From: Benincasa hispida
Lineage: Eukaryota; Streptophyta; Magnoliopsida; Cucurbitales; Cucurbitaceae
Direction: 5' to 3'
DNA: 64,000 nt
NCBI RefSeq assembly: GCF_009727055.1
Contig: NW_024064153.1
Location: 123,922 to 187,921 of the forward strand
Shown here: one piece after another, positions 1-64,000 of the stretch
Position numbering within the stretch: position 1 is the first letter of the stretch
Layout: each line of letters begins with the position of its first letter
Position numbers and translations under genes: made by a program
The notes under the pieces: model-generated
What the model was told of the DNA's origin: nothing
The model's input: the letters and a program-made list of their open reading frames with translations, nothing else
Databases searched by the model: none

Positions 1-365
1 GAGGATTAGATGATTGATGATGGTTTGCTGGTTTCTACGGTCTTGATTTGCCCCTGGTTGTGGGAAATGGAGATTTCCTCTGCTTACCCCCCTGATGGTT
101 CATTTTGCGGCCCCCCTAGGTTTGAATCATGCCGTCCCCAATGCAGAAGTTAGGATGACTCTCCAGGCTCGGATTGAGGTGTTGCTGACGGGTTGTTTCT
201 GATGATAGCACACACTTGCTAATGAAAATTGGCTCAATGGGCATTCTATAGCTCTGTGAGCCCACTACACAGATTATGCAACCAATTGCGAGGCCACTTG
301 ACTGCGCGTAGCTGGTTATGCTAATTGTTAAGCCACTGCTCCTTATTAATGGCCCATTGATTCTC
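1..365. other. Unassigned flank
   Basis: No family is recognised here. An open frame on the minus strand (116-367, 83 codons) has no domain, no homologue I know and no surrounding gene structure, so it is not called. The stretch is probably more retroelement or flanking DNA into which the LTR at 395-1039 was inserted. Confidence 0.3.
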
Positions 366-405
366 AAAACAATATTATTATTTATATATATATAAATAAT
401 TGTTC
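366..405. repeat. AT-rich near-palindrome
   Basis: AACAATATTATTATTTATAT is followed by a nearly mirrored arm ending AAATAATTGTT. It could form a cruciform. It lies at the truncated end of the LTR fragment that follows and may mark the break. Confidence 0.5.
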
Positions 406-1039
406 CGCTCTTCTCTTAGTGTACAACTCTCAGTGATCGGCCATGTTCCCCACATGTTTGTGGTGAAACAGAGTCTAACGTAATGAACGCAAGGTTGCTT
501 CCATGTCTGGAAGTACTACTCGCTTTAGTTAACGCACTCTTCTGACCCTCTCTCGATAGATCAGAATGACATCTTCACTTATGCTCTCACAGGTGAAGAT
601 GTCGTCTAGCATGCTTTAGCTAAACGTATTTTAAAACTTTAATACAAATTAAGTTCTTGGTGATTCATATTACTCATCAGGAGATTAAGAAAATATCATG
701 AAGAAAGTGACTAACGGGTGAATAGAAATAGACAGAAAATGGTAGATGGAATCTATCGAAACATTTAATATTTCTACTAAGCGTTTGATACATGATTTAT
801 GAATGAAGAGGTAAAGAAAATATAGATTCGATGGAGATCTGCTTGCCGGATCGGATGGTTTTGATAGAGTAAAGTTTGACTTGTCTTCCATCTTTTTGGC
901 ATTAGTGGGTGTAATCGCAAACATTTATAATTATTGTCATACTTGGCTAATTTTCATACAATTGGTGCATAATTACTAAATTTTGGCCACAATATCTAAA
1001 TAAGGTGGCATAAATAACTTGTATTTCTACAAGTTATCA
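395..1039 (-). repeat. Truncated LTR, family B (Gypsy-type)
   Basis: Read on the minus strand, the LTR starts at 1039 with TGATAACTTGT and a mirrored arm ACAAGTTAT, giving a terminal hairpin. The same start is seen at 8767 and 53825. The body matches the full copy at 6904-8767 (for example the shared stretch around CGGTGATCGGCCA near 435 and 7490, and the AACGCAAGGTTGCTTCCAT block), but roughly the last 500 bases of the LTR and an internal part are missing. It interrupts the gag remnant to its right. A partner target duplication for TTGAG at 1040-1044 was not found. Confidence 0.75.
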
Positions 1040-1044
1040 TTGAG

Positions 1045-1533
1045 CTAATCCATATAGTTTTCCCAACATCATTTTTCCTATTTCCTCTTTTCTTCCTCCT
1101 TCAGTCCATCCTCCTTCAACAGTCGTTGGTCTCACTCCCGGGTTGCTTGGTGATTGTATATTTCCAGTATTCATCAACTGGGGACATTCTCGTTTAAAGT
1201 GTCTTGGATTGCCACACTTAAAACATATGCGTGATCGTCCTTGGGTTTGTTCCCAACATCTTACCAGTGATATTTATTACAGACCGGACATCTTGGTTTT
1301 TGGTTAACACTCACCATTGACTCCTTTATTTGGCTTTCCCGTTCCAGGTCTACTTTAGTATTTGTAATTCCTCTTCTTTTCCATCCACTTCTGCTTTTTA
1401 CCATGGGTGTAAAATTTATTGGTTCTTCTCTCCGCCACCGACTCATTGATGAGTCTTTTTCTGGTCTCCCTTCTTCTGCCGTTAAACTTCTTTCTACTCT
1501 CATTGTGGCTTTTATTAGTTTTGAAAATTTCCA
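1045..1533 (-). pseudogene. Chromovirus-type Gypsy gag, C-terminal part
   Basis: The minus strand encodes the end of a Gypsy gag nucleocapsid. A region rich in R, K and E (for example AAMRVE-like KATMRVERSL) is followed by two CCHC-type zinc knuckles near 1290 and 1200. The first reads CPVCNKYHW and then breaks; the second, in another frame, reads CFKCGNPRHFKREC, a complete CX2CX4HX4C knuckle that would bind genomic RNA. Stops and frameshifts show it is dead. Its left end is cut by the LTR at 1039. At about 1522-1533 it is fused to a gag of a different lineage (next entry). The lineage call is by resemblance to plant chromovirus gag. Confidence 0.7.
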
Positions 1534-2150
1534 TCTGAAGGCAATCTGGCAAACCATTGTGTGGACAATCCCTGACCATCTTCTTAAACCTCACACAGGC
1601 ATCGTTGAGTGATTCTTCCATGTCTTGTTCAAAATTTGTAATTAGTTTCCTTCGTCTGGAATTGTCAATAGGTGAAAATACTTCTTCATAAATTTCTTCA
1701 TGACCTATTCCCATGAAGTGATCTCTCTCGACTCGAGAGAATATGCCCATTTTCTAGCCTGATCACAGAGAGAAAATGGGAACAAAGTTAATCGAAATTC
1801 TTCGACAGAGATGTTAGGGAACACAAAAGTATAGCAGATTTCAATAAAGCTTCGGAGGTGGGCAGTGGGGTCCTTGCTACCCCTTCCTCCGAATTATCCT
1901 ACAGTTTGGATCATCTAAAGCATCACCGACTTCATTTCGAATCGGCTTCCATCGAGGGCAGGCCTCATGATTCCTGAAGAGAAATCATAGAGGTTTAGCG
2001 ATGCATAGTTCCTAATGGGTCTATTGCGATCGTTTGCCAGTAGGATTGGATTCGCATGACATTATTATCATTTGGTGCTCCATTTCCAGGCTGCTATGCC
2101 ATCTCTTCTTTATCTTACTGTGGTTGTTATTGGCGGTCTATCAATTGTCA
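1522..2150 (-). pseudogene. Athila-type Gypsy gag fragment
   Basis: The minus strand reads as the capsid part of an Athila-lineage gag. Recognisable pieces are RPIRNYASLNLYDFS near 2030, an AHLRSFIEIC block near 1850, CDQARKWAYSLESREITSWE near 1740 and a RF-K(2)-VRDCPHNGLPDCLQ block near 1560. The same blocks occur in the Athila gag at 36905-37620. The protein would form the virus-like particle inside the cell. Stops interrupt several blocks. It follows a PBS and 5' LTR on the same strand as expected, but its C-terminus is replaced by a chromovirus gag, so the element is a mosaic and cannot be autonomous. Confidence 0.8.
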
Positions 2151-2249
2151 TCTAAAAATCCTTTCAATCTCTGGGTCATAATTCGTCAGAGATAGAGAGT
2201 CTGCAAAGAAATCAAAAAAATTACAGTTAGCGCACTATTTTATCAAAGT

Positions 2250-2266
2250 CCCCGACAACAATGCCA
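2250..2266 (-). promoter_or_regulatory. Primer binding site (Athila type)
   Basis: On the minus strand this reads TGGCATTGTTGTCGGGG, a decayed form of the TGGCGCC-GTTGCCGGGG primer site of plant Athila/Tat elements, which is primed by a cellular tRNA. It lies six bases inside the LTR end at 2273. Confidence 0.8.
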
Positions 2267-2272
2267 AAAACT

Positions 2273-3670
2273 TGATGCTTGATTTTATGAAGTGAATTGT
2301 GGATGGTATGCGATGGTGACATTGCGTTGAGCACTCAAGTTTCCTCAGCGGAATCCAAGTGTAAACTCCACAGAGTTTCCTGGTAAGTCTAGGGTCGAAC
2401 TCAGGGACTTATGAAAACAGGTTGCATTGGTAATTTTTAGAAAAACTTTGCGGTAACCAATTAAATAAAATGTTGTTGAAGTTGTTGTTTGCGTTAATGA
2501 AGAAAATAAAAAAAAATGCGGCGGATTTGAGAAAAGCCAGTGTGTGATAGATGCACTGAGTATGCGGATGAATGGGTTGAGAAGATCTTTAGCTAGCATT
2601 AGTTGGGAATGTGTCACACTATGCGATCATGCTACAACCATGCATAGCAAGTCATTTTCCAATGCAAATGTGATGTTCCTAAGTTCAGGATGCATGTGTT
2701 GAATGCAAAAGTGTCTATAGAGCTTATCCCTAACTCTCTACTCTATCCCTATGCGATGATGCAAAATGCATAAAGGCAAGGTGACCGCAGACAATCATAT
2801 CCTATCTCTAGGATGCATGCGATGCGTTGATAACAAATAGTACTTATTCCTAAGCTACTATCTCTTGATTATGCATTCTAATCTAACTCTCCCAAGTCTA
2901 GATTCTAACCTGACCTTCCCAAGCCTAGATCTTGTCCTTAGACTACCCTCCTGAGTATCTCTAATGGAAGAATGAAGCATATATAATATAAGATAATCGC
3001 ATGGAATGAAGATTCCCTAGTTGTGCTAGCTACATGCTTCTCAACCCATTCAACTGATTTAGCTACTCATGCGTAAATAACATAGAGTGAACAGATATAG
3101 AGAAGGAAATTCCATTTTGATCAATGAGTCGAGTACAAAATAACAATGGAAGATGAAAGTATAGAGAGCCTGGTAGCAATTCCTTGCTTACCGAGGCTTT
3201 TACACTGTAAGTCTCTATTCGGTTCCAAAGATGTTCCTGCTTTCGCAGGCGTCGGCCCTCTCTCTGCCCTTGAAGCTTCTGGTGCTCTCCCAAGCTTATC
3301 GAAACGATCTGTCGGCACAACCTTCTTCTCTCTCATCTACCTTAAAATAAAAGAAAATCTAATAACAAGGCTAAACTATGAACAAACTTCTGAACTGGTG
3401 GAACGGTGAACAACAGCTGAACTCGTAAGATCATGAACCCGTTTTCTAAAGGTTGCCTTTGGTATTTATAGAACATCCAGGGTGAACAACGGATTCTCTC
3501 TCATGAATAGATGGGATGGCTTTAATTCCCTGTTCCTATGCGATGAATGCATGCGGTCGCAATATTATGAAATTGATGCTTAAAGGACGCAATTTATCAT
3601 GTTTCATCAATGCAAGCCAACATTGTTTAAGGACTTAGCACTATGATAACGTGCATTCTGCCAGTTATCA
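2273..3670 (-). repeat. Athila-type 5' LTR
   Basis: The LTR runs on the minus strand from TGATAACTGGC (3670) to ...CATCA (2273). Its first 27 bases form a hairpin. Homologous LTRs occur at 19504-21203, 22387-23659 and 37709-39383, and fragments at 32075, 35289 and 47755. It lies upstream of a PBS and an Athila gag, so it is a 5' LTR. Its outer end cuts a Copia protease at 3671; GTCAA (3671-3675) should be one copy of its target duplication, with the other beyond the window or lost. Confidence 0.85.
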
Positions 3671-3975
3671 GTCAACTGTCTCCAGGAACTTGTTTCCTGT
3701 AAGATAGTACATACATGATTAGCGGCACCTGAATCAATTATCCAGATCTTATCGTTTTCCACTAAACATGCTTCGATAACAAGTAAATCATATTTGTCTT
3801 GTTGTTCGAATTTAGCACTCTCATCTACATAATGCATAATTTCATATGAGTTGGGAGATAGAGGACAATCCTTTATTAAAACTCTTTTGGTATAATCAAC
3901 CGCTAGTAATTTGTTTGTCGATTTGATTTTACTATTAATAATATCGGAAGTGAGTGTTCTAGAAGTATTTGACAT
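3671..3975 (-). pseudogene. Copia B gag-protease remnant
   Basis: The minus-strand frame begins at a methionine (MSNTSRTLTSDI...) that resembles the N-terminus of Copia gag, including a block reading VDYTKRVLIKDCPLSP. It then jumps directly to the start of the protease, WIIDSGAANHVC, which carries the DSG catalytic motif of Copia aspartic proteases. About 1 kb of gag between the two is missing. The frame ends where the Athila LTR begins at 3670. In an intact element this polyprotein would be cut by its own protease in the particle. This copy is clearly defective. Confidence 0.8.
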
Positions 3976-6673
3976 GCTGATAAAATTCAAACAAATTCTA
4001 ATTAGCAAATTGTAACTAAATCCAAAATCAAGTTTTAGCAAAAGGTAATAATGTACCCATAACTATTATTTATTTGCAACGATACTTTAGTGAGTCGGAA
4101 TATGTGCTACCAAGGGCAGTCATATACTTCTTCACTAAAATAAACAAATTTGACCAAACACTATCTCTAGAATAACTCTTATTCCTATTGTTTCCGAAAT
4201 AACTCTTATTCCTATAGCCGTTTAGTTATCGTTTTCGGTCAAGATCTTTATTAACAACTTAGTAATTCTTGTAAGTGTGACCTGCCATTTTCAGATCCTA
4301 TTGAACGGTATGAACTTGCCTCTGAAATAGAAGACAATATCCAAGACGGAACTATAAGACCTTATTCATTTTACTAAAGCCTAGGTTGTTCTGAATCCTA
4401 TGTTACAACCATCCGAGGGGATAGCCGTCGCTAAACGACTAGCAAAGGGCTGCTTAAAACTAACCAGTAGGCGCAACATAGGAATCTCATGGTTCAAGCT
4501 AATGGAATAGACCGTAGGATATATTAACATATATCCTTCGCGCACTTACTATGAACTAATTCCTTCGCTTACCTTGATATTGACTCATACAAAACACTTT
4601 ACGAATGGAGGTCACTCCCAAGGTGACATGAAGCATCATATGAATCTCACAGTGTAAACTATGTGGAGACGTGGCAGTTTGAAATCTATTTATCGAATAA
4701 TTGATTTATGTTTGAACAACTTCCTCTTATTCACCGAAATCTAGATTTAAGCTAAAACATACTTTTCGAATGGAGGTCACTCTCACGATGACATGAAGTA
4801 CCACTTATATCTTAATTGTGAACTCTTAGAGACGTGAGAGCTAAAAATAACATATCATATATGTTATTAATATCCCACTAAAGTTTTCTAATAACTCTAT
4901 CATATAGAAGTTATTAAACTGCCACTAAAGTGTTCTGTTTAGGTAGATTTATACTTAGGTTCTTTTTGGCTAATAAAACAACCCTAAGCGTATGTGGTTT
5001 ATCCAAGTATAACTCTTACAATTGGATTTTAACCTACGATGTCTAGGTGATAAACCATTTTATTACCTCACATCACTCACGTATGCTCATAAAACGGTTA
5101 CCAAGGCTAAAAAAATCAGCCATAATCCTCAGGTAAGATGTGTTCTGTAAACCATCAACTTAAGTACCCCAGCCTTAGACAGGATTATATACCGATTGAG
5201 TTTGTAACCTAGGATTTATAAGTTTTAACAATTAAAATAGGTGGTCAACCTATGTAAGCATGCAGCTGTTGTTCATGGATTTTAAATGTCTAACCCAATT
5301 TTATAAAACCTTATAAAACTTTAGACATGCTAAACATTCATGACATATATAAGGCATTCAATATTTAATTTAACACTTATATTAAATACAAGAAACCCTA
5401 ACATGCATACTATATATTATAACAATTATAACATACTTTTCAATGCATGCAACATGCTTCCTACAATGGGATTTTAAATCTACATGGCATACTATATGCA
5501 CATACAAGATTTATTTAATTATAACATACATCACATGCATAAATAATTAAACACTAACTGAACCGAAACCTAATTATTACAAAACATCTTCTAAACAGCT
5601 CCCGGACCGCTCGAACCACTCCAAAACAAACTCAAGTAGCTTGAACAGGACCTGAACCATCTGAACCGAACCAACCAAGAACCATTCAAAGTTGAACCGG
5701 ACTAGACCACAAGAGAACCGGTCGAACCGACAACCCTTGCTCATGTTCAACATCTCGCAGTCTCTGCGTTTAGCAATGATGACCATCGTCTTGCATTTTG
5801 CCTGATCGTTTAGTAAATGTTTGATAGTTTAGCAAAGCTACACAATCATGTATATTTTCCTTCTATCGCATAGTGTCATCATCTAGTATCGAAAGAAGCT
5901 ACATGATCACTTAGTGTTTTACACTATCGCACAGGTCCATCATTTAGCACGGACGATTTACTACAAAATCACTTAGCTCCATCGTTTAACACATGAAGTC
6001 GATCGCTTAGCGCGTGCAAAAGGTAAACGATCGCTTAATGCCATCGTATAGCATTCAATGCATTGCCCAGCTGCCGCACAAATGTAAGCAATCGCATAGT
6101 GTAATCGCTTAGCAACTCTTAGCTGCTGCATAGAGGTAAACGATCGCATAGTGCTATCACTTAGTAACTCAATGCATAGTTTAGCTCACGATCAAAGTAA
6201 ACGATCATGGTAAGCGATCGCTCAGGGCTATCGTATAGCTCTTCATCGCATCGCTTAGATCCATCGAGTACACGATCGTCTAGCACACAATACCTCAACG
6301 ATCAACGCCCAAAGCTACAAAATCGCTTAGCTTTTCTTCACATCGTCTAATGCGTGAAGCTTAAACAATCGTTTAGCTACTGAAGCTCAAAGACGATAAG
6401 AACAGGGGCTGATTTTCTGGAACTACATCTCAGCCTCTTTGCTTGTTTCTTCGATTTACAGCTTAATTTCAACTCTAATGACTCCAAATAAATTACAGAC
6501 TCTTGGGAACACATTAAAACTCATCAAACAAGAGCCAATTGCAAATTTAAATGAGAAATCAAAGAGAAATTCAAAGCCAAAACTTTAAAGACTATATCAG
6601 TGCATCAGTTTCATATTTCTCATATAAAACACCCACAAAACCAAAATTAAACCAAATTGAATGCTTATTTGAT
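3976..6673 (-). other. Copia B untranslated leader
   Basis: Between the PBS (6674) and the gag start (3975) there are about 2.7 kb without a credible reading frame. This fits a long 5' leader of a Copia element, or a leader with further repeats in it. Blocks reading GAATGGAGGTCACTC occur twice (4606 and 4768), each followed by a GTGACATGAAG-like or ATGACATGAAG string. The part at 5790-6390 holds a separate short repeat. No gene is supported. Confidence 0.45.
5790..6390. repeat. Degenerate short repeats of ATCGCTTAGC
   Basis: Many irregularly spaced variants of (C)GATCGCTTAGC, ATCGTTTAGC and ATCGCATAG occur over about 600 bases, often followed by CTCAATGCA or AAAGGTAAACGATCG. Similar units recur at 23665-23800. 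Spacing is irregular, so this is not a CRISPR array. Confidence 0.6.
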
Positions 6674-6685
6674 GCTCTGATACCA
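6674..6685 (-). promoter_or_regulatory. Copia B primer binding site (tRNA-iMet)
   Basis: The minus strand reads TGGTATCAGAGC, complementary to the 3' end of plant initiator methionine tRNA. It follows the LTR end after a short AT spacer. Confidence 0.85.
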
Positions 6686-6695
6686 ATTATAGGAT

Positions 6696-9600
6696 TGTAT
6701 CAGCAACAGTGAAAGCACAAGGATCATCTAAGCACCCAAATTATCTAATTTTGGCAAAATATAAAGCATGCTCTTGCTATAAACATGTAAGTTCCAAGAC
6801 ATACCTCTTGTAGAACTTCTTCAAAGCTCCTTCTCTAGCTACTATCTTCTCCAAATCTTATTGCAGACCACCTCAAGATCTTCTCCACTATTCTCTTGGT
6901 GCTTGTTAACGCTAAAGATGGATTTCCTTTTTATACGTGCACTGTGCCATAAACTTGACACGATGTTTTTATATCTTCAGTCTTTAGGCGATACTACTTC
7001 TAGATATATGCATTGTTAATGATATGCTTGTAGTATGCGATAGAGTAATTCATGTCATAAGTTTCCTTGCGCTAAAACCAAGTATAATTTCAACGCAAGT
7101 TTCTCAGAATACGAGGTCGAACACAGGGATTGTTTTCGCTAATGCGTTACTATTGTGATACATGCGACCAGTTTTTACAATTAATAAAGAATTGGGGTTA
7201 TACATGAATTTAAATTGTGGTAAACTAAAATGCGTTGATAAAATAAAAGTGCGTTAAGAAGTAAAATCCTAAACTAACATGATACAATATACAAGATACA
7301 TGATACATGATACATGATACTGTGGTCGAGACTGACTGTGAAGTTATACAAAGGATCGTGGTATGCGATGGCAAGTCTTTATGGATGAATCAGAAATAGA
7401 AAGAATAATTAGTAAAAACATCGCAAGTTTGTTAATTGCGTTAAAGATGCAACTAAGGTTCTTCTTTCCCTTGGCATACACCTCTCGGTGATCGGCCACG
7501 TTACCATATCTCTATGGTGAAACAGGGATGAACGTGATGAACGCAAGGTTGCTTCCATCTCTGGAAGTACTTCTCGCTTTAGTTAACGCGTTCTTCCAAC
7601 TCTCTCTCAATAGGTGGAATAACATCTTCACTTCTGCTCTCACAGGTGAAGATGCCATTGAGCATGCTTTAGCTACACTTAATTATTTCTTTAACATAAA
7701 TTAATTTACTTACTTAAGTCTTACTAATTACCTAGGGAATTAGGAAAACATCATGGAGAAAATAGATCATGGATGAACGGAAATAAACAGAGAGATGATA
7801 ATGGTAATGATCATAACATGTAATACTAAGATTAAGCGTTCGAGACATGGTGTGAATGAAAAAGTAAAGAAGATGAATACAAGTGATGAAAAAGAGTTGA
7901 GAAACAAATACAGAAAGAGTGTCAACGTCTTGACAAGGATCTGAACGGAGATTATGCTTGCCAGCGTGTGGAAGTAATGAAGAGAAGAGCTTCCCTCTCA
8001 GGCTTGCTCTTCTGGTGGAAGTGACCTTTGTACAGAGCTTCAACGGTGAGGATTGGAAGGATTCCTCGCTCAAGGACTTACCTCTCAGCCTTGTCTCATG
8101 ATTCTTCCCGGATCTACTCTGGAAATCGCTTCAGACCAGTCTCTCTCACAGATCATTATATACACGTTTCTATGTATTCAAGTATATCTTTCAATGGAAT
8201 TGCATGAGCTATTAATAGGCGAAGCTTGACTCTTTTCATTGTGGTCCCCACTTTATGGTTAAGGTAGTTCCTAAAATGGTGGAGTGAATAATCCTTCTGT
8301 TACACAATCAATCCCGTCATAAATGCACAACTGACAGCTGTACACTCGTCAGAACCTTCCACAATTGCGTTGCTCTTTACATCCTCGATCTATCGCCGTA
8401 TGCGGTGTTATTTTTTATTACTGCATGCGATTGAAATTCTGCTGATCGCAAAGCTCTTGATCGATTATTGCATGCGCCGTCATTGCATTGATCATCTTCT
8501 CATTCTTCATTGATGGGCACAATGCGACGTAGATGCGTTGTTCATTTCATCTTTGAGCCATGAACGCATGCGACGACTGATTTCCTGCAAAACAAAGTTG
8601 AAACATTCTATTCTACCATCGCAATGGTATCAGTGGGTGTATTGACGACAATTTATAATTCTCGCATTTCTTAGCCAATTTATATACTTTCGATGCAACT
8701 TTTCTTTCTTTTAGCCACAATATCTAAATAAAACAGTATAAATAACTTGTATTTCAACAAGTTATCAGTGCTCTAGATTGAGTTATGGGACTCAAAACAA
8801 GCTTGAATCAAGGGATGAAGGAGAAATGCTCACTGCAAAAATCTAGTTGAAGAACTCTTTCTTCAAACCGAATTTTCTCTCAAATTCTCTATAGATTGCA
8901 TGCTTGATTTTCACTTCAATCTCTTCATTATATTGTAGATCAACATGCAAAGGAGAAACTTGTATGAGTTGCAACTCATGCTTGGGAAAGACAAGGCAAA
9001 GAAGATGCATTTTGAGTGAACAACTAAGGAGATGGATAATGGAAAATCTTGTTTTTCCATTTTTTGTGTTTTGTCTTTTCCTTTTCAATTTTATCTCAAA
9101 AATCATAATTTCATTTTATAAAATCTATTTTGATTTTAAAAATGAAAATTTTAATTAATTTTATATATTAATTATTAAATAAAACTTAATTAATTTAATA
9201 TCAAATATTAAATTAATTTTAACACATATCCTTCTTTATATATTTAAATCATATTTAAATATATAAATTCTCCTATTCCGTTTAATACTCAAATTAAACA
9301 TGTAATTATATCTCATATAATTACTAATTCCCTTAATTCTAATTTAAACGATTCAAATTAACTTATCATTATTCTAGAGCTAGTCCATTACGAGCTAGTA
9401 GGGGGACCTCACGGACCTACAGATCATGAGCTTCAACGATCTGAGATTCATTGGCTAAACTCATTAGACCAAATTAATCCCCATTCGTTAACTAATGGGT
9501 CACTCCACTAAAGCCTATAGTTGTACTCCCCTCACTGTAGATATATTATGTCCACATGATTTAACCATAACCAGCAAGTCAACCCTTCACAGGTTGTTCG

Positions 9601-10375
9601 TAATAACGGCTGGGTCAAATATCTGTTTTACCCCTTAGATTACGTCTTATTCCTCAAGTCCCTACTGATCCTCTAATGAAAAACAGGTTTGTGATCCAAT
9701 CACTAAACCAAACTCTCTCAGCCTAGTGAGAGTGTGGGCCCCTTGTTCAAGACATGGATTCAATATTTGAGAGAACAACCTTTCTCCTATCTCTAAATCG
9801 GGTAGGCGTGAACTCCATCTTGCACCTTATGTCTCCATCTATCTATTCAGTCTTACCCCTGAAATGGGAGTCTTATTATCCCGAATAAACAGAAGTTCAT
9901 AGTTAGCTCAGGATTAAGATCGAGTTACCTAGGTCATTTAGGTGAAATAGTCAGTCTTATATAGTAAACAACGTTATAAAGTAAGAGTGACTTATTTCTT
10001 GGTTCTGATCTTATGCAAACTCATTACATAGGACACCCCCACTCCTCATGTCATAACATGTACGAATTAGGATCACAACGTATGTAGCACTTGACAACTG
10101 TTTGTAACAACTACAGTGTAGGCCGCATCCAATGGTGTTACCAGAATACGGTACCCAACCTTATTCATGTACCATAGATCATTTTGACTATTTAATCGAA
10201 CCTGGTCCACTCTTATGTCTCCTCATAAAGTTCAAGTACTCATACAATAGTCATGGGTCTTAGTTTATTGGATTTAGACTTTCGTACAATTTATTAAATC
10301 AATAAAAAGTATATTGATTATAGAAGATGTTTATTACTTTACAAACTGCGAGTTTTAATGACATAAAATCCAACA
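6696..10375 (-). repeat. Copia B 5' LTR, interrupted
   Basis: On the minus strand the LTR starts TGTTGGATTTTATG at 10375 and ends ...GATACA at 6696, next to the PBS. Removing the solo LTR at 6904-8767 and one target copy leaves an LTR of about 1.8 kb. Its interior resembles the Copia C LTR at 21886-25243. The outer end lies inside another Copia LTR (10376-10867), so Copia B inserted there. The 3' LTR of this element is not in the window. Confidence 0.75.
6904..8767 (-). mobile_element. Solo LTR, family B
   Basis: A 1864-bp LTR with ends TGTTAAC...GTTATCA, flanked by perfect 5-bp duplications GTGCT at 6899-6903 and 8768-8772. Read on the minus strand it begins with the family-B hairpin (8741-8767). 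No internal retroelement sequence is present, so it is a solo LTR left by recombination between the two LTRs of a complete element. Related copies are at 395-1039 and 52285-53825. Confidence 0.88.
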
Positions 10376-10867
10376 CGCCCTCAAAGGCAGGAGTTCCCAA
10401 AACACTTAAGATTGAGGTCATGTCACCTATGGTCGTTTAGGTGAGATGTAAGTCTCCAGTATCAACGGCGTTATATACAGAAACAAATCATCTCGTGGTC
10501 CGATCTTATACAGACTCTTTGTATAGGACACCCCCACTCACATGTCTCCATATGAATGGTTAGGATCTACCATCTGTAGTAGTTTACAACACTTGCAAAC
10601 CTTTAAAAAACGAGTTGTATCTGTAGTGTCACCAGGATCAGGTATCCCAACGTAATCCTTATACTACAAACCTATTTACGTTATCACTTAAGGCATGATC
10701 CACTTGTATATCTCATATACATGCTTAAGTTTACATACGATAACCATGGAGCTTTGTTTATTGGATATGAGTATATGCCAGATAAAATAACTCTTATTTT
10801 ATTCATAACAATGTGTATAAATTACAAACTATGAGACTCCGGGAGAATTAGGACACCAATCCCAACA
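10376..10867 (-). repeat. Partial Copia C LTR
   Basis: Starts on the minus strand with TGTTGGGATTGG (10867) and matches 24756-25243 closely (shared CTCAAAGGCAGGAGTTCCCA, and GATAACCATGGAGCTTTGTT). It is cut at 10376 by the outer end of the Copia B LTR. No polypurine tract follows its start, so it is a 5' or solo LTR. Confidence 0.75.
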
Positions 10868-10879
10868 TAAATATGTATC

Positions 10880-11461
10880 TGTTTCACTTTGTTTACAATG
10901 ATAATGGGCTTTAAATGAACCCACCGAGGCCCAAAGAAAGAAAACCAGTGGCCTTTGATTTTGTGTGATAAAAGCACAATCCGTGTATTGCAAGATCTTG
11001 GCCTTACACGTTGATGGTTGAGATGTTCTTTAACCACTCACACAAACAAAGTAATCTTGAATGACTATCTTCTATTTTTCATTTCTCAGATTTTAGAAAG
11101 AGGGAGAGAAGCTCGAGAGTGAGATCTGAAATGAGAAAGAGTGAAATGCTACCAAAATCATGTGTGGTCTTGAAGAAGAAGAGGATGTAAGCTACAAGCA
11201 TGAAGAATAAAGAGAAAGGGAAGAAGGAAGACACAAGTTTTAACATGGTTTAGCCTCAAAACTGCCTACATCCATGGAGGAGCTAGATTCAAGTCTTGGA
11301 TAGTTCTTGAAGAACTTTACAGATGAGTTTTACCTAAATTTACTCTTTTTTTTCAGTACATCAAAAATGAACTAGATACATATGTATTTATACATAACTT
11401 TAATTAGTAAATCAGTTACAACGAACTTTGTTTAAGTTGATTTCATCATATTTCTTTTACA
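10880..11461 (-). repeat. Copia A 3' LTR
   Basis: 582 bp, closely similar to the 579-bp LTR at 25648-26226 (for example ACAATGATAATGGGCTTT near the inner-low end and GATTTCATCATATTTCTTT at the other). Minus-strand ends are TGTAAAAG and ...AACA/GAAACA. The polypurine tract AAGGTGGAGA (minus strand, 11462-11471) abuts its start, which fixes it as the 3' LTR. Confidence 0.9.
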
Positions 11462-11645
11462 TCTCCACCTTGAAATTAACTTTAACAAGTTTTCTTCCAA
11501 CTCTTATTTTGCTAATCCTTTCTTCTTCAACCTTTGTCTCTCAGCTTAAATCCAATGATGCCGAGGCACTTCTGAAGTTTGAGCTGGGTGACTTCTTTAG
11601 TTAGGATGCCAGAGGCAACCTTTAACACTTTAATCTTCTTGTTCC

Positions 11646-13004
11646 CTACCTATTCACGTTTGAAATGGTACTTAACATCAATATGCTTAGTTCGATTATG
11701 ACATTGTGGATGCTTTGACAAATGTATAGTACTTGTATAGTACTTTGATTGTCACAAAACAATTTTTTTGTATCCTGTTTAATACCGAAATCAAGTAAAA
11801 GCCCTTTAAGCCATAATCCTTCCTGAACAGCCTCTGATAAAGCTATAAATTCAGCCTCAGTGGTGGAAAGGGCTACCACTGATTGTAATGTTGCCTTCCA
11901 ACTTAATACACAACTTCCATATAGGAAGATATAACCAGATAGGGACCTTCTTTTATCTAAGTCCCCTGCATAATTAGAATCAACATAGCCTGTCAGTTCA
12001 GGTTCACTGTTTAGTGTTTGTTGATATAGTAGTCTAGCACTCGTAGTGCCTTTTATGTACCTCATGATCCACTTTGTTGCCTCCCAATACCTCTTACCCG
12101 GATTAGCCATGTACCTACTGACCAAACTTGTAGCATAGGTAATATCTAGCCTTGTAGAAATCATTAGGTACATGAGACTTCCCACAGCTTGGGAATATGG
12201 AACAGTTGACATTAGCTTTAGATGTTCAATATCTACCTCTTTGGGTGAGTTCTCTATTGAAAGTTTGAAATGGTGTGCAATAGGAGTACAGACTACTTTA
12301 GCTTCTGTCATGTGATATATTTTGATTTGCTTTTCACAATATTGTGTCTGATCAATACATAACTTGCATGATGTTCTGTCTCTTTTGATATCAATATCTA
12401 ATATTTTGTTTGCACTGCCTATGTCCTTCATTTCAAATTTTGATTTCAGTAAATCTTTAACTTGTTTTAAGTCCTTCATAGTAGTTCCTGATAGTAGCAT
12501 ATCATCTACATATAGAAGTAGATAGATAGGTTGAGAATAGATTTTAGTGTTTATATAAACACAACTATAATAGGAACTCTTAACAAACCCATTCTTCTTA
12601 ATAAAATTATTGAATCTTCTGTTCCAACACCTAGGTGGCTGTTTAAGGCCATAAATAGACCTTTTAAGTAGATAGTAAAGGTCTTCTTTCCCACTGACTT
12701 CATAGCCTTTAGGTTGGCACATGTAAATGGTTTCATCAAGAAAGCCACGTAGGAATGTTGTTTTAACATCAAGTTGTTGTAGCTCAAGGTCTTGTTGAGC
12801 CATAATGGATAGTAAAAGTCTAATAGATGTTTGCTTGACTACAGGGGAAAATATGTCATTGTAGTTAACACCTTGTCTTTGAGTGAATCCCTTTGCAACC
12901 AACCTAGCTTTATATCTAGGTCCTTGTCCATTACGAACACCTTCTTTAAATTTAAACACCCCTTTGTATGCAATTGGTTTGCACCCTTTAGGTAAGGGAA
13001 CCAA
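11646..13004 (-). pseudogene. Copia A reverse transcriptase-RNase H
   Basis: The 452-codon frame covers most of the Copia RVT_2 domain and RNase H. It copies the element RNA into DNA inside the virus-like particle. Visible landmarks in order: YKARLVAKGFTQRQGVNY (residues about 32-49), a LDVKTTFLRG block (about 98) with the first catalytic aspartate, YGLKQPPRCW (about 138), the catalytic LLLYVDDMLLSG (about 186), a TCKL/IDQTQY block, GSLMYLMISTRLDI, and the RNase H signatures GYVDSNYAGD, ALSTTEAEF and FCDNQS near the end. This is the best-preserved part of Copia A. The frame is broken from its upstream part at 13005, and the normal terminal H-I/VR motif region is shifted (SIHNVI...), so the protein is probably inactive. 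It is not called a functional gene. Confidence 0.88.
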
Positions 13005-14201
13005 ATCTCATGTGTCATTCTTTAATAGAGACTCGACCTCTTCATTCATAGCCTCTATCCACATCCTAGATTTAGCACAACTCATTGCCTCTACAAATGT
13101 AGAGGGTTCTAGCTCATTATTCAGATATGAGGCATTTAGAGCCAGGTTGATGTAATCATCATATCTTGAGGGTGGCACTATAGTTCTCCTTTGCCTGTCT
13201 CTTGCTAGGCTATAGTCCCTTAGGTCTGGTCCCTCTTGCTCAGATTCAGAAGCAACCTTTTTTACTTCTTCTTCATGATGAGGCAACTAATCAATGTGGG
13301 TATTTGAGCTTCAAGTATCAGATGTAGGGATTAGAGAGTGCTCCACCTCCATTCTGTCTGTCATTTCTTGTGGTGCTGATTCATTTGAACTAGGCCTTTG
13401 CATAAACATTTCTGTCTCTCTGAAAATGACATCTTTGCTTGTTACACACTTCTTCTCGGTAGGGTGCCACAATCTAAAGTCTTTTACTCCTTCAGTGAAC
13501 CCCAAAAACATACATTTTACTGCACGGGCAGCTAACTTCCCCTTGTTCTAGTGTAGAAAACCTGTGCACCCAAACACCCTTAGGTTGTTTAGGTTAGGAG
13601 GATGTTTGGTCTACCTTTCTTTTTGAGTGAGCAAATCTAGTGAGGCATGAGGGCATCTGTTAAGAGTATAGACTGTATAGGAGGCTGCTTCAGCCCAAAA
13701 CTTCTCTGGTAGAATAGCATCTGATAAGAGACTCCTTACTCTTTCCATAATTGTTCTGTTTAGTCTCTCTACCACCCCATTTTGCTAAGGAGTGTATCGC
13801 ACAATTTTGTGTCTAACAATTCCTTGTTGTCTACAGAAAACATTAAAATCTTTTGTACATAACTCAAGCCCATTATCAGTCCTTAGACACTTCATTTAAT
13901 GGTTAGATTGTTTTTCAACCATAGTCTTCCATTCTTTGAATTTCTCAAACACATATCCTTAGTTTTAAGGAAGAATATCTAGCATTTTCTAGAATAATCG
14001 TCAACAAAAGTTAGGAAATACCTAGCTCCACTTAAGGATTAGAAAGGTGAAGGGCCCCAAAGGTCTGAATGCACATAATCAAGGATCGCCTTAGTTGTGT
14101 GCTGAGCCTTGACTAAACACTGCCTGGTTGCCTTGCCTATCACACAATGCTCATAGAAAGATAGGCTCTGGTGAATTCCTTTAGGTAGAATTCCTTGGTT
14201 G
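13005..14201 (-). pseudogene. Copia A integrase and RT N-terminus, broken
   Basis: Reading the minus strand from 14201 downwards gives the N-terminal core of the integrase: CVIGKATRQCLVKAQ, then DYVHSDLWGP with the first catalytic aspartate, then FLTFVDDYSRK with the second. Stops interrupt it after WGPSPF and elsewhere. Near 13780-13540 the sequence corresponds to the RNxGVAERLNRT and 'VFG' regions, again with stops. Frames at 13311-13511 (FLGFTEGVKDFRLWHP) and 13008-13286 (MEAMSCAKSRMWIEAMNEE-type) are the integrase C-terminal tail and the start of RT. The integrase would insert the cDNA into chromosomes. The 5' edge is the insertion point of the solo LTR at 14207. Confidence 0.8.
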
Positions 14202-14289
14202 GCAAGTGATGACATTTAGAAATGCATGTCATCTTAGGCCTTGTTAAGCAGAATATGCGACAATTATGTTAGGAATTCATGAGGAAATG

Positions 14290-14367
14290 AGTTTGCGGCG
14301 TTCAACATTCAGAATCTCGGCGTTATTATGCGTTCAACATTCAGAATCTCGGCGTTATTATGCGTTC
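14290..14367 (+). repeat. Short tandem duplication in family D LTR
   Basis: GCGTTCAACATTCAGAATCT and the following CGGCGTTATTAT occur twice in a row. The other copy of this LTR (near 46570-46630) shows the region once and more diverged, so this is either a local slip or an assembly effect. Confidence 0.7.
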
Positions 14368-14734
14368 AATTGTCTATTTTTGTAGCTAACGCAAGAAGTG
14401 GACGCAAACGCCTAAACTAGACTACCGCATAGACAACCGCATGCAAAGAAACTCTCCATCATAAAGGCAAACGCATGCGATTAATGTATGGGTGTTGCGA
14501 TGATTAACCGCAAGCGTCCATCGCATAGGAGTTACGATCGTCAAGCGATAGCGGTCGAAGTTGTGGTATTAAGCGAATGCGGCCACTGCACGATTACAGC
14601 TACACGATAACCATAATAGTGGGATGAACGCAAGGTTGGTGGAATGAACGCATCAATGCATATCTCGGGAAAACCAAAAGATGATTTGACATTTCACCTA
14701 CCACGCTGTTAGTAGAAAAGACTCAGAAAAGGAC

Positions 14735-14772
14735 CTGTCTCTTATACACATCTAGATGTGTATAAGAGACAG
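14735..14772. other. Nextera mate-pair junction adapter (contaminant)
   Basis: Exact 38-bp sequence: CTGTCTCTTATACACATCT followed directly by its reverse complement. This is two head-to-head Tn5 mosaic ends, the circularisation junction of Nextera mate-pair libraries. It is not genomic. Downstream frame reads ...MYKRQ, a known contamination signature. Confidence 0.98.
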
Positions 14773-15074
14773 GCAATAGCCGGAGCCTTCGACGGAGTTA
14801 GATCTCGAGAGAGTCAACTTCACCGCCCATCCATGGCACCATCTGCAGCCTTGACACATATCTGCTGGAAGCAAGGCATTGCTTCCAGCCGGTCCTTTCA
14901 TTTTCTCTTCCTTTCTTATATTGTATTGTATTACATTTTGGGATTAAGGAATTAATACATTATGTGTTCAATGCATTTCTATGTTTCCTTCGATTCCATC
15001 TCCATCTCTCTTTACATAGCATCATTTACTTTTGTTGCATCACTTAGTGAGATTGCTTGAGTATCGCATACTTA

Positions 15075-15348
15075 GTCATGTGGATTAGAGATATGAAGCA
15101 TGTAGCAAACTACCAGAAGTTGTGCATTGTGCGAGTGTGTGAGAAAACCTTATTTGCTTAGTGTGTAGCTGTAGCAACACCTGTCTATAGGAGCTGTCTC
15201 TTATACACATCTAGATGTGTATAAGAGACAGGTCATGTGGATTAGAGATATGAAGCATGTAGCAAACTACCAGAAGTTGTGCATTGTGCGAGTGTGTGAG
15301 AAAACCTTATTTGCTTAGTGTGTAGCTGTAGCAACACCTGTCTATAGG
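15075..15348. repeat. 117-bp duplication around an adapter
   Basis: 15075-15191 and 15232-15348 are identical over 117 bases and are separated only by AG plus the 38-bp adapter at 15194. The duplication is an assembly product of a mate-pair read running through its junction. Confidence 0.95.
15194..15231. other. Nextera mate-pair junction adapter (contaminant)
   Basis: Exact second copy of the 38-bp adapter, inside the family D solo LTR. Confidence 0.98.
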
Positions 15349-16297
15349 CTAACGCAACGCTTGTCTATGAGTAAAGTCAGCAACAACTAACTGCCCAGGA
15401 GGGTAAGTGGTTGGTCGCATTAAGCAATGTAAGCCATTGTTCACTAGAGATAAGAATAATCTTGCGTCAGCCAAGTTTATATGGTTACCTTGTCTTATGA
15501 GCGCATCATTCATCACTTAGGCATACTTGGAAGAGTAGTCTAAAATCCAAATCTAAAACTCGAGAGAGCAGATTAGAACGCATAAGCAAGAATGGAGAAC
15601 TTAGGAATAAGCTTCGTTTTCTATCACACATCGTATGCACCCTACGGAGAGAATATTGCATGCATCCAAGAAGTAGGATATGGTGGCTGTATGCGGTCAT
15701 CCCAACCTTTTTGCATACACATCGCATACGTCCTAGATTTAGGCTCTAGTGTGTGTAGCATGATCGCATAGCTTGCATTGGCTGAGGTTGCCCTTGCGGT
15801 CACTCTTAAGGGTTGCGATTAAGACATCTTCACGTTTTATCTATTTTCCATGCATTTACTACACGTCAAAGCACTCTTCGAATAGGAATCCATTTTCTAA
15901 AAGATTCTGGCTTTCGTGCTTTGGTGGGTCTCCGAGATCCTTTGGTGTTGTATCTCTACCTCTCATTCATATTCTCATTGTGTTGTCTGTTAGTTAGGAG
16001 TAGGAGTAGTGTTAGCTTAAACTCTCCCATCATTCTTTTATTCAACTGCCGCATACACATACCGCATATGTCTAGCTACAAGTCCCTGAGTTCGACCTCG
16101 GATCACCCAAGAAACTTGTGTTCGCGTTATACTTGGCATGAGCGCAAGAAAACTTGTGACAGGAACGCATGGTCATCGCATACATTTGTTAACACATATT
16201 GTAAGTCTAACGCATGACCACTGACGCATGATAATCAACGCATACATTTAAAACATGCATCGCATATTGCATTCACTTAATTTTTGTCACCTGCAAG

Positions 16298-16565
16298 AGC
16301 TTGGAGGCCTTTGACACTAATATGTGAAAGTCTTTTGTGCCAAAGGTCTCCTTCAATAGGCTCCTTGGTAAAGTTGAATGTATTTTCTGAACCCCTTGAA
16401 CAACATAAACCCCATTTATCTTGAACCCTTTGAAAATAAGCTTACCATTCTTCAATAATTCACAGTAGCCTTCCTTTCCTCTGTATTCGCAACAAATTAA
16501 GTCTAGCATGCCTAGTGAAATTAAGTTTCTCTTCAATTGAGGCATATGTCTGACATTTCTCAGTA
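16298..16565 (-). pseudogene. Copia A protease tail / pre-integrase region
   Basis: The minus-strand frame reads LLRNVRHMPQLKRNLISLG, the conserved block downstream of the Copia protease, then GCEYRGKEG-like and KLIFKGFKINGVYVVQG. The final part (TFGTKDFHILVSKASKLLQ) is the pre-integrase zinc region read one base out of frame. It is bounded by two insertions: the family D solo LTR on the low side and the Gypsy solo LTR at 16571 on the high side. Confidence 0.85.
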
Positions 16566-16570
16566 GTTTG

Positions 16571-19319
16571 TGTAAAACCCGGATTTCCATTTATCCTACT
16601 TAAGCAGGTGGTTAAGGAAATTAACTAAGTAAAAGTTAAATCCTATAGGGAAGGAAACTTCTAAGTGTTGAATAGATTTTCCTTGAGTAGTTTTGAGTTA
16701 AGCCTAAATTGATGAAAAATTGACTAAGTGTTAGGCTAGGCATTGCCATGTGTTGGCCATAAGATCTTGGAGAGATTACTTGGGCCAAGAGAGAAGTTGA
16801 AGTGGGAGTGACGCATGCCTTGGAGGTTAGACCAACGCATTAGGCTAGATGGATGCGTTGGATGCGTTGGATGATGGATGTATTGGATGTGTTGGATGCA
16901 TTGGATGATGGATACGTTGGATGCATTAGATGATGGATGCGTTGGATGCGTTGGTGAAGGAAGGAAAATGGAGAGATGCATTGAAGGGTGGCAGATGGTT
17001 GAAGGATGGCAGCCGAGGATGAGGCATTGGGATGGCACAAGGGCTGAAGGGTGCCATGCATCGAGTAGGCTTGGCCTAACTGCCCAGTCATGCGTCAAAG
17101 CGCCTCAGCCAAACTTCCCAACCATGTGTTGAAGCGGGCCAAGCTGCCGTGCAAAGCGATGCGTCGATGGAAGCGCCCATGCATCGAGCGGCCGAGCGAA
17201 CAATGCGTCAATAGCAGCGCCCATGCGTCGAGCGCCCTATCGATTGGCCATGCATCAAGAACCCCTGCAATCCTTGAACGCCCTGCCAGCGCCCATGCGA
17301 CCGAGCAAGCCATGTGTTGGTGGCCAGCTTCTAAGCCATACGCCCATGTGTCGACGGCTAGCGCCTATGCAAGCACCATGCGCCCATGCCGAGCAAGCCG
17401 TGCGGTGATACCTAGTAAGCCATGCATCAAGGATGAGCGGCCATCCTATGCGTTGGTGATGGCTGGCTCTTATGATGGCTAAGTTGGATTGCGATGCTAA
17501 GTTGGGTTGCTAGGCGTTGAGTAGTGGACTATGCGTTGAACATCCAAGAGTGGACGCATATGAAGGATGAGCTCATATGGAAGACATCATTCGGACATGT
17601 GGCTTGTCAGGGAGGAATTCTTAAACCTTAAGCGAATTAGGTGGAGGCATAAGAAGACATGTAAAGGATGAGGGCTATGCATTGGTGAAAGGAGAAGAAG
17701 ACACTTTGGCTTGCACTGATGTAAGAATGCGTTGATGGTGTGAAGAAAAGACACTTGGACATGTAGCCAAGTCAGAGTGTGTTGGCCGTAGAGCAATCTT
17801 GGATGCCTATAAATTGGCCAAAGACTTTAGATGAGAACTCAAATTCTCTTCATAGTACGTAAAGAAGAGTGTGTGAGGACTAAGTGGGAGAAGACCATGC
17901 GTTGGTAGCAAGACCATGCGTTGGTCAAGAAGTTCCAAGAGGGGGATGCTGTCGGGCAGAAAAGACAGGAAAGTAACATCAACTTGGAACGAGAAGTTCT
18001 CCGCAGAAATACTCGTGAGTTTGGAGTGATTCCAAAGCCATCTGAAAGCTAAAAGAGTCTAGTTTTCATTTTGGGGCTGACAGAGAAGAAACTCCAATGA
18101 ATCGGTCTAGAAGCTGAGAAAAAGACAGAATGGTCAGGCTGTCGGGTAAGCTGGGCCAGTATTGATGTTTTGAATATTCCGGCTAAACCACGAGGCGTTC
18201 TGAGCTAAGATTTTATGATAAGATTCCTGAGACATTTTAGAACATGTTTACAGAAGGAAGTATCTTAAAATAAGTTCTGGAACTATGAGTAATCTAAGCT
18301 GATAATTGAATCTGAAATTTTGGGAAACCAAGGAAACCTAAAGAACTTCGAAAAGGAAAGTTCCTAACCAACCAAGGTGAGTGGTTATTGTGTGTTGTAT
18401 TGTTGATATAATTTCTATATATAGGTAAATATATATAGGGGATAATGTTAAATTGGCATGATCAGGGATATATGTTTATCTGATCACTATGCTTGTTGAG
18501 ATATTGCTTGTATGTTTGTTTTGGAAACTGAAATTGTACTCGGGATACATAGTTAGCATGCTTGAAAAGGGTACTTGGTGGGAAAATATAGTCGGCTTCG
18601 GTCGGCAAAAAATGATAGTCGATGATGATCGGCGGGAAATATAGTCAAGTTACCTAAGCATAGCTAGCGGAAAAATAGTCGATGTGCACATTGGCAGGAT
18701 AATAGGGTACAGGGAAAGTTTCAACAGGAATTGTTGTTTTCTTAGTATACGTGTGAAAGTACTGGAGATGTTTTTATTATGCGAAAACTAGCGATCAAGC
18801 TGGGGTTGATTGTTTTAACCAGCGGTCGAACTGGGGATTGTCTAGCGATTTGGCTGGAAAATAATAATGAATTTGTGGTAATGATCTTGTTGACTATGTA
18901 TTGCTTTCCCAAAAGTATATTTCTGTTGATAAAGTTATTTGTTTATCTAAAGGCACCACTCACTGAGCTTTATATCTCACGTTTTCCATGTTTTATGTTT
19001 TACCCCTCCCCCCAGGTAGCGGAAAGTGAGGAGTTCCAGGGTGCTGCTAAGGTCAAGGTCTGCCACATGCCACAGTTACACTTCTGAAGGGTTCTACAAT
19101 TGTTGTCGTAAACTTTGTTGTTAAGTTTTGGATTTGTATAAACGTTACATTGTTGTAATAAAATGGGCCTACTTAATGAGTTGTAAGTTGAATTTGTTCA
19201 TTGGTATCAGAGTTATTTCCGCAAGAGTTTTAGGCAGTAAGTGTCAACATAAGGGTTGATAACTGCTACAGTCACGACCTTTCCCAGTCTCAGAGGGTAG
19301 TCTGGGGCGGGGTGTGATA
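16571..19319 (+). mobile_element. Gypsy-type solo LTR, family E
   Basis: 2749 bp from TGTAAAACCCGG to ...GGGGTGTGATA, flanked by perfect GTTTG duplications (16566-16570, 19320-19324). Its last 120 bases (GGCAGTAAGTGTCAACATAA..., CAGTCTCAGAGGGTAGTCTG) match the LTRs ending at 31493 and beginning at 39619. A TATA-like CCTATAAATTGG lies at 17809. No gag or pol is inside. It splits the Copia A protease region. Confidence 0.88.
16848..16965. repeat. GATGCGTTGGAT tandem repeat
   Basis: Imperfect repeats of GATGCGTTG and GATGATGGAT lie within the family E LTR. They give long overlapping open frames on both strands (16736-17482), which are low-complexity artefacts. Confidence 0.8.
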
Positions 19320-19324
19320 GTTTG

Positions 19325-19498
19325 ACTATCCTATCTTCTAGCTTGAGTGAGACTAAGCCTATTCCAACTACTAGACATGAGTTATTGTTACCCATGTATA
19401 CTGAACCCCATCCATATCTTTGTATGTGTTGAACCGGTCCTTGTGAGGTGTCATATGAAAAGAGCACCCTGAGATTAGAACCCCTTGATTCTTAGCTG
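19325..19498 (-). pseudogene. Copia A protease core, catalytic Asp lost
   Basis: The minus strand reads ...VLISGCSFHMTPHKDRF, then, after a frameshift, GSVYMGNNNSCLVVGIG and VSLKLEDRIV, continuing into LLRNVRHM at 16565. In Copia proteases the motif is DSG; here the aspartate codon is replaced by ATC (Ile), so the enzyme could not cut the polyprotein. The element's conserved SFHMTPHKDRF downstream of the motif makes the assignment firm. An Athila LTR begins five bases beyond its high edge. Confidence 0.8.
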
Positions 19499-19503
19499 GT
19501 CCA

Positions 19504-21203
19504 TGATAACGGGTAGAAATGCACGTTATCATAGTGCTAAGTTCTTAAATAATGTTGGATTGCGTTGATGAAATATGTTAAATTGCATCCATTAAGCATA
19601 AATTCTATAATATTGTGGTCGCATGCATTCAGCACATTAGAACAATTGATCTTTGTATTTTTGTGCAGAATATACGCAACGCAAGATTGCGATCATAGGA
19701 AATCATTGGTCGAGTGCAACTTCACCGTAAGGCTTTGCGTTGATCGTGCTCGCAAACATTCGCCCAAAAAGGATTGCCGCAACTTGGTCAGTGCAACATG
19801 GTGGACGCATCCGGATGAAAGGATAATTAAGAGAGATGGGACAGAAAGCTGATGATAATCGAATCCAAATTAAGTTGACAGCCGATAATGGTCACAAAAT
19901 ACATTCAGCTATATCGGTGACAATTATCCGGCGCATCAGTCAAGAATTAAAGTTGTCTCATCTATTCAACCAGGAGAGAGAAGCCATCTTTCACCATGAA
20001 TGCTCTATAAATACCAAGAGCATTCTTCAGAGAAGGGGTTAAGCAGTTGATTAGTTAACAGTTTATCAGTTCACAACTTTTACAATTTTTTGTTCCACAA
20101 GTTCACGCCTCTGTCCATAGCTTTCTTTCCTTTTAAGGCGGACGCGAGGAAGAAAGTTGTGTCGGTAGATTGTTTCGATAAGCTTGGGAGAGCACCGGAA
20201 GCTTCAAGGACAGAGAGAGGGCCAACGCCTGTGGAAGCGGGAACATCTTTAGAACAGAATAAAAATTTCAGTGTAAAAAGCCTCGATCAGCAAGAAATTG
20301 CAACCAGACTCTCTACCTTTACTTTCCATTGTTATTTGTACTCAACTCATTTATAAAAATGGAATTTCCTTCTTTATATTTGTTCACTCTCTGTTATTCA
20401 CGCATGAGTAGCTAAATCAGTTGAATGGGTTGAGAAGCATTTAGCTAGCACAGCTAGGGAATCTTCATTCTTTGCGATTATTTTGTTTATGTATACTTTA
20501 TTCGTCCATTAAAGATACTCGGGAGGGTAGTCTAAGGACAGGATCTAAACTTGGGAAGCTCAGTTTAGAATCTAGGTTTGGAAGAACCAGATTAGAATGC
20601 ATAAACAAGAGATAGGCGCTTAGGAATGAGCACTATTTGTTATTAACGCATCATATGCATCTTAGAGATAGGATATGATTGTATGCGGTCACCTTGCTTT
20701 CATGCATTTTGCATCATCGCATAGGACAGGAGTAAAGACTTAGGGATAAGCTCTATGGACACTTTTGCATTCAACACATGCGTCCTAGACTTAGGAGCAT
20801 CGCATTTACATTGGAAAATGACTTGCTGTGCATGGTTGTAACATGATCGCGTAGTCTGACGCATTCTCGAGTAATGCTAGCTAAAGATCTTCTCAACCCG
20901 TTCATCGCATACTCATTGCATCTATCAATGCAACTGTCTTTTCTCAAATCCACTGCCTTTATTTATTTCTTTTTCATCAACACAAACAACAAACCCAACA
21001 CTTTAGTTATTTACTTGGTTACCACAAAGTTTTCATAAAAATTACCAACACAATCTATTTTCACAAGTCCCTGTGTTTGACCCTAGACTTACCAGGAAAC
21101 TCAGAGGAATTTACACTTGAATTCCACTGGGGAAACTTGAGTGCACAACACAAATCCATCACGCATATTATCCATATTTCTACTTCATAAAATATAAGCA
21201 TCA
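19504..21203 (+). mobile_element. Athila-type solo LTR
   Basis: 1700 bp from TGATAACGGG to ...AAGCATCA, with perfect GTCCA duplications at 19499-19503 and 21204-21208. It starts with the hairpin TGATAACGGGT / GCACGTTATCA (19504-19531). It is the same family as 2273-3670 in the opposite orientation. Because it holds no adapter, it is the cleanest complete LTR of the family in the window. Confidence 0.92.
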
Positions 21204-21208
21204 GTCCA

Positions 21209-21881
21209 ACATCATCAGCCCTTTGATTTGGTGTAGCTAGGGCATCTGAATAGAAAAAAGAGTCCTCCCCTACTGAAGCTTCTCCTGATTGACTTGTCTG
21301 ACCTTTCTGTTATTCTTGTTGTTGTTTGTTCTTCTGTTCATTTTTCCATTTCAAGGTTCTGTAATCCTTGATTAGATGCCCAAACTTCTTGCAATACTTG
21401 TATCTAATCTTGTATTTTTCTTTGCCTTCTTCTGTGGAATTCTGCTTGCCCTTTTCTTTGTTATTTTTCTTAGTTTAACCTTTTACAAATAAACCCTCAA
21501 CACTAGGTTTCTCTTCCTTGTAAGTTAATAGCTCCATTTCTCTGATCATTAGAGCTAAAATGATTATATCAGTTGTTACTAAGTCTCTTCCATACTTTAA
21601 AGTTATCTTGATATCTTTGTAAGAGTCTAGAAGTGAATTAAGAAGCACAAACACTTCATTATCAACCCCAATGTCTTCATCTTGAGTCTTAAACTTTGTT
21701 GCCAAAGTCTTTGAGGAGCTCAACTTAAAGGTAAAAAATATTTCTCTCAGAAAAAGTTTGTTTGGCAAATTTTTTGTTTCATACAATTCATTCAACTTAG
21801 TCCACATTTTAAAGGCTATTTCTTGATCAATAACCTGTCTAAGCACACTGTCTGATAGGCTTAGGATAAGTGTACCATGAG
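21209..21881 (-). pseudogene. Copia A gag, C-terminal two thirds
   Basis: The frame starts AHGTLILSLSDSVLRQV near 21881 and continues MWTKLNELYETKNL, LFLREIFFTFKLSS and a SYKDIKITLKYGRD block, the order of the Copia gag UBN2 domain. A decayed nucleocapsid knuckle follows near 21400: YKYCKKFGHLIKDY in place of CxxCxxxGHxxxxC, with two cysteines replaced by tyrosine. Gag would assemble the particle and bind RNA. The apparent start MIEIWNDHS upstream belongs to the inserted Copia C LTR and is not gag. The domain's first part lies at 25350-25512 beyond the insertion. Confidence 0.85.
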
Positions 21882-22694
21882 CAATTGAAGGAAATCTGAC
21901 ATGAGGATTTCCATGAGCAGCAGAATGATCGTTCCAAATTTCTATCATATTTGAACATTAACAATTACAATCAAGAAACTGAAACATACAGGCTATGCAT
22001 AAAACAAAATAACAGCATACTTTACTAAGATCAAGGGAAGAATTACACATACCTTTGAAGACTCATCTTCAATCTCCCTTGATCACGAACGCTCAAACAA
22101 ACTCCAAGACGACAACACACAAACGCTCGAACTCAGCGGTCTCCAAGATCACGAACAATCGGCAACCACCACACGAACACCGCGAACTCAACGAACAACC
22201 TCCAAGAACCTCGCACTATGTCAAGTTGAGTACGACACCACCACAATAGCTACCTCGATATTCTAGGTGTGGGAATCCAGAAGTGTGGGCTCTATGTGGA
22301 CTTGGTTAGAGGACGAGACTGAAGGAAGAACAATCGTGTAAACGATTGAATAAGTGGAAGATGATAAGGTCTATCATATAGACAATTGATGCTTGATTTT
22401 ATGAAGTGATATTATGGATGATATGCGATGATGAAATTGCGTTGAGCACTCAAGTTTCCTCAGCAGAATCCAAGTGTAAACTTCACTGAGTTTCCTAGTA
22501 AGTCCAGGGTCGAACTCAGGGACTTGTGAAAATAGGTTACGTTGGTAATTTTTAGGAAAACTTTGCGGTAACCAAATAAATAAATTGTTGGTTTGTTGTT
22601 GATTGCGTTAATGAAAAATAACAAAAGCGGCGAATTTGAGAAAAGTCGGATTGCTTGATAGATGCACTAAGTATGCGAATGAACGGGTTGAGAG

Positions 22695-22732
22695 CTGTCT
22701 CTTATACACATCTAGATGTGTATAAGAGACAG
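22695..22732. other. Nextera mate-pair junction adapter (contaminant)
   Basis: Exact 38-bp copy inside the Athila solo LTR. Confidence 0.98.
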
Positions 22733-22807
22733 GCATCAGACTATGCGATCATGCCACACTCATGCAACAACAAATCATTTTCCAATGCAAATGCGATGCT
22801 CCTAAGT

Positions 22808-22845
22808 CTGTCTCTTATACACATCTAGATGTGTATAAGAGACAG
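22808..22845. other. Nextera mate-pair junction adapter (contaminant)
   Basis: Exact 38-bp copy, 75 bases after the previous one. Confidence 0.98.
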
Positions 22846-25349
22846 GTGTAGAAAACAACAATGGAAGTTAAAGGTAGAGAGCCTGGTCGCAATTCCTTGC
22901 TGACCAAGGCTTTTACACTGTAAATCTCTATTCGGTTCCAAAGATTTTCATGCTTCCGCAGTCGTCGGCTCTCTCTCTGTCCTTGAAGCTTCTAGCGCTC
23001 TCCCAAGCTTACCAGAATGATCTGTCGGCACAACCTCCTCTCTCGCGTCTGCCTTAAAACGAAAGAAAACTATAAACAAGGACGTGCGAACTGAACGTAT
23101 GAAATTTCGAACAGCGAAACCCCTTTTCTGAAGGTTGCCTTTGGTATATATAGAATATCCAAGGTGAACAGCAGCTTCTCTCTCATGATTGCACAGATAG
23201 GACGACTTTAATTCCCCTGACTGATGCGTCGAATATTTTTCAGCGAAAAGCTGAATGTACTTGTATCGTTAGCGGCTGTCATCTTAATTCGGATTCGACT
23301 GTCATCAGCTTTTTGTCCCATCGCGATTAATTAGTCTTTTTTCACCTAGAAGCGCCCACTATGTTGCGCTGATCAAGTTGCAGCAATCCTTCTTGGGCGA
23401 ATATTTGCGAACACGATTACCGTAAAGCCTTGCAGTAATGCTGCGCGACCAATGATTTCCTATAAGCGCAATTTCCCCCTTATGTCGACACATATTCTGC
23501 ATAAAAAAAAAAATCGACTGTTCCTATGCGATGAACGCATGCGGCCGCAATATAATAAACTTAATGCTTTTTAGACACAATTTAACATATTTTATCAATG
23601 CAAGCCAACATTGTTTAAGAACTTAGCACTATGATAACGTGCATTTCAGCCCGTTATCAATAATGCTCAATCATTTAGAAGAAGCTCCTCAATCGTTTAG
23701 CTAAAGCTCCACGAACATTTAGCTATTGGCCAGCTGAGTGACTATCGTATAGAAATACTCTGCGATCGTCTAGTCTCTCTTCACCTATTGTTTAGTGAAT
23801 CCTATTCACTTGATAGCCACCATGAGTCTTTCCGAGAATGGAAAATCTCAAAAATTAATAACTACTAAATTTAGGAAAACATTTTTCCTTTATCTCATTA
23901 CCATGAAACTATCAATAACTTCCCACTCAATTGGTTATTAGAGAAAAAGAGATAATCATCCAATAATTAATATTATTATAAATATACATGATAACCAACT
24001 CACCATACTATATTTATAACCTATAGTTTTAATATTTCATCTCATGAAACATATAAACCATAGCTCTTTTTCTATTTCATGGTCTTTAATGTATATCTCA
24101 TTTACATTAATCATCCACTAGATGTATCTCATACATCATACCGATTATATCATATATAATCGGATTACCTCTTGTCAATTTGAACATTTCAAATCAACAC
24201 CAAGAACTAATTCCCAACTTGAATCCATTGAGCTAGCAAGGGGACCTTATGGATCTGTAACTCAAAGCTCCAATGGTACGTGAATAACTGACTAAACTCT
24301 TTAGTTACTGGATTTACCATCTGTTAACTGCCAAGCTCTCCACTAAAGATCGACAGTTGAACTCTCCTTACTACAGATATATTATGTGTCCATATCAACC
24401 AATCAACAATGCAATAACTCTTCACGGATCGCTCGTAAGTACAACTGAGCCAATAACCGTTATGCCCCTATAGTTACATCTAACTCCTTAAGTACCACAG
24501 ATCTCTCTAATGAACATAAGTCATAGTCTTACTATGACTGAGTCCTCTCTTCCAAAGAGAAGCTGTGGCCATTATGTTCAAGCTCCGAAATCAGCCCTTA
24601 AGGGATCAATCTATCTACTTACCCCTCCTTCTGGAAGGAGTAAATTTCATCTTGTGTAACTGAGTTCCTAGCTCCCAAATCAGATAAGTCCCCAAAAAGG
24701 TAAGCATGTTGAGTTTGCAATCTGGCCACTCTCACCCATACTAATCAAATGACCGCTCTCAAAGGCAGGAGTTCCCAAAACACTCAGGATTGAGGTCATG
24801 TCATCTGTGGTCATTTAGGTGAGATGTAAGTCTTCAGTATCAACGCCGTTATATACAAAAACTAGTCATCTCGTGGTCTGGTCTTATACAAACTCTTTGT
24901 ATAGGACACCCCCGCTCACATGTCTCCACATGAATCGTCAAGATCTACCATCTATAGTAGTTCACAACACTTGCAAACCTCTACAAAGCGGGTCGTATCC
25001 GTAGTGTCACCAAGATCAGGTATCCTACCTTAATCCTTATACTACAAACCTATTTAGGTTATCACTTAAGGCATGATCCACTTGTATATCTCATATACAT
25101 GCTTAAGTTTACATACGATAACCATGGAGCTTTGTTTATTGGATGAGTAAATACCAGATAAAATAACTCTTATTTTATTCATAAAAATATGTATAAATTA
25201 AAAACTACGAGACTCCTGGAGAATTAGCACACCAATCCCAACAATCTCCCACTTGTCCTAATGCCTTGGGAGAACAATGTCCAATACAAGAGAAATACAT
25301 GTACAATACACAATAAATAGGGCATACCCCAGTATCACAATTAGCTCCA

Positions 25350-25512
25350 TATTCTCCTTCTCTTCTTCTGTGGCAATGATAGGAAACTTAGATGGGTCTT
25401 CTAGAGCTTTGTGTACCTTCTGTTGCCCTAGAATAGCCCTTATTTTTTCTTTCCATCAGCTAAAGTCTCCTTTCCCATCAAACATCTCAATAACATATCT
25501 TGCAACAACCAT
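25350..25512 (-). pseudogene. Copia A gag, N-terminal part
   Basis: The minus strand reads ...VVARYVIEMFDGKGDFS, a stop, then WKEKIRAILGQQKVHKAL and FPIIATEEEKENMEL. This is the FDG...W...L..Q..AL signature of the Copia gag N-terminus. The in-frame TGA at 25456-25458 follows GDFS. The frame resumes at 21881 after the Copia C insertion. A 35-40 bp direct repeat (CCTTTCTTTGAGTCTTGAAT, twice) lies just upstream at 25545-25620. Confidence 0.8.
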
Positions 25513-25632
25513 CTTGAGCTTTCTTGACAATTTTGATTGCTTCAAGATTTCCTTTCTTTGAGTCTTGAATAACATTCTTCTTCAAAATTTCCTTTCTTTG
25601 AGTCTTGAATAACATTCTTTCTTTCCTTGCAT

Positions 25633-25644
25633 GCTCTGATACCA
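25633..25644 (-). promoter_or_regulatory. Copia A primer binding site (tRNA-iMet)
   Basis: Minus strand TGGTATCAGAGC, three bases from the 5' LTR end at 25648. Confidence 0.9.
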
Positions 25645-25647
25645 CTT

Positions 25648-26226
25648 TGTTGGGCTTTGTTTACAATGATAATGGGCTTTGAATGAACCCACCAAGGCCC
25701 AAAGCTGAAAAACTTCAGCTTAAACCAGCTAAAAAGAAAGAAAACCAGTGGCCTTTAATTATGTGTGCTAAAAGCACAATCCGTGTGTTGCAAGATCTTG
25801 GCCTTACACGTTGATGGTTGAGATCTCACACAAACGGAGTAATCTTGAATGACTATCTTCTGTTTTTAATTTCTCAGATTTTAGAGTGTGAGATCTGAAA
25901 TGAGAGAGAGTGAGATGCTGCCAAAATCATGTGTGATCTTGAAGAAGAAGAGGATGCAAGCTACAAGCATGAAGAATAAGAGAAAGTGAAGAAGGAAGAC
26001 ACAAGTTTTAACATGGTTCGGCCTCAAAAATGCCTACATCCATGAAGGAGCTGGATTTAAGTCTTGGAGAGTTCTTGAAGAAATTTACAGATGAGTTTTA
26101 GCTAGTTTTACTCTTTTCAGTACATAAAAAATGAACTAGCTACATATGAATTTATATAGAACTTTATTCAAGTAAATCAGTTACAATAAATTTTGTTTAA
26201 GTTGATTTCATCATATTTCTTTAACA
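25648..26226 (-). repeat. Copia A 5' LTR
   Basis: 579 bp with ends TGTTAAAG...CCCAACA on the minus strand, paired with the 582-bp LTR at 10880. Many base differences between the two (for example a stretch AGCTGAAAAACTTCAGCTT present only here) indicate an old insertion. Confidence 0.9.
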
Positions 26227-26231
26227 GTATC

Positions 26232-26901
26232 AACCCAAATTATGTGCCTTCCATCAACTCAGCTTCCAGAGAAACAAGAAGAGTGCCTCCAAATAAGCTA
26301 ACCCAACATGCCACTTAGGAGTTATCTTTTTGCTCTTTCTTCAACTTTCTACCATATGCATTTTATATGACTCTGTTACCAAAATATCTTCTATGAATGT
26401 CTTCTGCAAAACCTACATCTATAATATCTTCAATTTTCAATTTTCTTGCACCTCTTAGTATGTGTTTTCTTTCTCAGCCAAGCTCGATAGCAACTCGCTT
26501 ATGCATACCCTCCCTCCGATGAAGACCTTTTTGATAGCGTTGAGGCATGTCTTCTGGAGAACGGCGGTGAGGATCAACGTTTTCTTGTTTTTACTCATGA
26601 TTTGGCATTTATCCACACATAACTACCTAGGAACAACATTTACCAATTGATTTTGAGTTCATTTTAAGTTTCCAAAACCTTATCGATCTAAAATCAAAAG
26701 ACCCATAGCCACTAAAGGTTCGATTCATGAATTCGAAACACAAATTAGCAAAGATTCAAGTATTTTTCGTAATTATTTTGTGGTAAAGCTTTTTTAGCCC
26801 CTTTTTTTTAATTTAGACTAAAGCATTGTAGATTAGGTCCAATCTTGGAAATTTTTTTTTTTGTTTACGGTTTTGGACTGATTGGACATGTTATGGAAGT
26901 C
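26232..26901. other. Target DNA of Copia A, unassigned
   Basis: This is the flank into which Copia A inserted. A plus-strand frame (26462-26650) and minus-strand pieces exist, but no domain is recognised and none has gene structure I can defend. It could be a decayed gene or retroelement. Confidence 0.3.
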
Positions 26902-27195
26902 CCTTAGGCGCTGTTTGGGGGCCCAACATGAGACGGTATATCCCCACATCCTATATCATCTCAGTGTTTGGAGGACCATTATCCTATCTCATCGATTTTA
27001 ATTGTTTGTGGGCCCATTTTCGGAATGTGTTTCGTATCTCACCATTATTTTCCTTCTGTGTAGCGTATATCATCTAGGTACTTGAACATACTCGATCGTT
27101 CATACTCGATCAGAACTCTTTAGACATCAAAACTCTCCAAACATTAGAACTTCCCACATCCTATATCATCTCAGCGGCCTAAACAGCCCCTAAGG
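26902..27195. mobile_element. Putative MITE with inverted ends
   Basis: CCTTAGGCGCTGTTTGG at the left and its near-complement (CCTAAACAGCCCCTAAGG) at the right form imperfect terminal inverted repeats about 18 bp long. A 21-bp direct repeat CCACATCCTATATCATCTCA also lies near each end (about 26943 and 27152). A clear target duplication could not be fixed, so the superfamily is open. Confidence 0.55.
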
Positions 27196-29289
27196 AGAAG
27201 CCTGGACATTTGGTAAGGTCGTTTTCTTAAAAGAAAGCATGGATATAGATTATTCTATCTCATGGGTTTAGCTTTCTTAATATTTGCATGGAAGTTCTAG
27301 TGTGCTTTATTTTTGGTTCTTTGACTTGTGGAGTTTATGAATGTTGTTGGGTGGAAAAATCTAGAAGAAATGCAGTTTGAAGAAAAATAGATAAAAGAAA
27401 GAAATATGAAAATATGTTATGGAAAGAAAGTGTTTTGTGGGTTTGAGGGAAAAAAAAGATGAATAGTAGAATGAAGGAATACAATATTTTATCACTAAAA
27501 GTACTTTAAGGCACACATACAAACCATAGGAGAGAGAATGGAGTCAAAGGCATAGTGGACTTAAGAATTATTGAAAATCGATGAAAATTAAAGTTTTGTG
27601 TAAAGTGTTTTAAGTACCTTATCGAGCCTTAACACCTTGGTTAAATTATTATTTCAGGTGAATCGACAATTGAAATAGCTTACAATCCAGCTTTATTTAG
27701 ATTACACAATTTTTGCTATATTTTTTTTTTATGCTTGTAACTAGAGTGGTTAGCCTTGGTTCCAAATGGTTTGTAAATGAAAACTTGTATATTTTTCTCT
27801 TACAAAGTTTCATGATATGGTTAGAGTGTTGTGATCTAAATTTTATTGAAGAGTGTATGGTTTGGCACACCGGTGGTTGATTAAAACAAATATTTTGAGA
27901 GTGTTAATAAAGTTATCTTGTAGGCATGATTTATCTAATTTTTAGAGGAGATTTTGTCGAAATTTTTATAATTTGATTTAATAAATCTTATTTTTAGCGG
28001 TGTTTCCATCAAAAGATTTGTTCATAATCAGATATACCATCAAAAGATTTGTTCATAATCAAATCTCATATATATCTCACAAGGTTGTCATCAGACCAAT
28101 TATTGTCTTCTCATTTGCCACATGGTCAAAAATATTCCTTGACGCAATTACTTTTACAATTTAACTTTTTCATATTAAAGAAATGAAAGGCTAATTGCTA
28201 GAAAGTACAAAACGATCCATTATGAAAAAACTTCAAACTACTACATTGAAACCATAACAAGCTCTCGACTCCAAAATAAATATTTCACATCAACGATGGA
28301 CCACATGTCAACAAGTACAAAAAAGTCAGTTTAAAAGGTTTGGGCAGCATTCTTTATGTACAAAAATTGGAAAAAAAAATCACTAAAGGTAAGTAGGCTT
28401 CGGGTTTGAGCTAGAATCCAACAAAGATCCATCTTCAGTTCTTGGTCCATATAGTTAATAAACACTATTGGTTTGTTGAAGTCATGATTTAGTTCATAAA
28501 TTTGAATGTGTAATGATTTAGGTTTTGTTTGGTAACTATTTTATTTTTTGTTTTTAGTTTTTAAAATTAAGCTTATGGACATTATTTTCACCTTCAAATT
28601 TCTTCTTTTGTTATTTACTTTTCATCAAATGGTTTAAAAAACAAAGTCAAATATTGATAACTAAAAAAAACGCAAGGAACAAAAATTGTTTTTGTTTTTG
28701 GAGTTTAGCTAAGAATTCAACTATTGCAACAATTGTACTAAATAAAGATATAAAACATTATAAGAGATGTGAATGAAATAAACTTAATTTTTAAAACTAA
28801 CAACAAAAAATCAAATAATTATTAATCAGGTCTTAGTTTTTATAATTTTAAAATATGTACTGATTTTAGTCCCTAAAATTTAGAACTAAATCATTTCACA
28901 TTTCACTCTAAAAAGTAAATCTTTACTGAATGAGTAAGTAAATCATTGTTTCAAACAAAAATACAGAATCCAAACAAGAACTTGAACAATTGACTCCATG
29001 AAATGAAATGAAAACAACCACGTGCATAAAGACTCACTTCATTACACAAAAGAAAGCAAAAATCAAAGAACGACCAATGGATTTGAAATTACCATACAAA
29101 GATCGTTAGTTTTGGATTGAAATCATGTCTACTCTGGAGTTTTGGATTTTAGACTTAAAAGACTCAAGGGTTTGGAATTAGGGGTAACCCACATTTGAGT
29201 GATTAATAAAGCAAACTTAAAAGCTTTAATTTATTCAAATATTGTTTATATAACCTAATATAATTGAATAAAATTGATTTTTTTTATTC
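27196..29289. other. AT-rich DNA without recognised genes
   Basis: No credible reading frame or RNA gene is seen. The part at about 28515-28840 begins TTTTGTTTGGTAACTATTT and ends AATAATTATTAATCAGGTC, which looks like a decayed member of the MITE-like family also seen at 55618-56600. Confidence 0.4.
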
Positions 29290-31493
29290 ATGACCATTCA
29301 TTTACAACTTTCACAAAACCCTCTTGTATAAAAATGGAAACAGCTCATCGTAGAGAGTTATAGCGAGATATGGAGAATGAGGATCTCGCTAATGAAGGAA
29401 ATCTCGCTAATTTTGTAATGAGGATCTCGCTCTAAAAGGAAATCTCGCTAGAAATTTGGTTGAATCTTGCTGGTAAGGTGAGTATCGCTAGGAAGACAGT
29501 TTGCTAGGAAAAGCTTGATCTCGCTCATGAGGAGGATCTCGTTAGTAATGTTGTCTTTGTTGATAAAAGTTCCATTAGTAAATGAACTATTTGGGGTATT
29601 TTGCTAAGAATTCTAAGTAGTTTAACCAGGAATTATGTCCTTTCAAGCCAAGAAGAGCTAGGAGAGGCGCATAACCCGTAAAGAGCCCCAACGAGCTGTG
29701 AGTGACTATGTGATGAATCAATGTTTTAATGATTTAGAAACTATGATTTCTTTGAAGATATTTCTCATGCTAAGTGTTTAAATTAAGTGTCAAGCAATAT
29801 ATTTGTGAAACTGTTTCTCATGCTAAGTAAAGCATTTTTTCCATAGAATTGACATGATTTAAATATGTTATCTTGTCCAAATACTTTCACCATGTTTAAG
29901 TAACTCCAATTTTATGATGAACTAGTATGATGATTTGAGCACTAAGCCTTAGTGTTGAACTAAATGTTTATGACTAGTTATATGACGGATACTGAAGGAC
30001 AATGAGAAGGTATCCTAGTTAAGTACCTAAGGTACGACAGTACTCAGTTTTAACCACGTGCACATAGGTAATACGACGTCGAGGGATTGAGCAAAAGGGT
30101 TCTCCCCGACTAAGGTTGCCGTTGAGGGTTAGATCTAGTAATTCACTCTCAACTAAGGATAAAGGCAGTCATATCTTCTCCTAGGCTAGGAGGATAGTTT
30201 GGAATTGCTAATGCTTATGAACGTTTATCAACGCATGCCGTTTACTAATGTATGAGTTTTCCAAGTATGTTTTCCATGTCTAACGCATGCTAGTGGTTTT
30301 TACAAGCTAGTTCAATATGTTTTAAGCCAACTTATTTCACAAAGTATGAAGCATGCGTTAGGGTTAAAGCTAAGGTTGAATGAAGCTTGATATACTATGT
30401 TTTAAATACCTAAGGTTGTCAAAGTACAAGCGTTGGTATTTCTAAACATAATTATCCTAAAGAGTTTTCTATGCTATATTTGAGAGCTATTCTTTTAATG
30501 TTCTTCGAGAACTTGATAGCTTAAGTGAGCCGAATACTGAAGGTAAGGAAGGTATCTAAATAAATATACCTAAGGTGTTGACGGTACATAGAAAACTCCA
30601 TGTGCACATAGGCAGGTCTGAATGAGAGGCCGAAGTATGGGTCTCTTGGCCGATAACAAACGTTGGGAGCTAGAGCGATGTATGCTCGTTCTCAACTAGG
30701 GAATGATTATGTTTCATGGTGTTTAAGAGTTGTTATCAATGTTTATGTTTAAAGAAAGTTGCTTAAGATGCCCATCGGTATATTTAAAGAGATCAACGTA
30801 GGGATCTCTCCTAGCCATAGTTCAGTATGAACAGGTCGAAGTAGAGGTCTCATCTGGCCATGGCTTGGCGTTGGGAATTAGTGTGATGAATGTTCATTCT
30901 CAACTAAGATTCAGGTTTCAGATACAATGGTTTTAAAGGTTTTATGTACACGTTTGCTTGGTATAATTAGTTCCAGTATTATGTTTTCAAGCTTTCAATT
31001 TAAGCATGAGATTTATGTTTTTATTAATTCCAGTATTATGTTTTCAAGCTTTCAATTTAAGCATGAGATTTATGTTTTTATTAAGTCACTCACTGGGCTT
31101 CTAGCTCACGTTTTCAAATGTTTTCCTTTTCAGGTAGCGGTTAGTTCCCAAAAGACTTTTCTGCTGCTGCTCTGCCACTCAAAGAAACAGATTGAAGGAA
31201 GTGTAATTGAAGACCTGTATTAGTTAGTACACATATGTCTGTCTAGTGACTAGTATTCTAGATGGGGCTCACTAAGTTGTAATATTCATGTATGAACAAT
31301 GTTGCGAAACCCTGTAATGTGAATGTGTTAAGTTCTGAGTTGATATGTTGGTATATTGATGACATGTATGTATTCAGGGTTTGAACAAAATTTAACAGGT
31401 TAGATAGGCAGTAAGTGCCAGCAAAAGGGTTGGTAACTGTTGCAGTCACCATTCCATCCAGGTTAAGAGGGTAATCTGAAGTGGAGTGTGACA
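29290..31493 (+). repeat. Gypsy 5' LTR related to family E
   Basis: The end is firm: GTGTGACA at 31493 followed by AG and the PBS. The last 110 bases share GGCAGTAAGTGCCAGC and AGTCACC...GAGGGTAATCTGAAG with family E. The start is only approximate, inferred from the usual 2.1-2.7 kb of this LTR. The first part has repeated (G)ATCTCGCTA units (29350-29540). GATACTGAAGGA...GAGAAGGTATC modules occur near 29990 and 30535. Confidence 0.7.
30971..31084 (+). repeat. 57-bp perfect tandem duplication
   Basis: TTCCAGTATTATGTTTTCAA and the following 37 bases occur at 30971 and again at 31028, in the U3/R part of the LTR. Confidence 0.95.
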
Positions 31494-31496
31494 AGT

Positions 31497-31508
31497 TGGT
31501 ATCAGAGC
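31497..31508 (+). promoter_or_regulatory. Gypsy primer binding site (tRNA-iMet)
   Basis: TGGTATCAGAGC directly after the LTR end. It fixes the orientation of this element as plus. Confidence 0.9.
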
Positions 31509-31559
31509 AAAAGATTTTGGGAAGAGAGGGGAAAAATTTATATATATATAAGTCTGAGT

Positions 31560-32074
31560 CTTGAGTCCTTAGCATGTGTACTACCTAAATAAGAGGAAGA
31601 TATCAGGAAAAGTGGCAAGCAGAGTAGGCAGACAGACCATGGGAACCCTGAACCTACCTTTAGAAATTCCGAGATTCAAGGGAATTCAAATGTTAGTGAA
31701 CGGAAATGTAAAGACCCGATAAATCAGGCAACAACTTTTGACGAGCAGTCGAGGATTCCGCAAACAAGAACAGATCCTCAATTAGAGGACAAAAGATTTA
31801 ACAGGATCGTCAAGAGGTTGGCGGAAAGTGTCGAATCCATTCTGGCAGATTCGGAAAGGAAGTACGGTATTGAGAATGACCTAATAGGTATTGATAAAGG
31901 ACAGAGAGATACAAGTCAGCATAGTGTAGGAAAGAAGAAGCCAAGACTTGTGGTTAGTATGGATGATAGATCAAGGTTTTGGCATCCTGCCGAGCTGGTA
32001 GCCAGTACGGGTAAGAAACCCTTATGTACGAATTGTGGTAAGTTTCATTGAGGGACATGTTATAAAGGGAAAAA
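31560..32074 (+). pseudogene. Gypsy gag, truncated
   Basis: After the PBS a decayed gag is readable. The longest frame (from 31818) is rich in charged residues and ends with a nucleocapsid knuckle: CTNCGKFH, a TGA stop at about 32049, then GTCYKGKNVC. In this family the codon at the stop is normally an arginine, so a CGA-to-TGA change, as expected from methylation-driven C-to-T decay, is likely. The gag is cut at about 32075 by the Athila 3' LTR, and protease and pol are absent. Confidence 0.75.
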
Positions 32075-32282
32075 CGTATGTTTCCTATGATCACAATTCT
32101 TGCATTGCGTCACCGCATATTCTGCACAAAACAAAAATCAATTGTTCTAATGCAATGGACGCATGCGACCGCAATATTATGAAATTGATGCTTAATGGAC
32201 GCAAATTAACATATTTCATCAATGCAATCCGCATTGTTTAAGAACTTAGCACTATGATAACGTGCATTTCTGCTCATTATCA
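32075..32282 (-). repeat. Athila 3' LTR, first 208 bases only
   Basis: Starts on the minus strand with TGATAATGAGC (32282) and its hairpin partner GCACGTTATCA, and matches 36020-36230. It stops abruptly at the plus-strand gag at 32074. Confidence 0.85.
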
Positions 32283-32294
32283 CACCCCCAAATT
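32283..32294 (-). promoter_or_regulatory. Athila polypurine tract
   Basis: The minus strand reads AATTTGGGGGTG immediately before the LTR start, the usual plus-strand DNA primer site. Confidence 0.8.
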
Positions 32295-33674
32295 TAAACA
32301 ATGCTTGTCCTCAAGCATAAGCTAAAGATTCCCTTGGCAAGTCAACTGCAATATTCTTTCCCTAGATTTCTCAAGGGTACTTCGTTCAAATCCTATATAC
32401 CAGAATTTCCTTAAGTCTTATTCAACTCTCTTCTTAAAATATTTCTAAGACCTGGGGATTGCAAGCTTACCTTTCAAAAGGACTTTACTAAATTCTGGGA
32501 CATCGCATGATTTATTTCAAAAAGAACATTTTCTATCGGGGTGTCAAATGGTTTTATCCTTGCATAAAAATTTTCTTCATTCATATTTTTTTCTAACCTT
32601 GCGTTGATCCAAGTGCCTTGCCTTCATTTTGGCTTGCCCCCACGAGTGTCATGCGAACATCCAACTACGAAAGATGCACTCTTTCTCAGACTAAACTCAT
32701 ACCTATTTGGCAGGGGAGTTGCGGTCATTTATTTATGCATTGATCTTGGTGACTTACTTTCGTTTTGGCTTGCCCCCACGTGTGTCATGCGGACATCCAA
32801 CTATGGGTATGTGCCTTTCACAAATTAACTCTTATCAATATAGGTTTCCCATTGTGTTGACAGTGGAGTTGTTATTCTCAAAAACACCATTTTTCTTTTT
32901 TTTGTAAAATAGCAAGGTCGAAAATAAATACCTCACCCCAAATTTAAAATGTAGCAATGTCCTCATTGCCAAAAGATTGAGATAAGTCATGCGATGTTCT
33001 TAGAAAACTTCGTAAAGAGAGTTTGAAAGAAAGCTAGCAAACCCCTAACTTCTAGAAATATTTTATAAGGTGACTATCTTAAGATTAAGTTGACTTTAGT
33101 ATATATATACGAAAGAAATAGAAGCATATTTTTCATAATTGAAATCATACTTGGCGAAGAGACATTATGCGGTAACCTTCTAAATTTATCTACGTCAAAT
33201 GATTGTGGTGATCAAAGAGGATGCGGTGATAAAACTTTGAAAACTACAATGCAATGTGATAGCGCAAAATTTGAAATAAAGATAAGAAAGACTACACCCC
33301 CAAATTTGCGCTGTCGCCTGCATTGTGTATTGACGCATCCATCTTTGCGGCGATCTATCTTCTATAGATTGCGGTGATGGAGTAAGATAAGTGCTTCTTC
33401 GTGTAACATCTCGATCATTGCAAGAAAAACAAAGAGAGGGTCAAATTATTTTAAACAAAACAAAACTCGTTATCGCAATCTCCATTTTTTTTTTTTTTTT
33501 GAAATAGAAATAGAGATAGAGATGGTAATAGCAAAATAAGGATAGATCAAGATTGAAAAGATATAGTGAAAATTCCGAATGGTGGAGAAGAATTAAAGAG
33601 TTGATGCTTCCCAAAACTTGCATCCCTGATAGATTGCGATCATTTGATAACGTAGTGACCACCTACTTCCTTCT
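32295..33674 (-). other. Athila 3' untranslated region
   Basis: No open frame resembles a protein. Two diverged copies of TTTTGGCTTGCCCCCACG plus TGTCATGCGRACATCCAACTA lie about 138 bases apart (32625 and 32763). A poly-T run is at 33485-33500. Long noncoding 3' regions are usual in Athila elements, which sometimes carry an env-like frame; none is visible here. Confidence 0.55.
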
Positions 33675-34240
33675 TTATTCAAAGTTCTTTAGTTCCACGG
33701 AGTCGACTTGGCGATGCCAGCCTTCTCCATGATATGCCTTTACTCGCTGCCTATTGACTTTAAATATGTTGGTTCCGTCATCATTTGATAATTCAACCGC
33801 GCCATGCGAAAATACTTGTCTAATTATGAACGGTTCGAAACAACGTGACTTTAGTTTTCCCGGGAAGAGCCGTAGTCGTGAGTTGAAGAGTAAGACCTTT
33901 TGCGTACCAAATGCTGCGATGGGATGCAAGATTGTTTTTCTCTTTTGCGCTAAAGCTGGTATAATTTGTTTAAGCAGGGTTTAATGTTTTACTCGCATAT
34001 GCGATGGGATGCAAGATTGTTTTTCTCTTTTGCGCTAAAGCTGCTCCCATCGCATACCCGCTTGCATCGCACATGATTTCAAAAGGAAGTGTCCAATCCG
34101 GCGCAATCAATACGGGTGCGGTAATCCAGCGCATTTTTTCAAAACTCTGAATGCGTTGGGGCAGTTGTTGTCAAACTCAAATTTTCTGTCCGCCTCTAAT
34201 AACGCACTCAATGGTCGCTATTTTAGAAAAGTCTTTGACA
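33675..34240 (-). pseudogene. Athila RNase H fused to integrase tail
   Basis: From high to low on the minus strand: a NCPNAFRVLKK block near 34155, FEIMCDASGYAMGAAL (RNase H start, near 34070), a break, then KVLLFNSRLRLFPGKLKS and GPF-like EPFIIRQVFSHGAVEL, which is the C-terminal domain of Athila integrase. The whole catalytic integrase core is missing. A perfect 44-bp direct repeat (33915-33958 and 34000-34043) lies exactly at the fusion. The product would have no integrase activity. Confidence 0.8.
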
Positions 34241-34242
34241 AA

Positions 34243-35288
34243 TCATCTGTAAATCCAACGTGCCCCAAGAAGCTTTATATAGCCTTCCACGCTGGTTGGA
34301 GGTGGAAGTTTTTTTAATTGCTTCAATTTTTGCTTTGTCCACCTCCACCCATCCTGAGAGACCTTATGTCCCACAACTATGTCCACCTTCACCATGAAAT
34401 GGCATTTCTCCAGTTGAGCACCAGATTCGTCTTTTTGCATCTTTTCAGTATCCTCTCCAGATTGGCTAGACAGACTTCATAAGTGTTCCATAAACAGATA
34501 AGTCATACATAAATATTTCCACAGAGTCCTCGAGATAATCTAAAAAGATGGCCATCATGCACCTTTGGAACGTGCTTGGCGCATTGCAGAGGCCAAATGG
34601 TATGCAGCGAAAAGCAAATGTCCCATATGGGCAAGTGAATGTGGTCTTGTCTTGATCTTCTGGAGCCATCATATTTGATTGTATCCGGCATAAACCATCC
34701 AAGAAGCAATAGAAGTCATTTCCTACTAGTCGGTCCAGCATTGATCGATGAATGGTAGGGGGAATGATCTTTCTTCATGGTCGTATTCAGCTTGCAGTAG
34801 TCCATGAAAATGTGTCATTCATTATGGTTCTTTACGGTATTAATTCATTATTATCATTCGAGACTACCGTCATGCCGCCCTTCTTCGACACACACTGCAT
34901 GTGGCTGACCTATGTGCTATCTGCTATAGGATAGATAATGCCCGTATCTGGCCATTTGATAATCTCCTTCTGATGCCTCCTTCATCGCAGGGTTGAGTCT
35001 GCATTGATGTTCAATTGTTTCTTTGTGGTTATCTTCAAGATGAATGTGGTGCATGCAATACGTAGGGCTAATTCCTCTAATGTCGGCGAGCATCCAGCCA
35101 ATTGTTTGCACATGCTTCCTAAGAATGCACATCAACGCATTTTCCTGATCTTCATTGAGCAAAGAGGAAATGATAACTGGCAGCTTCTCATTCTGCCCCA
35201 AAAATGTGTACTTTAAATGGGTTGGTAGGGTCTTCAATTCAAGTGTTGGATTGTTTTGCATAGCATAAAATAAGAAAATCACAAGCAA
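34243..35288 (-). pseudogene. Athila reverse transcriptase
   Basis: The lead-in reads NPTLELKTLPTHLKYTFLG and WMLADIRGISPTYCMH (residues about 14-95 of the first frame, 34917-35288). After breaks comes the RT palm (34466-34741): FYCFLDGLCRIQSNM, APEDQDKTTFTCPYGTFAFR and PFGLCNAPSTFQRCMM. The catalytic box reads IFMYDLSV where active copies have two aspartates, so one catalytic aspartate is replaced by tyrosine. The thumb side (34243-34440) reads EKCHFMV...GHKVSQDGW and KKLPPPTSV. It would copy the RNA into DNA; this copy is dead. Confidence 0.88.
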
Positions 35289-36230
35289 TGAACTTCCTAG
35301 GTCATGTTAGCTTAGTTCTTCTCAACCTATTCAACTAGTTTAACTACTCATGCGTGCTAAGAGAGTGAACAGATGTAGAAATAGAACTTCCATTGTATAA
35401 ATATAAAGATGAAGTACACAATAACAATACAAGTATAGAATAAAGGGCCTGGTAGCAATCTCTTGCTGCCAGGTGTTTACACTTGTGTGTACTGATGCTC
35501 AAAAGATAATCTCGCTCTCGCGAGAGTCGACCCGCTTTTTGCTTCTTCACCTCAAGGTTCTCTCTCGAGTTGTCCTAAGCGATCTTCAGTGCCACCACTC
35601 TTCTCTTGCTCTGCCTTAAATTAAAAGGAAAACTATGGGCAGAGGAGTGAATAAAAGATCGTTAAAACGGTGAACTGATCAACTCGTCAACCCCTTCTCT
35701 GAAGAATGCCCTTGGTATTTATAAAGCATCCATGGTGAAAGAGGGCTTCTCTCTCATGGTTGTACAGATGGGACGGCTTTAATTCCTAACTGATGCAACG
35801 AATAATTGTCACCGAAAAGCTGAATGTACTTGTGATCGTTATCGGCTGTCAACTTAATTCGGATTCGACTGTCATCAGCTTGCTGTCCCATCGCACTTAA
35901 TTAGCCTTTCACCCAGATGCGCCCACCATGTTGTGCTGACCAAGTTGCGGCGATCCTTCTCGGGCGAATGTTTGCAAACAAAACCATCGTAAAGCCTTGC
36001 GGTGAAGTTGCGCTCAACCAAAGATTTCCTATGATCACAATTCTTGCATTGTGTCAATGCATATTCTGCACAAAAATACAAAAATCAATTGTTCTAATGC
36101 GATGGACGCATGTGACCGCAATATTATCAAATTGATGCTTAATGGACGCAAATTAACATATTTCATCAACACAATCCAACATTGTTAAAGAACTTAGTAC
36201 TATGATAACGTGCATTTATGCCCGTTATCA
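35289..36230 (-). repeat. Athila LTR fragment between protease and RT
   Basis: Begins on the minus strand at 36230 with the family hairpin (36203-36230) and runs through the TATA/U3 and R parts, but lacks roughly the last 700 bases of a full LTR. It was probably an insertion into the protease-RT spacer of the host Athila; the low-side target duplication is gone. Confidence 0.75.
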
Positions 36231-36621
36231 GCATTATGCTTATACTTTCCCTAAGATCACATAGTGCTTGGCCACTGTAGATCCCTCCAATTAAACATGG
36301 TATCGTGAAGATTCCTAGGTCGCACATTTTTTGTGGGATTATAGCATTTTGCGTTGCGGCCACTATTGCGATCTTGTCTTCATCATTTTGTTTCTCTTTC
36401 AATCTTTGCGGCATTGCTGGTGGTTGGACTTCTTCTGCCTCAAGATCTAGAGGCTTGAGGGTGGATGCAACTTCAGGGTTCATTTTCTCGGGCTTTCCCG
36501 AACTATAGGTCAATGGGTCCTCGGTTGTCACCGCATTTAAGTTGGTCGCAATGGGTTCCTCCCTTACTTCCGTAGTCATTTGTTCACTTAGCAAAGAGAC
36601 TGCTAAGCATTGTTCCTTTCT
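36231..36621 (-). pseudogene. Athila aspartic protease
   Basis: The minus-strand frame ends with MCDLGIFTIPCLIGG and GQALCDLRESISIML. In Athila proteases the active site is DLGASI; here glycine and alanine are replaced (DLRESI). Upstream is a low-complexity acidic spacer. The long open frame reported across 36622-36666 starts in adapter sequence (SYTHLDVYKRQ), so its first residues are artefacts. The C-terminal residues after SIML come from the LTR. Confidence 0.8.
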
Positions 36622-36659
36622 CTGTCTCTTATACACATCTAGATGTGTATAAGAGACAG
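36622..36659. other. Nextera mate-pair junction adapter (contaminant)
   Basis: Exact 38-bp copy between Athila protease and an LTR piece. Confidence 0.98.
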
Positions 36660-36745
36660 ATCGCATGCAATGAAGATCCTAGGTCATGTTAGCTTAGTTC
36701 TTCTCAACCCATTCGACTAGTTTAGCTACTCATGCGTGCTAAGAG
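36660..36745 (-). repeat. Misplaced Athila LTR piece between adapters
   Basis: 86 bases matching the LTR interior (compare 35290-35365 and 38430-38515: GATCCTAGGTCATGTTAGCT). Its position between two adapters, inside coding sequence, shows that it is an assembly insertion. Confidence 0.85.
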
Positions 36746-36783
36746 CTGTCTCTTATACACATCTAGATGTGTATAAGAGACAG
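36746..36783. other. Nextera mate-pair junction adapter (contaminant)
   Basis: Exact 38-bp copy. Confidence 0.98.
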
Positions 36784-36868
36784 CCCTAGCATTGCGAGGA
36801 AGCTCAATTGAGCTCGGCAACGCTCATTTGTCCCATTTGGATTTCGAGATTTCTAATGGATGCAGCCT

Positions 36869-36904
36869 CTGTCTCTTATACACATCTAGATGTGTATAAG
36901 AGAC
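36869..36904. other. Nextera mate-pair junction adapter, 2 bases short
   Basis: The first 36 bases of the adapter are present and then genomic CACCAG follows, so the junction was trimmed. The 85 bases before it (36784-36868) are probably another displaced gag piece. Confidence 0.97.
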
Positions 36905-37620
36905 CACCAGCTGCTACCGCATTGGCAGCGGTCTGCGAAGAGGGATTTAGTCCTTGGTAAAAAAATCTCCATCTACAGGCAGTCTGATAAGCCATTATGT
37001 GGACAGTCTCTTACCAGCCGCTTAAACCTCGCCTAAGCATCGCTGAGCAATTCGTCATCTTCTTGTTCAAAATTTGTTATTAATTTCCTTCTCCTGGCAT
37101 TCTCGGTTGGTAGGAAATGCTACTTCATAAATTTTTCCACCACTTGTTCCCACGAAGTTATCTCTCTACATTCGAGAGAATATTCCCATTTTCTTGCCTG
37201 ATCACACAAAGAAAATGGAAACGGAGTTAGTCAAACTTCTTCGGTAGAGATATTTGGGAACAAAAAAGTTTTGGAGATCTCTATGAAGCTCCGGAGGTGG
37301 GCGTACGGGTCTTCGCCACGCCTTCCTTCAAACTACCCAACAACTTGAATCATCTGCAACATTACCGGCTTCATTTCAAACCTCGATCCATCTAACACTG
37401 GCCTCATGATTCATGGAGAGAAATCATAGAGGTTGGGCGACGCATAGTCTCGAATGGGTCTATTGCGGTCATTCGCTAGAATGATGGGTTGGCCATTATA
37501 TTGTTCGCATTCGCGGCCCTTTTTGTCGATTGTTCCGTCATTCTTGGAGTTATGTCTTGTTGTTGGTGGTTGTCTCTCAGTCTTCGTCTAAATGTCCTCT
37601 AAATATCCGGGTCGTAATTC
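36905..37620 (-). pseudogene. Athila gag
   Basis: Recognisable blocks from high to low: RPIRDYASPNLYDFSP, IMRPVLDGSRFEMKPVM, AHLRSFIEISKTFLFPN, CDQARKWEYSLECREITSWE, NARRRKLITNFEQ and RLVRDCPHNGLSDCL. It is the same gag lineage as 1522-2150. At least five stops interrupt it. Its C-terminus runs into the adapter at 36904. Confidence 0.85.
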
Positions 37621-37685
37621 GCCAGAGATTGAGAGTCTGCAAAGAAATATAAAAAATTATTGTTAGCACACTATTTTGCCGAAGT

Positions 37686-37702
37686 CCCCGGCAACGACGC
37701 CA
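37686..37702 (-). promoter_or_regulatory. Athila primer binding site
   Basis: Minus strand TGGCGTCGTTGCCGGGG, one base from the canonical TGGCGCCGTTGCCGGGG, six bases inside the LTR. Confidence 0.9.
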
Positions 37703-37708
37703 AAAACT

Positions 37709-39383
37709 TGATGCGTTATTTTATGAAGTGAAATTATGGAGGAAATGAGATGGTGAAAATGCGTTGAGCACTCAAGTTTTCTCAGTGGAATCCAAGTGTA
37801 AATCCCACTGAGTTTCCTGGTAAGTTCAGGGTCGAACTCAGGGACTTGGGAAAATAGGTTGCGGTGGTAATTTTTAGGAAAACTTTGCTGTAACGAAATA
37901 AATCAATAGTTGTTGAGGTTGTTGTTTGCGGTAATGAAAAATAAACAAATGCGACGGAGTTTGAAAATAGTTGAAAAAACGGAAGATGCGATGAGTATGT
38001 GGTGAACGAGTTGAGAAAAGTTTCGGCTAACACTTCCTAGGATGCGTTCATGCTATGCGATCATGAAACATGCATACAACAGTAAACCACCACTCGGTGC
38101 GAATGCTACTTCTAAGGCTAGAACGCATGCGATATATGCGATACGTCTATAGGACCTACACATAAGCCTCTATTCTTATTTATGCAATGACAGAATGACA
38201 CACACATAAATAAGGCGACCACATAATATCATTCTTATCTCTAGGATGCATGTGATGCAGGTTGGCAAACAGAGTTTATCTCTAAGTCCCTATCTCTTGT
38301 TTATGCAGTTCTAATCTGACTCTTCCGAGCCTAGATTCTAACCTGACCTTCCCAAGCCTAGATCCTGTCCTTAGACTACCCTCCCGAGTATCTCTAATGG
38401 ACGAATGAAGCACACATAATACAAGATAATCGCATAGAATGAAGATCTTAGGTCATGTTAGCTTCGTTCTTCTCAACCCATTCGACTAATTTAGCTACTC
38501 ACGTGTGCTAAGAGAGTGAACAGATGTAGAATAAGAATTTCCATTGTATAAACATAAAGATGAAGTACAAGACAACAATGCAAGAATAGAATAAAGAGCC
38601 TGGTAGCAATCTCTTGTTTTCTAGGCTTTTACACTTGTCTTTTCTACTCGTGTTCAAAAGATATTCTCGCTCTCGCTAGAGTTGGCCCGCTCTCTGCTTC
38701 TACGCCTCTGGGTTCTCTCTCAAGTTGCCCTGAGCGATATTTCGGCGTATCGGCTCTTCTCTTGCTCCGCCTTAAAATAAAAGGGAAAACTATGGAAAAG
38801 GCTAAATTCTGTAGAAATTTATCTAAGTATTCGAACTCCTTTTCTGAGGTTGCCTTCTATATTTATAGAGCTTCGAGGTGAAGGTGGCTTCTTTCTTATG
38901 ATTGCACAGATGGGATGGCTTTAATTCCCTGACTGATGCGCCAAATATTTGTCACTGAAAAGCTAAATGTACTTGTTATCGTTAGTGGCTGTCAACTTAA
39001 TTCGGATTCGACTGTCATCAGCTTTCTGTCCCATCGTGATTATTTATGCCTTTCACCCAGATGCACCCACCAAGTTGTGTCGGCTCTATGCGGCAATCCT
39101 TCTTGAGCAAATGTATGCGAACACAGATCACCACGAAGCAACACAGGCCTTGCTGTAATACTGCGCTCAACCATTGAATTCTTGAGATCGCGCTTCTCGC
39201 CCTGCGTTAACACATATTTTGCATAAAAATACCAAAGTTAACTGTTCTAATGCGATGAACGCATACGACCGTAATGTTATAAACTTAATGCTTTTTGGAC
39301 GCAATCTAACATGTTTTATCAACGCAACCCAGCATTGTTTAAAAACTTAGCACTATGATAACGTGCATTTCTACCTGTTATCA
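37709..39383 (-). repeat. Athila 5' LTR
   Basis: 1675 bp with minus-strand ends TGATAACAGGT and ...CGCATCA; the terminal hairpin is at 39356-39383. Adjacent PBS on the low side. GTCAC (39384-39388) should be its target copy in the gag remnant that follows. Confidence 0.88.
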
Positions 39384-39618
39384 GTCACCACTGTGCCTGA
39401 TTTCTTGGCCTCACGCCGAGTGGTAGAAAACACCCTACCCTGCTGCTGCTGACGACTCGGGCCTCCCTAAAACGAGCTTATGGGCTGGCCCCGGAGTTCA
39501 GACACGTTCCTCCTTGGGCATTTCTCTAACATATGCCCCTTCTAGCCACATCGAAAACAGACCCCAAAGCCGGCTAGGCATCGTCCCTAGTGTTGCCTAC
39601 CACAAGTAGTACATATCG
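39384..39618 (-). pseudogene. Gypsy gag zinc-knuckle fragment
   Basis: The minus strand reads ICTTCGRQH, a stop, GRCLAGFGV, then CFRCG, a stop, KGHMLEKCP: two CCHC knuckles characteristic of chromovirus gag, followed by GRVFSTTRREAKKSGTVV. Both stops are TAG and replace the codon next to conserved positions. It lies between the Athila LTR and a family E LTR and has no upstream partner in place. Confidence 0.8.
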
Positions 39619-40277
39619 TGTCACACCCCGCTCCAGACCACCCTCTTAGCCTAGAGAAGAGCATGACTGCAGCAGTTATCAACCCTTGGGCTGACACTTA
39701 CTGCCTAAAAACTCTTGCGGAATAACTCTGATACCTGCAACGGGACGTCTTTAGGCCTATGATTTATTAATTTAGAACATAAGATGTTTAGAGTCATTAC
39801 AAAACTAAAGTCCCAAAACCCACAAACCCTAGTCCCTATATGAACAATAGTAACATGTGTACAATATTAACAGTAACCACCTAGCAAACGGTTACAAGTC
39901 TTTTAGTCCTTTAGTGGTAGGGCAGATACTGAGCTACCTTCAGAGGATTTGACCGCTACCTGTGGGGGGGAGGGGGGGGAATAAAATGTTTGAAAACGGG
40001 GTGAGCTTACGCCCAGTGAGTGACCGAGAAAACATAGTAAATTCTCATGCATAATTTCAGTAAATAGTTTTAACTGAAACATAAACTTGCAGCATAAACA
40101 TTTGACATATAAAGCTGTTTTAATCACAAAACAGTAAAATCATTTCTCAATTCAAAGTACCCCTACTATGGGTAAAATAACCCCAACACCAACTACTAGT
40201 CCAGAGAGAACCCTTTTGCTCAATCTCTGACTTTATTCACCTGTGGCCACACTATGTACCCTCACACATTAGGTACT

Positions 40278-40459
40278 TCTGCTCAGATACCTTCTCCATG
40301 TTCTTTAGTATCGAGCTACGAGGATACCTTCTCAAACGTTCTTCAGTATCCCTTTGGCTTGGTACCTTCTCAAACGTCCTTCAGTACCAATAGATACCTT
40401 CTCAAATGTCCTTCAGTATCTAGTTGGGCAGATACCTTCTCAAGTATCCTTCGGTATCG
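40278..40459. repeat. Tandem GATACC...GGTATC hairpin units
   Basis: Five units read like GATACCTTCTCAAAYGT-CCTTC-(G/A)GTATC or the GTACC variant, each of which can fold on itself. Related modules appear in the 29.3-31.5 kb LTR. Confidence 0.75.
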
Positions 40460-41599
40460 CATTTTACCAAAACTATTCATAAACGACTTTTCTCTTTAAA
40501 GCATGTAAAGTATAACACATATAAAACATGGCTTTAAAGATGTTAACACATGTTGGATAAAATCAATACATATAAATAGTTTTTCAACAATATGCATGCG
40601 TTCAAAACACAATTGAAAATTTGCTTGGAAACCACTTCATAAAACTAGTAAGCATGAGAATATTTTTGAAAACATGCTTTCTGTAAAACGTTGTAATCAA
40701 ACAGTTTAAGTAAAACATTTTAGCCACTCACCTTGATTTCTTAGGAGCTTTTCACTCTAGTAGCTCCTCGGGCTCCTTTTCACCCCTAGAATCCAGATTC
40801 AACTTACAGATTAGATTACTCGTAGTTTTGAACCTTATTTGAAACTACTTTCTTCTAAAAACTTATTCTAAATTTTCTCAGGAAGCTTACCCTAAAATTT
40901 CAGCTCAGAACTTCTCGTGGTTTGGCCGGAATCACAGAATCTTCAAGACTGGCCCAAACTGATTCGACAGTCTGACCCTTCTGCCTTCTTTTCAATCTCT
41001 TGCCCGGTTTCTTTGAGCATTTTCCTCCGAAAGCCCTACTCTAAAAACTAGACTTCCAAAGCTTTCAAATGGATTTAAAATAACTCCAAACTCGTGAGTA
41101 TATTGGGAGATCTTCTCGTCCAAAGTTTATGCGTTCTCCCCAACCCTTATTGTCCACTATTCTACTCTCCCTCTCTTTTTACGAATTTTATGATTTTGTG
41201 ATTTGAAAATGAAATCCCAAAACTCTATTTATAGGCGTACAAATCTCTCGTGGTGTTGACAGCACCTACTTGGCTGCATGACCAAGTGTTTATTTCTCCC
41301 CTTATCAACGCAAGCTTGCATCACCTTGTCCTAAGTTGTTTTCTCCATAAGCGTCTGCCAAATTTCCTTAGCCCTTAAGAATTTCTCTTATGAAGACACT
41401 TCATTTTGGCTGACGTTTGCCCTTGCGTCTTCAACCTTTGTATGTATTCAATTTAGGGTTTTCATTGTATAATCTACAAGAACGCGGCCAAATTCAACGC
41501 ATAGATAACTGCTCGACCGTTTGATGCACAGACGAGTTCCTTCGATCGCATGGGCATGACGTTCAAATGCAGCACCGGACGAGGCGTACGGGCTGCTCT

Positions 41600-41880
41600 C
41601 ACTCTCTCCATCTCTCAGTGGTGTCGCTCTCTCCCACTTTCCGCTCTCTCCAATCTCGTAGTGTTCGCTCTCTCCACTTTCTCGCTTAAAATCTCGCTCT
41701 CTCCAATTCGTTTGGTGTCGCTCTCTCCCACTTTCTCTCCCATTTTCTCTCCAATCTCGCTCTCTCCCATTTTCTCTCCTATTTTCTCTCTAATCTTGCT
41801 CTCTCCCATTTTCTCTTCAATCATGCTTTCTCCCATTTTCTCTCCAACTTTCTCTCCAATCTCGCTAACCTTTTTGTTAG
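41600..41880. repeat. CTCTCTCCCATTTTCTCTCC repeat
   Basis: About 15 irregular units of TCGCTCTCTCCCA and TTTTCTCTCC. Both strands appear open as a result; these frames are not genes. Confidence 0.85.
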
Positions 41881-42077
41881 CTACTGTGAACAATGTTCTC
41901 CGTGCACATCTACACATTTTTTCCAGATTTTTCCCCAAAATAATTTCATATCATTCCACACTAGCTCAATCTACTTATTATACAAATTTAAATACGAAAA
42001 CACACTTAAGTAGAAAATTAAGACAAATTTAAATAGGAAAACACACTTAAGTACAAAATCAAGATTCGGGGTTCACA

Positions 42078-42096
42078 TTTACCTCCTCCTTATAAG
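42078..42096 (-). promoter_or_regulatory. Chromovirus polypurine tract
   Basis: The minus strand reads TTATAAGGAGGAGGTAAA directly before the LTR, as usual for plant chromoviruses. Confidence 0.85.
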
Positions 42097-42134
42097 AATT
42101 TCGTCCTCGAAATTTCGCTACAAGTTCGTCAGTT

Positions 42135-43652
42135 AAACAAGTGCGGATACTTATTTCTGATTTTCTCTTCAACTTCCCATGTTGCTTCTTCTGTAGCATG
42201 ATTTTTCCATAGCACCTTTACTAATGGGATTTCTTATTTCTTAAGACCTGTTCTTTTCTGTCAAGAATCTCCACTGGTTCCTCTTCATACGACAAATTCT
42301 CTTTTAACTGTACCAGTTGCTCAAATAATATATGAGTAGGATCTGGCACATACTTTCTAAGTATTGCCACATGAAACACATCATGAACACGAGATAAATC
42401 TGGAGGTAAATCCAGTCGGTACGCCATTGGGCCAACTCTTTCTATTATCTCATAGGGTCCAATATGTCTCGGGCTTAATTTCCCTTTCTTACCGAACCTG
42501 AGTACTCCTTTCCACGGAGATAATTTCAGAAATACTTTATCACCCACTTCAAACTCTAATTCTCTTCTCCGCTTATCGGCATAACTTTTCTGCCTATCTC
42601 GAGCCGTCTTAAGATTATCTCTTATAATTTTAATGTTATCTGATGTTTGTTGTACAAGTTCTAGACCTAGCAATTTCCTTTCACCCACTTCATTCCATCA
42701 TATCGGAGTCCTACATGGTTTCCCGTATAGTGCTTCATATGGTGCCATCCCGATACTAGAATGGTAACTGTTGTTATACGCAAATTCGATTAACGACAGA
42801 TGCGTATCCCAACTGCCTTTGAATTGCAGTACACACGCCCTCAGCATGTCTTCCAATGTCTGGATTGTCCACTCAGACTGACCATCCGTCTGTGGATGAA
42901 AAGCTGTACTAAAATATAACTTGATCCCTATATCTTTCTGCAAACTAGGCCAAAACTTTGATGTAAATCTGGAGTCGATCCGATACATTTGAAACTGAAG
43001 CTCCAAATTGACTTACGACTCGATCAACATACACCTTAGCTAGTTGGTCCAGGGTATAAGTGACTTTAACAGGTAAAAACTTAGCTGTTTTTGTCAATCT
43101 ATCCACAATTACCCATATACCATCATAGCTCGCTGATGTCCTAGGTAATCCATACAGGAAATCCATCGTGATATGTTCCCACTTCCATTCTGGTACTGGG
43201 AGTGGATTTAGTAGTCCTACTGGTCTCTGTCTTTCTAGTTTAACTTGTTGACATATTAGACACTTGTCAACATACTCCGCTATTTCTCTTTTCATACCAC
43301 GCCACCAGTACGATCTCTTTAATGTTCTGTACATCTTCGTACTGCCTGGATTCATAGCATATGCCGAACTATGCGCTTCTTCTCGGATACCTTGTTTAAG
43401 TGTTAAGTCCTTAAGTACGCAAATCCTACCCTTCTTTAGTAGCACTTTGTCAGCTCTTAATTGATAGTCGGTCCTCAATCCTTTATCTACTTCTTTAGCT
43501 AACTTCTGAAGATCAAAATCCTTTAACTGTTCCCATAGAATATCTTCTACGAGCGTAGGACGCACTTGAAATAAAGCTAGTAATCCTCCCTTTCGATCGA
43601 TTGATAATGCCGCCCTAGCATTGTACAACTCATGAATCAGTGTACCCTTCAC
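42135..43652 (-). pseudogene. Chromovirus integrase with chromodomain
   Basis: Domains in order from 43652 downwards. The zinc-binding part reads HSSAYAMNPGSTKMYRTLKR then CLICQQVK; the second histidine of the HHCC set is replaced by asparagine. The catalytic core has MDFLYGLP (first Asp). A frameshift near 42985 follows VSD, and the core resumes as RFTSKFWPSLQKD, STAFHPQTDGQSEWTIQT with the catalytic glutamate. After a stop at 42697 comes the C-terminal SH3-like region VFLKLSPWKGVLRFGKKGKL, GPYEIIERVG and RVHDVFHVAILRKYVPDP, then EILDRKEQVLRNK. A second frameshift near 42230 leads into a chromodomain-like VLWKNHATEEATWEVE. The chromodomain would guide insertion to heterochromatin. Confidence 0.9.
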
Positions 43653-44222
43653 TGAGTTAATACTAGCTTTAGCTGATCTAGTTTTTCAACTTAAAGCATC
43701 AGCTACCACATTTGTTTTACCTGGATGATAGTCAATTATACAGTCATAATCTTTAATCAATTCGAGCCATCTTCTCTGTCTTAGGTTTAGTTCCTTTTGA
43801 TCAAAGATATGCTTAAGACTTTTATGATCCGTAAATATATGACATTACTCACCAAACAGGTAATGTCTCCACAATTTTAGAGCTAACACAACTACTGCTA
43901 ACTCATAAGTCGTGTGTAGGGTAATTACATTCATGCTTCTTTAACTGTCGCGATGCATAGGCTACTACTTTTCCCTCTTGCATTAGCACACATCCTAACC
44001 CTTGTCGGGATGCATCACAATAAACTTCAAACTCCTTACCAGGTGTAGGTAGAGTTAATACTGGTGCTGATACTAACCTTTGTTTCTGCACTTGGAAACT
44101 ATGCTCGCATTCTGGCGATCATTCAAACTTTGCATCTTTTCTAGTCAGGTTTGTCAATGGAAGACCTATCTTAGAGAAACCCTCCACGAATCTCCTATAA
44201 TAACCTGCTAAACCAAGAAAAT
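43653..44222 (-). pseudogene. Chromovirus RT C-terminus and RNase H
   Basis: The minus strand reads FLGLAGYYRRFVEGFSKI (RT thumb), then [20 protein letters not shown] (RNase H start), [23 protein letters not shown], a stop after [23 protein letters not shown] and [12 protein letters not shown]. The RT palm with its catalytic aspartates is missing; the sequence joins gag at about 44258, a deletion of roughly 1.5-2 kb that removed protease and most of RT. Confidence 0.85.
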
Positions 44223-44257
44223 GTTTAGCTGGTGATGAAAATCTCGGTCCTTGCTAC

Positions 44258-44649
44258 CTCGGTGGCTACTAGTTTAGGAGCAAAGTGGGACAGCTTATCA
44301 AATTCCTATTCACACTCCTCCACCGACATAACTCCCTGTTTCAAGTTTAAGAATTCTGCCTACTTGTTGTACCGGGCGTTGGCCAAAAAATACTTCTCAT
44401 AAAAGCACTCCTTGAACTGCTCCCAGGTTGCAAGTTTCCCACCAGTATCAATCATTTTCTCTGTTGAATGCCACTAGATTTCTGTGTTGCCAGTCAACAT
44501 GAAAACTGCACATTGGAGCTTGTGCTCTTCCGGGCACCTCATAAAATAGAAATCGTCTCGATAGATGATAACCACATTTCTGCTTTGGTGGGTCTCCCAA
44601 CGATCCATCAAAGGAACGAGGGTCAAACTTCCTGAAATCCCTCAAATGT
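44258..44649 (-). pseudogene. Gypsy gag, central part
   Basis: The minus strand reads HLRDFRKFDPRSFDGSLGDP, then a block with CP-EEHKLQCAVFMLTG in the parallel frame, then WEQFKECFYEKYFLANARYN and EFDKLSHFAPKLVATE. This is the Retrotrans_gag order of plant chromoviruses. Its N-terminus continues at 46743 on the other side of the solo LTR, and TTAGC is duplicated at the two edges. Confidence 0.85.
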
Positions 44650-44654
44650 TTAGC

Positions 44655-46737
44655 TGGTGACGAAAATTAGTGAACACAATATGCGATGCATGTCTTAAGG
44701 TATGCGTTTATACTCATGCATCGGTGGTCATGCGTTGGAATGAAACTATGCATTAACGAATCTATGCGATGACCATGCGTTCCCGTCACAAGTTTTCTTG
44801 TGCTCACGCCAAGTATAATGCAAACGCAAGTTTCTCGGGTGATCCGAGGTCGAACTTAGGGACTTGTAACTAAATGCTATACGGTAATGTGTTTGCGGCA
44901 GATAAATAAAAGAATGATGGAGGGTATAAGCTACAAACTACTCCTACTCCTAACAGACAAAGCATTGGAAGTATGAATGAGAGGTAGAGACACGACAACT
45001 GTTGGCGCGTAGTAAATGGATGGATAAAATAGATAAAAATGTGAGGATGTCTTCATCGCAACCCTTAAGGTTGACCGCAAGGGCAACCCCAGCCAACGCA
45101 AGCTATGCGATCATGCTACACACACTTGAGCCTATTTCTAGGATGCATGCAATGTATATGCGAAGTGTCGAGAGGCCTTATTCCTAAGTCTCTATTCCTG
45201 CTCATGTGCTCCCACACATAAACAAGATGACCGCATACCACCGTATCCTACTTCTTGGACGCATGCAATATTCCTCTCCGTAGGGTGCATACGCTGTGTA
45301 ATAGCAAACGAAGCTTATTCCTAAGTTCCCTATTCTTGCTTATACGTTCCAATCCGCTCTCTCGAATCTTAGATTTGGTTTTTAGAATACTCTCTCAAGT
45401 TGCCTAAATGATGAGTGATGCACTCATTAAGACAAGGTAATCGCAATACCTAGTTGACGTAAGATTATTCCTATCTCTAATGAGTACTTGCTTACATTGC
45501 TTAATTCAACCAACCACTTACCCTCCTAGGCAGCTAGTTGTTGCTAACTTTACTCATAAACAAGTGTTGTGTCCACCTATAGACAGGCATTGCTACAGCT
45601 TCACACTAAGCAAATAAGGTTTTCTTACAAACATCACGCAACGCACACCTCCGGTGGTTTGCTACATGCTTCATATTCCTATGGCATATGATTAAGTATG
45701 CAATACTCTAACAGCCTCACTAAGTGATGCAATGAAGATTAAGGATACTAAGTAATGAAGATGGAGATGGAATCGAAGGAAATTTAGAAATGCATTGAAC
45801 ACACAATGTATTAATTTCTTAATCCAAAATGTAATACAATACAACATGAGAAAGAAGAGAAAATGAAAGGACCAGCTGGAAGCAATGTCCTACTTCGAAC
45901 AGATGTGTGTCAAGGCTGCTAGTGGTGCCATGGATGGGTGGTAGAGCTGACTCTCTCGAGATCTAACTCTGTCGAAGGCTCCGGCCGTCACTTGAAATGG
46001 ATGAGGAGATGAAGAACTCTCAAGCTTTCTTCTCATGCGTTAGTCTGGATCACATGGATCCACCCGAAGGTAGGAAACCTTGGATGAAAACCTTGGATGA
46101 TTTGAAATTCTGCTCAGTGGCCTCTATTTATAGAGCTGGATCACTGACAGCATTAATGACCTGCTCTGATTCTAACATTCGCGACGCGTTGGTCCTTTTC
46201 TGAATCTCTGCTGCTAACAGCGTGGTAGGTGAAATGTCAACATCATCTTTTGATTTTCCCGAGATATGCATTGATGCTTCCATTCCACCAACCTTGCATT
46301 CATCCCTCTATTATGGTTATCATCATGTAGCCGCAAACTTGCAATGACCGCATTCGCTTGATTACTACAACTTCTACACAATGATCACAATCTCTTGACG
46401 ACCACAACTCCTATACGATGGACGTATGCGGTCGACTACCGCAACACCCATGCATTGATCGTATGCGTTCGTCTTTACAATGGAGAATTTCTCTGCATGC
46501 GGTCGTCTATGTGATAGCCCAACTTCCGCTTCTGCGTCCACTTTATGCGTTAACTACAAAGATAGACAATTAAATGCATAATAATGCATAATAGTGGGTT
46601 AGCCGAGATTCGTAATCCTGAACGACGCAAACTCATTTTCTCATGAATTTCTAACATAATTGTCGCATATTCTACTTAACATCCTTCATAATTCTAAATA
46701 AAAGGCCTAAGATGATGTGCATTTCTGCATGTCATCA
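44655..46737 (-). mobile_element. Solo LTR, family D, in chromovirus gag
   Basis: 2083 bp with ends TGGTGACG...TGTCATCA and perfect TTAGC duplications (44650-44654, 46738-46742). The hairpin is at 46711-46737. It is free of adapters and serves as the reference for the damaged copy at 14207-16292. A TATA motif (minus strand CTCTATAAATAGAGG) lies at 46122-46137. Confidence 0.92.
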
Positions 46738-46742
46738 TTAGC

Positions 46743-47250
46743 CTCAAGAGAAAAGCCCTACATGTCTCTATCCTGCAGTCGGGTCTACTGTAACTGCTCG
46801 GGTGGCACCAGTTCCTCCTGAGCCTAGTTCTGGTCAGTCTATCCTGCCATTGTGTTACGGATCAGCTTCTACAGTTTTCCCATTAGGGAGGATGCAATAG
46901 CTTCACTAATTCTGGATTCCATTGCCTTCTCATCGACTTGGGCTATAGGTGGATTTGGAGTTGTCAGGACAGTCTGGCTACTCTCAGCTCCCTCTTCTTG
47001 CAGCCTTCCTCTAACAGTCTTTCTTGTTCTAGGTTTAGGTGTCATGTCCTGTCATGAACTCATAAATTAACTATCTATCTCTGGGTCTTTCTCATAAATC
47101 ATGATATTAAAACACTACATCACTAATCTCATATATGCACTGAAAACTTACATTAGTACGAAATACCTGGCGATGACGAGGAATCTGTTGCTGGGCCACA
47201 GGGACTATCTAGACTTACATAGTAAGTCAGTCTACAAAATCCAAAATATG
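46743..47250 (-). pseudogene. Gypsy leader and gag N-terminus
   Basis: Following the PBS, the minus strand has a short leader and then a frame MTPKPRTRKTVRGRLQEEG near 47045, with AQVDEKAMESRISEAIASSL downstream, typical of the disordered start of chromovirus gag. Stops follow near 46865. The frame leads to the insertion site of the family D solo LTR. Confidence 0.75.
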
Positions 47251-47263
47251 GGCTCTGATACCA
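47251..47263 (-). promoter_or_regulatory. Primer binding site (tRNA-iMet)
   Basis: Minus strand TGGTATCAGAGCC, two bases from the LTR end at 47266. Confidence 0.9.
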
Positions 47264-47265
47264 AC

Positions 47266-47754
47266 TGTAACGACCCGACCCTCTAGGACTTAAGCTAGGC
47301 CGTTACTAAATACATGCATGCACGGAACTTAAAACGACACTCTTTTATGGTGAAATAAATGCTAAATAAATAAGGTAAGTTCAAAAGTCCTTTATTAAAT
47401 GCAAATATTAAAAACAACAATAGGGTACCCATAAATCATAAATGTTAATAAATAAGTTTGAAAACAATTCTTAATAGTAGGTTTCAAATATCAAAACTGA
47501 AAGTTAAGCAAAACATGAAAGGAAATCTAAGTCTCATGTGCAGAAGCATAAAACTGGTCCCAGTGGCTCGAGCATGAATTCCGCTTGTCCATTACCGGTG
47601 CATCTCTACCTTCACCTGAAACAACAACATGAGAAAGAATAAGTATAAAATACTCAGTAAGTAACCCCATTAATGGGGTCAGATTAGGCATCTATGTCCT
47701 CTACATGCCTACCTCTGGTGGAACATATAAACCGCCCTAATCCTCATGGGACAC
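47266..47754 (-). repeat. 5' LTR fragment of a different Gypsy family
   Basis: On the minus strand it ends ...GAGGGTCGGGTCGTTACA. This differs from the family E end ...GGGGTGTGACA of the 3' LTR at 39619, so the two flanking LTRs do not match. It is cut at 47755 by an Athila LTR. Confidence 0.75.
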
Positions 47755-48780
47755 TGATGCGTTATTTTATGAGGTGAAGTTATGGAAAGAAATGTGGTGA
47801 TGGAAATGCGTTGAGCAACAAGTTTTCTTAGAATAATCCAAGTATAAATTCCATTGAGTTTCCTAGTAAGTCCAGGGTCGAACTCAGGGACTAAGGAAAA
47901 TGGTATGCAGTGATAATTTTCAAGAAGATTTTGCGGTAACCAATCAATCGAATAGTTGTTTTGGGTTGTTGTAGCAGTGTAAAATAAATGTATGTGGCGG
48001 AGTTACAAAAAAAGTTGATAATACGGAAGATGCGATGAATATTCAGTGAACGGGTTGAGAAGGGGTTCAGCTAACACCTCCTAGGATGCGTTCATGTTAT
48101 GCGATCAGGCAACACCCATACAATAGCAAATCATCTCTCAATGCAGATGCTACGGCTTCTAGTACTAAAACGCATGCGATATATGCGATAAGTCTATAGG
48201 ACCTACACATAAGCCTCTATTCTTATTTATGTGATGACAACATGACATACACACAAATAAGGAGACCACATAATATCATAACCTATCTCTAAGGTGCATG
48301 CGATGCAGGTTGGCATAGCTTATCTCTAAGTCCCTATCTCTTGTTTATACAGATCTAATCTTGCTCTCTCAAGTCTAGATTCTAACCTAGCTCTCTCAAG
48401 TCTTAGGTTCTTTCTTTAGACTCTCTCTCGAGTAGCTCTAAAGGGGTGTTGGGCACAGCATAAAACAAGATAATTGCATGCAATGAAAATCCTAAGTCAT
48501 GTTAGCTTAGTTCTTCTCAACCTATTTGATAAATTTAGCTACTCATGCATGCTTTTAAGAGAGTGAACAGATGTAGATAAGCAAGTTCCATTGTATAGAT
48601 ATAGAGTTGAAATACAAAATAACAATGCAAGATAAGAATAAAGAGCATGGTGGCAATCTCTTGCTTCCAAGGCTTTTACACTGTCTTTTCTACTCTGTTC
48701 AAAAAATAGTCTCGCTCTCGAGAGAGTCGGCCCGCTCTCTACTTTTCCACGAGTCGGCCCGCTCACTTCCAATTATCTCT
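47755..48780 (-). repeat. Athila LTR fragment
   Basis: Starts TGATGCGTTATTTTATGAGG and follows the LTR at 37709 closely (AGTCCAGGGTCGAACTCAGG, then ATGCGATATATGCGATA) for about 1 kb. The U3 end with the hairpin is missing; homology fades after a duplicated GTCGGCCCGCTC near 48750. Confidence 0.8.
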
Positions 48781-49090
48781 TCTTCCACCCGTTCTTCTAT
48801 TTTCTTTTGTTGTCGATTTTTTTTTTAATTTTTCCGCTTCCTTTTTTCTTTCTTTTCCTTTTTTTTTCCTTCTTTTTTTTCTTATTCATTTTCTTCTCCT
48901 TTTCACCCACGTTATTTTTTGTTTCTTTCTTTTCTTTCGATTTTTTTTCTTTTTTTGTTTTCTTCTTTTTTTTTTTTCTTAAAACTAACTTGCCTCCTTG
49001 CCCTTTTTTTTATAAGGGCTAGAATTACTAGTAACCTGCACTATAAGGGGCCAAAATGTGGGTTTTTTCCGTTTTTTTTTTTTCATATGT
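48781..49090. repeat. Pyrimidine-rich low-complexity tract
   Basis: Mostly T and C on the plus strand with runs of T up to about 12. The frames here (48807-49104) encode only F, S, L and are not genes. Confidence 0.85.
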
Positions 49091-49109
49091 ATATGTACAT
49101 ATAATTATA

Positions 49110-49945
49110 TATTAGCAGGGGACATTTGATATGTGACTACCAGCTCTGCCAGCAATGATCTGACTCCTGCTAGACACAGCCCCTATGTGGGCGACTTTGT
49201 AGCGTGTAGGGGTAGTCGCCAGTTCCGCCAACAACAATTGTACTCCTGCTAGACATAGTCTTTATGTGGATGACTGTGTAGCCTACAGGGGTGGTCGCCA
49301 ACTCCACCAAAAATGATCTAACTTCTGCTAGGCACAGCTCTTATGGGCCGACTGTGTAGCCTATAAGGGTGGTCACCACCTCAGCCAACAACGATCTGGC
49401 TCCTGCTAGACACAGCCTCTATGTGGGTGACTGTGTAGCCTCTGTCTCTTATACACATCTAGATGTGTATAAGAGACAGATCTGGCTCCTGCTAGACACA
49501 GCCTCTATGTGGGTGACTGTGTAGCCTGCAGAGGTGGTCGTTAGCTCCACCAATAATGATCTGACTCCTGCTAGACACAACCCCCATGTGGGCGACTGTG
49601 TAGCCTGCAGAGGTGATCGCCAACTCCCAACGATCTGACTCCTACTAGACATAACCCTTATATGGGTGACTGTGTAGCCTGCAGGGGTGGTGACATGCCA
49701 ATAACGATCCGACTCCTGTTAAACACAGCCCTTATGTGGGTGGCTACATAGTCCACAAGGGTAGTCGCCAGCTCCGCCAACAACGATTTGACTTTTGCTA
49801 GACACAACCCCTATGTAGGTGACTGTGTAGCCTACGGGGGTGGTTGTCAACTTTGTCAATAACGATCTGACTCTTGCTAGATACAACCCTTATGTGGGTG
49901 ACTACGTAGTCTGCAGTGGTGGTTGTCAACTCCACCGCGCTTATT
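49110..49945 (+). repeat. 78-80 bp minisatellite
   Basis: About ten diverged units, each with (A)CGATCTGACTCCTGCTAGACA, ACAGCCCYTATGTGGGTGAC, TGTGTAGCCTGCAGGGGTGG and TCGCCAACTCCGCCAA. Unit starts at about 49161, 49240, 49319 and 49397 give periods of 79, 79 and 78. The adapter at 49442 sits inside, with a 48-bp perfect copy on each side (49394-49441 and 49480-49527), so the unit count is unreliable. Confidence 0.9.
49442..49479. other. Nextera mate-pair junction adapter (contaminant)
   Basis: Exact 38-bp copy within the minisatellite. The minus-strand frame crossing it ends ...CLLYTSRCV, another known contamination string. Confidence 0.98.
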
Positions 49946-50390
49946 ATACATTTATTTACTTAAGCAATTTATTACTTTCCTCTTTTTTTTTTTTTTAGAG
50001 CATGGCAAGTGATACTTTATTTATTTACTTTTTAAAACCAATCCACTTTCGTCATGGTGTGATTCACAGAGCATCTCAACCCAGAAGAAAAATGTTTAAT
50101 CACGTTAAAAGATGAAGGTCAATCTCCTGAGAGTGGACTTATCCTTCCCGTGGGAGAGGCGGTGCCAGGCGAACCAAGCTTCATTTCTCATTTAAGGCGG
50201 AGCCATACCAACATTTTTTAAGAGGGAGCAAAGCTACACCAGGGGAAGGAGTGAAGTTGCACTAGCATTTTGGAAAAGGACCAAAGCCTCACCAACATCT
50301 TTTGGGGAGGAAGCAAAGTTGCACCAACAATTTGGAGAATGAAGGAAGTTGCACCAATATTTTCAAGAGGGAACGAAGCATCCAAAGCTG
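49946..50390. other. Spacer between minisatellites
   Basis: Contains a T run at 49983-49998 and loose repeats of GGAGCAAAGTTGCACCAACA (50220-50360). No gene is supported. It may be noncoding sequence of the Tat-type element to the right. Confidence 0.4.
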
Positions 50391-50925
50391 ACTTCCAAGA
50401 GAAAGTGGTGAAGCCTTCAAACTTGAAGATGGAAGAGCATGGATGAAACCTCTAAACTTGAAGATGGAGAAGCATCAACAGAGCCTCTGAACTTAAAGAT
50501 TGAGTGAAATCGACGAAACCTCTAAACTTGAAGATGGAAGAGCATTGATGAAACCTCTAGGCTTAAAAATGGAGGGGCACCGACGAATCCTCTGAACTTG
50601 AAGATGGAGAAGCATCGACAAAACCTCTGAACTTGAAGATAGAGGAGCATCAACGAAACCTCTGAACTTGAAGATGGAGGGGCACCGACGAAGCCTCTAA
50701 GCTTGAAAATTGAGGGGCACCGACAAAGTCTCTGAACTTGAAGATGGAGAAGCATTGACAAAACATCTGAACTTAAAGATGGAGGAGCATCGACAAAGTC
50801 TCTAAGCTTTAAATTTGATGAAGTACTAACAAATCCTTCAAACTTGAATTTTAAGAAGCATCGACGAAGCCCCCAACCTGAATTTAAAGAAGCATCGGCA
50901 AAACTTCTAAACTTGATCTTGAAGA
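50391..50925 (+). repeat. 35-bp minisatellite
   Basis: Unit close to CCTCTGAACTTGAAGATGGA followed by GGAGCATCGACGAAA. Unit starts at 50591, 50626, 50661, 50696 and 50731 are exactly 35 apart; about 13 units in all, degenerating at both ends. Because 35 is not a multiple of three, the long minus-strand frame across it is a periodicity effect and not a repeat protein. Confidence 0.92.
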
Positions 50926-51478
50926 ATACCAGTAGCTGAAGATGAAGAGTCGAACTATAGATGAGTGATGCTTCCAACTTGAAGTAAGCAACGCCTAACA
51001 TTACTTTTTTATTTAAGTGAGCAAAAAGATAACTTAATTTTCTAGCGATAACCTTATTGTACACATCCAACCTGTGTAGCATCGTGCAGACAGTATGCGT
51101 CTTCAATTTATTGCATTGCCCCTAGTAGGGATGAACAATTTAATTTGTTGTGTTGCCCCCAGTAGAGATGAACATCTTCATTTTGTTATGTAGTGCCACA
51201 CGTAGAGTGATTGTGGTACCTTTTTTTGATGAACTGAACTTAAATTTCTTTTAAGTTGCCTATGTACCCTTGAAGAAAGGGATCAAGTCATGACGTAGTT
51301 TTTTTTTTTTTTTTTTTTTAGTTGTTCACCTTTTAAGCTCATATGGCCAGGAGCAACATGCAGTTTAGGCTCTTGCGATGAGGAGCTTCTACATTTAAAT
51401 TTCAGAAGCTTTAATTTCATCATGGCTTTGATCATCCTCTTCATTCGTAGGATTCTTCAATATGATGTGGCTTCACCA
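50926..51478. other. Unassigned, probably Tat element interior
   Basis: Two copies of GCCCCTAGTAGGGATGAAC-like sequence (51116 and 51160) and a T run at 51300-51319. No protein domain is recognised. Confidence 0.4.
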
Positions 51479-52279
51479 TCAAGGAACGTTCTGCATAGAC
51501 AACTTCCTCTTCGTGCATGAAGGAACACGACTGGGAATCTTCTCACCATTGTTTTCTTCATGAAATGATGTTGCCTTCAAAATTTTCATCCTTCCTTTAT
51601 GTTGATCGCTTGTTGTCTTGAGATGATCAAAAGCAGATGTTGAAGGTCGATCTTTCTTTGATGTGGAAGTACTTAGTCTTTTGAAAGCTGAAGTTCGAGT
51701 GGAAGTAGTCGTTGGATATTGGTCTTCTTCTCCTATCGTGGCCATACTCAATCTTGGAAAGAATGAAGATCGAGCACTTGAAGGCTTAATACGATCGAAG
51801 ACAAAAGTGCTTTGCTCTATTTCTCCTGAGTCGTCAACTTCTACAACAGTTATATGATTGTTATCGACTTCCGCTATGCCAACAGCGTGACAAGCAATAA
51901 CTTCTAATACTTCCTCTGAATGATTGTCGAGGAAACTTCTTGGGAGGAATTCTGCAAGTTACTGATCGTCGAAGTTGGGGGAAGTCCTTGTCTTCTTTCT
52001 GCATGATCTTAGATTTCCATGCCTTCTTTGTTCTTTTCTTCTTTTAAGTCTTGCTTCCTCTTCTGTAATTTTGACGAAAGTGCAACTTCATTTGGGTGGA
52101 ATTCGACTTTCCTCTCTTTTGAGTCACAACGATCCACCTATTGTCGTTATCTTCAATAGACGCATCTCTCTTTTGGGAGTCTATCGTTTAAATCTCTTTT
52201 TGGAACCAAAAACCTATAGGCTTGAAGGTCCCAAGCTGGATTAAGCTTTCTCTCTGATCATAAAACGTAGTTGACATAG
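51479..52279 (-). pseudogene. Tat-type Gypsy polyprotein, linker after gag
   Basis: The minus strand, starting at 52279, reads (P)MSTTFYDQRESLI-type sequence, then QLGTFKPIGFWFQ in frame pieces, LAEFLPRSFLDNHSEEVLEV, FVFDRIKPSSARSSFFPRLS and KRLSTSTSKKDRPSTSAFDH. I know this serine-rich linker from cucurbit Ty3/Gypsy polyproteins of the Tat group, located between gag and protease; its function is not known. The frame at 51479-51751 is its longest open part. Several stops interrupt the region. It joins the gag at 53831 once the intervening solo LTR is removed. Confidence 0.75.
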
Positions 52280-52284
52280 GAACA

Positions 52285-53825
52285 TGTTCGTTGATTTCGT
52301 GATTCGAGCTTAGGAGTGTATTGTATGAAGTAATTGGAAAAATAAGTGTAAATGTGAATGATGCGTCGATGCGTTTATGATGCGTTAGTGACGCGTTGAT
52401 GCATTAGTGATGTGCGATGGGACGCATGACACTCCTCTATAAACCTTCAAGTTTTCTTAAATCAGATCCAAGTATAAATCCAACTCAGGTTCCTAGTAAG
52501 TCCAGGGTCGAACTCAGGGATTCAGATTAAAGCTAACGCAGACCTTGCGTTGTAACTGTTGTAGAGATATCCTAAGTGTATGTAGAAATGAGTTATTTAC
52601 ACTAAGTTGTTGTGTGTGTGTGCAAGAAGATACAAAAAGGTCGAGTAGAGAATGATGAGTCGTGTGAAAATGGAATTTAATGCAAGTGATATGCATCGAT
52701 CTAAGTTGGATGTACACAAACAAGAATATGATGCGAATGAGATGACTTGTTTATATCCGTTTATGCATTAGACTCCATTCGACACTTCCCAATGCGAATA
52801 TCATACAATACCTATCTTTAGGATGTAAGCATCAAACACAGGATGCAATAAAACACCAGTGCGTCTATCTCTAGATATACTAGGCGTTTCTAACTTTATG
52901 TTGGCTTACTTATTCTTTCGAATAGTTTAAGCTAAAGATGCTTTTACCAATTGATTTAGTTGGCTTAAACGTTCGAAATGGAATTTTGCATGAAGTTATA
53001 GATGCATCCAACATAAACAAGAAATAAACAATGGCAAAGTATGATAGATCAAATATATGAATTTATAAAGAAATTGATTGTCTTTACAAAACCAATACTT
53101 AATAAAATGAAAAGATGAAAGCGATAAGTAAGATGAAATGAAGGAGTCAAGTCGCAGAGTACAATCTCTTGTCCTCTTTGGCTCAATTCTAGTCGTGTAC
53201 AACCACTTGTGTAAGAATTGGAAGAAATGTCTCTCTCGAGCTCAGCTTCCTCCGCTCCTTGATTGGCGATGGTGGTGGTTCTTTTCCCTCTTGTTCTTCT
53301 CGGCACCACAGCACAGCTTTAAAGATCTAAGATTCTAAAAACTAAGCTCCAAACTTAAAACTGAAGAAAAACTCTTTCCATCTGGTGGGATTTCTTCTAT
53401 TTATAGGCGTCGGTCTTCTCCAACTTGATGATGAGCAGCATTAAATTCATACCCTGGTCGGCCGCCTGACACTTAGATGCTTTTCTGACGCCGCCCGCTG
53501 CAGGTGCCCATGTTTTCAAGTGGTGATTTGACACAAACAGCCTGAATCAATGAATCTTACTTGCGTTGAATCCTTCTGACGCATGCCCCATGCGTTAGAC
53601 TTTGCCTGCGACACTTTTCTTAATCATGCGTTAGCCTTTTGTTGAGATCCTGCAATATCATGCGTTAGTGCCGCAATATTTTAGCAATAAATATTCTTTT
53701 GCATGAGTTTGATAGTGTTCGAGTAATTCCATGCATTTTCTCTAAAAGTGATGAGATTTTATCATTAAAGACCCTAATTGTTCCAACTGTTGAGCCACAA
53801 TAACTTGTATTTTTACAAGTTATCA
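52285..53825 (-). mobile_element. Solo LTR, family B, in Tat gag
   Basis: 1541 bp with ends TGTTCGTTG...AAGTTATCA and perfect GAACA duplications (52280-52284, 53826-53830). The hairpin is at 53799-53825. It is shorter than the 1864-bp copy at 6904 and quite diverged, though the AGTCCAGGGTCGAACTCAGG block is shared. Confidence 0.88.
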
Positions 53826-53830
53826 GAACA

Positions 53831-55040
53831 CTAGAAGTCACCACTACTATAGCGTGATTTTTCTGACCTACTTCATCCAAATCTAGCTCAACCTTCTTTT
53901 CACGAGCCTACTTCATAATTCACTCCTTCAGCACGAAGCACTTTTCCACTGGGTGGCTAACAACTCGATAATACTTACAGTAGTTAGGATCATCTACTTT
54001 TCCCAATTGTTCTGGTCACTTTCATTTTTGGCAGTTGAATAATTTGTTTCTCTAATAGTTGCTCCAATATGTCGGTGACATCAGAGTCAAAGAATGGATA
54101 AACCTTCTTTGTCTTTCTTTTAAAGTTAGGCAACGCTTCTGGCCGCCATCATGCTTTCTTTCAAACTTGGTTTCTTTTCCTTTAGAGGAAAATTTCAGCG
54201 GGATCATATTTACGACCATAGATTCTGTTATGGCACTTTCACAATCTTTTCAGTGCCTTTGATTTCTTTCTTATCCTTTCTCTCTACAAGGAGTAGGAAG
54301 TCTTTAGTTCCCCTGTTGGCAATGCTCAGCTCCATATCATGAGCACGTGTTGTCAACTCCTCAAACATACGAGGCGTTATCCCTTACAAAATGTAGAGAA
54401 GTTCCCCGTGTATGCCTTCGGTGCACATCTCCAATGCAGATAATTCAGTGAGTCTATCTTTGCAATCCATACTCACAGCTCTCAACCGATTGATGTAGTT
54501 GATGACTAGCTCTTCCTTCCACTGTTTGGTGTTTGTCAGCTCCATCATGACAGTGCACCTTTTGCTGTAGAAGTAGTTCAGAAATTCCCTTTCTAGTTGT
54601 TCTCAACTATCAATCACTTCTGGCTCCAAATTAGTGTACCAGTCAAAAGCGTTCCCTTTTAAGGTTCTGACAAATTGTTTGACTAGCAGGTCTCCATTAG
54701 TTCCTGAGTTTTCGCAGGTTTCAATGAAATGAGCAACATGTTGTTTTGGATTGTCTTTTCCATCGAACTATTAGAACTTTGGAGGTTGGTACCTAGCTGG
54801 CATTCTCAAGTTATCGATTCTTTTAGTGTACAACTTAGAGTACAAAAAAGAAGTTTGTGACGATCCTCCATATGGAGCTTTTATGGAGTTTGTGATCATA
54901 TCCTACTGCTATTGAACTAACAGGGAGGCGACAGAGGTAGATTGTGGTGGCTGACTTTCCTCCAAGACAGTCTTCCCTTTATCATTGGCTTTGATAGCAA
55001 GAGTTTGACTTGTCTCTGCAATTTCTATAGGAATAATAAC
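53831..55040 (-). pseudogene. Tat-type Gypsy gag
   Basis: From high to low: IEIAETSQTLAIKANDKGKT (about 55030), YTKRIDNLRMPARYQPPKF, then GKDNPKQHVAHFIETCENSG, VRTLKGNAFDWYTNLEPEVI, NYFYSKRCTVMMELTNTKQW, YINRLRAVSMDCKDRLTELS and, near 53970, DPNYCKYYRVVSHPVEKCFV. The capsid core and the atypical C..H..C finger of cucurbit Tat-group gag are all present in order. At least five stops are seen. It forms the particle in active relatives. The solo LTR at 52285 separates it from the linker. Confidence 0.88.
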
Positions 55041-55500
55041 TCTTTTGGAGAGCTATCAATGTTATTGAGCTTAGAGTCTTGGAAGAATGTTTGTATCCTC
55101 AAAGACTTCAGTTTTCAAGTGTGGTCAGAATGCACGTATCTTCAAAGCACTTCAATTCTCAAATGTGGTCAGCTTCAGAAGTTTTGGCGTCTTCTGATTG
55201 TTAAGAGAATTCTCTCTAAGTCCTCTGAAGTGTAGAATTGTTGACCCCGTCCCCAAATGAGGAGAGCTCCTCTATTTATAGAGTTCCCTGGTGGGCTTTG
55301 TGGGCTTGGGCTTGGTTGGTCCATGGGCCTAACCGCTGGGCCCAATTGGTTGGACTTAGACCTACTTTGGCAATGGGCTCAACTAGACTTCAATTCGGGA
55401 CACACGTCAACTCCAAATTGGTCCCAAATTTAATATTTTGGAATTTCATCATTAATTTAATAAACGACATGGCAATTTGTGATTGATCCAAAATTTATCC
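55041..55500 (-). other. Leader or LTR end of Tat element, uncertain
   Basis: Upstream of gag, TGTTGACCCCGTCCCC starts at 55232 and a TATA-like CTATAAATAGAGG (minus strand) lies at 55270. A GTGGTCAGAATGC/GTGGTCAGCTTC pair of repeats is at 55120-55180. This may be the element's 5' LTR or leader, but no PBS or partner LTR was found. Confidence 0.35.
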
Positions 55501-56832
55501 TTCAACACTAGCTTTGTTTATTAAACTATTGATAAAAAGTAGATGACTAAGGAAGAAATTTGAAGGAGGAAGTAATGTCTACAGACTTAACTTTCAAAAA
55601 CAAAAACAAAAAATTAAAGACCCGTTAGGTAATCATTTCATTTTTTTTTTAATTAAGTTCATTTCCTCTTAATTTCTTTTACCATGGTTTGCATCATTCT
55701 TAGTACAAGAATTAAATTTTTAGCCAAATTTAAAAAACAAAACAAGTTTTAAATTTTGGTTTGGTTCTTGAAAATATGGGTATAAGTAGTTAATAAAGAA
55801 AAACATTTAAAGATGGAAAAAACGTTTGTAAGCTAAATATTTGAAAATGAAAAATAAAAATTCAAATAATTATCAAATAGAATCTAAGTTTGGAGATATA
55901 TATATATAATTTAACCTTTATTTTTATATAATTTTATTACTCTGTTCTCCAATCTCTCTCTCATTGTCCTAGTTTTCTTAGGATGTATTGTTCATTTTAT
56001 TATAATATATCAAATATATTAGGGTTTTTTTTTAAGGTCCCTATCTCCGTTTTCCAATTCTAGCTAAAATTGTTTCCTTATTTCATTCATATAACATCAT
56101 TTGTTTTGACATCAAATTTCTCTTATAAGGCTTATTTGATGAATTTTCGTTTATTGTTTCTTATTATTAGATCACATTTATTAAGAACAAACTTATTGTA
56201 TTTTAATTTTGACCCTGTTTCATAAACATTTTGCTTTTTATTTTTGTTTCTGAAAATTAAACCTATACATCCTACTTTTCCTTTCAAATATTTTCTTTTT
56301 TTTATCTACTTTTTACCAATAATTCAAAAAAAAAAAAAAAAAAAAATCAAAAGTTGTTTTTACTTCTGGAATTTGACTAAAAATTTAACTATTATACTTA
56401 AGAAAGATGCAAACCATCATAAGAAATAAGGAGAAAATAGACTTACTTTTCAAAAATAAAAACAAAAAACAACCTGATACAGGACCTAAATGGTTACTTA
56501 ATTAGGGCCAAATAATTACCAAATGAAACTTCAATTATTTATTTATTTTCCAAAAACTAAATAAAAATGAAATAGTTATCGAATGAAACTTAATTCTCAT
56601 TTATTCCCCAAAAATGTTGGGATTAGAAGATTTCACCTAAAAACACTACTCATTATTCATACTCATCTCAAACTCACTTATGAACTAAGACAAAACAAGA
56701 CAAAAAGTCCAATAACGCATCTCATCAGATTGCCATTCCAAACTCAGATAATATCGAGCAGTGATTGATGAAGGCCAAAAATAAACCAGACATCTATTTC
56801 CAAGCAGAGCCCAAATAAAGCAAATAGAAAAT
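55501..56832. repeat. AT-rich spacer with MITE-like copies
   Basis: Three segments share arms like GACCCGTTAGGTAATCATTT and AAATAATTATCAAATAGAATC (about 55618-55890, 56210-56490 and 56500-56600). They resemble a decayed cucurbit MITE family also seen at 28515. Target duplications could not be fixed. No gene is seen. Confidence 0.45.
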
Positions 56833-57177
56833 TCAAAGCAGCTTAACACCTGCTTCCCTCACAGAATCAATAACAGCTTTGACCTTACCATGATATTTTT
56901 GTTCTCTTTTCAAGTGCACACAAACAGCTGGGATTCCCTTAAGCAAGAGCCTCTCTCCCAACAATTTCCCAATCTTTGCAGCAGCAGCCACATCACTTTT
57001 CGACTCCATGCTCGACCGCAGTGCCTTCTCTTGTGAACTTGCAGCCGAAGCAACGGTGGCCGTTTCGGAGTAGACCACCTGGGCACTTACATACTTGTTT
57101 GTGAAGTGCATCTTCAAGACATATGGCTTTAGATATTGGGTTAATCTTGCTGGCTTAACTGGAGGAGGAATCACCAT
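56833..57177 (-). CDS. uL18-family (L18p/L5e) ribosomal protein
   Basis: An intact 114-codon frame with no intron in the coding part. The protein is the short plant member of the uL18 family, close in length and sequence to Arabidopsis At5g27820 (114 residues), which I recall as the probable mitochondrial uL18; organelle placement is an inference. uL18 binds 5S rRNA or its site in the large ribosomal subunit. Visible blocks: LKPYVLKMHFTNKYVSAQVV (16-35), SETATVASAASSQEKALR (37-54), an AAAAKIGKLLGERLLLKGIP stretch (64-83) and a C-terminal KREQKYHGKVKAVIDSVREA (90-109), the usual end of the uL18 fold. There is no obvious N-terminal presequence. The ATG at 57177 is preceded by a splice acceptor and 24 bases of leader, which supports this start. 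It is the only intact conserved gene in the window. Confidence 0.93.
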   Translation of the reverse strand: MVIPPPVKPARLTQYLKPYVLKMHFTNKYVSAQVVYSETATVASAASSQEKALRSSMESKSDVAAAAKIGKLLGERLLLKGIPAVCVHLKREQKYHGKVKAVIDSVREAGVKLL

Positions 57178-58500
57178 CTCCCTTGGCTACTCCAATGTAC
57201 TCTAAACAACACAAACAATGGTGAATATCAGAATCTTCAATCCTCTCAGCTTAAGCTAAGCTCCCACTCAGTGAGTTGAATAATATATTTGTTTAACTAC
57301 TATTGTTTCCCTATTTTCATTCAGCATTTTTTTCTCTGGAAAACCAAACTTTCCTTAAGAAGAAATGAAACAATACAGAAAGCACCTCAGATTCAAACAA
57401 AATGAGTCCTGATACATAAATACAAAAGGGCTCAGTCAAAAAAGTCCACAGAAAAACCAATACTTTTTAAATCGTTGTTTGATATTCATAACATAGCTTT
57501 CAAGAGTAATGGCAACGGGTAAAGGTTTTGATATACTATTAATAGCAGCAATAAATTGAAAGGGTAATTGTTCTTTAAAACTTTAAAATAGCACCATCCA
57601 TAAAACCAAGGGTGTACATTAGTTCTATATGACATCTGCTAAATCAATATTGGGTAGTGAAAATGGACAACCCAGGTTTCAACTACACTCACCGGTTTGT
57701 TTTAATTGATTCAGTTTCAACCAATTTGTGCTTATGCTTTGCCCAATTTCTTATTTTCTGAGTTTCAATTTGCAAACCATTCATCCCAAATAGAGGAACA
57801 ATTATTCAGTTTCAACCAATTTGTGCTTATGCTTTGCCCAATTTCTTATTTTCTGAGTTTCAATTTGCAAACATTCATCCCAAATAAAGGAACAATTATT
57901 CATTATGGCCACTGCAAAGTGATTGCCTACAGGTTCAAAATCTGATTGTCCCTACCCTCATAAACATAAATCCTAGTTCAAGACAACATTTTCGAATTCT
58001 CTCATTCATTCAACAATATAGAATGGATAGCCACTTTGAGCAACCACTCAAATAATTCCCCCAAATTGAGATTGATACTCAGAAGAAAGAGAAAAGTGGG
58101 ACTACAAATCATGGTCAAAATGCTCTTTTACATTCATTTACTTTCTACAATTTTAGCAACGGACTTAACATAATAAACGATTTCAAAAGAAAAGAGAAAC
58201 ATCAGCAAGGGTAACGATACCTTAGATGCATCTTGACAGTAGTCTAACCCTCTCTTCGGACCCCGAATTCGAATCAGAACAGACTTTAGATCATTTCATT
58301 GTACTAATAACTAAATTTACCCTATTTTGATGTTAATTGAAGAGAAAAAGTAGAAGAAAGAGAATATAAAAGATCAAATCCGGTCAAACCTTGATGGAAA
58401 ACTACGGCAGCGGCAGCGTGAGGTTTCCAGCAGAACACACCTACAGACCCACCACTGAAGAGAGAGAGGGAGAGGCAAAAGAACTGATGAAAACGAGGGT
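57178..58500 (-). other. uL18 gene 5' UTR, exon 1 and leader intron
   Basis: Inferred from splice signals. On the minus strand, exon 1 (about 58480-58390) ends CATCAAG|GTTTGAC; the intron (58389-57202) ends TTGTTTAG|A; exon 2 contributes 57201-57178 before the ATG. The intron is about 1.19 kb. An extra exon is possible, because CATCTAAG|GTATCG occurs near 58220. Introns in the 5' UTR are common in plant housekeeping genes. Confidence 0.65.
57709..57900. repeat. 95-bp tandem duplication in the leader intron
   Basis: ATTCAGTTTCAACCAATTTG starts at 57709 and again at 57804, and the following 75 bases are nearly identical (a deleted C and a G/A change). It produces the open frame at 57706-57945, which is not a gene. 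Confidence 0.93.
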
Positions 58501-58517
58501 TTAGATTTTTTTATATA
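58496..58517 (-). promoter_or_regulatory. uL18 core promoter: TATA box and telo box
   Basis: The minus strand reads TATATAAAAAAATCTAAACC and then CT. TATATAA is at 58511-58517. A telo-box-like TCTAAACCCT, typical of plant ribosomal protein gene promoters, follows within ten bases. Exon 1 begins shortly downstream with TC-rich sequence. Confidence 0.65.
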
Positions 58518-58527
58518 ATAATAAAAG

Positions 58528-59395
58528 GCTAAATTATACCAAATATTCCTAAATTTTGTATTTTATGTCAAAAATATCCTTGAAATTTTCAAAAGTTTCA
58601 AAAATAAAATGAGTTAAAAAAATACCCTTACTGTTAGTTTTTTTGTGTCATGGATGCCCCTGAATTTTCAAAATTTCAAAAATACTCTTAAATTTTTTTT
58701 TAAAAAAAGTCCAAAAATACCTTTTCTATTATATGAACACAAACTGTTAATACCATCTTACTCTTTATTTTCCACTTTTTTTCTCTCATCCCTTCTCCAA
58801 TACCCTATTAACCCAATTACATTTTGTATTTAACTATTTATTGTTTTGGTATGTTTTATGGACAGATTTTGATTTTTGAAGTTGTGAGATTTTGTGGGAT
58901 TTTATGTTTTAACTTAAAATTTTTGTTTTTATTTTAGCTACTGAGAAATTTGGTTTAAATTAGAAATTGAATAATTAAGAGAAAGTGAGAGTATCTATAT
59001 ATAAAAAATAGGATATCTATATAATTTATTTTAAAATTGGTTGTTTTTTAACTTCAAAAAATTCCAAACAAATTGATGACCCATATTAACGATATGAGCT
59101 TCTAATTTTTTTTAAATTTTAAAGTTATTTTTGCAACGATATATTATCGATTTTTGTTCCTATACTAATGATAAAGGTATTTTTTTAAACTTTTTTTAAG
59201 TTAAAGTATTTTTGAAAACTTTTGAAAGTTTAAAGGTATTTTTAAAACAAAACTTAACGGTTTCTATCTAAAACTAATGGTAATGGTACTTTTGAACTCT
59301 TTTTGAAAATTTAGGGGTATTTTTTAAACTTTTGAAAGTTTAAGAATATTTTTTACGCAAAGTATAAAGTTTAGGGACATTTTTTATACTTTAGC
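58528..59395. mobile_element. MULE-type MITE with long inverted repeats
   Basis: 868 bp. Left arm GCTAAATTATACCAAATATT and right arm (as complement) GCTAAAGTATAAAAAATGTC continue as imperfect inverted repeats over hundreds of bases. A perfect 11-bp target duplication AATAATAAAAG lies at 58517-58527 and 59396-59406, within the 9-11 bp range of Mutator-like elements. The middle is TC-rich and noncoding. It sits immediately upstream of the TATA box of the uL18 gene. Confidence 0.85.
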
Positions 59396-59642
59396 AATAA
59401 TAAAAGTAAGGAAAAAATGAAAATGGACAAACAACCCAATGAGTATGGATTGGACAAACCCAGTTTTCAACTGCAAGCAAATAGAACAAGATACATACAG
59501 AAGACACTGTTAGACCACCAGTGATCCGTAGTTATAGTAGGAGGGGTTAGAAGGTAACTGTAAATGATGGTACTTGGGAGTGAGGGAAGTTGTGATTAGT
59601 GTGGGCACCATGAGATGGCAGAGGTTCTTATTCAATAATGCC

Positions 59643-60121
59643 TATGGGACATAGGTCGAATTGGATTGGATTGAGGGTATTTCTTGGACCAACATTAAAA
59701 TTTGGGTTGGTTTGATTGGTAACCAAATGACCCAAATAAAGTTTCCAATCCGACCCAATCCAACCCTTAAAATTTGGGTTGGATTGGGTTGGATTTTTGG
59801 GTTATAACTTATTTTTTTATTTTTAATTACATACAACACATGACTGATAACTAAAATCTCATACAATTAAGATGCTAAATACCAAATATCTATGATATTT
59901 ATTGTAAACTTTAAACAAAGACAAATATCATAACAATTTTAAAAGAAAAATATTAAAAATTCACAAATAAATAAAAAAAAGTAAACAAACTTTAAACAAA
60001 TAGGAATATATATATATATATATATACGGGTTGGGTTGGGTCAACTAACCCAATCCAACCTTAACATTTTGGGTTGGGTAGTCTGGATTGTTCGAGTTGT
60101 CGAGCTATTTGAACACTCCTA
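59643..60121. mobile_element. hAT-type MITE, diverged
   Basis: 479 bp rich in GGTTGGATTGGG. Ends are TATGGGACATAGGTCGAA and ...TTTGAACACTCCTA. Flanks ATAATGCC and ATAATACC match at seven of eight bases, fitting an 8-bp hAT duplication. A (TA)n run is at 60006-60026. Confidence 0.7.
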
Positions 60122-60191
60122 ATAATACCTATCTGTAAGGGAGTTCCTCACACAAACGACAAGACTTTGACGCTTTAACTAGGATTAGAAA

Positions 60192-60437
60192 TAGGGGTGT
60201 ACATAGTCCGGGTTGGGCCAGATTGGGTCACCGGTTCTGTTTTTTTTTTTAATTTGACTGTTTTTTAACTTTTATTTATATATATATTCGGGTTGGGTCG
60301 GGTTGATCCGACCCTGAAATGGGGTAACCCGAGACCCATCCCGAGTTAAATATTTTTTAACATTTTTAACCCAACCCTTGCGGTTTGAGTTGGGTAGTCC
60401 GGGTTGGTCAGGTTACCGGATTTTTTGAACACCCCTA
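60192..60437. mobile_element. hAT-type MITE
   Basis: 246 bp with ends TAGGGGTGTACATAGTCCGG and ...CCGGATTTTTTGAACACCCCTA; perfect 8-bp duplications ATTAGAAA at 60184-60191 and 60438-60445. It is the same type as the 59643 element but better preserved. No transposase is encoded. Confidence 0.9.
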
Positions 60438-60589
60438 ATTAGAAACATAGGAAACGACTTGATAATCCTATCTTCTATATTTATGTACAATTAATCTATA
60501 AAAACTACCTCATTTGAAAACAGATTTGCCTTTTTATTATTCTGAAACAAAATTACTTTTTTAAAACAATATTGATACGAATAGGAATA

Positions 60590-60977
60590 TGTATTTTCAA
60601 GTTTCACATTAAACCTCTCATTACAATAAACATTCAGCCACACAATCTCAGTGACCATTAGCAACTAAACCTTGCCCCATTTCCCAAATCCCAATCCAGC
60701 TGCCTTCCAACAACTAAAAAGGAACCAAAATGGTATATCAAGTTGGGGGAGTTTCAAAACTGAATAATACCTCAAAGTTATCATTAAAGAGTTTTCCCTC
60801 TCGGAGAGGTATAATAATGTAGGACGAATAGAGTTAATTGAGTAATATTCTATGTTAAGTCCTCTTTTACCCCACTTATAATAAATTCTATAAATATGAA
60901 TATTTCTCCTTAGGTATAAAATACATTATCATTCTAATACAAGATTGAATCTTGGAGGATTACTCTAGAGGCCTAGT

Positions 60978-61014
<37 letters not shown>

Positions 61015-61475
61015 ATAGGAAATATTCCAAAACTAATCCGACCAACTAGTTTAAATACAAAAAAGAAGTAGCAACCTATGTATAATTTCTTAGATGCAAT
61101 GTATTGCATAAAAACAAGGAGAATGAGCTACACAATCGAATTAGCTAAATCGAACTTGATTTCAACATCCAATAGTTTCTTTTTGTTTCTTGTTTTCGGA
61201 TTCTAGAAAGGCAAACATTGAGCAACTGTTCTTGTTACTTATTTCTCATTTTTAATACAGAAATGATTAGCAAACACATTATACATTTATATTTATTTTT
61301 CAATAGGAAAATAAAGACCAAAAAAACAAGAGAAATTACCAACTAAGAAGCACAGAGATATGAAGAAGATGATGATTCCAGTGGCGCTTCAGACGTGAAG
61401 TGAACGAAGATGAGAGGGAGAGAGACGAACGAAGAAGACGATTTCCGTGGAGGGTGGGGCCTAGGGTTTGGTTTC
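60590..61475 (-). other. Possible two-exon transcript without a long frame
   Basis: On the minus strand, a promoter-like region (AAACCAAACCCTAGGCCCC near 61455-61475, with a telo box) is followed by a TC-rich leader with a donor AGTTG|GTAATTTC at 61340. A strong acceptor GGTTCCTTTTTAG| lies at 60714. The second exon reads TTGTTGGAAGGCAGCTGGAT and runs to AT-rich sequence with TGTAATGAGAGG-type 3' end signals. The spliced product has no open frame longer than about ten codons after its first ATG, so it may be a noncoding transcript, a truncated gene or a mis-read. The frame at 61336-61599 covers only the leader. Confidence 0.35.
60982..61013 (+). repeat. Run of 32 A
   Basis: An uninterrupted A run inside the inferred intron. 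It may be the tail of an old SINE or simply a microsatellite; no SINE body with A/B boxes was recognised. Confidence 0.95.
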
Positions 61476-61621
61476 TAATTTGTATTTCGTGGGCTATTTT
61501 TTTAACCGAAATGACCAAAAGAAGGACACATTTGAGAGGGTTGAAGACTCTGGGGATTAATTTGCAAAAGAAAACTTTTGGAACTAATAAAATATGCAAG
61601 ATCTATATTACCCTTAATTAA

Positions 61622-62835
61622 ATAAGCTCCTAAAATGAAGGAAAATAAGAGTAGCCCCACCCCTCGCTCCCACGCGACAATTCTTGGTAGAAAGAACCTT
61701 TTTAAGTTTCACATTTCATAATTATCACATTTCTTAAAAATTCGTTAAAATAGTATAATAGAATCTCGATATGAATCGAGATACACATAATTTTTCCAAA
61801 TCATCTTACTTAATCTTTTTTATCTTTCCTAAATATGAAAATCGCGATGCCAAATATTATAAAATTTGGAGGAATTTGAAAAGATAATTAGTAAATCAAT
61901 TTGAAAATGTGTAAACATATATTGGGTATAAGATTTGCCAAGATTTTTTATAATATTTGAAGATTAGGGGAGAAAATTTGAAAAGACGTAAGAGTTGGTA
62001 TATGATTTAAAAGATGTGATATTTGAAAAATGACGTGGATCTCAATGTTCATCCCAAGCAAAATTTCATTAAGAAACCCTAATCTCAATGTTCACCTCGG
62101 ACAAAGTTGTACTAGAAAGTCCAAAAGAATTGATAGATGGATATAAGATGAAAAAGTTATTTTTTTTTTATTCAAATCTCGGTTTCGATCTCAATCGAGA
62201 AAAACTATATTAACAAATTTTCAAAATGACTGCTTATTGTGAAAGGTGAAACATAAAGAGGAATATTTCAGAAAATCTTTCGAGAGGAAGTAGCATTTTT
62301 TTTAAAGTCTCACGATGTGAAGTAGCAAAATATTTTCTGAAATAAATAAATAAGTTGCACTTATAATGAATTACTTCCATAAATACAATTTTTTTAAAAT
62401 CGTACCCACCTAGATTTTATTGCAATCAAGTAAAAACTTTAGGATATTTGTAATACATAGTAGAATAAGAGAAAAAATCTAAAAATATATTACATCTTTA
62501 AAATATTTGCAAATATAGATGACTTGACTAATCAATCTTTGAATTTTTTTTAATTTCCAATTTCGCCCTCCTTGTCTTATCTTGTTGTACACTTTTTTTT
62601 AAGTCTTTTTATTTTCTTTATTTTCTTCGATTTTTGCTTCTTTCCTCACTTTTTTCATTTTTTTTCATTTTATTTTCTTTCTCAGTTTTTTACTCTTCTT
62701 CCTTATTTTATTTTATTTTATTTTATTTTGTTCTTTCCTTTATCCGATTTTTGCTTCACTCAATTCATAAGTGACTTAACACCAACAAGTCAATCATCAA
62801 GTTTGATTATTATAACAAACAATAAATATAAATAG
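61622..62835. other. AT-rich intergenic DNA
   Basis: No gene is recognised. Short inverted stretches such as GAATCTCGATATGAATCGAG (61763) and a T-rich block with repeated TTTTATTT (62640-62740) are present. The frame at 62572-62835 is low complexity. Confidence 0.5.
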
Positions 62836-62839
62836 CAAA

Positions 62840-63910
62840 TGAAAGTCTATTAGTGATAGTCACTAATATTTTCTATCATTGATAGCTTAATCTTTGATTA
62901 TATTTTCATAATTAATAGGCACTTATAGAAATCTATCATTGATAGCCAACTTAGTGAATTTAATTAATAAAGTTGAATCTCAAACTAAAATATAAGTGGA
63001 ATGCCTTGAAGTTATCACTAATAGCATGTTTATTAGTGATAGAAGCTATCATTGAAAAGAAAATGGACTTACAAATTTTGGGAAGGACGAGAAAGGTAAA
63101 AAAAGATGTTCGGTGGCTATGATTGATAGAAGCTACTACTGATAACATGTTACCAATGATAGAAGCTAATACTAATAGCATGCTATTGATGATAGTAGCT
63201 ATCCGATAGCATGTTTTCGGTGATAGAAGCTACCACTGATAGCACGTTATCGGTGATAGAGAACTATCACTGATAGCATGATATCAGTGAGATCATTGAT
63301 AGCATCTTATTAGTGATGTTATCAGTGAAAAAAGCTATCACTGATAACCACAATATGAGTAATGTTAGCGATATCGGTGATAAAACTTAGGTGATATCTA
63401 TATATTGAGTTTCTTTCAAAGGTGATAATCAGTTATAGAAGTCTATCATTGATAGCCTTAAGTGTTAATATTTCAAGGTTGATTCTAATTGATGAAAGTC
63501 TATCAGTGATAACGACTGATAGCTATTATAGGTGATAACCATGATAAAAGATTATTAGTGATAACTACTATGGTAATCAAAGTTATGGGTCTTCTTTCAA
63601 GGTTGATCACTATTTATAAAGCTATCGTTGATAGCTACTGATAGCCTTAAGTAGTAATATTTCAACGTTGATTCCAATTGATGAAAGTGAATCAATGATA
63701 GCTACTAATAATTGATAGCAAATTAAAAACTAATATTTCAAGATTGTATTAATTTTTCTCAAATTGAAAGCTATCGCTGATAGCAACTATCATCGATAGC
63801 AATTGATAGAAACTATCAGCGATAGCAGCTGATAGCAGCTATCTGTGATTCACTGATAGCTACTATCAGTGGTTATCAGTGATAACTGCTATCAGTGATA
63901 GCTTTTAATT
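62840..63910. repeat. Dense GATAG/CTATC palindromic repeat
   Basis: Dozens of variants of CTATCACTGATAG, GATAGAAGCTATC and CTATCAGTGATAG with irregular spacing. Because the unit is close to its own complement, both strands look alike. A longer unit with ATTTCAAGGTTGATTCTAAT occurs near 63469, 63586 and 63658. It reaches close to the window edge. Confidence 0.88.
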
Positions 63911-64000
63911 TGAAAAAATCGGGAAGAAGCAAACAAAATGGTGACTGGGCATGGGTTTTTTAGTCTTTTACCATTTTTTTGATCTATATATGCAATTATT

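Follow-up and report, generated by a model that had tools for sequence, protein, structure and literature searches.

This locus raises the question of why a single 38-base sequence, composed of a 19-mer joined head to head with its own reverse complement, stands at eight places among the worn repeats of a 64-kb window (the whole stretch of DNA analysed), and whether it is the circularisation junction of Nextera mate-pair libraries, as the initial annotation had claimed. The eight sites are as follows.

14735..14772, unstranded: perfect 38-base junction adapter, located by the 19-mer/38-mer match search
15194..15231, unstranded: perfect 38-base junction adapter, between identical 117-base flanks
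22695..22732, unstranded: perfect 38-base junction adapter, replacing 27 bases of three other repeat copies
22808..22845, unstranded: perfect 38-base junction adapter, at a place where three other copies have 444-446 bases that are missing here
36622..36659, unstranded: perfect 38-base junction adapter, first of a triple cluster
36746..36783, unstranded: perfect 38-base junction adapter, second of the triple cluster
36869..36904, unstranded: junction adapter minus its last two bases, third of the triple cluster
49442..49479, unstranded: perfect 38-base junction adapter, within a 79-base tandem array

At up to 3 mismatches the 19-mer was found 16 times in the 64-kb window, and all of these matches fell into 8 head-to-head pairs in which the two halves abut with zero bases between them. 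Fifteen of the 16 matches were exact and the remaining one carried 2 mismatches, while shuffled versions of the window gave a mean of 0.02 matches and a maximum of 1 (100 shuffles). The two mismatches belong to the copy at 36869, in which the first 36 bases are exact and the end reads CA rather than AG. The window contains zero N. With the sites themselves (+/-5 bases) left out, no 11-mer of the 38-mer was found elsewhere in the window; worn or half copies are thus absent, unlike what would be expected for an old natural repeat family. All eight starts listed above match exactly those claimed in the initial annotation, and letter comparison agrees with its count of seven perfect copies and one, at 36869, that is two bases short. 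Its description of the surroundings as mutated holds in general, since the repeat copies are about 60 to 94% identical within the window and long frames are few.

Stop-to-stop frames of at least 150 codons number only 10 in the 64 kb. A Pfam scan of nine open frames gave matches for four and none for the other five. Of the four, one matched a copia-type reverse transcriptase (RVT_2, E 3e-63), one a copia-type gag and the other two integrase-associated domains. The longest frame listed in the window, of 453 codons at 11646-13007 on the minus strand, carries the copia-type reverse transcriptase domain. Judged by its content, the window is eukaryote-like DNA holding the remains of LTR retroelements; Rfam at gathering thresholds gave no match in it. 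Several tandem duplications were also observed. The one at 14298-14369 is a perfect 32-base duplication (2.2 copies, 100%) amid worn repeats, 365 bases before the first adapter, and is possibly another contig-end overlap that was kept twice. Two-copy duplications at 25540-25619, 30966-31084 and 57704-57902 have units of 40, 57 and 95 bases with 97-98% matches. A tandem array at 50420-50794 (35-base units, 10.7 copies) partly overlaps a 199-codon minus-strand frame, and tandem repeats of variants of CTGATAGC and TGATAG lie at 63116-63902, near the end of the window.

The identity of the 38-mer was deduced from published letters and from its occurrence in other assemblies. All 38 letters are printed in PMC7357533 as a biotin-labelled ring adapter circularising fragments of ~4 kb; the available part of that paper presents the sequence as a circularisation adapter, the name Nextera being absent from the text around it. 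This paper was the sole match in a literature search for the whole 38-mer. The accessible portion of PMC3906532 gives two Nextera trimming sequences, each the reverse complement of a transposase sequence, and both start with the 19-mer as the shared adapter part. According to the available text of PMC3928519 (NextClip), the transposase adds a 19-bp biotinylated adaptor to both fragment ends, circularisation joins them, and the adaptor is matched as 19 or 38 bases. In the window, the 19-mer is joined directly to its own reverse complement over 38 bases, perfectly in seven of the eight copies, and the letters as printed recur at 38/38 bases in those seven and at 36/38 in the eighth.

The same letters were also found in unrelated assemblies, whatever the organism. 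The exact 38-mer occurs in at least 120 stretches of genome_contigs, from at least 19 prokaryote genomes, and the examples looked up span five phyla (Cyanobacteriota, Actinomycetota, Pseudomonadota, Bacteroidota and Bacillota). It is further present in 7 stretches of 6 IMG/VR viral contigs, and 5 of 72,556 plasmid records contain it, while none was found among 50,697 phage records or 20,395 E. coli records. These two zeros fit a rare artefact that is cleaned out of finished records, a match that was not predicted beforehand. Since the same letters occur in unrelated organisms, they point to a reagent rather than to anything confined to a single lineage, be it a gene or a mobile element. The claim that the 38-mer is the Nextera mate-pair circularisation junction is therefore borne out by the letters in the available parts of these papers together with the unrelated assemblies, and its assignment as a laboratory artefact, with no biological feature, is well supported; no evidence against this identity was found. 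Among the matches listed in literature searches on adapter contamination of assemblies, no title announced a survey of the 38-mer in assemblies, and one may still exist.

The next question is what each adapter did to the sequence around it, for which the other copies of the same repeats within the window served as the yardstick. At 14735 the flanks are collinear with one comparable (inverted) copy, which has about 200 bases at that place, near 45992-46191. At 22695 three other repeat copies each hold 27 bases in the place of the adapter, and at 22808 the length between the flanks is 446, 444 and 445 bases in three other copies. The other copies in the window are without the 38-mer at all three positions. 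The piece between the second and third of these adapters likewise keeps its place.

22733..22807, plus strand: 75-base inter-adapter piece, collinear with its own left flank

The differences of 27, 200 and 445 bases could in part be natural variation between repeat copies, the 200-base figure coming from one copy.

At two further sites the adapter separates exact duplications.

15075..15191, plus strand: left copy of the 117-base duplication (exact), separated by two bases from the adapter at 15194
15232..15348, plus strand: right copy of the 117-base duplication, adjoining the same adapter
49394..49441, plus strand: left copy of the 48-base duplication (exact), within the 79-base tandem array
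49480..49527, plus strand: right copy of the 48-base duplication, touching the adapter at 49442

The array at 49140-49936 comprises about ten 79-base units with 72% matches and is broken by the adapter at 49442. The 48-base identity may reflect the natural likeness of neighbouring units; against this, the likeness of the other units to the reference unit is 60-84% across 85 bases. Overlapping flanks were observed at two of the eight window sites and not at the other six. By letter comparison the 38-mer is the published adapter; judged by the repeat copies within the window, it either replaces genomic sequence or sits between duplicated genomic sequence at five sites.

The triple cluster at 36622-36904 is the sole place whose pieces are either misordered or unmatched in the window.

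36660..36745, plus strand: 86-base inter-adapter piece, matching 35278-35363 and 38429-38514 at 92% identity
36784..36868, plus strand: 85-base inter-adapter piece, unmatched elsewhere in the window

The order of the first piece disagrees with that of its neighbours in the repeat. For the second piece and for the 300 bases left of the cluster, the rest of the window offers no match other than a self-match of 14 bases. It is these pieces that favour reading the adapters as chimeric joins of truly unlinked loci, with the sequence order wrong at every site. Such joins are nevertheless unlikely as a general account, as both flanks at 14735, 22695 and 22808 follow a single repeat copy in order and on the same strand, and the flanks at 15194 and 49442 are exact duplications of each other. 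The geometry at five of the eight sites would instead fit a local mis-closure. The initial annotation had stated that each copy marks a place where two unlinked fragments were joined or a gap was filled wrongly. With collinear flanks at three sites and duplicated flanks at two, "gap filled wrongly" is the more apt part of this statement, and "two unlinked fragments" applies at most to the cluster.

A second alternative takes the 38-mer for a palindromic repeat native to this genome, or for a miniature mobile element, recently inserted into older retroelements. Eight near-identical copies lie within 64 kb, several of them in repeats that are otherwise without it, yet this reading is exceedingly improbable and was rejected because the same letters cross five phyla and no worn copies are present in the window. 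The hosts include at least 19 prokaryote genomes, plasmids and viral contigs, and the letters are those of a library adapter. Moreover, 27-446 bases are replaced at three sites, which does not correspond to clean insertion, and the flank duplications, at 0, 48 or 117 bases, have no constant length. As a candidate class, a native mobile element or dispersed repeat was rejected on the same observations, as neither diverged copies nor clean insertions flanked by target-site duplications of uniform length were found. It is hardly conceivable that the 38-mers were contributed by a physical Tn5 construct, for instance a vector or a tagged clone, instead of a mate-pair library: the 19-mer half is the hyperactive Tn5 mosaic end, but the halves always abut directly, as in a circularisation product, and 12 other linkers and adapters, including TruSeq, lox, 454, SMRTbell, two Nextera tails and P5/P7, were unmatched in the window (1 or 3 mismatches by length).

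Taken as a whole, the best explanation is, with near certainty, that these are Nextera mate-pair circularisation adapters, probably left behind by untrimmed reads during gap closing or contig joining. In the documented protocol, as given in the available text of PMC3928519, placement of the 19-base adapter on both fragment ends by the transposase and subsequent circularisation generate the palindromic 38-mer, and reads crossing the junction carry it internally. Untrimmed reads of this kind may then have entered gap closing or contig joining in repeat-rich DNA, and the adapters most likely stayed where gaps were wrongly closed. Three outcomes are envisaged. A gap left truly unfilled would appear as missing bases plus the 38-mer (14735, 22695 and 22808); overlapping contig ends may have been kept twice (15194 and 49442); and reads sharing only the 38-mer may have been chained via it, which would leave read-sized pieces between adapters (36622-36904). 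Counting against this mechanism are the six window sites that have no flank overlap at the adapter, the 116 of 139 sites in other assemblies that likewise lack one of at least 15 bases, and the 14 of 27 spacings elsewhere that exceed 150 bases. A more tentative extension, to which we give somewhat less than even weight, is that the adapters outline former gaps and that the region holds more gap-closing errors that are unmarked, for example at 14298-14369, so that some of the structural differences between retroelement copies would be artefactual.

The artefact bears on the use of the assembly and says nothing of the biology of the organism. At all eight sites, gene models are untrustworthy, and so are structural-variant calls and the annotation of repeats. 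The 38-mer is an open frame encoding VSYTHLDVYKRQ on either strand, and the adapter peptide can therefore enter predicted proteins. This peptide was found in 15 of the 16 site-by-strand readings of the window, the longest frame concerned having 170 codons. That frame, at 36169-36678 on the minus strand, has VSYTHLDVYKRQ near its start and no Pfam match, and would be a spurious gene model. In the loci fetched from other collections (L001-L127, from viral_contigs and genome_contigs), 316 stop-to-stop frames with the adapter peptide were counted, not deduplicated, and 91 of these are at least 100 codons long. No paper came up when the literature was searched for the peptide encoded by the adapter. 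Scanning the entire assembly for the 38-mer would reveal further places to recheck, if any exist.

The fetched loci allowed the flank pattern to be compared with that at 139 distinct adapter sites elsewhere, sites with identical 60-base flanks being counted once and 15 further sites near locus ends being dropped. Exact flank overlaps of at least 15 bases, starting no more than 5 bases from the adapter on each side, were present at 23 of the 139 sites, as against 0 of 692 controls, and the other 116 sites were without such an overlap. The first control for this comparison had given 58 of 691, likely from N-vs-N matches, and the rerun with N excluded was used. Overlaps with no slack were seen at 18/139 sites, spread over 7 genomes, and exact flank repeats of at least 30 bases within 400 bases at 37/139 sites versus 4/691 control positions; the counts of 23, 18 and 37 are not independent, because many of the loci come from one Enterococcus genome. 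Among the 27 spacings listed between neighbouring adapters elsewhere, 13 are at most 150 bases and 14 exceed this; the short ones come from four genomes, most of them from one Enterococcus, and the window spacings of 113, 123 and 124 are like them. These counts show that the flank pattern recurs and do not give its frequency of origin.

The closest known systems are accordingly of two kinds. With the Nextera mate-pair junction adapter itself the window shares the same 38 letters, but here they lie inside assembled sequence and not only in raw reads. The deposited assemblies of Enterococcus sp. 10A9_DIV0425, Scytonema tolypothrichoides VB-61278 and Streptomyces sp. rh34 bear an identical 38-mer, and in such bacterial assemblies the adapters are sometimes clustered 69-146 bases apart and some exact flank duplications touch the adapter, as at the 18 sites in 7 genomes counted above. 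Those assemblies are bacterial, whereas the present window consists of repeat-rich DNA with LTR retroelement domains.
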